DNA of 36,738 nucleotides, taken from positions 1-36,738 of the forward strand of contig NZ_REFV01000022.1 of NCBI RefSeq assembly GCF_003688895.1. The letters are read 5' to 3'. Below the pieces are notes generated by a model. That model had not been told where the DNA came from, made no database searches, and was given only the letters and a program-made list of their open reading frames with translations. The position numbers were made by a program, and so were the translations under genes. This DNA comes from Dokdonia sinensis. GTDB lineage: Bacteria; Bacteroidota; Bacteroidia; Flavobacteriales; Flavobacteriaceae. Positions 1-36,738 of this stretch are shown here, piece after piece (the first letter of the stretch is position 1; each line of letters opens with the position of its first letter).

Positions 1-88
1 CTATCTAAAAGCAGACTGATAACTACTAACTGATAACAAATAGCACTTGTAAAACATTTACGATTGAATAATAGAAATAGCCCTTAAT

Positions 89-122
89 AAAAAAAGACTG
101 TCCGAATAGTTTTCAGACAGCC
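89..122 (-). terminator. Intrinsic terminator of the proteorhodopsin gene
   Basis: Read on the minus strand, an 11-bp stem (GGCTGTCTGAA pairing with TTCGGACAGTC, two G-T wobbles) closes a 5-nt loop and runs into seven T residues. It begins 37 bp after the proteorhodopsin stop codon. With blh diverging on the other side, this makes the proteorhodopsin gene a single-gene transcription unit. Confidence 0.8.
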
Positions 123-158
123 TCTTTCCAAACAATATAGTTTTGAGCAATGTTAAAA

Positions 159-890
159 CTATATGGCTTCCTTATTGCGCATTTGTACTGCTAGATTATA
201 GATTACGAGTCCGAATCCAATTTTATTGATAGCATCTCCTATGTTATAAATAACATCCATTTGAAGACCGTTCAAGCCATCGTACCACCCTGGAGTTCCT
301 GCCATATATCCTAAAGGATAAATAGCCCACCCAACTAATACGAACCAGCATAAAGCTTTATGTGCCTTGAGAACATAGCCTCCTGCCTCTACTGCTAGCT
401 TTTTAGCACTTCCGAGCCATATTTCATAGGCAATAGCAAAGTAAGCAATACCAGATACTAGACCCCATAACCACGCGTTATCACGATCTACAGCTTCACC
501 TATGTAACCTGTTACAAGCATTACAACAGATAGGAATATAAGTTTCCACATTAACGATTTTTTTGCCCCAGCTACTTTTAAAATAAGATAAAACTCAACG
601 CACATTAAAGGTACCGTTAATACCCAGTCTACATATCTAAAAAAGGTAGGAGACTCTGCATTTGAAGCCCAATAGTCGCGCATATACAAATAATGTACTG
701 CAGCAATAAATGTAATTAAGCCCGATACAAGTATGGAAGTTTTCCATTTCCTATCAAAGTCATTCATTGACAAAAAGAAGAAAGCCGCAGCGGCCATCAT
801 TGCCATACACCCAGTGAAGAATGTGAACCCCACATAATCATCTGTCGCGATTTTAGTAACATCGCCCATTAAAAGGATAAAGTTTTGCAT
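159..890 (-). CDS. Green-light proteorhodopsin, light-driven proton pump
   Basis: A seven-helix retinal protein of 243 residues, the usual length of flavobacterial proteorhodopsins. Helix C carries the proton-pump triad: D88 (primary acceptor), T92 and E99 (cytoplasmic donor), aligned with D97/T101/E108 of the founding proteorhodopsin. K223 in helix G is the Schiff-base lysine that binds retinal. H66 in helix B matches the histidine that pairs with the acceptor aspartate. The spectral-tuning position is M96, which in this family goes with green absorption. This is not the NDQ type of Na+ pump, because D-T-E is intact. It acts in the inner membrane and uses light to build proton-motive force. 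Its terminator follows directly, and the retinal-making blh gene diverges from it across 67 bp. I found no clear TAnnTTTG promoter in that gap, so light or nutrient control cannot be read from sequence. Confidence 0.97.
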   Translation of the reverse strand: MQNFILLMGDVTKIATDDYVGFTFFTGCMAMMAAAAFFFLSMNDFDRKWKTSILVSGLITFIAAVHYLYMRDYWASNAESPTFFRYVDWVLTVPLMCVEFYLILKVAGAKKSLMWKLIFLSVVMLVTGYIGEAVDRDNAWLWGLVSGIAYFAIAYEIWLGSAKKLAVEAGGYVLKAHKALCWFVLVGWAIYPLGYMAGTPGWYDGLNGLQMDVIYNIGDAINKIGFGLVIYNLAVQMRNKEAI

Positions 891-957
891 TGTTTTGTGA
901 TTTTAGTTAGTAATCTTGAGTAAATTTAACTAATAAGAAGCCTTGTTTAATGATTTT

Positions 958-1872
958 ATGAAAACTTTGAACAAAAATATTTTACACAAGCTCAATAGCT
1001 TCACCTTAGTTTTCAGTTGCTTTACACTTTGGATATCAGGGTTTCTAAGCACTGAGGCAGAGGGAATACTGAGTTACGCTCTTATTTTATCTATAGGCGT
1101 GGTACACGGGGCAAATGACGTTTCTTTGTTACTAAAGGATAAAAAGGAGAGTAGCCTAAAAGAAATACTTAAAATTATTTTTATATATGTCGTTGTTGTA
1201 CTAGGAACAGCAGCACTCTTTTTCAATTTCATTGCTATGGCCACACTCCTATTTATTATTTTGAGTGGATATCATTTTGGCGAGCAGCACTGGGCTATAA
1301 GACTTGAGATTAGAAAAAAATTTAAATATATCTACCATACATTATATGGTATATTGATCTTTAGTCTTTTATTTCATCTCAACGAGACAGAAAGTATCGC
1401 AGTAATCCAAGATTTAACAGCTGTAATACTTCCAGATAATCTATTCTTTTACACGAGCATTGCGTCTGGTGGGCTGGTAATTCTTTTTTGCAGTTACTTT
1501 TACATTTACATACATAGGAAATGGCAATTTTGGTTGCAAGAGCTTTTTTTTATTGCTGTTATTGCCTTAATTTTTAAGACTGCCAGTTTAATATGGGCAT
1601 TTGCAATTTATTTTATCATCTGGCATAGCCTTCCTTCATTACTTACTCAGTTAATTCATATCTATGGCAAGGCGGAGAAAGATTACTTGAAAGCTTATGT
1701 GAAGTCATCACTTTTATATTGGATAGGTGCCATAGTTTTTTTACTAATGCTCTTTTACTTTTTACAGGACTATCATAAACTGTTTATATCTATTCTCGTT
1801 GCATTTCTAGCGGCCATAACACTACCTCACGCTATAGTTATGACGAGAATGTTTACTCATAAAAAGAGGTAA
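958..1872 (+). CDS. blh: Brp/Blh-family beta-carotene 15,15'-dioxygenase
   Basis: An integral membrane enzyme that splits beta-carotene into two retinal molecules, the chromophore of the neighbouring proteorhodopsin. About 304 residues of hydrophobic helices hold the conserved histidines expected for iron: GVVHGANDV early, GYHFGEQHW in the middle, WHSLPSLL and a C-terminal PHAIVMTRM. I chose ATG 958; the frame is open back to a TTG at 943, which would add five residues. The intergenic region shared with proteorhodopsin is only 67 bp from start to start, so the two promoters must lie back to back or overlap. No carotenoid synthesis genes (crtEBIY) are in the window, so beta-carotene must be made from another locus. 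Confidence 0.93.
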   Translation: MKTLNKNILHKLNSFTLVFSCFTLWISGFLSTEAEGILSYALILSIGVVHGANDVSLLLKDKKESSLKEILKIIFIYVVVVLGTAALFFNFIAMATLLFIILSGYHFGEQHWAIRLEIRKKFKYIYHTLYGILIFSLLFHLNETESIAVIQDLTAVILPDNLFFYTSIASGGLVILFCSYFYIYIHRKWQFWLQELFFIAVIALIFKTASLIWAFAIYFIIWHSLPSLLTQLIHIYGKAEKDYLKAYVKSSLLYWIGAIVFLLMLFYFLQDYHKLFISILVAFLAAITLPHAIVMTRMFTHKKR

Positions 1873-1886
1873 AAGGTTCTCAATGC

Positions 1887-1922
1887 TTGCATAGTAGAAC
1901 ACATTGTAAAATCCTATTTTTG
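1887..1922 (+). promoter_or_regulatory. Possible promoter of the Gfo/Idh/MocA gene
   Basis: TATTTTTG at 1915-1922 fits the Bacteroidetes -7 consensus TAnnTTTG, 17 bp before the start codon. The nearest TTG for a -33 element (1887-1889) is 25 bp upstream, longer than the usual 19-21, so only the -7 half is convincing. Confidence 0.4.
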
Positions 1923-1938
1923 TATAAAATCAAAATCT

Positions 1939-2898
1939 ATGCTTAAAGCTGGCGTACTGGGTGCGGGACACCTCGGAAAAATACATCTAAAACTCCTCAA
2001 TCAGTCTGAAAACTATACCCTCGTGGGGTTTTATGATGCCTCACCTGAGGTGCGTGCAACCGTTTCAGAACAGTTTGGATATACCGCTTTTGACTCTGAA
2101 GAGGCGCTCATCGAAGCCTGCGATGTGGTAGATATTGTAACACCTAGCACCTACCACTATGCTGGAGCAGAAAAGGCAATCAAAGCCGGCAAGCACGTTT
2201 TTATAGAAAAGCCCATTGCAAATGACCTTGAGGAAGCAGAGAAAATTCTCGCGCTCGCTCAAGAACATAATATAAAGGGACAAGTAGGACACGTAGAGCG
2301 TTTTAATCCAGCATTTATGGCGGTGAGCGAGATGATAGACACGCCTATGTTTATTGAGACGCATCGCCTTGCAGAGTTTAATCCTCGCGGGACGGATGTT
2401 CCTGTGGTGCTCGACCTTATGATACACGATATCGATGCTATTTTGAGTGTTGTTAAGAGCAAAGTGAAGAAGGTGACTGCCAGCGGTGTTTCGGTAATTA
2501 GTGAGACTCCAGATATTGCAAATGCGCGTATTGAATTTGAAAACGGATGCGTGGCAAACCTTACCGCAAGTCGTATCTCGATGAAGAATATGCGTAAGTC
2601 TCGTTTCTTTCAGAAAGATGCCTACATCTCGGTAGATTTTCTGGAGAAAAAGGTAGAAGTCGTAAAGATGAAAGACGCTCCGGAAAACCCAGATGATTTT
2701 GCAATGATTCTGCAAAATGCTGAGGGTGTAAAGAAGCAAATCTATTTTGACAATCCCGAAGTACCTGGGAATAATGCAATACTCGATGAGTTAAACGCTT
2801 TTGCGAAGGCTATAAAAGAAAACACCACCCCTATAGTCTCATTGCAAGACGGTACTGAAGCCTTGCGCGTGGCGAAGATGGTAATTGCAGATTTTTAG
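1939..2898 (+). CDS. Gfo/Idh/MocA family NAD(P)-dependent oxidoreductase
   Basis: A 319-residue dehydrogenase of the glucose-fructose oxidoreductase / inositol dehydrogenase / MocA family. The N-terminal Rossmann fold has the dinucleotide motif GAGHLG (residues 8-13). The family EKP motif is at residues 90-92, with K91 the usual catalytic and cofactor-contacting lysine. The C-terminal alpha/beta domain contains VLDLMIHDID, whose aspartate and histidine (D159, H163) match the usual active-site pair. The family acts on sugars, inositols or their derivatives, but sequence alone does not fix the substrate here and I infer none. It reads in the same direction as the acyl-CoA dehydrogenase gene downstream. 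A short hairpin repeat lies between them, so co-transcription is possible but unproven. Confidence 0.88.
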   Translation: MLKAGVLGAGHLGKIHLKLLNQSENYTLVGFYDASPEVRATVSEQFGYTAFDSEEALIEACDVVDIVTPSTYHYAGAEKAIKAGKHVFIEKPIANDLEEAEKILALAQEHNIKGQVGHVERFNPAFMAVSEMIDTPMFIETHRLAEFNPRGTDVPVVLDLMIHDIDAILSVVKSKVKKVTASGVSVISETPDIANARIEFENGCVANLTASRISMKNMRKSRFFQKDAYISVDFLEKKVEVVKMKDAPENPDDFAMILQNAEGVKKQIYFDNPEVPGNNAILDELNAFAKAIKENTTPIVSLQDGTEALRVAKMVIADF

Positions 2899-2949
2899 AA
2901 AGGCCAGAGAGATTTATATCACTAACAATATTTGCAAGGGTGGAGGAGA

Positions 2950-2967
2950 TTTCCGCCTTCGCGGAAA
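2950..2967 (+). repeat. Short REP-like hairpin, family 2, copy A
   Basis: TTTCCGC-CTTC-GCGGAAA forms a perfect 7-bp stem with a 4-nt loop. It is flanked by GAGA before and TGACAAAA after. The same flanks surround copy B at 5890-5907. Its 3' end is 17 bp before the start codon of the next gene. The frame stays open through it, so a naive gene call would wrongly add 15 residues encoded by the repeat. Confidence 0.75.
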
Positions 2968-2984
2968 TGACAAAAATACATTTT

Positions 2985-3869
2985 ATGAACATAGCAGTAA
3001 TAGGAGCAGGAACAATGGGCAATGGAATTGCACATACCTTTGCTCAAAGTGGATACAACGTACATCTCGTAGATATTTCTCAAGAATCTTTAGATCGGGG
3101 AATGGCGACCATTACTAAGAATTTGGACAGAATGCTTGCCAAAGAGCGTATCACAGCAACTCAAAAACAAGAAACCCTTAAAAACATTACGACGTTTACA
3201 AATCTTAATGAAGGTGTAAAGAGTGCAAATCTAGTTGTAGAGGCCGCTACCGAAAACGTAAATCTCAAATTAAAGATTTTTAAAGACCTAGATGAAGCAA
3301 CAGGAGCCGGTTGTATTCTTGCTACGAACACCTCCTCTATTTCGATTACACAAATTGCCGCAGTAACAGAGCGTCCAGAAAAAGTCATAGGGATGCACTT
3401 TATGAATCCTGTGCCCATTATGAAATTGGTAGAGATTATTCGCGGTTACAATACAAGCGACGAGACCACCAAAAAAATTATGGACTTGTCAGAAAAATTA
3501 GGAAAAGTTCCTGTCGAGGTAAATGACTACCCAGGATTTGTTGCAAATCGTATCCTGATGCCTATGATAAACGAGGCTGTGGAGACTTTATATAATGGAG
3601 TCGCGGGAGTATATGAAATAGACACCGTGATGAAATTAGGTATGGCACATCCTATGGGACCCCTACAACTTGCAGATTTTATAGGGCTGGACGTGTGCCT
3701 CTCCATTCTCGAAGTCATGCACGACGGGTTTAAAAATCCTAAATATGCTCCTTGTCCGCTACTTGTAAATATGGTGCGGGCTGGAAAATTTGGGGTAAAG
3801 TCTGGGGAAGGTTTTTATGACTATTCTGAGTCAAGAAAAGCTGAGAAAGTGGCACAGATGTTTGCTTAG
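2985..3869 (+). CDS. 3-hydroxyacyl-CoA (3-hydroxybutyryl-CoA) dehydrogenase
   Basis: A 294-residue NAD-dependent dehydrogenase that oxidises L-3-hydroxyacyl-CoA to 3-ketoacyl-CoA, or works in reverse, in fatty-acid or butanoate metabolism in the cytoplasm. The protein opens directly with the Rossmann motif GAGTMG (8-13), followed by D30 for the NAD ribose. The active site fits the human HAD enzyme in spacing: S117, H138, E150 (the H-E dyad twelve residues apart) and N188. Length and the single-domain layout match Hbd/PaaH rather than the large FadB fusion. I chose ATG 2985 because the reading frame upstream of it is simply a translated hairpin repeat. The palindrome at 3896-3909 separates it from the DUF1015 gene. 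Confidence 0.92.
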   Translation: MNIAVIGAGTMGNGIAHTFAQSGYNVHLVDISQESLDRGMATITKNLDRMLAKERITATQKQETLKNITTFTNLNEGVKSANLVVEAATENVNLKLKIFKDLDEATGAGCILATNTSSISITQIAAVTERPEKVIGMHFMNPVPIMKLVEIIRGYNTSDETTKKIMDLSEKLGKVPVEVNDYPGFVANRILMPMINEAVETLYNGVAGVYEIDTVMKLGMAHPMGPLQLADFIGLDVCLSILEVMHDGFKNPKYAPCPLLVNMVRAGKFGVKSGEGFYDYSESRKAEKVAQMFA

Positions 3870-3895
3870 AATAATTTTTATTTACAACTAGGTAC

Positions 3896-3909
3896 GCTTT
3901 CGCGAAAGC
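3896..3909. repeat. 14-bp palindrome GCTTTCGCGAAAGC, copy 1 (intergenic)
   Basis: Perfect copy between the 3-hydroxyacyl-CoA dehydrogenase and DUF1015 genes, 27 bp before the DUF1015 start codon. Confidence 0.95.
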
Positions 3910-3935
3910 AGAAAAACCCTTTTCAAAACTAGAAA

Positions 3936-5165
3936 ATGCCTAAAATCCTCCCTTTCCGTGCTGTTAGACCTACTCGTGATAAAGTGAGCCTTGTCGCTGC
4001 GCGTGCCTATGAACATTACACAGAGGAAGGTCGCAAGTTTAGGATGGATCGCAACCCTTTTTCGTTCCTTCATATTCTTGACCCTGGCTACAAATATCAT
4101 AAAGAGGTTACTGGACGAGACCGTTTTACACTGGTGCGCAATCGCTATCAAGAATTTAAAGAGGATGGCATTTTTATTCAGGACGAACAACCGGCGTACT
4201 ATGCCTATAAAATTATAGACCGAGATGGAAATGTGTTTTCAGGGATGATTGCTGCGGCTTCTGTAGAAGATTATGAAAACAATATCATCCGTAAGCACGA
4301 GGAGACTATCCAGCATCGGGAGGAATTATTTAAAGAATATCTCGACACCGTAGGTTTTAATGCGGAGGCTGTTTTACTCACCTACCCCGACAATTCGGAC
4401 ATTGAAAGGGTGCTTGAAAAAACGATGGCATCCCGAGCCGAATATGAGTTTACAACTACCTTTAGGGACACGCAATACTTGTGGCCACTAACTGATGAAG
4501 CCGAAATTGCTGAAATCAAAAAAGCTTTTGAAACCATAGACTGCATTTACATTGCAGATGGGCATCACCGCTCGCGCTCTTCCTACCTACTGGCAAAAGC
4601 GCATCAAGAAGATGGAAAGAAAAACGAGGCTTTTAATTACTTTATGAGTTACCTCATTCCCGAGTCTGACTTGAAAATATATGAATTCAACCGTATCATT
4701 AAGGGGCTTAATGGGCATACTAAGGAAAGTTTTTTAGTGGCTCTGGACGCTGTTTTTCGCATTGAAAACCGTGGCACAGCACTATATAAACCTACTAAGA
4801 AACACCACTTTACGATGTACTTGGATGGGGAGTTCTATTCATTGTATTTGAGACACAGTCAGCGGGAATTTGGAAATCCACTGGAGCGACTGGACACCCA
4901 GCTCTTATATGACCATATATTAAGACCTTTACTGGGCATAGAAGATATGCGCAATGATGACCGACTAGGATATACAGATGGTCGCAAGGATATGGTTTAC
5001 GTAAAAGACATCATAGATAAGGGCGATTTTACCGTAGGTTTTGGGATGTTACCCGTCACAATACAAGAACTAAAAGAAATCGCAGACGCTGGGCTTACAA
5101 TGCCCCCAAAAAGTACGTATATTGAACCAAAGTTGCGCAGTGGCATCACGATTTACGAGTTTTAA
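3936..5165 (+). CDS. DUF1015 family protein
   Basis: A 409-residue cytoplasmic protein of the DUF1015 family, recognised from its opening (ILPFRAVRPTRDKV) and the central motif IADGHHRSRSS with D208-G-H-H-R212. Family members are often annotated loosely as ParB-like. The DGHHR motif recalls the ParB/sulfiredoxin fold that includes free-serine kinases (SerK, SbnI), so a nucleotide-using role is possible; this is my inference, not an assigned function. The stop codon overlaps the start of the PLP-binding YggS gene by one base (TAATG), which argues for co-translation and a link to PLP or amino-acid metabolism. No signal peptide or membrane segment is visible. Translation starts at ATG 3936 with no Shine-Dalgarno. 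Confidence 0.85.
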   Translation: MPKILPFRAVRPTRDKVSLVAARAYEHYTEEGRKFRMDRNPFSFLHILDPGYKYHKEVTGRDRFTLVRNRYQEFKEDGIFIQDEQPAYYAYKIIDRDGNVFSGMIAAASVEDYENNIIRKHEETIQHREELFKEYLDTVGFNAEAVLLTYPDNSDIERVLEKTMASRAEYEFTTTFRDTQYLWPLTDEAEIAEIKKAFETIDCIYIADGHHRSRSSYLLAKAHQEDGKKNEAFNYFMSYLIPESDLKIYEFNRIIKGLNGHTKESFLVALDAVFRIENRGTALYKPTKKHHFTMYLDGEFYSLYLRHSQREFGNPLERLDTQLLYDHILRPLLGIEDMRNDDRLGYTDGRKDMVYVKDIIDKGDFTVGFGMLPVTIQELKEIADAGLTMPPKSTYIEPKLRSGITIYEF

Positions 5166-5815
5166 TGAGCATAAAAGAAAATATACTTCAGTTTCGTCAG
5201 GAAATTCCTGAGCACGTCACCCTAGTTGCCGTTTCAAAAACCAAACCTAATGCAGACTTAATGGAGGCCTATGAGGCTGGTCAGCGTATTTTTGGGGAGA
5301 ATAAGATTCAGGAGATGACCGAAAAATGGGAGCAACTCCCTAAAGATATTGAGTGGCATATGATAGGTCACGTACAGACAAACAAGGTTAAGTATATGGC
5401 ACCTTTTGTAAGTCTCGTGCACGCTGTGGACCGTATCAAACTCCTCAAGGAAATTAACAAACAGGCGAAGAAAGAAAATCGTGTAATAGACGTTCTCATT
5501 CAAATCAAGATTGCGCGCGAGGATTCAAAATTTGGGATGCCCGTGGAGGAGGCAAATCAGTTATTTGAGCAAGGCAAACTTTCGGCGTATCCTAATGTAA
5601 ATGTAAAGGGACTGATGGGGATGGCCACTTTTACAGACGATACGGATCAAGTAGCGGCAGAGTTTGAATTGCTGGAAGGGATATTTTTACGCTTTCGCGA
5701 AAGCGCAAACCTCTCCATCCTATCCACCGGAATGAGCGGAGATTATAAGATCGCAATTGAAAATGGCAGTACGATGATTAGAGTAGGAAGTGCTATTTTT
5801 GGAGCGAGAAATTGA
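5165..5815 (+). CDS. YggS/PROSC-type pyridoxal phosphate homeostasis protein
   Basis: A 216-residue single-domain TIM-barrel protein that binds pyridoxal 5'-phosphate and keeps free PLP and amino/keto-acid pools balanced; it is not itself an enzyme with a known reaction. K25 in AVSKTKP is the PLP lysine. Other family marks are IFGENKIQE (43-50), WHMIGHVQTNK, and the C-terminal phosphate-binding run STGMSGDYKIAI followed by IRVGSAIFG. It starts in the stop codon of DUF1015. Residues 176-180 (RFRES) are encoded by a copy of the 14-bp palindrome, at a position before the conserved C-terminal motif. Length is slightly short for the family (about 220-235). Confidence 0.93.
   Translation: MSIKENILQFRQEIPEHVTLVAVSKTKPNADLMEAYEAGQRIFGENKIQEMTEKWEQLPKDIEWHMIGHVQTNKVKYMAPFVSLVHAVDRIKLLKEINKQAKKENRVIDVLIQIKIAREDSKFGMPVEEANQLFEQGKLSAYPNVNVKGLMGMATFTDDTDQVAAEFELLEGIFLRFRESANLSILSTGMSGDYKIAIENGSTMIRVGSAIFGARN
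5691..5704. repeat. 14-bp palindrome, copy 2 (inside yggS)
   Basis: Perfect GCTTTCGCGAAAGC within the YggS-type gene, read in the frame giving (R)FRES. Confidence 0.95.
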
Positions 5816-5854
5816 GGTGGACTTGAAGTCGAAGGTGAAACTATAACAGCGAGA

Positions 5855-5872
5855 TTCTCGCCTTCGCGGGAA
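5855..5872 (+). repeat. Short REP-like hairpin, family 2, copy C
   Basis: TTCTCGC-CTTC-GCGGGAA forms a 7-bp stem with one T-G wobble and the same CTTC loop as copy A. It is a diverged copy, 17 bp before copy B. Confidence 0.65.
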
Positions 5873-5889
5873 TTAAATTATAAATGAGA

Positions 5890-5907
5890 TTTCCGCCTTT
5901 GCGGAAA
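5890..5907 (+). repeat. Short REP-like hairpin, family 2, copy B
   Basis: TTTCCGC-CTTT-GCGGAAA is a perfect 7-bp stem with the same GAGA and TGACAAAA flanks as copy A. Its end carries an ATG (5907) that reads only three codons (Met-Thr-Lys) before TAA 5916-5918, directly in front of the next gene and in that gene's own frame. Confidence 0.75.
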
Positions 5908-5924
5908 TGACAAAATAAGATTCT

Positions 5925-7301
5925 ATTTACGCAATACTTGACATAGAGACTACGGGTGGAAAATACAACGAAGAGGGTATTACCGAAATCGCCATCTATA
6001 AATTTGACGGACACGATGTTGTCGACCAATTTATTAGCCTCGTAAATCCTGAGCGTCCTATACAAGCTTTTGTAGTGGGGCTTACGGGAATCAATAACGA
6101 AATGCTACGCAATGCTCCCAAGTTTTACGAAGTAGCAAAACGCATCATCGAAATTACCGCAGGCTGCGTTATTGTGGCGCATAACGCACAGTTTGACTAT
6201 CGTATTTTAAGTCTGGAGTTTGATAGGCTTGGGTATCCCTTTGAGCGTACCACTCTTTGTACCGTAGAGTTATCACAAGAATTACTATTAGGACATAAAA
6301 GCTACAGCCTGGGAAAACTAGCCAAAGCGTTAGGAATCCCGATGTCTAACAGGCACCGTGCAGATGGAGATGCGCTAGCCACCGTGCAACTGTTTAAAAT
6401 GTTGCTAGCAAAAGATACCGAGAAAAAAATTATACAGGCAGCGGTAAAATCCTTCCCTAAGCGGAATATGGATACAAAGCTCAAAGATATAATAGCCAGT
6501 GTACCTTCAGAAACAGGAGTGTATTACATGCACAATGTGAACGGCACTATCATTTATATCGGGAAGAGCAAGAACATGAAGAAACGGCTCACGCAACACT
6601 TTACAAGTGACAACCGTAAGAGCAAGCAAATACAAGATGATGTTGTGGAGGTGACTTACGAAGAAACTGGAAGTGAGCTTATCGCCCTGCTCAAAGAAAA
6701 TGAAGAGATAAAACGCAATAGGCCCAAATTTAATCGTGCACTACGCAGAACTAATTTTAAAGTGCAGTTATCTCATTATATAGATGATAACGGATATATC
6801 AACTTGAAAACCGAGAGAGCTGATCCGACTAAAGATGCCATAACCACCTTTAGCAATACTATGAGTGCAAAAGCTCAACTAGAACGTATCATCGAAGCGT
6901 ATGTATTGTGCCAAAACAAAACAATAATGCACGGAACTTCTGGTAATTGCTTTAATTATACGATTAAGAAGTGTAATGGGGCCTGTATTGAGGAGGAGTC
7001 ACCAGAGGTTTACAACTTACGCGTCCAGTCCTTTATACAAAAACATAGCTTTGAGAACAAGAGTATGCTCGTAATAGACAGAGGTAGGAAAGTGAATGAA
7101 CGTTCTGTCGTTCTTATAGAAGACGGGATTTTCAAGGGTATAGGGTTTTATAATCTTAACCATCAACTCAATAATATGGAGATTCTTAGGTCTATTATCA
7201 CACCTATGGATGATAATCGAGATGCGCAACATATTATAAAAAGCTATACACGCACTAAGAGAAATCTAAAAACAATACCTTTAACTGAACTTGTAGGATA
7301 A
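5925..7301 (+). CDS. DEDDh 3'-5' exonuclease fused to GIY-YIG nuclease domain
   Basis: About 459 codons counting a probable non-standard ATT start. The N-terminal domain is a DnaQ-like exonuclease: ExoI motif D6-I-E8 within LDIETTGG, ExoII HNAQFDYRIL (86-95, catalytic D91), ExoIII H144-x4-D149, hence DEDDh. A UvrC/Cho-like GIY-YIG domain follows (GVYYMHNVNG...YIGKSKNMKKRL, 198-222, with R221 catalytic by analogy), then a C-terminal region I cannot assign. The pair suggests DNA repair or processing, with one strand nick plus 3' trimming. The first ATG/GTG/TTG in frame is GTG 6075, but starting there would delete ExoI, so it is rejected. The in-frame ATG 5907 is cut off by TAA 5916. ATT 5925 puts residue 1 directly before YAILDIETTGG, where I expect relatives to have Met. 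Confidence 0.8.
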   Translation: MYAILDIETTGGKYNEEGITEIAIYKFDGHDVVDQFISLVNPERPIQAFVVGLTGINNEMLRNAPKFYEVAKRIIEITAGCVIVAHNAQFDYRILSLEFDRLGYPFERTTLCTVELSQELLLGHKSYSLGKLAKALGIPMSNRHRADGDALATVQLFKMLLAKDTEKKIIQAAVKSFPKRNMDTKLKDIIASVPSETGVYYMHNVNGTIIYIGKSKNMKKRLTQHFTSDNRKSKQIQDDVVEVTYEETGSELIALLKENEEIKRNRPKFNRALRRTNFKVQLSHYIDDNGYINLKTERADPTKDAITTFSNTMSAKAQLERIIEAYVLCQNKTIMHGTSGNCFNYTIKKCNGACIEEESPEVYNLRVQSFIQKHSFENKSMLVIDRGRKVNERSVVLIEDGIFKGIGFYNLNHQLNNMEILRSIITPMDDNRDAQHIIKSYTRTKRNLKTIPLTELVG

Positions 7302-7312
7302 TACCATTTCAT

Positions 7313-8176
7313 TTGAGCAATTCAGAAAACAGAAGCTGGCGACAAATACTTCACGATATTATTTATGAAGCAGACACCCCTGCGGGAAAAGTTTTTGACA
7401 TAGTGCTTCTTGTGCTGATTCTTGCCAGTATTGCTTTGGTCATGCTTGAAAGCGTAAAAAGTTTTGACGAAAAATATCACGAGTTTTTTGAGGTTGGGGA
7501 GTGGGTTATTACCATATTTTTTACATTCGAATACTTCGCTCGAATTATTACAGTTAAGAAACCTTCAAAATATATTTTTAGCTTTTACGGACTTATTGAT
7601 TTCTTTTCAACGATACCGCAGTACTTGGCTTTTTTCGTTATTGGCTCTAATGCTTTACTCACAGTTAGAGCTCTTAGACTACTGAGGATATTCAGGATTT
7701 TAAAAGTCACACGCTATGTAGGCGAGTCTAACAAGCTTTCAAAAGCTCTGAAAGATAGTAGGGCAAAAATTAGTATTTTTCTATTTGCAGTACTCATACT
7801 ATGCATTATTGCTGGTACGCTCATGTATATGATCGAGGGTGAGGAAAGTGGTTTTACGAGCATTCCAGTTAGTGTTTATTGGTGTATAGTAACATTAACT
7901 ACCGTTGGATTTGGAGATATTGCACCAGTAACACCCCTAGGACAATTTATCGCTGCCATTATTATGATAATGGGTTATGGTATCATTGCAGTTCCTACTG
8001 GTATTGTAAGTGCCGAGTATGCTAAAGATTACAAAAATAAAAATGATATAGTCACTATAGACGGGGAAGATTATGTGCATATGAATACACAGTCTTGTCA
8101 AAATTGTGGCACTCGCAAACACCGTGATGATGCACAGCATTGCCATCAATGCGGATATTCTTTATTTGATGAGTAA
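7313..8176 (+). CDS. Voltage-gated-type potassium channel with C-terminal zinc ribbon
   Basis: A 287-residue six-transmembrane ion channel of the Kv/KCNQ-like bacterial family. Segment S4 (about 118-134) has six basic residues every third position (R119, R122, R125, R128, K131, R134), the voltage-sensor pattern. The pore has the K+ selectivity filter TTVGFGD (196-202), followed by S6. A short cytoplasmic tail ends in two CxxC knuckles, C262/C265 and C277/C280, 11 residues apart, which should bind one zinc ion. Start is TTG 7313, eleven bases after the nuclease stop. The last eight bases overlap miaA. The tail could mediate contacts or redox/metal sensing, but no function is proven. The zinc ribbon replaces the usual longer regulatory domains such as RCK or cNMP. 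Confidence 0.9.
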   Translation: MSNSENRSWRQILHDIIYEADTPAGKVFDIVLLVLILASIALVMLESVKSFDEKYHEFFEVGEWVITIFFTFEYFARIITVKKPSKYIFSFYGLIDFFSTIPQYLAFFVIGSNALLTVRALRLLRIFRILKVTRYVGESNKLSKALKDSRAKISIFLFAVLILCIIAGTLMYMIEGEESGFTSIPVSVYWCIVTLTTVGFGDIAPVTPLGQFIAAIIMIMGYGIIAVPTGIVSAEYAKDYKNKNDIVTIDGEDYVHMNTQSCQNCGTRKHRDDAQHCHQCGYSLFDE

Positions 8177-9074
8177 ATATCTCATTGCAATCATAGGACC
8201 CACAGCTATAGGTAAAACTAGCCTATCGATTAAGATTGCAAACCATTTCCAAACCGAAATTATCTCTGCAGATTCTCGCCAGTTCTTTAAAGAAATGAAG
8301 ATAGGAACGGCCGTTCCAGAGCCCGAAGAACTAGATGCAGCCCCACACCATTTTATCCAACATATTTCTGTAGAAGATGAATATAGTGTTGGCCATTATG
8401 AAAAGGAAGCAATTGCGCTCACAAAGAAGCTTTTTAGGAAACACGACACCCTAGTAATGGTAGGTGGTAGTGGAATGTATGTAGATGCCGTCATAAATGG
8501 ATTAGATGAATTCCCTGAGGTAAAAAATGGCGTGCGAGAAGAACTTAAACTATTGCTTGAATTTGACGGTATAGAAGCACTTCAAGAATTGCTCAAGGAG
8601 AAAGATCCTGTATACTATGATCAAGTAGACCTCTTTAACCATCAACGTGTGATCAGGGCACTAGAGGTTTGTCTTTCGGCGGGGGAACCTTTTTCTTCTT
8701 TTAGAAATAAACCTAGACCTGAGCGGGATTTTAAAACTATAAAAATTGGACTCAAGGCTCCTCGTGAGATTATGTACGAACGCATCAATAAACGCGTGGA
8801 CGTAATGGTTGAGAATGGACTTGTAGAGGAGGTGCGCAGTTTGCTTTCGCGAAAGCGGTTAAATGCATTAAACACCGTGGGCTACAAAGAACTTTTTGCT
8901 CATTTTGATGAGGAATTAACACTTGAAGAAGCCATTGAGAAAATCAAAATTAATACGCGACGCTTTGCTAAAAGGCAACTGACTTGGTATCGCAAGGATG
9001 ATAGCATTGTCTGGTTTGATTACGAGACGCCTTTTCCTGAAATCGCAGACTACATCCATAAAAAAACGTCTTGA
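8169..9074 (+). CDS. miaA: tRNA dimethylallyltransferase MiaA
   Basis: A 301-residue enzyme that adds dimethylallyl to A37 of tRNAs reading UNN codons, the first step to ms2i6A. The P-loop GPTAIGKTS is at residues 8-16. Next come DSRQFFKEMKIGTAVP (the DSRQ/GTAKP family region), the HHFI motif and the conserved LNALNTVGYKEL near the end. I chose ATG 8169, within the last codons of the channel gene (8-bp overlap), because MSKYLIAIIGPTAIGKT is the canonical opening. The longer open frame from 8106 only reads through the channel's zinc ribbon. Codons 225-229 (LLSRK) are formed by the 14-bp palindrome where other MiaA proteins vary. The stop codon lies in the stem of the terminator. Confidence 0.96.
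   Translation: MSKYLIAIIGPTAIGKTSLSIKIANHFQTEIISADSRQFFKEMKIGTAVPEPEELDAAPHHFIQHISVEDEYSVGHYEKEAIALTKKLFRKHDTLVMVGGSGMYVDAVINGLDEFPEVKNGVREELKLLLEFDGIEALQELLKEKDPVYYDQVDLFNHQRVIRALEVCLSAGEPFSSFRNKPRPERDFKTIKIGLKAPREIMYERINKRVDVMVENGLVEEVRSLLSRKRLNALNTVGYKELFAHFDEELTLEEAIEKIKINTRRFAKRQLTWYRKDDSIVWFDYETPFPEIADYIHKKTS
8843..8856. repeat. 14-bp palindrome, copy 3 (inside miaA)
   Basis: Perfect GCTTTCGCGAAAGC in miaA, read in the frame giving L-S-R-K-R, just before the conserved LNALNTVGY. Confidence 0.95.
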
Positions 9075-9090
9075 TTGCTCAAGACGTTTT
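9063..9090. terminator. Bidirectional terminator between miaA and the response regulator
   Basis: A perfect 12-bp stem (AAAACGTCTTGA with TCAAGACGTTTT) and a 4-nt loop. It has T-rich ends on both strands and lies between convergent genes. The miaA stop codon TGA forms the inner end of the left arm. Confidence 0.85.
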
Positions 9091-9114
9091 GTGTATTCAC
9101 TAATATCAAACCAG

Positions 9115-9825
9115 TTAATCGTCTGTCTTAACTACAAGACGGAATCCTTCCCCGTGGATATTTAAAATTTCTACTACGTCGTCCTTTTTAAGGTACTTGC
9201 GCAGTTTTGCAATATATACGTCCATACTACGTGATGTGAAATAGTTATCATCGCGCCATATCTTTGTGAGTGCGAGCTCACGAGGCATCAGGTCATTCTC
9301 GTGTAACGCCAGCATACGTAATAATTCATTCTCCTTAGGAGATAATTTTATAGGCTCTTCATCTTTATAAGTTAAGAATCTGAGTTTCGAATTCAAATGG
9401 AAATTCCCCACATTGAATTCAAATTGTTTACTATCTGCAACCGAATCTACAGCTTTGCGTTGCATAATAGCTTTGATTTTCATAAGAAGAACCTCGCTAT
9501 CAAACGGTTTATTGAGATAGTCGTCTGCTCCTACTTTATACCCTTTTAGAACATCCTCTTTTAATGCTTTTGCAGTGAGGAAAATGATAGGCACATCCTC
9601 ATTCTTTTCTCTAATTTCTTTAGCTAGAGTAAATCCGTCCTTATAAGGCATCATAACATCAAGGATACAGAGATCGTAATCGTCTTTCTTGAACTTCTCA
9701 AAGCCTTCCATACCATTTTTAGCATGTGTGACATCGTAGTCGTTCATTGATAAATAATCCTTGAGTACGGTTCCGAAGTTTGGATCGTCTTCTACTAGTA
9801 AAATCTTTTTGTTTTCAGTTTCCAT
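9115..9825 (-). CDS. OmpR/PhoB-family response regulator
   Basis: A 236-residue two-component regulator. The receiver domain (about 7-120) has the acidic pocket E12-D13-D14, phosphoacceptor D56 in LDVMMPYKDG, T84 and K106 (LNKPF). The C-terminal winged-helix domain (about 135-232) includes a recognition-helix region with SRSMDVYIAKLRKYL. It lies four bases downstream of the histidine kinase gene on the same strand, so the two form a cognate pair. The arrangement and the kinase resemble RprX/RprY of Bacteroides, but I do not name it on that basis. Target genes are unknown. An inverted/direct repeat cluster upstream of the kinase (11428-11465) is a candidate binding site. Confidence 0.94.
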   Translation of the reverse strand: METENKKILLVEDDPNFGTVLKDYLSMNDYDVTHAKNGMEGFEKFKKDDYDLCILDVMMPYKDGFTLAKEIREKNEDVPIIFLTAKALKEDVLKGYKVGADDYLNKPFDSEVLLMKIKAIMQRKAVDSVADSKQFEFNVGNFHLNSKLRFLTYKDEEPIKLSPKENELLRMLALHENDLMPRELALTKIWRDDNYFTSRSMDVYIAKLRKYLKKDDVVEILNIHGEGFRLVVKTDD

Positions 9826-9829
9826 ATTG

Positions 9830-11410
9830 TTATGATATTAGTGGTAATTTTATAATGAATGTGCTTCCTTTTCCTTTTTCGCTTTCTACGTAAACCTCGC
9901 CCTGATGATCATCTACAATCTGCTTTACGTAGGCAAGTCCTAAGCCGTGACCTTTTACATTGTGTATGTCGCCGGTATGTTCTCTAAAAAATTTATCAAA
10001 AACCTTTTTCTGCACAGATTTTGTCATTCCATCTCCTTGATCTTGTATTTTTAAGATAATAAAATTCTTAACATTCTCTGTATACACATCAATTTTTGGA
10101 GTATCTGATGAATATTTTACTGCGTTATCGAGCATATTTACAATCACATTTGTAAAATGAGATTCATTTGCGAGTATCGACGACTTCGAGGCATCAAAAT
10201 GAGTATTTACATACCCTTGTCTGTCTTCAACAATAAGTTCTACGTGCATTATGGCCTCTTCTATAAGGTCGTGCAGTTTTACGCGGTCCTTTTTTATGTC
10301 AAGCTCATTCTTTTCGAGTTTAGAAATTCTAAGTACATTCTCAACTTGTGCGTGCATTCTTTTATTTTCCTCACGTATCATATTATGATAATAGGACACT
10401 TTATCTGAATCTTGAGATACTTTAGGGTTCTTAATTGCGTCTAATGCAAGATTTATGGTTGCAATAGGCGTCTTAAACTCGTGAGTCATGTTATTTATAA
10501 AGTCTGTCTTAATCTGAGATATCTGTCTTTGCTTATTTAATTGATTAAGAGCACTAGAATAGGCCAGCATGATTATAAATGTAAAAATTACTGAGAGTGC
10601 CACCATACCCGCAATAGAGGATATTACAAATTTCTTTTGACCCGGAAAATTAGCGTATAGGGTATAATTACTCTGTCCATTTTCATCTGCAAATAATGGA
10701 TGACCATAAGTAGGAGAATCCCCGTCTAAAACGAAATTATCACTTCTCAAACGTGTACTTAAGTTATTACTATAAACAGCAAACTCAAACTCGGTATCCA
10801 TATCACGCTCCACTAAATCTATCGTGAGCATACGTTTTATCTCATCTTCAGTTACTCTTGTATGCACTGGTTTTTTAGCAGCACGATCGCTAATCATCTT
10901 ACTAAAATTGTATTTCTCAAACTCTTGCAATCTAGAGAACTCCTGTATTCTATCTTTAATTTCCACAGAAGAGTTATTACCATCAAGCTCGCTACCCTTA
11001 TCTAAAATATAACGCTGAGATCTATTATAAAATCTTTTGAACTCTATACTATCTAAGTCAAAATCAAAGGCCGGTGAAGCCAACTTAAAATCTTGTTGAA
11101 GAATCCCGTTGCGATAAATAAAAATATCATTAGTTGCGGGGTCATCTTGAAATAAGATAAATTCATCAAATGTAAGATCGTCTGGAATACCTATACTATC
11201 TGCTAACTCCCTAAAAGGCCTGTATAGATCTTCCAGTTCTTCGTTCTGAATTTTATGAGCGGTTGCAGAAAGTGCTTGACGCGCACTAAATTCAAATTGT
11301 TCTCTCTTTGTATTAACGCTGTCTATTATCCAATATCCCTGAACGAATATTATCCCTATAAGGGACAGACTCATTAGTAATATAAGGAGATAAAACAGTT
11401 TTTTATTCAT
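9830..11410 (-). CDS. Membrane sensor histidine kinase
   Basis: A 526-residue inner-membrane kinase. TM1 is about residues 5-28. A long periplasmic sensor region (about 30-260) has no domain I recognise. TM2 is about 262-286. Cytoplasmic HisKA has phosphoacceptor H310 in NMTHEFKTP. The ATPase domain has the N box (MLDNAVKYS), G1 (DQGDGM), F box and G2 (GHGLGLAYVKQIV). It phosphorylates the adjacent response regulator. No HAMP domain is evident between TM2 and HisKA. The gene is preceded by a 67-bp gap after coaE that holds a 9-bp inverted repeat, where the pair probably has its own promoter. The signal it senses cannot be told from sequence. Confidence 0.94.
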   Translation of the reverse strand: MNKKLFYLLILLMSLSLIGIIFVQGYWIIDSVNTKREQFEFSARQALSATAHKIQNEELEDLYRPFRELADSIGIPDDLTFDEFILFQDDPATNDIFIYRNGILQQDFKLASPAFDFDLDSIEFKRFYNRSQRYILDKGSELDGNNSSVEIKDRIQEFSRLQEFEKYNFSKMISDRAAKKPVHTRVTEDEIKRMLTIDLVERDMDTEFEFAVYSNNLSTRLRSDNFVLDGDSPTYGHPLFADENGQSNYTLYANFPGQKKFVISSIAGMVALSVIFTFIIMLAYSSALNQLNKQRQISQIKTDFINNMTHEFKTPIATINLALDAIKNPKVSQDSDKVSYYHNMIREENKRMHAQVENVLRISKLEKNELDIKKDRVKLHDLIEEAIMHVELIVEDRQGYVNTHFDASKSSILANESHFTNVIVNMLDNAVKYSSDTPKIDVYTENVKNFIILKIQDQGDGMTKSVQKKVFDKFFREHTGDIHNVKGHGLGLAYVKQIVDDHQGEVYVESEKGKGSTFIIKLPLIS

Positions 11411-11427
11411 TACTCAAAAGTAAGATT

Positions 11428-11465
11428 TTAACATTTAGAGCTCTTTCCATTTAACCAAATGTTAA
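11428..11465 (-). promoter_or_regulatory. Candidate operator upstream of the kinase/regulator pair
   Basis: TTAACATTT (11428-11436) and AAATGTTAA (11457-11465) form a perfect 9-bp inverted repeat 20 bp apart. On the minus strand, TGTTAA and GGTTAA are spaced 11 bp apart and a further TGTTAA lies 23 bp on, close to the helical phasing that OmpR/PhoB regulators use. The site begins 18 bp upstream of the kinase start codon. There is no T-run, so it is not a terminator for coaE. Confidence 0.4.
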
Positions 11466-11477
11466 CAGCAACCTGTC

Positions 11478-12071
11478 TTACCAATTTTCCTGGAATCGCC
11501 TGAGTAAATGTTGATGTATCTTATATACTTCCTGTTTAGTTTTGGAGAAGTCAATATTCTCTATTATTACGTCTGCAAGGGCCATTTTCTTAACATCATC
11601 CCATTGTGCATCCATACGCTGTTTTATCTGAGAGATAGAAGCATTATCTCTTTTCCTTACCCGATCAATTCTTAAGTCCCTAGGTGCAGTTACGAGAATA
11701 TTAAAATCTGTTTGCTTATAACCCCCATTTTCAAATAAGATAGCAGCTTCTTTAATAACATAAATGTAATCTCTAATTAAAACCCATTGCTTAAAATCTC
11801 GAGCAACTGCAGGATGGACGATTTCATTTAGAGCGTTTCTAGTTGTACTATTAGTAAAAATTTTATCTGCTATATATTCCCTATTTAAATTTCCGTCTAT
11901 ATAAGCACTTTCTCCAAGTAGTTTTTTTATCGCATCTATTACTCTAGTATCAGACTGCATTAATGCTTTTGCACGTTCATCTGCAATATATATGGGCACC
12001 CCATACTCCTCAAATAGTCTTGCTATAGTAGATTTACCACTTCCGATTCCTCCTGTTAAACCTACAATCAT
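11478..12071 (-). CDS. coaE: Dephospho-CoA kinase
   Basis: A 197-residue P-loop kinase that phosphorylates the 3'-hydroxyl of dephospho-CoA, the last step of CoA synthesis. The Walker A motif GLTGGIGSGKST occupies residues 4-15. The lid and substrate region includes RKRDNAS, and the ALFENGGYKQ-type motif appears as AAILFENGGYKQTD. Length is normal for the family. The ATG overlaps the stop codon of the YbbR-like gene by four bases (ATGA), so the two are translationally coupled. Another CoA pathway gene, coaBC, is elsewhere in the window at 21167. Confidence 0.95.
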   Translation of the reverse strand: MIVGLTGGIGSGKSTIARLFEEYGVPIYIADERAKALMQSDTRVIDAIKKLLGESAYIDGNLNREYIADKIFTNSTTRNALNEIVHPAVARDFKQWVLIRDYIYVIKEAAILFENGGYKQTDFNILVTAPRDLRIDRVRKRDNASISQIKQRMDAQWDDVKKMALADVIIENIDFSKTKQEVYKIHQHLLRRFQENW

Positions 12072-13024
12072 TCGTCTACAATTATATACTGCACTTGATT
12101 TTGCGACAATCTTGTTTGAGAAACTATAGCAGGTTTTTTGGTCACAGCGAGAGCTAGGTGAGATTCATTATTATTATCACTAGCGGTTATCGCTTCGACT
12201 GTAAAGTCTGACACCTTAACATCATCATAAGTAGAGATAGGAACGGCATAAAACAATGTAACTTCCTTAGGAAAAAGCTGTATCGTTCTCCCGTCAGAAT
12301 TATTAAGCGTAACTGGCACAACAACAGACCCCTCAGTAAACTTCTCAACAGATTGAGATACCTTAACAGTCTCTGGCACAACAGTTACACCTTTTGCAAG
12401 ATCAGATACATCTATAGAAACATTTTGAGAAACATCCATCATAACATTTTCGAGGACTATTTTTTGAGTGTACAATCTTTCAATACTATCAATATCTCTG
12501 CGCGGACCTATAATCTTTAATAGAGAAGGAACTACCGTAATAGAATCTACAGCACCAAAACCAACTTCATAATTAATATTTGAACGCAAAGTAATTGGAA
12601 TTTCTTTTGATGCTAGCCTATTCGCAGTATACAAAATTTGTTCAGGAGTAATTCTAAAATCATTTGTAGACAAATTTAAAAATTCCTTAATACGAGCTCG
12701 TATTCTTTCTTTTGAAAGTGTATAAGTATCATCCGCATTATTCTTTATAAGAGAGTCAAATGGGATGTTTATTATGCTTTCGCGAAAGCTATTACTAACT
12801 AATTTAAATCCAATAGTTTCGTAATAAACAGTAACCGTATTAACATCTGAAGCGTCTACAGCAAGATTATCTGGGATACCTACTAAAACTATTGTAAAGC
12901 TTTTATTTGTTGTGTATGAATTTGCAAGCTTAATAAAAATAGCCACTACAGTTGTAAATAAGAGAAAAAACAAATATCCCTTAACATTACTATTATCAAA
13001 CCAATTTCCATTTTTAAGAGTCAC
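12068..13024 (-). CDS. YbbR-like domain protein
   Basis: A 318-residue protein with one N-terminal transmembrane helix (about 18-33) and an extracytoplasmic part made of YbbR-like beta repeats. In Firmicutes, YbbR (CdaR) proteins regulate the diadenylate cyclase CdaA. Flavobacterial members usually sit beside coaE, as here, and their role is unknown, so I do not assert a c-di-AMP link. Translation appears to start at GTG 13024; no in-frame ATG lies before the membrane helix. Residues 79-83 (SFRES) come from a copy of the 14-bp palindrome. It overlaps coaE by four bases and follows the glycosyltransferase gene after 20 bp. Confidence 0.8.
   Translation of the reverse strand: MTLKNGNWFDNSNVKGYLFFLLFTTVVAIFIKLANSYTTNKSFTIVLVGIPDNLAVDASDVNTVTVYYETIGFKLVSNSFRESIINIPFDSLIKNNADDTYTLSKERIRARIKEFLNLSTNDFRITPEQILYTANRLASKEIPITLRSNINYEVGFGAVDSITVVPSLLKIIGPRRDIDSIERLYTQKIVLENVMMDVSQNVSIDVSDLAKGVTVVPETVKVSQSVEKFTEGSVVVPVTLNNSDGRTIQLFPKEVTLFYAVPISTYDDVKVSDFTVEAITASDNNNESHLALAVTKKPAIVSQTRLSQNQVQYIIVDE
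12776..12789. repeat. 14-bp palindrome, copy 4 (inside the YbbR-like gene)
   Basis: Perfect GCTTTCGCGAAAGC, read on the minus strand in the frame giving S-F-R-E-S (residues 79-83). Confidence 0.95.
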
Positions 13025-13044
13025 TATTTATTTTTATTTAAAAA

Positions 13045-14049
13045 TTAATCAAAAAATAATTCAGGGAATGTTTCCTTAGGATCACTCTTAAGCCAAGATA
13101 CAAACAATGTAGACTTGAAAAACCCATAACCATAACCAAAAAACTGAATACACACAGCAAAAGCCGTAAGCACCGTAACATGTATGCTTCTAGTTGTGAC
13201 TAAGGCGTGAATGAAAATAGAGGCAAAATAAATACAATAACAAATAATTGGAAAAAAAACTCCAAATAAAGGGAGTACTAAACTACAAGCTAGACCCGCA
13301 ATAAATAAGGTTGGAAACCAATATGTAATCTTTGAAGAATCTTTGTGCCAAGTATTTAAAATAGGACGTACAAGACCAAATTTATAAACCTGTTTATAAA
13401 ACTTAGCCCAAGAAATGCGCCTTTTATGATATACAAAAGCATCAGAAAAAAGCCTACTCTTAAATCCCATCTTCCATAGCCTAAGAACTAAATCTGGATC
13501 TTCACCTGGATGAATTTTTCCAAAACCCTTACTAGATTGGAAGGCTTGTTTTGAAATACCCATATTAAAACTACGGGGCTGAAAACTATTTGTTCTAGTA
13601 TCAGCTCCTCGTATACCTCCCGTAGTTAACATAGAGGTCATTGCATAATTAATAGCCTTTTGAATATTACTAAAACTATCCATAGCAGCATCTGGACCGC
13701 CGAAAAAATCAACATACGACTTGCTTAACTCATCCCTTACGTTATTGAGATAATCTGATGGAAGTATGCAATCAGAATCTAAAATTAAAAAGTAATTACC
13801 ACGTGCCCTTTCCATACCATAATTACGGGAGGCTCCTGGACCAGAATTTGCTTTCTTATAATATGTAATATCCAAAATATCTTCGTACTTCCGAATCTGA
13901 TCATAACACGAAATACTTGACCCATCTTCTACAATGACGACCTCAAATGAAAAGAATGCACACTTTAGATGGGTCATACTTTCCAGTAACTCACCAATTT
14001 CATCTGGGCGATTAAAAACAGGTACGATAAAAGAAAAATCTAAATTCAT
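13045..14049 (-). CDS. Family 2 glycosyltransferase, membrane-anchored
   Basis: A 334-residue GT-A-fold enzyme that transfers a sugar from a nucleotide donor. The N-terminal catalytic domain has FIVPVFNRPDEIGELL (7-22), VEDGS (40-44), the acidic metal-binding cluster LDSDC (90-94) and GEDPDLVLRLWKMG, the acceptor-side ED motif. Two to three hydrophobic segments near the C-terminus (about 245-315) anchor it in the inner membrane. The substrate and the polymer made are unknown. It lies upstream of the YbbR-like gene on the same strand and may be cotranscribed with it. The terminator of the surface-protein gene ends 30 bp upstream of its start codon, so its own promoter lies in the short gap 14050-14078 or transcription reads through. 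Confidence 0.88.
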   Translation of the reverse strand: MNLDFSFIVPVFNRPDEIGELLESMTHLKCAFFSFEVVIVEDGSSISCYDQIRKYEDILDITYYKKANSGPGASRNYGMERARGNYFLILDSDCILPSDYLNNVRDELSKSYVDFFGGPDAAMDSFSNIQKAINYAMTSMLTTGGIRGADTRTNSFQPRSFNMGISKQAFQSSKGFGKIHPGEDPDLVLRLWKMGFKSRLFSDAFVYHKRRISWAKFYKQVYKFGLVRPILNTWHKDSSKITYWFPTLFIAGLACSLVLPLFGVFFPIICYCIYFASIFIHALVTTRSIHVTVLTAFAVCIQFFGYGYGFFKSTLFVSWLKSDPKETFPELFFD

Positions 14050-14078
14050 AATAGCAAAACTATGTGAATTATATGCAT

Positions 14079-14108
14079 AAAAAAAATCCCCAACCTTTCG
14101 GTTGGGGA
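14079..14108 (-). terminator. Strong intrinsic terminator of the T9SS surface protein gene
   Basis: On the minus strand, TCCCCAACC-GAAA-GGTTGGGGA forms a 9-bp GC-rich stem capped by a stable GAAA tetraloop and followed by eight T residues. It starts 38 bp after the stop codon at 14146. Confidence 0.92.
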
Positions 14109-14145
14109 CTTTCTAAGTAAAACTTTACTTTATTAGAATATCAGC

Positions 14146-17100
14146 TTATTGCTTGATGATTCTGTAAGCGCCAGTCTGGTTGTTAATTGTAACATTAACA
14201 AGATATACACCAGTATTTAAGTTGCTCATATCAACTGTAGTGTTAAGTGCATCTGGAGATGACTTAGTTACAGTTTGTCCAAGTAAGTTGAATACTTCAA
14301 CAGTTTGGATTTTTTCTTGAGCAGAAAGGTTTAATACGTTGTCAACTGGGTTAGGATAGAAGTTAAATCCAGCAGCAGCTAAGTCGCTCACATTAAGTGA
14401 CGCATCATAAGCAGCTAGTCTAAAGTCTCCTGTTAATCCAGCAGAATCAGATCCAAATACACGGATGTAAAGTGTCTCACCAGCAGTTAAACCTGTAAGT
14501 TCAACTTTAGAGTAAGAACCTATTCCATTATCATCGTCACATCCTACTTCAGTTAATGATCCACAAGATCCTGTGTAAACAGCAAGACCTGTATCTAAAA
14601 TAGGATCATTACCAGTAACAGTTTCTTGAGTCTCGATAGTAATATTTGTAGACTCAGGAACTTCAACAGTATACCATACACCGTCTCCGTTTCCGCTAAA
14701 GAATCCACAAGAAGGATCTGCACCACCGTTAGATGTAACAGCACCAGTACTTGTAACCTCTACAGCAGAAGTTTCGAAATCCTCATCAGCAGTTAGCTCG
14801 ATAGAAGTAGAACAAACATCATTGATAAGAGAACAAGTTGTAAATGCTTCCCATCCTGAATCAGTTCCAGAACCATCAGAATCAAAAGATACAGTAATTG
14901 CACCAGTAGAATCAGTAGATGTGAATGTAGCAGGAGCACGTAAGTCTAAAGTAAATGGCTGAGCAGTACCAACACCATTATATACACCTAAGAAATCTTC
15001 ACCAAACTCAAGAGCTACAGAAGTAAACTCTAAAGTAAGAGCACTTGCATTTGCACTTGGGAAAAGAGTAACAGTATATCTCTCATTATTTCCGTAATCT
15101 GCAGCAATTCCTCCAGTATCAAAGAAATCTGAATTACATCCTATGTTTGTCATAAACATAGCAGATGCAGCATACTCAGAAGTGTTACCATCTTCATCAC
15201 ATACAGAACGTACCCAAGCAACATAAGATGTACCATCTGCTATAGGAGAGATTGTTACAGCTGTATCTGTAGTGTTTCCAGCAGTACCAGCAATAACGTC
15301 AGCAGCTACTTCAGGATCACCACCTGGAGCAGTAAGTAAGTAATCGTAACTTACAACACCGTCTACAGCGTCCCAAGAAACATCAACACTATTATTTGTT
15401 ACGTTGTCCACTTCTACATCGTCAGGAGCATCACAAAGTGCAGGAGCACAGAATTCAAAAGCGTCAGAGAAACCAGAAGTCTCACCATCACAGATTGCTC
15501 TTACGTATAACTCATAACAAGTTCTAGGCTCTAATGTAGTTAAAGCAAAAGTTTCTACGCCTGCGTCAAGGCTACCAGACTGAATGTATGGTCCTACCTC
15601 AGGATCTACACCTGGCTCAACTAGAGCATAAAAATGACCGTTAACAGCAGTTGAAAAACCTGAAAAGCTTACATCTGCAGAATTAGGTTCTAAGTTACTC
15701 AACATTACATTTTCAGGATCAGCACAACCTAGCTCACTAACTTCGAAGCTATCGATAGCTATCTGACCTACAAAGTTGAAAACTCCGTCAAGGATCGTTT
15801 CGAAACGAACTTTGATAGTTCCTCCTCCAAGACCAAGTCCGTCTATATCAAGAGTGTAGTTCTCCCAGTTCTCTTCATTACCATCGCTAGTAGCAGTATT
15901 TGAATCTGAAGTTAAAACAGTAGTAAATGTCTCACCGTTATCTGTACTTACTTGTACATTCATTGTGTTGTTTGTAACACCAAAGTTTGAGCTAAAAAAT
16001 TCATCTACGTTGTTATTTAATGCGAAACGAACAGCCGCACCCTCAACATCAGAAATATCAAAATTAGGAGAATCTAAGTTTGTCATTTGAGCATTAGTAC
16101 CATCATTTGTTCCGAAAATAACTGCAGGCTGAATAGGATCAACTAAAGCATAACCTCCAGCAGCACCAAAAACACCGTCATTATCTACAACTTCAGTACT
16201 TGCAGTACCAGTTCCAAAATCACCTCCATTAAGTTGAGCTTCCTCGTATGTATAAACATAGTTCATACCGTTTTGAGTAAAACACTCTGGATCGTTACCT
16301 GTATTAAAAGCATCAGCAAAATCTTCAGTGTAAACATCACCTGCATTTAATACGATGTTATCACAACCAGTCGTTGCGCTTTGAGGTCCTAAATCAACAC
16401 TATTCCCATCTGTAGCACCACAATTGTTACGCACATAAACATCGTAAGTAGTTTGCTCATCAAGACCAGTAGCAGTAGCACTTGTTCCTGTTACGTTACC
16501 AAAAGCAGCATCTGCAGCTGAATAAGTAGGTGCATCACCTGTAGGAACAACAGCATAATCGTAAGAATCAGAATTGTTTGCAGCAGTCCAAGAGAATGCA
16601 ATTGAATCATTATCAACTTCTTCTACAGAAAGATCAGTAGGAGCTGGACAAACGTCCTCAGTAGTAACATCTACAACCGCAGTCCAAGGACCAGGAGTAC
16701 CATTACATACAGAACGCACATATACGTCATAATCTGTTGCTGGTAATAAAGCCACAACAGTTTCCATTAAATCTGTAGTTTGATCAGCCTCAACCGCTGG
16801 AGGATTAGCAAACTCAGGCGCATCTCCATCATTCATAACAACGTACTGATAAGCATCAGCACCTGATGTACCTTGCCAAGAAATATCAAAAGATGTACTC
16901 ATAACATTACTAACAGTAACGTTAAATGGAGCAGGACAAGGCTCAGGGTTATCTTGGAAACGGATTGACCATTGATCAACAGTACCAGTATCAAAATTTG
17001 CAGAGTCACAAACAAGAAGTGTCCAGTCACCTGAACCTTCTACACCTGCAAAAGCCTCGTTAAGAGAACCACCTTCAGGGGCAAACACTCCAGTAAATGG

Positions 17101-17463
17101 AGCAGGACCTCCTATTGTAGGTGGGTTACCTTCATCACTAAAGATTGTCTCAGTATATGCATCTGTAGCAAGACCACCATTACCAGTTGACAACTCAATA
17201 GTCGTCTCTCCATCTGGAGCTTGTAAAAAAATGTTAAGATCTGAAGACCAAGTATGAGAAATATTCAAGCGAATTTCATCAATCTGCTGTGTATCCCCAA
17301 TAACACCAATTCCAGTAACCTCAGCATCGAACTCGTCGAAACCAAAACCACAATTGTTGTCATTAATAAACCCACCATCGCCTTCAAAGACCGGGTTTTG
17401 TGCTGAAACTTGCAATGCAAAAGCAGAGACAATCAGCGCCATTAATAATGTAATTTTTTTCAT
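14146..17463 (-). CDS. Large T9SS-exported surface protein: P domain, FnIII repeats, CUB-like domain
   Basis: A 1105-residue secreted protein with no catalytic domain that I recognise, probably an adhesin or binding scaffold. Order: signal peptide 1-21 (cut after QVSA); proprotein-convertase P-like domain about 25-170; FnIII-like repeats about 176-268 and 272-365; a MAM-like beta-sandwich about 368-580; FnIII-like repeats about 580-672 and 677-772; CUB-like domain about 776-877; a PPC-like domain about 884-1020; and a type A T9SS sorting domain about 1033-1105 (FYPNPVDNVLNL, VEVFNLLGQ, LNTGVYLV, ending RIIKQ). The sorting domain sends it through the outer membrane and is then usually removed. 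I chose ATG 17463 (MKKITLL) because it gives a clean signal peptide; the frame is open 15 codons further. It is rich in D, T and V and poor in lysine, typical of exported beta proteins. It is a monocistronic unit. Confidence 0.9.
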   Translation of the reverse strand: MKKITLLMALIVSAFALQVSAQNPVFEGDGGFINDNNCGFGFDEFDAEVTGIGVIGDTQQIDEIRLNISHTWSSDLNIFLQAPDGETTIELSTGNGGLATDAYTETIFSDEGNPPTIGGPAPFTGVFAPEGGSLNEAFAGVEGSGDWTLLVCDSANFDTGTVDQWSIRFQDNPEPCPAPFNVTVSNVMSTSFDISWQGTSGADAYQYVVMNDGDAPEFANPPAVEADQTTDLMETVVALLPATDYDVYVRSVCNGTPGPWTAVVDVTTEDVCPAPTDLSVEEVDNDSIAFSWTAANNSDSYDYAVVPTGDAPTYSAADAAFGNVTGTSATATGLDEQTTYDVYVRNNCGATDGNSVDLGPQSATTGCDNIVLNAGDVYTEDFADAFNTGNDPECFTQNGMNYVYTYEEAQLNGGDFGTGTASTEVVDNDGVFGAAGGYALVDPIQPAVIFGTNDGTNAQMTNLDSPNFDISDVEGAAVRFALNNNVDEFFSSNFGVTNNTMNVQVSTDNGETFTTVLTSDSNTATSDGNEENWENYTLDIDGLGLGGGTIKVRFETILDGVFNFVGQIAIDSFEVSELGCADPENVMLSNLEPNSADVSFSGFSTAVNGHFYALVEPGVDPEVGPYIQSGSLDAGVETFALTTLEPRTCYELYVRAICDGETSGFSDAFEFCAPALCDAPDDVEVDNVTNNSVDVSWDAVDGVVSYDYLLTAPGGDPEVAADVIAGTAGNTTDTAVTISPIADGTSYVAWVRSVCDEDGNTSEYAASAMFMTNIGCNSDFFDTGGIAADYGNNERYTVTLFPSANASALTLEFTSVALEFGEDFLGVYNGVGTAQPFTLDLRAPATFTSTDSTGAITVSFDSDGSGTDSGWEAFTTCSLINDVCSTSIELTADEDFETSAVEVTSTGAVTSNGGADPSCGFFSGNGDGVWYTVEVPESTNITIETQETVTGNDPILDTGLAVYTGSCGSLTEVGCDDDNGIGSYSKVELTGLTAGETLYIRVFGSDSAGLTGDFRLAAYDASLNVSDLAAAGFNFYPNPVDNVLNLSAQEKIQTVEVFNLLGQTVTKSSPDALNTTVDMSNLNTGVYLVNVTINNQTGAYRIIKQ

Positions 17464-17523
17464 AAAACTAATTTTAAATTTAAATAAACAATTAAACCTA
17501 TTGAACAAACACTATATTCCTTG

Positions 17524-17531
17524 CAAATATA
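17524..17531 (-). promoter_or_regulatory. -7 promoter element of the T9SS surface protein gene
   Basis: TATATTTG on the minus strand is an exact Bacteroidetes -7 element (TAnnTTTG), about 60 bp before the start codon. The matching -33 region, 19 bp upstream, is only TTTT. It lies just beyond the terminator of fabI. Confidence 0.5.
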
Positions 17532-17536
17532 GAAAA

Positions 17537-17569
17537 AATAATAACCCATAAAAATTATGAGTTATTATT
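17537..17569 (-). terminator. Terminator of fabI
   Basis: A 15-bp AT-rich stem with one mismatch (AATAATAACCCATAA with TTATGAGTTATTATT) and a 3-nt loop. On the minus strand it runs into T residues at 17533-17538. It lies 94 bp after the fabI stop, and its foot is six bases from the next gene's -7 element. Confidence 0.65.
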
Positions 17570-17662
17570 TTTAAAAAAAGACTAAAGCCACCTGAGCGTT
17601 AGATTTAACAAGCCTTTATAACTTGCCGGAAAAAAAATTCTATTTTTTTTGATGTCACAAAA

Positions 17663-18481
17663 TTAATCGTCACCCATAAAAGTCGCCATCACTTCATTGC
17701 TTACACCTACATTACTAAAACCTCCGTCATTAAATAAGTTTTGCATCGTAACCCTTTTTGTAAGGTCAGAAAACAAAGTAACGGTGTAATTTGCACAATC
17801 CAGCGCAGTGGCGTTTCCTAATGGGCTCATCTTTTCTGCATAAGCAATAAATCCGTCAAATCCCTTTACCCCTTGCCCAGCAGTAGTAGGTGTGGGAGAT
17901 TGCGATATCGTATTTACTCGTACTTTTTTATCTTTCCCAAAGAAGTAACCGAAACTACGTCCTATAGATTCCAAATACGCTTTGTTATCTGCCATGTCAT
18001 TATAATCTGGAAATACGCGTTGAGCCGCCATGTACGTAAGCGCCACGATGCTGCCCCATTCATTCATAGCATCTTTTTGATACAATGTCTGCATTACTTT
18101 ATGAAATGACATTGCAGAGACATCAGTACCCTTTTGAGTCCAATCATATTTCTGATCCGTATAAGCCCTACCCTTGCGCACATTAATAGACATTCCTATA
18201 GAATGAAGTACAAAATCCAATTTACCCCCTAAAATCTCTTGAGCTTTTTCTACTAGGTTCTCAAGATCTGCTAGATCTGTAGCATCTGCAGGAATGATTT
18301 CAGAACCTGTTTTTTCTGCAAGTTCATTAATCTGACCCATACGCATTGCAATAGGTGCGTTTGTTAAAACAAATTTACCTCCTTCTTCGTGCACACGCTC
18401 TGCAGTTTTCCAAGCGATAGAATTTTCATCTAGCGCTCCAAATATTATCCCTCTTTTTCCTTTAAGTAAGTTATATCCCAT
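17663..18481 (-). CDS. fabI: Enoyl-[acyl-carrier-protein] reductase (NADH)
   Basis: A 272-residue short-chain dehydrogenase-type reductase that completes each fatty-acid elongation cycle by reducing trans-2-enoyl-ACP. It opens with the nucleotide-binding region KRGIIFGALDENSIAW. The FabI catalytic set is present with correct spacing: Y150, Y160 and K167 (Tyr-x6-Lys), as Y146/Y156/K163 in E. coli. SIGMS and QSPTPTTAGQGV (substrate loop) are also family marks. It sits on the minus strand downstream of recN across 87 bp, where I see no good terminator or clear promoter, so read-through from recN is possible. As the likely only enoyl-ACP reductase it would be the triclosan target. Confidence 0.96.
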   Translation of the reverse strand: MGYNLLKGKRGIIFGALDENSIAWKTAERVHEEGGKFVLTNAPIAMRMGQINELAEKTGSEIIPADATDLADLENLVEKAQEILGGKLDFVLHSIGMSINVRKGRAYTDQKYDWTQKGTDVSAMSFHKVMQTLYQKDAMNEWGSIVALTYMAAQRVFPDYNDMADNKAYLESIGRSFGYFFGKDKKVRVNTISQSPTPTTAGQGVKGFDGFIAYAEKMSPLGNATALDCANYTVTLFSDLTKRVTMQNLFNDGGFSNVGVSNEVMATFMGDD

Positions 18482-18568
18482 GACTTTTCAAGTATTAAGT
18501 TGTGTCCTTATTATATATACCATTTTCTATAATGTAAATATCGATCAATTAATTTGAATCCTAGAATC

Positions 18569-20221
18569 CTAATGAAGTAGGTTTTTTGCGTGTTCTATTG
18601 CAGATGCAGTATGGTTTCCACCTCCTAACATTTCGGCAATTTCTGTAACACGATCTTCTTCACTCAGCGCAACGATCTTCGTTTTTGTACGACCTTGTTC
18701 ATCTGTCTTAAACACTTTTAAATGAGCTTCTCCTTGCCCTGCTATTTGGGGCAAATGCGTGATACTGAGCAATTGCATAGACGAGCCCATATTTTTTAAG
18801 ATACCTCCCATTTTAAGAGCCACCTCTCCACTCACCCCTGTATCAATCTCATCAAAAATAAGCGTCGGCAACTTTTTATGTTTTCCAAGAACAGATTTTA
18901 TCGCAAGCATTACTCGAGAAAGCTCTCCTCCTGATGCACCCTTGCCTAAAGGCTTTACCTCCATTCCAGCATTTGCCGAAAACAGGAAAGCGACCTCGTC
19001 CATTCCATTCCCAAAGAACTCGTCCGTTTGCCGCAGTTGTATCTGAAACTGCGCATTCTCCATTCCGAGTGATTTTAATAAACGAAGGATTTCTGCCTCG
19101 AGTTGTTTTATAGCTTTCACTCTTTGAATGTGTAGCTGGCCTGCGATTTTTTCTAATTCCGCTTTCGCGAAAGCAATACTCGCCTTAGCACTTTCTATCT
19201 CACCATCTACATTAAGTGACGCCTGCAGATCTGCATCTAACCTGTCGCGAAGGGCAATCAAGTCCGAGGTTTCAGACACCTTGTGCTTCTGCATAAGATT
19301 ATACAATTGCTGAACGCGAAGATTTGTACGCTCAAGTTCTAGCGGGTCTACATTTACATCGTCTGCCGCACGATCAACCTCTTGAGAGATATCATCCAGC
19401 TCAATCTGAACGCTTTGAAGACGCTCGAATAGTTGCTGGTATATCCCCGAAAATTTAGAAACTACGTTTAAACTTGATCGGGCTGCTGCGACCCTATCTA
19501 AGGCCCCAGATTCTTCTTCGGCAAGATGAAGTCGGGCATTAGATAACTGAGAAACAATCTCGTCTGCGTGAGTTAAGGTCTTTAAGACTTCTTCAAGCTC
19601 CTCAAACTCACCAGGCTTTATCGAAGCTTCATCTAATTCTGTAAATAGGAATTGCTGATAGTCAAACTCCAGTTGTGCATTTTGCTTTCGCGAAAGCAAA
19701 CTTTTAAGAATATCTTCTTTCGATTTCCATTCTCTGTAATGGCTCTTATAACCTTTGAGCAACTCAACATTTCCTGCAAAAGTATCTAGAACATCAAACT
19801 GGTACTCTTTTACAACCACATCCATAGTCTTATGCTGACTGTGAATATCTACAAGACGTTCTCCTAATTGAGACAGCTGCTGTAGTGTGACAGGCGTATC
19901 ATTTATAAAAGCACGACTCTTACCTGAGGGAGCTATCTCTCTACGCACAATGGTAAGAGGCTCAAAATCTAAGTCTTCTCGCTCAAAAAAGGATTCCAAT
20001 TTATAACCAGAAATCTGGAAAGTACCTTCGATTATACATTTTTTTAAGGGATCACCCGCACTACTGCTATCTGCACGCTTACCCGTAATTAAGCCTAGCG
20101 CGCCCAGCAGGATAGACTTACCCGCTCCAGTCTCACCAGTAATTACGGTAAAACCAGAGTTAAGTTGTATAGCAACCTCTTCTATGAGGGCATAATTTTT
20201 TATAGAAAGCGTTTGAAGCAC
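18569..20221 (-). CDS. recN: DNA repair protein RecN
   Basis: A 550-residue SMC-like ATPase that helps repair double-strand breaks. The N-terminal half-ATPase has Walker A GETGAGKSIL (about 29-38). Long coiled-coil arms occupy about 150-370. The C-terminal half has the signature GKGASGGELSRVMLAIK and Walker B LIFDEIDTGVSG. Two copies of the 14-bp palindrome lie in the coiled-coil region, encoding LLSRKQ (about 175-180) and AFAKAE (about 350-355), places where sequence is not conserved. A good promoter (20240-20270) precedes it, separating it from the DUF4835/coaBC block. I found no recognisable LexA-type operator. Confidence 0.96.
   Translation of the reverse strand: MLQTLSIKNYALIEEVAIQLNSGFTVITGETGAGKSILLGALGLITGKRADSSSAGDPLKKCIIEGTFQISGYKLESFFEREDLDFEPLTIVRREIAPSGKSRAFINDTPVTLQQLSQLGERLVDIHSQHKTMDVVVKEYQFDVLDTFAGNVELLKGYKSHYREWKSKEDILKSLLSRKQNAQLEFDYQQFLFTELDEASIKPGEFEELEEVLKTLTHADEIVSQLSNARLHLAEEESGALDRVAAARSSLNVVSKFSGIYQQLFERLQSVQIELDDISQEVDRAADDVNVDPLELERTNLRVQQLYNLMQKHKVSETSDLIALRDRLDADLQASLNVDGEIESAKASIAFAKAELEKIAGQLHIQRVKAIKQLEAEILRLLKSLGMENAQFQIQLRQTDEFFGNGMDEVAFLFSANAGMEVKPLGKGASGGELSRVMLAIKSVLGKHKKLPTLIFDEIDTGVSGEVALKMGGILKNMGSSMQLLSITHLPQIAGQGEAHLKVFKTDEQGRTKTKIVALSEEDRVTEIAEMLGGGNHTASAIEHAKNLLH
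19161..19174. repeat. 14-bp palindrome, copy 5 (inside recN)
   Basis: Perfect GCTTTCGCGAAAGC, minus-strand frame A-F-A-K-A, in the distal coiled-coil arm. Confidence 0.95.
19684..19697. repeat. 14-bp palindrome, copy 6 (inside recN)
   Basis: Perfect GCTTTCGCGAAAGC, minus-strand frame L-L-S-R-K, in the first coiled-coil arm, 510 bp from copy 5. Confidence 0.95.
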
Positions 20222-20239
20222 ATATCTCTTTTAGAGAGG

Positions 20240-20270
20240 TAAAGATATAAATCAATACTGCATTGCCAAA
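20240..20270 (-). promoter_or_regulatory. Promoter of recN
   Basis: On the minus strand TTTG (20267-20270), a 19-bp spacer and TATCTTTA (20240-20247) match the Bacteroidetes -33/-7 layout TTTG-N19-TAnnTTTG in all but the last base. The -7 element is 18 bp before the recN start codon. Confidence 0.55.
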
Positions 20271-20282
20271 CAAGCTGAGAGA

Positions 20283-21170
20283 CTAAAATTTAATTTGACG
20301 CCATAAGGTGGCCTTAGTTGGCGCAACCCTATTTAACACTTCAACCAATTCGGTAATTTTTACTTGGGGACCACCTGCGTAAATAGAGGCAATTTCCTCG
20401 GCTTTTGCATCAAAAAACACACGGCTTAAAAAATTATTTGGTCGGGTATTGTACATTCCTCTCATTAATTGTAGTGTCTCAGCTATTTGAGACTTGGCAT
20501 CTTCTTGGTTTGTAGACATAATATCCATTCCCTTACGGTGATATTCGTACATCACTTTTGAAAAATCCCTAAAATTAGGAGAAAGTAAATCATCATTTAG
20601 TCTAAATCTTGATTGTGGGCCATCTACGGGTTTCCATCCTGGGCTATCACTCTGCTGAGCATTACTTACGATTTGTTTTGCCTCTTCAAAATAAGTTTCG
20701 CCTCCCCCTTGCACAAAGGAGCTCGCATCAAGACCAATAATGGTGTAAGCATAAAAAGCAAGCGTTGACACAAGATTGTTGCTAAAAGTCCTACGATCAT
20801 AAGCAAGCGGTTGGAACTCTACATAGGTAAAATTAAACTGCCTATCATTAAAGTTAAATAGCGGACTGTCATAATTAGATCCAAATACAGGGCGAGAAGA
20901 TTGTACCTGAACAGAAGCTTGAAAGCGATCTGCGTCTAACTGACTTACGATAATATTAAATGAACAATCGATACGCTCTTGCTGCTTGTAATTTTTATCT
21001 GTCCATACGGTATTATTAATAAATTCCGTTACTTGTCGCTCCAGAGTCCTGAAAACCTGTAAATCAGATTTTCCAGTTTGCTCTGCATTAATTACGACGA
21101 CAGCATTAAGCTCTTGAGCATAACTGGTAATCGTAAAAGATATAAGCAATAGAAAGAGTAAATTTTTCAT
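20283..21170 (-). CDS. DUF4835 family secreted/periplasmic protein
   Basis: A 295-residue protein that I recognise as the Bacteroidetes DUF4835 family; its function is unknown. A signal peptide is clear (MKNLLFLLLISFTITSYAQ, cut about residue 19). The mature part is probably a soluble periplasmic protein with mixed alpha/beta structure and features such as ARPVFGS-like SSRPVFGSNYDSPLFN and an IGLDASSF segment. I chose ATG 21170, which overlaps the coaBC stop by four bases (ATGA); the earlier in-frame ATG 21197 lies within coaBC and would bury the signal peptide. Position behind bamD, the omega-like gene and coaBC suggests an envelope role, but that is inference from neighbours only. Confidence 0.75.
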   Translation of the reverse strand: MKNLLFLLLISFTITSYAQELNAVVVINAEQTGKSDLQVFRTLERQVTEFINNTVWTDKNYKQQERIDCSFNIIVSQLDADRFQASVQVQSSRPVFGSNYDSPLFNFNDRQFNFTYVEFQPLAYDRRTFSNNLVSTLAFYAYTIIGLDASSFVQGGGETYFEEAKQIVSNAQQSDSPGWKPVDGPQSRFRLNDDLLSPNFRDFSKVMYEYHRKGMDIMSTNQEDAKSQIAETLQLMRGMYNTRPNNFLSRVFFDAKAEEIASIYAGGPQVKITELVEVLNRVAPTKATLWRQIKF

Positions 21171-22372
21171 ATAACAAATTTCATAATAGCATTCCAAACA
21201 TCGACCGCAACTTCCTTTTTAGATTTTAAATCATACGGCTGGACGCTGTCTTTTGTTATGAACGTTATTTTATTGGTTTTCGTCTTAAAGCCAGCACCTT
21301 TATCGTTGAGCGAATTTAAAACAATTGCGTCTAAATTCTTTTTATTCAATTTCTTTTTAGCATTCTCAACCTCATTCTCCGTTTCTAATGCAAATCCCAC
21401 TAAAAACTGATCTTTCTTAATTGCCCCCATAGACGCTAAGATATCTTGAGTCTTAACAAGATCTATTTGCATCTTGCTATCATTTTTCTTTATTTTTTGG
21501 TCTGCAATGGCAGCCGGTCGGTAGTCTGCAACAGCAGCCGCAGCTATAGCAACATCTGCATCACCAAAAAACTGATGCGCCGCATCATACATTTCCTGCG
21601 CACAAATTACGTTGTGCACGGTAACAGATTCGTGATGAACTTTAAGGGCACTAGGCCCTAAAATCAAATCAACTTTTGCTCCCAGCCCCGCAGCTGCTAG
21701 AGCAAGCTCCACTCCCATTTTACCACTACTGTGATTACCTATAAATCTTACTGGGTCAATAGCTTCATAAGTAGGTCCAGCCGTTATGAGCACGCGTTTA
21801 CCTTTCAAAGGAAGATCACTTAATATATGATCGTTAATAAACATCACAATATCTTCAGGTTCTGCCATACGACCTTGACCGACTAAACCGCTAGCGAGCT
21901 CTCCACTAGTTGCTGGAATCATAATGTTACCAAAGCTCTGAAGCTTATTAAAAGTCGAGCTAGTAGACGGATGTTTATACATGTCTAGATCCATTGCGGG
22001 AGCAAAATACACAGGACACTTTGCACTTAAATAGGTTGCCAGCAATAGATTATCACAAGCACCATTTGCCATTTTTGACATTGTATTTGCCGTAGCTGGA
22101 GCGATGACCATAAGATCTGCCCACAGACCTAACTCTACGTGATTGGTCCAAATAGCATTCTCATCTCCTTCTTCAGTAAAATAACTATGGACTGGATTTT
22201 TAGAAAGGGTCGAAAGGGTGAGTGGCGTCACAAAATCCTTTGCCGCAGGAGTCATTACTACCTGCACAGAAGCGCCAGCCTTTACGAATTCTCGTACAAG
22301 ACTGGCGCTTTTATATGCAGCAATACCTGCGGTAACACCTAATAAAACGTTCTTACCGCGTAAAGTCGACAT
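21167..22372 (-). CDS. coaBC: Bifunctional phosphopantothenoylcysteine decarboxylase/synthetase
   Basis: A 401-residue two-domain CoA enzyme. The N-terminal flavin domain (CoaC, about 1-180) decarboxylates 4'-phosphopantothenoylcysteine; visible marks are GVTAGIAAYKS, the NHVELG histidine, the FMN-contact region APATANTMSKMANGACDNLL and APAMDLDMY, where the usual Asn of PAMN is Asp. The C-terminal domain (CoaB, about 190-401) joins cysteine to phosphopantothenate using CTP, with ITAGPTYEAIDPVRFIGN-type residues, AAVADYRP and KIKK. It is five bases downstream of the omega-like gene and overlaps DUF4835 by four. The pathway is completed by coaE at 11478. Confidence 0.95.
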   Translation of the reverse strand: MSTLRGKNVLLGVTAGIAAYKSASLVREFVKAGASVQVVMTPAAKDFVTPLTLSTLSKNPVHSYFTEEGDENAIWTNHVELGLWADLMVIAPATANTMSKMANGACDNLLLATYLSAKCPVYFAPAMDLDMYKHPSTSSTFNKLQSFGNIMIPATSGELASGLVGQGRMAEPEDIVMFINDHILSDLPLKGKRVLITAGPTYEAIDPVRFIGNHSSGKMGVELALAAAGLGAKVDLILGPSALKVHHESVTVHNVICAQEMYDAAHQFFGDADVAIAAAAVADYRPAAIADQKIKKNDSKMQIDLVKTQDILASMGAIKKDQFLVGFALETENEVENAKKKLNKKNLDAIVLNSLNDKGAGFKTKTNKITFITKDSVQPYDLKSKKEVAVDVWNAIMKFVI

Positions 22373-22377
22373 GTAAA

Positions 22378-22722
22378 TTATGCTTTTGCTTCTTCAGCTA
22401 CCTCTACAATGCTAGTATCTCTGCTGTAAATACGGTTTTCTAACCATTCCTGCACAGCAAGTGCGTGAGGCTTAGGAAGACGTTCGTAAAACTTTGAAAC
22501 TTCAATCTGTTCCTTGTTTTCGAAGATTTCTTCTAAACTGTCATTAAACGTTGCAAACTCATCGAGCTTCTCAAGCAACTCTCTCTTAATTTCAGTATTA
22601 ATTTGAGTGGCACGCTTAGAGATAATTGAAATGGCTTCGTAAATGTTCCCAGTAGGAGCATCTACAAGGTTTTTATCAATCGTCGTTGTATTGATAGGTG
22701 CTTCTAGATCTTTAAAATTCAT
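22378..22722 (-). CDS. RNA polymerase omega-like (RpoZ family) small protein
   Basis: A 114-residue protein of the type annotated as RNA polymerase subunit omega in Bacteroidetes. The stretch PTGNIYEAISIISKRATQIN (about 23-42) resembles the conserved N-terminal omega core that latches onto the beta-prime C-terminus. The rest is acidic and helical and differs from proteobacterial omega. It is between bamD (11 bases) and coaBC (5 bases) on the same strand; in many bacteria rpoZ is likewise next to a CoA or nucleotide gene. Assignment rests on the short core and the conserved context, so it is less certain than its neighbours. Confidence 0.75.
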   Translation of the reverse strand: MNFKDLEAPINTTTIDKNLVDAPTGNIYEAISIISKRATQINTEIKRELLEKLDEFATFNDSLEEIFENKEQIEVSKFYERLPKPHALAVQEWLENRIYSRDTSIVEVAEEAKA

Positions 22723-22733
22723 CGTCTTCGTGT

Positions 22734-23540
22734 TTAATTAATAGCTTCTGCGAGGCGCTCATTAATGTCTGTAATCATCTCTGTAGCTTCCTCATTATAT
22801 TTTCCGCTAGGAAAATATTTTATTAACGTCTCGTGATATTGTTTTGCAGCTTCCAATCTTTCCGTTACAAGATCTCTCCTACTGCCTATAGCAAATTTAT
22901 ATGCCGAATCTAATCTATAAAAGAGGGCATCCTCTTTAAATTCTGACCCTGGAAAATCTGAAAGAAAATTATCCATAGATTTAATAGCCGCAGGATATGT
23001 AAATTGACTTACAGCAATTTTGTTGTACATTTTTGCAATTTCAAACTCTTTCTTTTCAATCTTTGTTCCCAGTTCTGCAACCATATCGTTTGCCACAGGA
23101 ATTTGAACAGATTCTGGATAACTATTTATAAACTCTTGAAGTTTATCCATTGCTCGCTGGGTGTCTCCTTGATCTAGGTTGTATCGTGGAGAAAGCTTAT
23201 AATAACTCTGCGCACTTTTAAAAGCGGCATCTTCCCGTTTTGTGCTTTTTGGGTAAGATTTTACAAATCGTTCAAAATTATATCCTGCCAGATAATAATC
23301 ACCTAATTGATAATAAGTGTCCGAATATTTGTACATCACTCGTTCTGCTTGTGGACGCCCTCTGTAAACAGGTACAATTTGCTCCCAAAGCTTTAATGAT
23401 TTCTTGTATTTTCCTATGTCGTAAAGTGAATCTGCAAGCGCATATTTTGCACCTATATCATCAGACTTAAGCGTCTCTTGATATGTACTGCAAGAACTTA
23501 CAACAACAACTAAAATTAAAAAGGCAAGTATATTCTTCAT
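22734..23540 (-). CDS. bamD: Outer membrane assembly lipoprotein BamD
   Basis: A 268-residue lipoprotein that works with BamA to insert beta-barrel proteins into the outer membrane. The signal peptide ends in the lipobox VSSC with C17 as the lipidated residue. The mature part is a series of TPR helix pairs (for example YSDTYYQLGDYYLAGYNFERFVKSYP, where Y, L, G, Y, A, F are the TPR positions). Length fits BamD. It is the first gene of a tight minus-strand run with the omega-like gene, coaBC and DUF4835. A TAATTTTG -7 element lies 20 bp before its start codon. Confidence 0.9.
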   Translation of the reverse strand: MKNILAFLILVVVVSSCSTYQETLKSDDIGAKYALADSLYDIGKYKKSLKLWEQIVPVYRGRPQAERVMYKYSDTYYQLGDYYLAGYNFERFVKSYPKSTKREDAAFKSAQSYYKLSPRYNLDQGDTQRAMDKLQEFINSYPESVQIPVANDMVAELGTKIEKKEFEIAKMYNKIAVSQFTYPAAIKSMDNFLSDFPGSEFKEDALFYRLDSAYKFAIGSRRDLVTERLEAAKQYHETLIKYFPSGKYNEEATEMITDINERLAEAIN

Positions 23541-23559
23541 ATGGCTCTAAAACAGCGAG

Positions 23560-23567
23560 CAAAATTA
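23560..23567 (-). promoter_or_regulatory. -7 promoter element of the bamD operon
   Basis: TAATTTTG on the minus strand fits TAnnTTTG exactly, 20 bp before the bamD start. The -33 region 20 bp upstream is a T-run rather than TTTG. It lies in the 121-bp gap after dapA. Confidence 0.45.
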
Positions 23568-23661
23568 CGTATAATTACTCGGATAATAAAATATTGTATA
23601 CAGTTGCTAAAAGTAGCGGTATAAATGACTCCCTTGCCACTCTTAGCATAAGATTAACGTA

Positions 23662-24537
23662 TCACAACGCCTCTAAGTATGTGCGTATTTTTTTCTCTAA
23701 TGCGGCACTTGCTTTTACAAGAGGTAGACGCACTTCGTCACTGCACTTATTTTTGACAGCTAGAACAGACTTTATCCCAGCAGGGTTTCCCTCTTCAAAA
23801 ATGAAGTCAATGATGGGCATTAATTTGAAATGTGCTTCGTACGCTTTCGCGAAAGCGCCATCAAGACCATCTTTAATCATACCGCAAAAAGGCTCAACAA
23901 CGCCCTGCCCTATCACCGAAATCACACCGTCTCCACCCGCCAAAACTAATGGCAGTGCAAGCATATCGTCTCCAGAAATAACTAAAAAACCATCAGGCCT
24001 GTCTCTTAATAATTTTAAAACCTGAACCATATCTCCGGCGGCTTCTTTTATCCCAACAACATTATCAAAATCTCTTGCAAGCCGAAGCACCGTGTCTGGC
24101 GACATATTGCTACCGGTTCTTGAAGGCACGTTATATAAAATCACTGGAAGTGGCGACGCTTGTGCTATGGAAGCAAAATGAGCATAAATACCATTTTGAG
24201 TGGGTTTATTGTATGCTGGTGAGACAGAAAGAATCGCAGTGATATCAGTCGTGTCTAGGTTTTTTAGTTCATCTACAATAAGCTGGGTATTATTTCCTCC
24301 TACACCAAGAACGAGTGGCTTTCTCTTATTTACAACATTTTTAATATGTGAAACTACCTTTTGTTTTTCTTCACTTGTAAGCGTCACATTTTCGGCTGTT
24401 GTCCCTAACATCACGATATAGTCCACACCACCCGAGATACAGTGCTCAACGACAGCGGTAAGCCCATCATAATCGACAGATAAATCTTTATTAAAGGGAG
24501 TTACTAGTGCCACTCCTGTCCCTCTCAACTGTTGCAT
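23662..24537 (-). CDS. dapA: 4-hydroxy-tetrahydrodipicolinate synthase
   Basis: A 291-residue TIM-barrel enzyme that condenses pyruvate with aspartate semialdehyde, committing aspartate to lysine and meso-diaminopimelate for peptidoglycan. Schiff-base K164 lies in GIKEAAGD. The proton-relay Y135 and R140 are in [10 protein letters not shown], and T46-T47 are in GTTAEN, a small change from the usual GTTGE. The start ATG overlaps the stop of the DUF6913 gene by one base (TAATG). Residues 228-232 (AFAKA) are encoded by a palindrome copy in the less conserved C-terminal helical region. It ends 121 bp before bamD. Confidence 0.96.
23843..23856. repeat. 14-bp palindrome, copy 7 (inside dapA)
   Basis: Perfect GCTTTCGCGAAAGC, minus-strand frame A-F-A-K-A (residues 228-232 of DapA). 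Confidence 0.95.
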
Positions 24538-25058
24538 TATTTTTTAATTTTTAAAATATTTAAATACTTCTCTAGCTCTTTTATAAAAACGGATTCTTGA
24601 TCTCTCTTTATCTGAATGGAAAGATCCTGAATATCAAAATAATTCTCACCTATACCTACTTTAAAAGAAGCATTGCTTTGCGCAGACAATGCCAGCAAAG
24701 GCAAATTCTCGTCCGTATAATAACTTATCAAAACATCAAAAGACTGCTCCACAAAATTCCTAAGGTGAACGGGCTTAAACACTCCCTTCCACCCTAAATG
24801 CTTATCTGCTACCGTTCGCTCATCAACCAGCTCCGCTTTATCCGGATTAGACACATAACTTATAACGGTAAGCTGTGCTTGTGCAATTCCCAGTACCTTG
24901 ATTAGATCACTTAGTTCTTTTGAATTAAATGGCATTGATGCGTCCTGAAGCAGGGCTACCGAGGTAATTTTTCCTGACGCCCCCGCATAACTCCTTCCTG
25001 AAGTAACTGATTTGAGCCTTCTGACTATGGATTTTTCTTTTAATCCGCTTAAAAACAT
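24537..25058 (-). CDS. DUF6913 family protein of unknown function
   Basis: A 173-residue soluble protein with no signal peptide, of a type seen in flavobacteria (DUF6913) with no assigned function. It is basic at the N-terminus ([16 protein letters not shown]), then has an alternating alpha/beta pattern; [17 protein letters not shown] and [22 protein letters not shown] look like strands of a Rossmann-like or receiver-like fold. I see no catalytic motif. Its stop overlaps the dapA start, so it is probably translated with dapA, but this does not tell its job. It diverges from the nucleotidase pair across 69 bp that carry its -7 element. Confidence 0.7.
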
Positions 25059-25089
25059 TTACCTTTATATCAAGATTGAGTAACCAAAA

Positions 25090-25097
25090 CAAATGTA
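25090..25097 (-). promoter_or_regulatory. -7 promoter element of the DUF6913-dapA operon
   Basis: TACATTTG on the minus strand is an exact TAnnTTTG match, 31 bp before the DUF6913 start codon. No TTTG is found 19-21 bp upstream. Confidence 0.45.
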
Positions 25098-25127
25098 GCT
25101 AAAAATCCATTTTTACGAGCCTATCTT

Positions 25128-25898
25128 ATGACTTCAATATGCAATAAATATTACTGGATTCTCCTACTCTTGCCACTTACATTCCTGTGCTGCAAGGATG
25201 CTGGTTTTAAACCAGAACGCATCAAAGGTGAGCAACTACAAGTAGACCAAAATATACAGGAAAACCAAGCGATTGTAGATTACATAGCACCGTACAAAAA
25301 GTCTATAGATGACCAAATGAACAGCATTCTAGCTTATGCCCCAGTATCCCTTTCTAAAAAAGACAGCCCATACAATACTGCGATAGGAAATATGATGGCA
25401 GATGCTGTTTTTGAAATGGCAAACCCAGTCTTTACATCAAGAACTGGATACCCCTTTAATGCCGTGCTTCTCAACTATGGCGGTATACGCGCTACACTTA
25501 ACTCGGGAAATATCACCACTAAAACTGCGTATGAGCTAATGCCGTTTGAAAATGAAGTAGTCGTTGTAGAATTAAGCGGAGCAACGATGAAGAAGCTCTT
25601 TAACTATCTCGCTCAAGGAACAGCACATCCCATTGCAGGAATGAGCCTAATTCTCAATAAAGATGGAAGTATAAAGGAGCATCTTATTCAAGGAGAACCT
25701 GTAGTAGATAATAACACCTATTTTATCGCGACCAATGATTACCTTCAGCAAGGTGGTGATAATATGACCTTTCTCACAAATCCCATAAGTAAGCTGACTT
25801 TAGACTATAAAGTGCGAAATGTGCTCATAGATTACTTTAAAAAATATGACACCATCGCGCCCATGAGAGATAAACGATTTATAAAACTCGAGCAATGA
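25128..25898 (+). CDS. 5'-nucleotidase C-terminal (substrate-binding) domain lipoprotein
   Basis: A 256-residue lipoprotein corresponding to the C-terminal half of UshA-type 5'-nucleotidases, encoded alone. The signal peptide ends in LTFLCC, and the first cysteine after LTFL is the probable lipidation site. Family marks include NTAIGNMMADAVFEM, LLNYGGIRATLNSG, ELMPFENEVVVVELSG and NDYLQQGGDNM, the substrate-specificity region. It has no metal ligands of its own. The metallophosphatase half is the very next gene, overlapping by four bases (ATGA), so the two should assemble in the periplasm into one enzyme. The gene order is C-half then N-half, the reverse of the fused protein. Confidence 0.9.
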   Translation: MTSICNKYYWILLLLPLTFLCCKDAGFKPERIKGEQLQVDQNIQENQAIVDYIAPYKKSIDDQMNSILAYAPVSLSKKDSPYNTAIGNMMADAVFEMANPVFTSRTGYPFNAVLLNYGGIRATLNSGNITTKTAYELMPFENEVVVVELSGATMKKLFNYLAQGTAHPIAGMSLILNKDGSIKEHLIQGEPVVDNNTYFIATNDYLQQGGDNMTFLTNPISKLTLDYKVRNVLIDYFKKYDTIAPMRDKRFIKLEQ

Positions 25899-26806
25899 AA
25901 AGAAGGTCATTTATCCAGAAAAGTGCTGCGGCAGGAAGTTTAATAGGTCTTAGCGGGGTAACGATGAGCGCTCTTTCGCTTAAAGCAAAAAAACATATCA
26001 CCATACTCCACACAAATGACGTTCATAGTCACATAGAACCTTTTGACAAAAACGATCCCAAATTTCCAAATCAAGGGGGCGTTGCTCGCAGGATGACACT
26101 TATCGAAAATGTCAGAAAAGAAAATCCCAACACATTACTTCTTGATGCTGGTGACATTTTTCAGGGTACACCTTATTTCAATTTCTATGGAGGTGAACTT
26201 GAGTTCAAATTAATGAGTATGCTTAAGTACGATGCGGCTACACTGGGAAATCACGATTTTGATAACGGTATCGATGGGTTGTACGCTCAACTACCGCACG
26301 CAGATTTCCAGTTACTCACCGCAAATTACGACTTCTCAAATACACTAATGGACGGCCATACGAAACCCTACAATGTCTTTGTGAAAGATGGTGTAAAAAT
26401 TGGTGTTTTTGGATTGGGAATAGCCCTGGATGGACTAGTGAATAAGAGGTTATATAAAGAAACAAAATATCTGGATCCCGTCGAAATAGCAACTGATATC
26501 ACTCAAAAGTTACGAAGTTCAGAAAATTGTGACCTTGTCATCTGCCTATCGCATTTAGGATACGACTATAAAGACCCTGACCGAATTTCAGATATTAAAT
26601 TAGCCTCTTTAACCTCTGGCATTGACCTTATTATAGGTGGTCACACGCATACATTTTTAGAAAAACCTACCATTGTTCAAAATAAGGATGGTCAGTTCGT
26701 TTTAGTAAATCAAGTGGGCTGGGCAGGAGTTAATGTGGGACGCATTGACTTTTACCTAGATGACGCAAATAATATAGAAAGTCAAGCAACCGTTATCGAA
26801 GTCTAG
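25895..26806 (+). CDS. Metallophosphatase (5'-nucleotidase N-terminal domain), Tat-exported
   Basis: A 303-residue calcineurin-like phosphoesterase equal to the catalytic half of UshA-type 5'-nucleotidase/2',3'-cyclic phosphodiesterase. The binuclear metal site is complete: HTNDVHSH (D42, H44), DAGDIFQG, the catalytic GNHDFDNG, a later CLSHLG histidine and GGHTHTFLEKP. The N-terminus is a Tat signal (KRRSFIQKSAAAGSLIGLSG), implying that the protein folds and loads metal before export, whereas its partner half has a Sec lipoprotein signal. It probably frees phosphate or nucleosides from nucleotides in the periplasm. Its stop codon TAG is shared with the convergent gene in the palindrome CTAG. 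Confidence 0.92.
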   Translation: MKRRSFIQKSAAAGSLIGLSGVTMSALSLKAKKHITILHTNDVHSHIEPFDKNDPKFPNQGGVARRMTLIENVRKENPNTLLLDAGDIFQGTPYFNFYGGELEFKLMSMLKYDAATLGNHDFDNGIDGLYAQLPHADFQLLTANYDFSNTLMDGHTKPYNVFVKDGVKIGVFGLGIALDGLVNKRLYKETKYLDPVEIATDITQKLRSSENCDLVICLSHLGYDYKDPDRISDIKLASLTSGIDLIIGGHTHTFLEKPTIVQNKDGQFVLVNQVGWAGVNVGRIDFYLDDANNIESQATVIEV

Positions 26807-27549
26807 CCCTTGCTCGCTGCCTTGCGCTCAGAAAGTTCTTTTAAGATTTCGGCTTCAATCATTTGTGGCTTTTCGGCAGTAAAGAAGTAGTTAAAAAAGA
26901 AAACATACCCTATCATACTTAAAAAGGTGTGAAATGAAATAATGCTCTCTTGAATATTGTAAAAGAGAAATGCACTTACCAAAATATCAGAACACACAAA
27001 TGACAAGGAGGCAATGAGAAAATACATTGACTTTTTAGAATATGAATTTAGGTAATACGCTAGTGATAGCACGATCATAAAATATAGCGCAATGTTATAA
27101 AAAACTTGACCTATAAAGATGGCGAGTTGCCCCTCCATATATCCGTAAAGGTTTATAAGATGGAGGATTACAAGCACAGCATTGATGAGAATAACGAATA
27201 GATAATAAAAAGCTACAACATTACGCGGATCCTGAATCTTGAACTGCCTATAGGCATCTCTCAAAAGCAAAATGTAGCATACAAAGAAAATAATCCCTAT
27301 GGGCACAAGAAAATAATTATTCACCTCGGCTACAAATAATGCAAGAACATCAGTTAAAAGAAGGAGGCCAAAAAAAGTATAGAATGCATTTTTATCCTGA
27401 ACTTCCTTATAATGCAGAAAAGTACATAGAAGTACTAACTTGAAAAGAAATCGCATTGCCGCCGTGTAGGTATAAGCATCAATGCTGACGAAGTATAATG
27501 TCGCAAGGGACACCAAAATGCATCCGAAGACGCATATCTTGAATTTCAT
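26803..27549 (-). CDS. Multi-pass membrane protein, possibly YhhN/TMEM86-like
   Basis: A 248-residue protein with about eight membrane helices and a short charged C-terminal tail (EILKELSERKAASKG). I do not recognise it firmly. The helix pattern, a lysine in the second helix (FLFKLVLL), GLLLLTDVL in the third and SFVCSDILVSAF near the end resemble the K, GD and SD positions of YhhN/TMEM86 lysoplasmalogenases, so a distant member is possible. I chose ATG 27549; an upstream in-frame ATG (27585) would place the promoter element 27572-27579 inside the gene. It is convergent with and overlaps the nucleotidase by four bases. No partner gene is evident. Confidence 0.65.
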   Translation of the reverse strand: MKFKICVFGCILVSLATLYFVSIDAYTYTAAMRFLFKLVLLCTFLHYKEVQDKNAFYTFFGLLLLTDVLALFVAEVNNYFLVPIGIIFFVCYILLLRDAYRQFKIQDPRNVVAFYYLFVILINAVLVILHLINLYGYMEGQLAIFIGQVFYNIALYFMIVLSLAYYLNSYSKKSMYFLIASLSFVCSDILVSAFLFYNIQESIISFHTFLSMIGYVFFFNYFFTAEKPQMIEAEILKELSERKAASKG

Positions 27550-27571
27550 AATCACTTGAATTGGGGGACGG

Positions 27572-27579
27572 CAAATATA
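27572..27579 (-). promoter_or_regulatory. -7 promoter element of the YhhN-like gene
   Basis: TATATTTG on the minus strand matches TAnnTTTG exactly, 22 bp before ATG 27549, and supports that start. The -33 region about 19 bp upstream is TTTTAC, a weak match. Confidence 0.5.
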
Positions 27580-27683
27580 TGCCAATTTTATAAAGTAAAA
27601 TCACCATAAACCGACTTCACTTCTCTTAAACAATTTGAACTGAAAATCTCCTACCATAAATCCAAGAACTAGAAGAAAAGAGG

Positions 27684-29678
<1,995 letters not shown>

Positions 29679-29705
29679 TTAATGACTTAATATTTTATGC
29701 TAGTT

Positions 29706-30296
29706 CTACGTTCTATCTACTTTTAACCATTTAGGTACAGGTTGTGGTTTAAAATCCTTAATCTGGGCAAGCAATCCCTCTACAGACGTATCTACAAGCA
29801 AAAGTTCTAAATTTTCTTGTTTTAAAAAACCCTTTGCGACCATCGTTTTGAGCATTGCAATAAGGTCATCGTAAAATCCATTTACGTTAAGAAGCCCAAT
29901 GGGTTTTTGGTGCAATCCAAGTTGTGCCCAAGTGATAATCTCAAAGAGCTCCTCAAAAGTACCAAAACCGCCTGGCAACGTAATAAAGCCATCAGAAATC
30001 TCGTGCATTTTCATCTTGCGCTCGTGCATCGTTTCATTTACAATAAGCTCCGTAAGCCCTAAATGAACGACTTCCTTTAGTTTTAAAAACTCTGGAATGA
30101 CGCCAATGACTTTGCCATCATTATCTAATGCCCCCTGAGCAACCTTGCCCATAATCCCAATTTTTGCCGCGCCATATACAAGGGTTATGTCACGCTGTGC
30201 CATTGTTGCCCCTAATTGCAAGGCGACATCTACAATTGCCTTATCATTTCCCTCGCTGCTTCCGCAAAAGACACATATTGATTTTAAATTGTTCAT
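29706..30296 (-). CDS. LOG-family nucleotide phosphoribohydrolase-like protein
   Basis: A 196-residue Rossmann-like protein of the LOG/TIGR00730 family, which cleaves the N-glycosidic bond of nucleoside 5'-monophosphates; plant LOG proteins use it to activate cytokinins. The signature LPGGFGTFEELFEI (107-120) holds the PGGxGTxxE motif with the catalytic glutamate. CVFCGSSEGND (8-18) and HERKMKMHE (91-99), with the R of the MxxRK region, complete the active site. In bacteria the physiological substrate is often AMP or unknown. It lies between prmC (59 bp upstream, containing a palindrome) and ligA. Confidence 0.9.
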   Translation of the reverse strand: MNNLKSICVFCGSSEGNDKAIVDVALQLGATMAQRDITLVYGAAKIGIMGKVAQGALDNDGKVIGVIPEFLKLKEVVHLGLTELIVNETMHERKMKMHEISDGFITLPGGFGTFEELFEIITWAQLGLHQKPIGLLNVNGFYDDLIAMLKTMVAKGFLKQENLELLLVDTSVEGLLAQIKDFKPQPVPKWLKVDRT

Positions 30297-30338
30297 TGTT
30301 TTTGTTTTACTTCGGGAGACTATTCATTTAAATTTTCC

Positions 30339-30352
30339 GCTTTCGCGAAAGC
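30339..30352. repeat. 14-bp palindrome, copy 9 (intergenic)
   Basis: Perfect GCTTTCGCGAAAGC in the 59-bp gap between prmC and the LOG gene, 3 bp after the prmC stop codon. Confidence 0.95.
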
Positions 30353-30355
30353 AAA

Positions 30356-31222
30356 CTACTCCCGCATTGCCTTTATCATTCTATCTCTACCGAACATATC
30401 TTTACGAAGCTCTACACTTTTGAATCCTATTTCTTTTAATAACGCAATCATTTCGGCGCCAAGATATTCATTGATTTCAAAATACAAAGTCCCTTTCTCA
30501 TTTAAAAATTTAAAGGCCAGTACTCCTATTTTCTCATAAAATAACAAAGGGGTCTCATCTTGAACAAACAAGGCTCCCTCCGGCTCATTATTAAGCACAT
30601 TGGCCCGCATTTGTTCCTTCTCAAGTTCACGTACATACGGCGGGTTGCTTACAATAATGTCATAATTTTTGGGTAAATCTTCGGCAGCGAGTATATCTTG
30701 CTGGAAAAATTTTACTTTTACGTCGTTGCGACTTGCATTGTTACTTGCAGTTTCTAGGGCATTTTGAGAAATATCTACCGCCTCAATGTGAGCACCCGCA
30801 AGATGTTTTGCAATACAAATTGCAATACAACCTGAGCCGGTTCCTATATCTAAAACATTATGAGGTATTTCAGTTACTCTTTCGGCAATTTGTGTGTGGT
30901 CTTTTATGACCCAATCTACTAATTCCTCCGTTTCTGGTCTTGGGATAAGTGTAAATCTATTTACCTGAAACTCTAATCCGTAAAATTCGCTTGAACCGAT
31001 TATATATTGGATAGGCTCAGATCGTTTTAGCCTTTCCATAATCTGAAGCATTTCGTCGGTTTGTTGTGAGTTGAGTATTTTATTTCGCGAAAGCGTAACT
31101 TCCACCCTATTCATTCCCGTGACGTGCTCAAAGCTTAGAAAACAAAAAGAGGCCACTTCCTCATCGGGATAGAGATCTCCTAGAGCAATAGCAAAATGTG
31201 TCCTGATTTCTTGTACGGTCAT
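30356..31222 (-). CDS. prmC: Peptide chain release factor N5-glutamine methyltransferase
   Basis: A 288-residue SAM-dependent enzyme that methylates the glutamine of the GGQ motif in RF1 and RF2, improving termination. The N-terminal helical domain (1-95) recognises the release factor. The catalytic domain has DIGTGSGCIAI (125-135, SAM motif I), RPETEELVDW, and the substrate-binding NPPY (193-196). I chose ATG 31222, which overlaps the GNAT stop by one base (TAATG); the longer frame from 31252 lies inside the GNAT gene. A 12-bp palindrome core at 31083-31094 encodes residues 43-47. Confidence 0.94.
   Translation of the reverse strand: MTVQEIRTHFAIALGDLYPDEEVASFCFLSFEHVTGMNRVEVTLSRNKILNSQQTDEMLQIMERLKRSEPIQYIIGSSEFYGLEFQVNRFTLIPRPETEELVDWVIKDHTQIAERVTEIPHNVLDIGTGSGCIAICIAKHLAGAHIEAVDISQNALETASNNASRNDVKVKFFQQDILAAEDLPKNYDIIVSNPPYVRELEKEQMRANVLNNEPEGALFVQDETPLLFYEKIGVLAFKFLNEKGTLYFEINEYLGAEMIALLKEIGFKSVELRKDMFGRDRMIKAMRE
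31083..31094. repeat. 14-bp palindrome, copy 10 (12-bp core, inside prmC)
   Basis: TTTCGCGAAAGC matches the last 12 bases; the first two are TA in place of GC. Minus-strand frame gives T-L-S-R-N. Confidence 0.8.
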
Positions 31223-31707
31223 TATAAATCCATAAGCATATGCACGGGGCAAGAATAGTGACCCGTATCGCCCATAGGTCCATCAATGTATCGAAAACCT
31301 GTGCGCTTATATAATTTTTGAGCTGCTTCCATATAGGGCATTGTCTCGATGTAACATTGCTCAAAACCATAGGTTCTCGCCTGTTCTAAACACGCATCCA
31401 TCATCGCAGTTCCCAGCCCACGACCACGGGCTTCTTCCAGAAAATACATTTTTTGAAGTTCACACACATTCCCATCATAATTATCCAGCTGTGCGATGCC
31501 GGCACAACCTATAATTGTCCCACCATCATCTACTACAAAATATGTGGCGCGATCACGGTCGTAGGTTTCGTGCATCATATCCAGCGCCTTATCTGCATAA
31601 GCGGTACCAACTTTAGGCACTCCGAGGTCCACCAGCACTTTTCTGATAACCTGTGCAACTTGTGCATTATCTGCTTTTTCAATAGGGCGAATTATAGGTT
31701 TGTCCAT
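31222..31707 (-). CDS. GNAT-family N-acetyltransferase
   Basis: A 161-residue single-domain acetyltransferase using acetyl-CoA. The pyrophosphate-binding signature is in motif A, RGRGLGTAMM (about 95-104), preceded by the beta-4 strand CELQKMYFLEEA. Its substrate is unknown; YIETMPYMEAAQKLYKRTGF is the usual motif B. It starts 26 bp from the divergent ribD start, so their promoters must overlap. It is the first gene of the minus-strand run with prmC, LOG and ligA; the overlap with prmC suggests that it may matter to translation, but sequence does not show that it is RimI. Confidence 0.88.
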   Translation of the reverse strand: MDKPIIRPIEKADNAQVAQVIRKVLVDLGVPKVGTAYADKALDMMHETYDRDRATYFVVDDGGTIIGCAGIAQLDNYDGNVCELQKMYFLEEARGRGLGTAMMDACLEQARTYGFEQCYIETMPYMEAAQKLYKRTGFRYIDGPMGDTGHYSCPVHMLMDL

Positions 31708-31733
31708 CGCTTACAATCGTTTACATTTGCGGT

Positions 31734-32759
31734 GTGAAGATACACGAAACCTATATAAAACGTTGCTTACAACTTGCAAAAAATGGTCTCCCTGCGGCGA
31801 TGCCAAACCCGTCTGTGGGTGCCGTTCTCGTGCACGAGGGTAAGATCATAGCCGAAGGTTACACCAGTGCTTATGGTGGTGCTCACGCAGAGGTGAACTG
31901 TATCGCTGGAGTTTATGCCGAGCAAAGTCGGAGTACGGAAGCATCCATAAAAAAACTCCTCTCAAAGTCTGCACTGTACGTATCCTTAGAGCCTTGCAGT
32001 CATTACGGAAAAACACCGCCCTGTGCAGATTTAATCATCGATAGCGGTATAAAAAAAGTAATTATAGGAACTATAGACCCCTTTGCCAAAGTTGCTGGCG
32101 CAGGAATCAAAAAATTGATGGTCGCGGGTTGTGACGTGAGCATAGGCGTGCTGGAAGATGAATGTCGTGAGAGCAACAAGCGTTTTTTTACCTATCACGA
32201 GAAAAAACGTCCCTATATTATCTTGAAATGGGCGCAAACTTTAGATGGTTTTATCGCTCCCAAAACTCGAGATGCGCAAAAACCTGTCTGGATCACAAAC
32301 AAGAGATCGCGGCAACTCGTACATAAATGGCGCAGCGAGGAGCAAGCCATTCTCGTGGGTGGAAAAACGGTACTGGAAGATAATCCCAGCTTGACAACTC
32401 GCGATTGGGAAGGAAAGAACCCTATTCGAATAGTAGTTGACTCTAAGAACAATCTTGCGCAAGATTTAAAAATTTTTAATAACGATGCGAAGACTATTTC
32501 CCTTGAAGAAAGTGAGCCAGAAGCCATATGCAAAACGCTCTATGAGAATGAGATCCAATCCTTAATTATAGAAGGAGGGCGACACACCCTGCAACAATTT
32601 ATAGACGCGGGTATTTGGGATGAAGCGCGCGTATTTTATGGAAAAAACATTTTTAGAGATGGCACTAAAGCACCAACAATCAACCAGACATTCTCTGAGA
32701 CTTCCCGAAAGGCCATTGTAGACGACACATTAATATATTATAAGAACAGCCCATCTTGA
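31734..32759 (+). CDS. ribD: Bifunctional riboflavin deaminase/reductase RibD
   Basis: A 341-residue enzyme of riboflavin synthesis. The N-terminal cytidine-deaminase-like domain (1-145) has the zinc ligands H51 and catalytic E53 in HAEVNC, with C88 and C97 in LEPCSHYGKTPPCAD. It deaminates the pyrimidine ring. The C-terminal NADPH reductase domain (about 150-341) has RPYIILKWAQTLDG and IEGGRHTLQQF and reduces the ribose. Start is GTG 31734; no nearby ATG fits the family N-terminus. It shares a 26-bp divergent gap with the GNAT gene, and its stop (TGA) overlaps the TTG start of the EamA transporter. Confidence 0.95.
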   Translation: MKIHETYIKRCLQLAKNGLPAAMPNPSVGAVLVHEGKIIAEGYTSAYGGAHAEVNCIAGVYAEQSRSTEASIKKLLSKSALYVSLEPCSHYGKTPPCADLIIDSGIKKVIIGTIDPFAKVAGAGIKKLMVAGCDVSIGVLEDECRESNKRFFTYHEKKRPYIILKWAQTLDGFIAPKTRDAQKPVWITNKRSRQLVHKWRSEEQAILVGGKTVLEDNPSLTTRDWEGKNPIRIVVDSKNNLAQDLKIFNNDAKTISLEESEPEAICKTLYENEIQSLIIEGGRHTLQQFIDAGIWDEARVFYGKNIFRDGTKAPTINQTFSETSRKAIVDDTLIYYKNSPS

Positions 32760-33628
32760 TTTATTTACTCCTCAGTATTGCCGCATCCAGCTTGATATTT
32801 GTCATTTTCAAGCTTTTCTCTAAGTATGAGGTAAACACCCTGCACGCCATTATTGTAAACTACTTCGTAGCTTGCATTTGCGGACTATCATTATACAAAG
32901 GAAGTACCGCCGTTGCAGAGATTCCAAGTCAAGATTGGTTCTATGGCACCGTAATCCTGGGGCTTATTTTTATCACCGTATTTAATCTAATGGCTTTGAC
33001 AACCCAGCGCAGTGGACTCTCTGTGGTCTCCGTAGCGACTAAAATGAGTGTGGTTATCCCTATACTTTTTGGTGTGCTCTATTATAAAGAGTCGTTAGGA
33101 ATGTTGAAAATCATAGGAATCTTACTCGCGCTTGTTGCTGTTTATCTTGCTTCCATTAAATCCAAAGAGGGGATCTCCATTAAAAAGAAGAATCTCATTT
33201 TTCCTTTCCTCGTATTTTTAGGGAGTGGCGCGATAGACACCAGCATTAAGTTTATGGAGGGCGAATACGTTGCCGCAGACGATGTGCCCATTTTTTCGGC
33301 GACGATTTTTGGGGCGGCCGCGGTAATTGGGGTTTTTATTATTCTATACCAAATAGTTACAAAGACGTTTACTTTTAAGGCTAAAAATGTTGTGGCAGGG
33401 ATTTGTTTAGGCATCCCAAATTATTTCTCGATTTATATGCTGGTGCAGGCGCTACGGGCAGACACCTTTGACAGTTCCACATTATTTACCATTAACAATG
33501 TCGCGATTGTTATGGTTTCTACGTTTCTAGGCATTCTACTTTTTAAGGAGAAATTGATTTTTAAAAATTGGCTCGGGATTGGGATGGCAGTAGTTTCTAT
33601 TGTTCTGGTCTGGATTGCGAGTAAATGA
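32756..33628 (+). CDS. EamA/DMT-superfamily transporter
   Basis: A 290-residue membrane protein with about ten helices in two similar halves, as in EamA (drug/metabolite transporter) proteins. Each half ends with a LLYYKE/LLFKEK-type motif (GVLYYKESLGMLKIIGI in the first, GILLFKEKLIFKNWLGIG in the second), which is the family pattern. The substrate is unknown. TTG 32756 is the likely start, overlapping the ribD stop by four bases (TTGA); being behind ribD, a riboflavin or flavin-related role is possible but unproven. The palindrome at 33659-33672 separates it from yigZ. Confidence 0.82.
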   Translation: MIYLLLSIAASSLIFVIFKLFSKYEVNTLHAIIVNYFVACICGLSLYKGSTAVAEIPSQDWFYGTVILGLIFITVFNLMALTTQRSGLSVVSVATKMSVVIPILFGVLYYKESLGMLKIIGILLALVAVYLASIKSKEGISIKKKNLIFPFLVFLGSGAIDTSIKFMEGEYVAADDVPIFSATIFGAAAVIGVFIILYQIVTKTFTFKAKNVVAGICLGIPNYFSIYMLVQALRADTFDSSTLFTINNVAIVMVSTFLGILLFKEKLIFKNWLGIGMAVVSIVLVWIASK

Positions 33629-33658
33629 TATTGAGTAACTTGGGAATATGCTTTTTAC

Positions 33659-33672
33659 GCTTTCGCGAAAGC
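33659..33672. repeat. 14-bp palindrome, copy 11 (intergenic)
   Basis: Perfect GCTTTCGCGAAAGC between the EamA transporter and yigZ, 17 bp before the yigZ start. Confidence 0.95.
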
Positions 33673-33689
33673 GTACTATTAATTATTAA

Positions 33690-34304
33690 ATGAAAGACAC
33701 CTATAAAACGATATCGAAACCTTCTGAAGAGGTGCTGTTCAAGGATAAGAACAGCAAGTTTTATGGTTATGCCTTTCCCGTTACTACCGAAGATGAAGTC
33801 AAAGAACACATAGAAGCGCTCAAAAAACAGCACTATCAAGCGAGACACTGGTGCTACGCCTATCAGCTGGGGAAAACCTACGATCGGTACCGAGCAAATG
33901 ATGATGGGGAACCCTCAAACAGCGCTGGCGCTCCTATTTATGGACAGTTACAGTCCTTTGATGTAACTAATGTACTGGTGGTGGTGGTTCGGTATTTTGG
34001 CGGTGTAAAATTGGGCGTTTCCGGATTAATTAATGCTTATCGCACGGGAGCACAGCTCGCCCTTGAAAATGCTAAAATCGTAAAACGCACTATAGATGTA
34101 ACTTTTGAAATACGATTTGAATATCCCCTAATGAACGCCGCACAGCGCATTATCAAAGAACGGGATGTCACTATTGTGGAGCAAAATCTGGCGTTAGATT
34201 GTCATTATGTATTGTCAATTCGTCAAAAGGAGGCAGAGACAGTAATCGATCAATTTAAAGCGGTTTATGGCATCAAGATTTTAGCCGAAGACGAGGAGGA
34301 ATGA
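33690..34304 (+). CDS. YigZ/IMPACT family protein
   Basis: A 204-residue cytoplasmic protein with an N-terminal UPF0029/IMPACT domain (about 15-125; ARHWCYAYQLG, DDGEPSNSAGAPIYGQ and VVRYFGGVKLGVSGLINAYRTGAQLAL are its conserved runs) and a C-terminal ferredoxin-like domain (about 135-195). The eukaryotic relative IMPACT acts on translation control through GCN1; the bacterial role is not known. It lies 61 bp after the EamA gene and is convergent with the thioesterase across two bases, leaving no room for a terminator. Confidence 0.92.
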   Translation: MKDTYKTISKPSEEVLFKDKNSKFYGYAFPVTTEDEVKEHIEALKKQHYQARHWCYAYQLGKTYDRYRANDDGEPSNSAGAPIYGQLQSFDVTNVLVVVVRYFGGVKLGVSGLINAYRTGAQLALENAKIVKRTIDVTFEIRFEYPLMNAAQRIIKERDVTIVEQNLALDCHYVLSIRQKEAETVIDQFKAVYGIKILAEDEEE

Positions 34305-34306
34305 CT

Positions 34307-34705
34307 CTACTTTTTTAATAGGTCCAGAATGTAATCCGGGCAGCGTATCGGTCTCTTTGAATCTTTACTAATAAAGATTAATTCAGCACTCGCAACTGTA
34401 AGCAAATCATCACTTTGATTATATATTTTATAGTCAAAAATGATGCGTACAGAAGGTAGCTCCCGAAGGCTCGTTTCTATCTTTAATTCATCATCAAATG
34501 TAGCCGATTTCTTAAAAGTAAGCTCAAGCTTATAAACAGGTAGCATCACACCGTTATCTTCCATCCATTTATAGGAAATCCCGAGATTATCTAGCCAGTC
34601 AATTCTTGCGAGCTCTAGATATTGTGCGTAATTGCCGTGATGCACGACTCCCATCTGGTCTGTCTCTGCATAACGAACTTTAACAAAAGTAAGGTGCTTT
34701 TTCAC
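34307..34705 (-). CDS. Hotdog-fold acyl-CoA thioesterase (YbgC/FadM-like)
   Basis: A 132-residue single hotdog domain that hydrolyses acyl-CoA thioesters. The family active-site pattern is YAETDQMGVVHHGNYAQYLE, with D16 as the catalytic aspartate and H22/H23 and Y27 nearby; it resembles the 4-hydroxybenzoyl-CoA thioesterase group. The substrate chain is unknown. Start is GTG 34705 (MKKHLTFVKVRYAETD). It diverges from dnaA, and its end is two bases from yigZ. Confidence 0.9.
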   Translation of the reverse strand: MKKHLTFVKVRYAETDQMGVVHHGNYAQYLELARIDWLDNLGISYKWMEDNGVMLPVYKLELTFKKSATFDDELKIETSLRELPSVRIIFDYKIYNQSDDLLTVASAELIFISKDSKRPIRCPDYILDLLKK

Positions 34706-34909
34706 GATTTGTTTGGATATTTTTTTTGTAGTTTTAATCCCTAGTCAGTATGAGGATTTATTTTTAAAAAACCTATACCAATTCGGTTTTTTTATTAGAA
34801 AATTTGTCCACATATTTGCCTTATAAAGGGGGACACCAAAACAGCATTCCTGTTTACTCTCTAATCGACCATATATCTAAGCATAAATCAAAAAAACCTA
34901 ACCTGTCTA
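34706..34909. other. Intergenic region upstream of dnaA (divergent with thioesterase)
   Basis: A 204-bp AT-rich gap, the longest in the window. It has one DnaA-box-like 9-mer, TTGTCCACA (34804-34812, one mismatch to TTATCCACA), overlapping a near -7 element CATATTTG (34811-34818) with a T-run about 19 bp upstream. An 8-bp stem (AAAAAACC/GGTTTTTT) spans 34766-34792. I see no cluster of boxes, so no origin is claimed. Confidence 0.4.
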
Positions 34910-36337
34910 ATGACTAAAACTGCGCAAACCGTTTGGGATAACTGTCTCTCTTTTATACAGGACAATATAACTCCCCAAGCATACAAAACGTGGTTCGAAC
35001 CCATTAATGCGGTTAAGCTTGCAGATGCTGCCCTAAGTATTCAAGTCCCGAGTAAATTTTTTTACGAGTGGCTGGAAGAGCATTATGTGAAGCTTTTAAA
35101 AGTTGCCCTTAACAAAGAGTTGGGCGAGAACGCAAAGTTGGTCTACGTGATCAAAATGGAAAACACCTACGGAAATAACCAACCGTTTACCGAAAAAATA
35201 CCAAGTGCAAACCGCAGCGCAATGAAGTCGCAAGAGGTTGATGCACCTTTTAAAAATAAAAACCCTGAGCTTAAAAATCCATTTGTAATTCCTGGCATCA
35301 GAAACTTACAGATAGAATCACAACTCAATCCAAATTATAACTTTGACAACTTTCTAGAAGGAGACTCGAACCGTCTGGCACGCTCTGCAGGAATGGCAGT
35401 GGCAAACAAGCCTGGGGGAACTTCTTTTAATCCGTTATTGATTTTTGGAGGTGTTGGTTTAGGAAAGACGCACCTAGCGCACGCCATAGGGGTACAGATC
35501 AAGGACAAATATCCAGACAAGACTGTACTTTATATCTCTGCAGAGAAGTTTACGCAACAATACATAGAGTCTGTAAAGAAGAATAATCGCAATGACTTCA
35601 TTCACTTCTATCAAGTGATTGATGTGCTCATTGTGGATGATATCCAATTACTAAGTGGTAAAGCAGGAACGCAGGATGTGTTCTTCCATATCTTTAATCA
35701 TTTGCACCAGAACGGAAAACAAGTCATTCTTACTAGTGACAAGGCTCCTGTAGATATGCAGGATATCGAGCAACGCCTACTCTCTCGTTTTAAATGGGGA
35801 TTAAGTGCAGAGTTGCAACATCCAGGCTTTGAAACGCGTATCTCTATTATAAAGCACAAGCTCTATCAAGATGGTGTAGAAATGCCAGAAGAGATTATCG
35901 AGTTTCTTGCAAATAATATCAAAACAAACATTAGAGAACTGGAAGGTGCTATCATATCATTGATCGCTCATTCTTCATTCAATAAGAAAGAAATCACACT
36001 AGATCTTGCTAAAAAGATAGTAGAGAACTATGTAAAACATACGAAGCGCGAGGTTTCTATAGACTATATCCAGAAAATTGTTTCTGACTATTTCCAGATG
36101 GATGTAGAAACACTACAGTCTAAAACACGTAAGCGACACATTGTACAGGCGAGACAACTTGCCATGTTCTTTGCAAAAAAGCTTACCAAAGCTTCTCTTG
36201 CCAGTATAGGATCCCAGATAGGACAGCGCGATCACGCTACAGTATTACACGCCTGCAAAACGGTGGATAATCTTGCGAGCACCGACAAACAATTTAGAAA
36301 GTATGTGGAAGATTTAAGAAAGAAACTCGCAGTTTAA
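34910..36337 (+). CDS. dnaA: Chromosomal replication initiator protein DnaA
   Basis: A 475-residue initiator with the full four-domain layout. Domain I (1-85) is the helicase-loading/oligomerising part (TVWDNCLSFIQDNITPQAYK). Domain II is a short linker. Domain III AAA+ (about 140-360) has Walker A GGVGLGKT (180-187), Walker B IVDDIQLL (D243, D244) and sensor motifs. Domain IV (about 375-475) is the DNA-binding helix-turn-helix with the family signature RDHATVLHACKTV. It binds DnaA boxes and opens the origin. The gap upstream carries only one box-like site, possibly for self-control. tRNA-Asn and an IS element follow it. Confidence 0.97.
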   Translation: MTKTAQTVWDNCLSFIQDNITPQAYKTWFEPINAVKLADAALSIQVPSKFFYEWLEEHYVKLLKVALNKELGENAKLVYVIKMENTYGNNQPFTEKIPSANRSAMKSQEVDAPFKNKNPELKNPFVIPGIRNLQIESQLNPNYNFDNFLEGDSNRLARSAGMAVANKPGGTSFNPLLIFGGVGLGKTHLAHAIGVQIKDKYPDKTVLYISAEKFTQQYIESVKKNNRNDFIHFYQVIDVLIVDDIQLLSGKAGTQDVFFHIFNHLHQNGKQVILTSDKAPVDMQDIEQRLLSRFKWGLSAELQHPGFETRISIIKHKLYQDGVEMPEEIIEFLANNIKTNIRELEGAIISLIAHSSFNKKEITLDLAKKIVENYVKHTKREVSIDYIQKIVSDYFQMDVETLQSKTRKRHIVQARQLAMFFAKKLTKASLASIGSQIGQRDHATVLHACKTVDNLASTDKQFRKYVEDLRKKLAV

Positions 36338-36432
36338 GAGATTGTAATATCCGTAAATATTTGATTCACAATACACCTAAAAAAGCAAGTAACATAAAGT
36401 TGTAAAAAGAAGCAGAAAAACATCAAAAATAG

Positions 36433-36463
36433 TTTCTGCAATTAAAAAAACCTTTTATATTTG
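36433..36463 (+). promoter_or_regulatory. Promoter of tRNA-Asn
   Basis: TTTC (36433-36436), a 19-bp spacer and TATATTTG (36456-36463) fit the Bacteroidetes TTTG-N19-TAnnTTTG layout with one -33 mismatch. The -7 element ends 21 bp before the tRNA. Confidence 0.65.
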
Positions 36464-36484
36464 CAACCGCTAACAGCAAAACAC

Positions 36485-36558
36485 TCCTCCTTAGCTCAGT
36501 TGGTTAGAGCATCTGACTGTTAATCAGAGGGTCCTTGGTTCGAGCCCAAGAGGGGGAG
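36485..36558 (+). tRNA. tRNA-Asn (GTT)
   Basis: A 74-base cloverleaf. The acceptor stem is TCCTCCT with AGGGGGA (one T-G pair), with discriminator G. The D arm is TAGCTCAGTTGGTTAGAGC. The anticodon arm is CTGACTGTTAATCAG, giving anticodon GTT. The T arm is CTTGG-TTCGAGC-CCAAG. CCA is not encoded. It has its own promoter and terminator, so it is transcribed alone. Confidence 0.96.
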
Positions 36559-36567
36559 CAAGTTAGT

Positions 36568-36600
36568 AAAAGCCTTTACAGAGATGTAGAGGCTTTTTTT
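36568..36600 (+). terminator. Terminator of tRNA-Asn
   Basis: A 13-bp stem with one T-G wobble (AAAAGCCTTTACA with TGTAGAGGCTTTT), a GAGA tetraloop and a seven-T tail, 9 bp after the tRNA. Confidence 0.88.
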
Positions 36601-36611
36601 ATTCTATTAAT

Positions 36612-36738
36612 TGTCCCGTCCTGAAATAGCGATACACTAAATTCTTAGTGTAATGAAAACACCAGTAACCACTGGGTATGTTAAACGTACCCAAAAAGAC
36701 TACTCGCTTTCTTTTAAGCTTCAAGTAGTAGAAGAAAT
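36612..36738 (+). mobile_element. Left end of an IS3-like insertion sequence, cut by the window edge
   Basis: The first open frame here is the start of an IS3-type orfA. The segment from TGTCCCGTCCTGAAATAGCG reads like the terminal inverted repeat of such an element (TG start). The right end, orfB and target duplication are outside the window, so the exact boundary is inferred. A 7-bp inverted repeat (ACACTAA/TTAGTGT, 36634-36651) sits directly before the start codon. Confidence 0.7.
36653..36738 (+). CDS. IS3-family transposase OrfA, N-terminal fragment
   Basis: Only 28 complete codons are visible, running off the window. The segment DYSLSFKLQVVEE is the typical opening of an IS3-type OrfA helix-turn-helix protein, which binds the element's ends and is joined to the catalytic OrfB by programmed frameshifting. 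The start ATG lies two bases after a 7-bp inverted repeat. Whether the element is intact or still mobile cannot be judged here. Confidence 0.75.
   Translation, partial: MKTPVTTGYVKRTQKDYSLSFKLQVVEE

Follow-up and report, generated by a model that had tools for sequence, protein, structure and literature searches.

The palindromic 14-mer GCTTTCGCGAAAGC occurs in 857 perfect copies in the whole 3.65 Mb genome of Dokdonia sinensis (about one per 4.3 kb), and we put at roughly one half the chance that it serves Dokdonia and two related genera as a new self-recognition sequence of the uptake type, palindromic in form. Judging from sequence, its copies have long held their positions during evolution and most likely mark DNA as the cells' own. 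Its traits match those of uptake sequences (with the USS in phage HP1 as control) and not those of Chi (with Escherichia coli and phage lambda as controls).

Abundance and form of the palindrome

The number of 14-mer copies expected in the genome is 0.004-0.013 under Markov models of orders 1-4 (by extrapolation from 400 kb), or about 0.01 against the 857 observed, and the reversed motif, used as a control, has 0 copies. In 400 kb of the organism's own contig C1 there are 90 perfect, 19 one-mismatch and 26 two-mismatch copies, compared with means of 0, 0.08 and 1.3 for palindromes made from shuffled halves; across 19 samples, perfect sites outnumber one-mismatch sites by 263 to 43. The shuffles, the reversed control and the Markov expectation together rule out a chance origin. 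The original prediction had proposed a palindrome iterated through the chromosome in the style of HIP1, and this chromosomal role withstands both checks made of it: the genome-wide count is far above the Markov expectation, and copies occur throughout the genome and in congeners as well as in the window (the whole stretch of 36,738 nucleotides analyzed). No description of TTTCGCGAAAG as a repeat was found in the open-licence literature, nor one of the core TTTCGCGAAA in its titles and abstract starts.

Within the window, all nine perfect copies lie at the coordinates claimed for them; two 12/14 copies exist as well, and alignment puts them at 27994 and 31081. Window shuffles yield 0.16 matches with at most two mismatches, in agreement with the claim that such a word should be nearly absent by chance. 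A third two-mismatch match, at 2797, is without the core. The sites are as follows (perfect sites are given no strand).

3896..3909: perfect 14-bp site, intergenic, 26 bases past the end of ORF 2940-3869
5691..5704: perfect site in the PF01168 (alanine racemase N-terminal domain) gene 5165-5815, plus strand
8843..8856: perfect site in the IPP-transferase gene 8106-9074, plus strand, at residue 248
12776..12789: perfect site in ORF 12068-13024, minus strand
19161..19174: perfect site in recN (18569-20221, minus strand), at residue 352
19684..19697: perfect site in recN (18569-20221, minus strand), at residue 177
23843..23856: perfect site in the DHDPS-family (dapA-like) gene 23662-24537, minus strand
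27994..28005, plus strand: one-sided site GCTTTCGCGAAA in ligA (27684-29675, minus strand)
30339..30352: perfect site between the minus-strand genes 30356-31252 and 29706-30296
31083..31094, plus strand: one-sided site TTTCGCGAAAGC in the PrmC_N plus methyltransferase-domain gene 30356-31252, minus strand
33659..33672: perfect site between ORF 32756-33628 (plus strand) and the UPF0029 gene 33690-34304 (plus strand)

The dyad reaches beyond 14 bp, to about TACGCTTTCGCGAAAGCGTA. Among 475 core sites, GC flanks TTTCGCGAAA on both sides in 376 and on a single side in the other 99, with none lacking it altogether, and TAC/GTA is favored beside the core plus GC. Over about 20 bases past the dyad each strand is rich in T/G and poor in C on its 5' side and poor in G on its 3' side, giving a site context that is strand-asymmetric over 60 bp. 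This bias holds for gaps and for genes in every frame, and is weak in one genome, G568; left C plus right G falls below the median of random places at 87 of the 90 sites in 400 kb of C1, and the earlier statement that there is no conserved flank was thus mistaken. T and A increase in the flanks as left C and right G decrease, and fourfold sites show increases of 2.2-fold in left-side G and 2.0-fold in right-side C. The flanks are alike in composition and not in sequence, no unit of repetition being seen past about 20 bp, and mirrored flank bases have no consistent pairing beyond composition.

The flanks might be a mutational by-product: where a break or stem at the palindrome exposes single strands on its 5' side, C would deaminate to T, and the depletion of left C and right G, with its increase in T and A, has the direction that such a process would give. 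Between species, however, left-flank C/T differences are below background (33/1535 = 0.021 versus 0.033) and left-flank A/G differences above it (73, 0.048 versus 0.029), and on the right A/G differences are fewer (36/1575 = 0.023) and C/T differences slightly more numerous (61, 0.039). The rise of G and C at fourfold sites also runs against this model, which moreover does not explain the conservation of the core. We reject C-to-T mutation as the cause of the flank bias because of these between-species differences, and regard the explanation as a whole as extremely improbable.

Placement, conservation and spacing of the sites

By gene calls from a simple longest-ORF script, 162 of 263 sites (19 samples) lie inside genes, in all three frames, and 101 lie outside, non-genic DNA being roughly a tenth; that copies occur both in genes and in gaps had been correctly described. 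Gap densities are 1.11 sites per kb in tandem, 0.75 in convergent and 0.63 in divergent gaps, and in same-direction gaps the site comes soon after the stop codon. This last position, and the ability of a palindrome to form a stem, would suit an RNA signal (a hairpin ending or protecting transcripts), but convergent gaps are not enriched, the genic sites fall in all three frames, the T-left/A-right flanks are the reverse of those of a bidirectional terminator, and hairpin pairing of the flanks was rejected for want of consistent covariation; we consider such a signal scarcely credible.

Sites are conserved in place between species. In samples from two species with 89.3% identity (G008 and G009), 75 of 83 sites are common, compared with 31% of random 14-bp windows; most of the eight unshared sites differ by few bases, and one has a multi-base change next to an identical left flank (these two samples and that of G006 are homologous, not independent). 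As for the window, and counting D. sinensis itself, 14 of the 16 genomes found to have the IPP-transferase gene carry its site at residue 248/249, 7 of the 10 covered carry the DHDPS-family site at residue 229/230, and 6 of 17 carry the recN residue-352 site at the same place; the sites at 12776 (16 genomes covered) and at recN residue 177 (17 genomes) are present in D. sinensis only. A mobile repeat was rejected because of these conserved places, which uphold the earlier view that the motif is not a transposable REP. REP/BIME elements are also dispersed palindromes enriched in gaps, but the Dokdonia motif lies mostly in genes, is fixed at orthologous places, and has flanks alike in composition only, with no unit beyond about 20 bp.

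Even spacing, a trait of uptake sequences, is found in samples of four genomes: against a null of 0.96-0.98, the spacing CV is 0.65 in C1 of D. sinensis (G000), 0.67 in G008, 0.66 in G016, and 0.41 in G613, where no gap is shorter than 1.68 kb. It is weaker and not clearly even in G568 (CV 0.79, p 0.06), and not clearly even in islands (CV 0.80 versus null 0.79). Sites repel one another below about 1.5 kb: pairs of core sites less than 1 kb apart occur at 0.14-0.37 of expectation, and 6 of 61 one-sided sites have a full site less than 1 kb away, against 26 expected. Sites without one outer GC tend to fall between full copies, an avoidance that, with samples taken singly, is clear in four of seven and not in G016a, G613 or G568. 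Two gaps of more than 11 kb without a core site (400 kb of C1) have curli and sugar-use genes among ten proteins scanned, a small sample, and an Rfam search of four stretches around site-poor gaps gave no match.

These properties bear on whether the motif is a bidirectional Chi-like site, at which an AddAB-type helicase-nuclease would halt from either side of the palindrome and RecA would load on the G/T-rich 5' flanks. RecA prefers G/T, which the T/G-rich, C-poor 5' flank of each strand fits; the density of the motif resembles that of Chi in E. coli (49 in 200 kb), and phages and islands would gain protection. Chi is randomly spaced in our control of four 50-kb stretches of E. coli (CV 0.99), however, whereas the motif is evenly spaced; a single-strand reader should need no dyad, yet the full dyad is kept at 376/475 core sites; and known Chi sites are asymmetric one-strand sequences of 5-8 bases, the motif being much longer. 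Phage lambda has no Chi, whereas motif-bearing phages hold sites, and none of 40 genomes gave a match to RecC, which speaks against RecBCD as the reader. We judge a Chi-like function unlikely.

Distribution among relatives, phages and islands

Each of 17 congeners has 369-905 copies of the 14-mer. Among 397 genomes sampled from the family, only two genera besides Dokdonia have hundreds of copies, and 391 genomes have 0-19; a 12-mer search of 394 genomes of the order revealed no further genus with hundreds. That relatives have similar words of their own was considered and rejected, no 12-mer or palindromic 10-mer containing C/G being counted more than 4 times (80 loci, 4-21 kb). The motif is also present in some phages and some metal-resistance islands, with 0.10-0.27 sites per kb in ten motif-bearing phage contigs (phage contigs and islands were chosen for holding the motif, and their densities are not averages). 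Among the matches first listed in IMG/VR, many are in contigs that differ in composition and hold one copy each; because these were taken as chance, the 16-mer was used for phage contigs. Named phage relatives gave weak matches only, and in plasmid records only distant efflux genes matched.

A chromosome-organizing site, where a nucleoid protein bound every 3-5 kb would set loops or spacing, could account for the even spacing with its exclusion zone, for the deep positional conservation and for the long symmetric footprint. Its function would not be a general one, given how few genomes of the family have many copies; some phages and islands carry the motif too, and no regional focus was seen, the dnaA-bearing window and the initial 377 kb of G016 both having a site density of about the genome mean (stretches short of a whole chromosome). 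This we hold to be quite improbable.

A HIP1-like site would be tied to a DNA methylase recognizing TCGCGA or CGCG. HIP1 of cyanobacteria (GCGATCGC) is also a highly iterated palindrome found in genes and gaps, and the genus-wide iteration of the motif recalls HIP1 with its orphan methylases (excerpts of PMC4390886, which also mention genomes that have HIP1 and no CGATCG methylase). The Dokdonia motif is a different and longer sequence, with hundreds of copies in three genera among the family genomes sampled and a long asymmetric flank bias that would extend past the usual methylase footprint. Our methylase search covered PF00145 and PF01555. For PF00145 there was no match in 7 of 11 Dokdonia genomes, in G568 or in G613, and there were matches in G297 and G750; PF01555 was over the cut-off in 0 of the 11 Dokdonia genomes, and over it in G297 and G568. 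Neither family is conserved in the genus, and this patchiness rules out C5 and N6_N4 methylation as a property common to carriers, including the orphan enzymes that a HIP1-like site would call for. The suggestion of a methylation site fails for these two families, and a HIP1-like site has very little chance of being the answer.

Likeness to uptake sequences

Two proteobacterial families are known to have uptake sequences. The motif resembles the USS of Pasteurellaceae and the DUS of Neisseriaceae in its hundreds of copies, with full matches dominant and spacing even, in its permissive yet conserved places, in its presence in resident phages and in its limitation to few genera, and an uptake-type signal is the best-fitting of the functions listed in the original prediction. 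In our control, phage HP1, there are 17 USS in 32 kb, evenly spaced (CV 0.51, null 0.92). Unlike USS and DUS, the motif is a palindrome of 14-20 bp within a strand-asymmetric 60-bp context: the DUS and USS so far known to us are not palindromes, an oriented, asymmetric core being typical, whereas the core here is perfectly palindromic, and we know of no counterpart in them to the C-poor/G-poor flank. Its carriers differ as well. PF00437 (type IV pilus/T2SS ATPase) is over the cut-off in 5 of 15 motif-bearing genomes, that of D. sinensis not among them, and not over it in the other 10; a Neisseria-type machine is therefore not common to carriers, and the uptake role is putative. A machinery of the Riemerella type would comprise comEC, dprA, a DUF5689 protein and a helix-hairpin-helix protein.

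In excerpts of PMC2397512, Neisseria DUS are highly conserved, lie in permissive places and have a spacing that matches conversion fragments, and portions of PMC7811141 and PMC1939737 describe the distribution of USS as relatively even. Natural competence is described in part of PMC8459023 for Riemerella, a genus of the same family as Dokdonia, in which pilus homologues were not found. Sections of PMC7965970 state that, in transformation of R. columbina, its own DNA competes better than that of R. anatipestifer or E. coli, that the top words of a k-mer count (up to 10 bp) are all A/T-dominated, and that F. johnsoniae, another member of this family, showed no competence in the conditions used. 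In the open-licence literature, no report of natural competence in Dokdonia was among the matches listed, and no palindromic uptake sequence in Bacteroidetes was found.

Tentatively, we propose a self-DNA password in Bacteroidota, a palindrome in a 60-bp asymmetric context that would have a symmetric, type IV pilus-independent reader and be common to host phages and conjugative islands. A two-fold symmetric protein, a putative receptor, would read the core with GC on at least one side, preferring adjoining TAC/GTA and about 20 bases per side with C scarce in the 5' flank of either strand. Site-bearing DNA would be preferentially taken up or used in recombination (presupposing competence and biased uptake), full sites would spread by biased gene conversion, and mutated sites would be repaired. 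A single site per few-kb fragment would be enough, and for that reason, we propose, sites would be evenly spaced with an exclusion zone; host phages and conjugative islands would acquire sites by the same process.

If the uptake-type reading is true, the motif would have no described precedent among uptake-type sequences in the phylum Bacteroidota, as far as the literature searched goes, and no palindromic one known to us; should it instead prove to be Chi-like or a nucleoid site, we know of none of that kind as long or as regular. It is a label for tracing DNA exchange among marine flavobacteria, and it addresses the question of how Flavobacteriaceae choose their own DNA, one that its clear rules, together with sister species, phages and non-carrier relatives, make testable.

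Copy number and taxonomic range

The nine perfect and two 12/14 copies of the 14-bp palindrome (the full site) that the original prediction placed in the window are all present at the predicted positions, and its suggestion that the palindrome recurs beyond the window, far above chance, is borne out: the 3.65-Mb genome contains 857 perfect copies (reversed control, 0) against 0.004-0.013 expected from Markov models of order 1-4, and each of 17 congeners contains 369-905. Site density in the window is close to the genome mean. The window's ends hold a proteorhodopsin gene (159-890) and dnaA (34910-36337); when a congener rhodopsin (locus L131) is compared with the sodium pump of PDB 7q36, KR2 of Dokdonia eikasta, 5 of 280 residues differ.

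The 14-mer was absent from six genomes of other genera in the family and from 15 genomes of other families in the order. A survey of 397 family genomes found at least one match in 79, with hundreds of copies only in Dokdonia (represented by two genomes in this draw), genus g42 (578, 664 and 609 in three genomes) and genus g267 (408 in one genome); the remaining 391 had 0-19 each. The 12-mer CTTTCGCGAAAG, counted in 394 genomes of the order, reached hundreds of copies only in the D. sinensis genome and one other, G297. No comparable iterated word of their own was seen in other-genus relatives (80 loci of 4-21 kb). Another carrier of the motif may be a metagenome genome with the label Cytophagaceae (locus L073; two perfect copies in 21 kb, at 12155 and 20222, flank bias not clear).

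The core, the dyad and its biased flanks

The core TTTCGCGAAA occurs 475 times in 1.63 Mb of Dokdonia DNA (19 samples, some homologous), with GC on both sides in 376, on one side in 99 (one-sided sites) and on neither side in none, where at most 3 are predicted by a Markov model. Immediately before the 14-mer stands a C, with a frequency of about 0.9 that drops to 0.56-0.58 in one reading frame, and upstream of this C stand mostly A and then T, giving a 20-bp dyad, TACGCTTTCGCGAAAGCGTA, outside which we saw no fixed sequence. The original claim that the flanks are not conserved must nevertheless be withdrawn, because beyond the 20-bp dyad the left flank is poor in C and the right flank poor in G (0.36-0.55 and 0.34-0.61 of background, respectively, in Dokdonia samples), out to about 22-24 bases from the site. 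This bias is found at non-coding sites, in all three reading frames, at fourfold sites and second codon positions alike, and in 87 of 90 sites on contig C1 of D. sinensis. Outside Dokdonia it is present in g42 (genome G613) and weak in g267 (genome G568; loci L217-L221 and L352-L361), where hundreds of copies at a GC of 0.46 have hardly any flank bias, so that core and flank are separable in evolution. Covariation between mirrored positions of the flanks is not consistent, which rules out the flanks as a stem.

A methylation site had also been proposed, and for two enzyme families this reading is not supported, since neither is common to the carriers: the C5 methylase family PF00145 was detected in four Dokdonia, G297 and G750 (a further carrier outside the genus) but not in the other 7 of 11 Dokdonia tested, nor in G568 and G613, and the N6_N4 family PF01555 scores above cut-off in G297 and G568 and in none of the 11 Dokdonia.

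Across 298 kb aligned at 89.3% identity between congeners G008 and G009, 75 of 83 sites are kept, compared with 31% of 14-bp windows (6666/21304); in a smaller comparison the shared and unshared sites numbered 24 and 3 (G008-G009), 23 and 4 (G008-G006) and 22 and 2 (G009-G006). Among 20 one-sided sites of G008, 15 are unchanged in G009, two are full and three have changed. Across the genus, the residue at which a site falls in the IPP-transferase gene is shared by 14 of 16 genomes; a dapA-like gene has a site at a common place in 7 of 10, and recN has one in 6 of 17 (RecN of the 16 matching congeners is 52-64% identical to that of D. sinensis). Two other window sites occur in D. sinensis only. 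The flanks change about as fast as background (0.08-0.15 versus 0.107 per site, G008-G009), and the changes stay inside each flank's own alphabet (left, 73 A/G and 33 C/T; right, 61 C/T and 36 A/G). By our estimate, a C-to-T mutation bias at equilibrium would put left-flank C/T changes above background; they fall below it, and the flank composition therefore looks selected (or driven).

Placement and spacing

Of 263 sites in the 19 samples, 162 lie inside called genes (85, 34 and 43 by reading frame) and 101 outside, where called genes cover 81-97% of the sequence. In gaps between tandem genes the site follows the stop codon by a median of 23 bases (n = 74) and precedes the next start by a median of 76.

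Sites are spaced more evenly than random (coefficient of variation [CV] 0.65 in C1, 0.67 in G008, 0.66 in the congener G016 and 0.41 in G613; null, 0.96-0.98), less clearly so in G568 (CV 0.79, p 0.06). Core-site pairs less than 1 kb apart reach 0.14-0.37 of the expected number, and those at 1-1.5 kb 0.55. In the pooled samples, one-sided sites likewise avoid full ones (6 of 61 lie within 1 kb of one versus 26 expected; p <0.0001, 5000 draws); sample by sample, the avoidance is clear for D. sinensis, G008, G009 and G006 but not for G016, G613 or G568. When one-sided sites are included, the CV falls in five of the seven samples, though slightly in G568, and rises in the other two, G016 and G613. 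On balance, the two forms behave as one system with a ruler of a few kilobases. Three-mismatch near-misses outside the exact core, some of which may be weak or decayed sites, are also scarce near full sites (18 of 76 versus 33 expected; C1, G008, G006 and sample G016a). Because the spacing is ruler-like, a nucleoid site is possible.

The proteins scanned in the longest core-site-free stretches in 400 kb of C1 (263361-275081 and 139868-151418) include those of curli and sugar-use genes, which are possibly late arrivals. A second dispersed repeat resembling GAGCTTGCGAGATTCACGACC adjoins a full site at C1 398086 and near-sites in large-genome congeners (L163, 2312, 6167 and 12908; L169, 4970).

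Mobile elements and known iterated-site systems

Genomes without the system hold few copies, clustered in several and scattered in others. Eleven of 15 stretches with such copies, all chosen for carrying the motif, belong to one island family that occurs across genera otherwise without it:

Heavy-metal efflux islands: loci L202-L206, L208-L212 and L216, from genomes G478, G486, G589, G499, G420, G700 and G708 (seven genomes)

The islands encode an RND pump, OEP, a CusB-like protein and a P-type ATPase (and, in L206, the conjugation protein TraG), and are 72-97% identical over alignable parts, with copies at common places, including two within the OEP gene, separated by 933 bp, a pair that recurs in four islands; their flank bias is similar to that of Dokdonia sites but weaker. 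In IMG/VR, 41 stretches contain the 16-mer CGCTTTCGCGAAAGCG. Ten contigs selected for multiple or strong matches have 0.10-0.27 sites per kb examined, and C and G in the phage-contig flanks are depleted to about 0.6. One, IMGVR_UViG_3300040781_000495 (L284, L341, L398 and L401), is a tailed phage with tail-sheath and baseplate genes and seven sites in 31 kb examined, and likely infects a motif-bearing host.

By the tests made, the 14-mer is not HIP1, Chi or REP. A bidirectional Chi-like site is possible, given that both strands are G/T-rich on their 5' flank and that RecA prefers G/T-rich DNA; Chi in E. coli K-12, unlike the evenly placed 14-mer, is spaced at random (49 sites in 200 kb, CV 0.99), phage lambda has no Chi, and RecC was found in none of 40 genomes. 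The uptake sequence USS in Haemophilus phage HP1 is, as is the 14-mer, frequent (17 in 32 kb) and evenly spaced (CV 0.51; null, 0.92), and these controls tell the uptake and Chi models apart.

The known USS and DUS typically have an asymmetric core and pilus machinery; the 14-mer is palindromic, and in 10 of the 15 carrier genomes examined no pilus-type ATPase scored above cut-off. We therefore class the 14-mer, a putative uptake sequence, outside them. Riemerella, of the same family, is described in PMC8459023 as naturally competent, although no homologues of pilus genes were detected and some of the genes required have unknown functions, so the missing ATPase counts against a Neisseria-type machine and not against uptake. 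In PMC7965970, R. columbina's own DNA was the best competitor for its transformation, and under the same conditions F. johnsoniae did not show competence. The Neisseria and Haemophilus uptake sequences have, in the published accounts drawn on here, the same trait set as the 14-mer. Among known systems the 14-mer works most like an uptake sequence, and we put the probability that it is one of this type at about one half.
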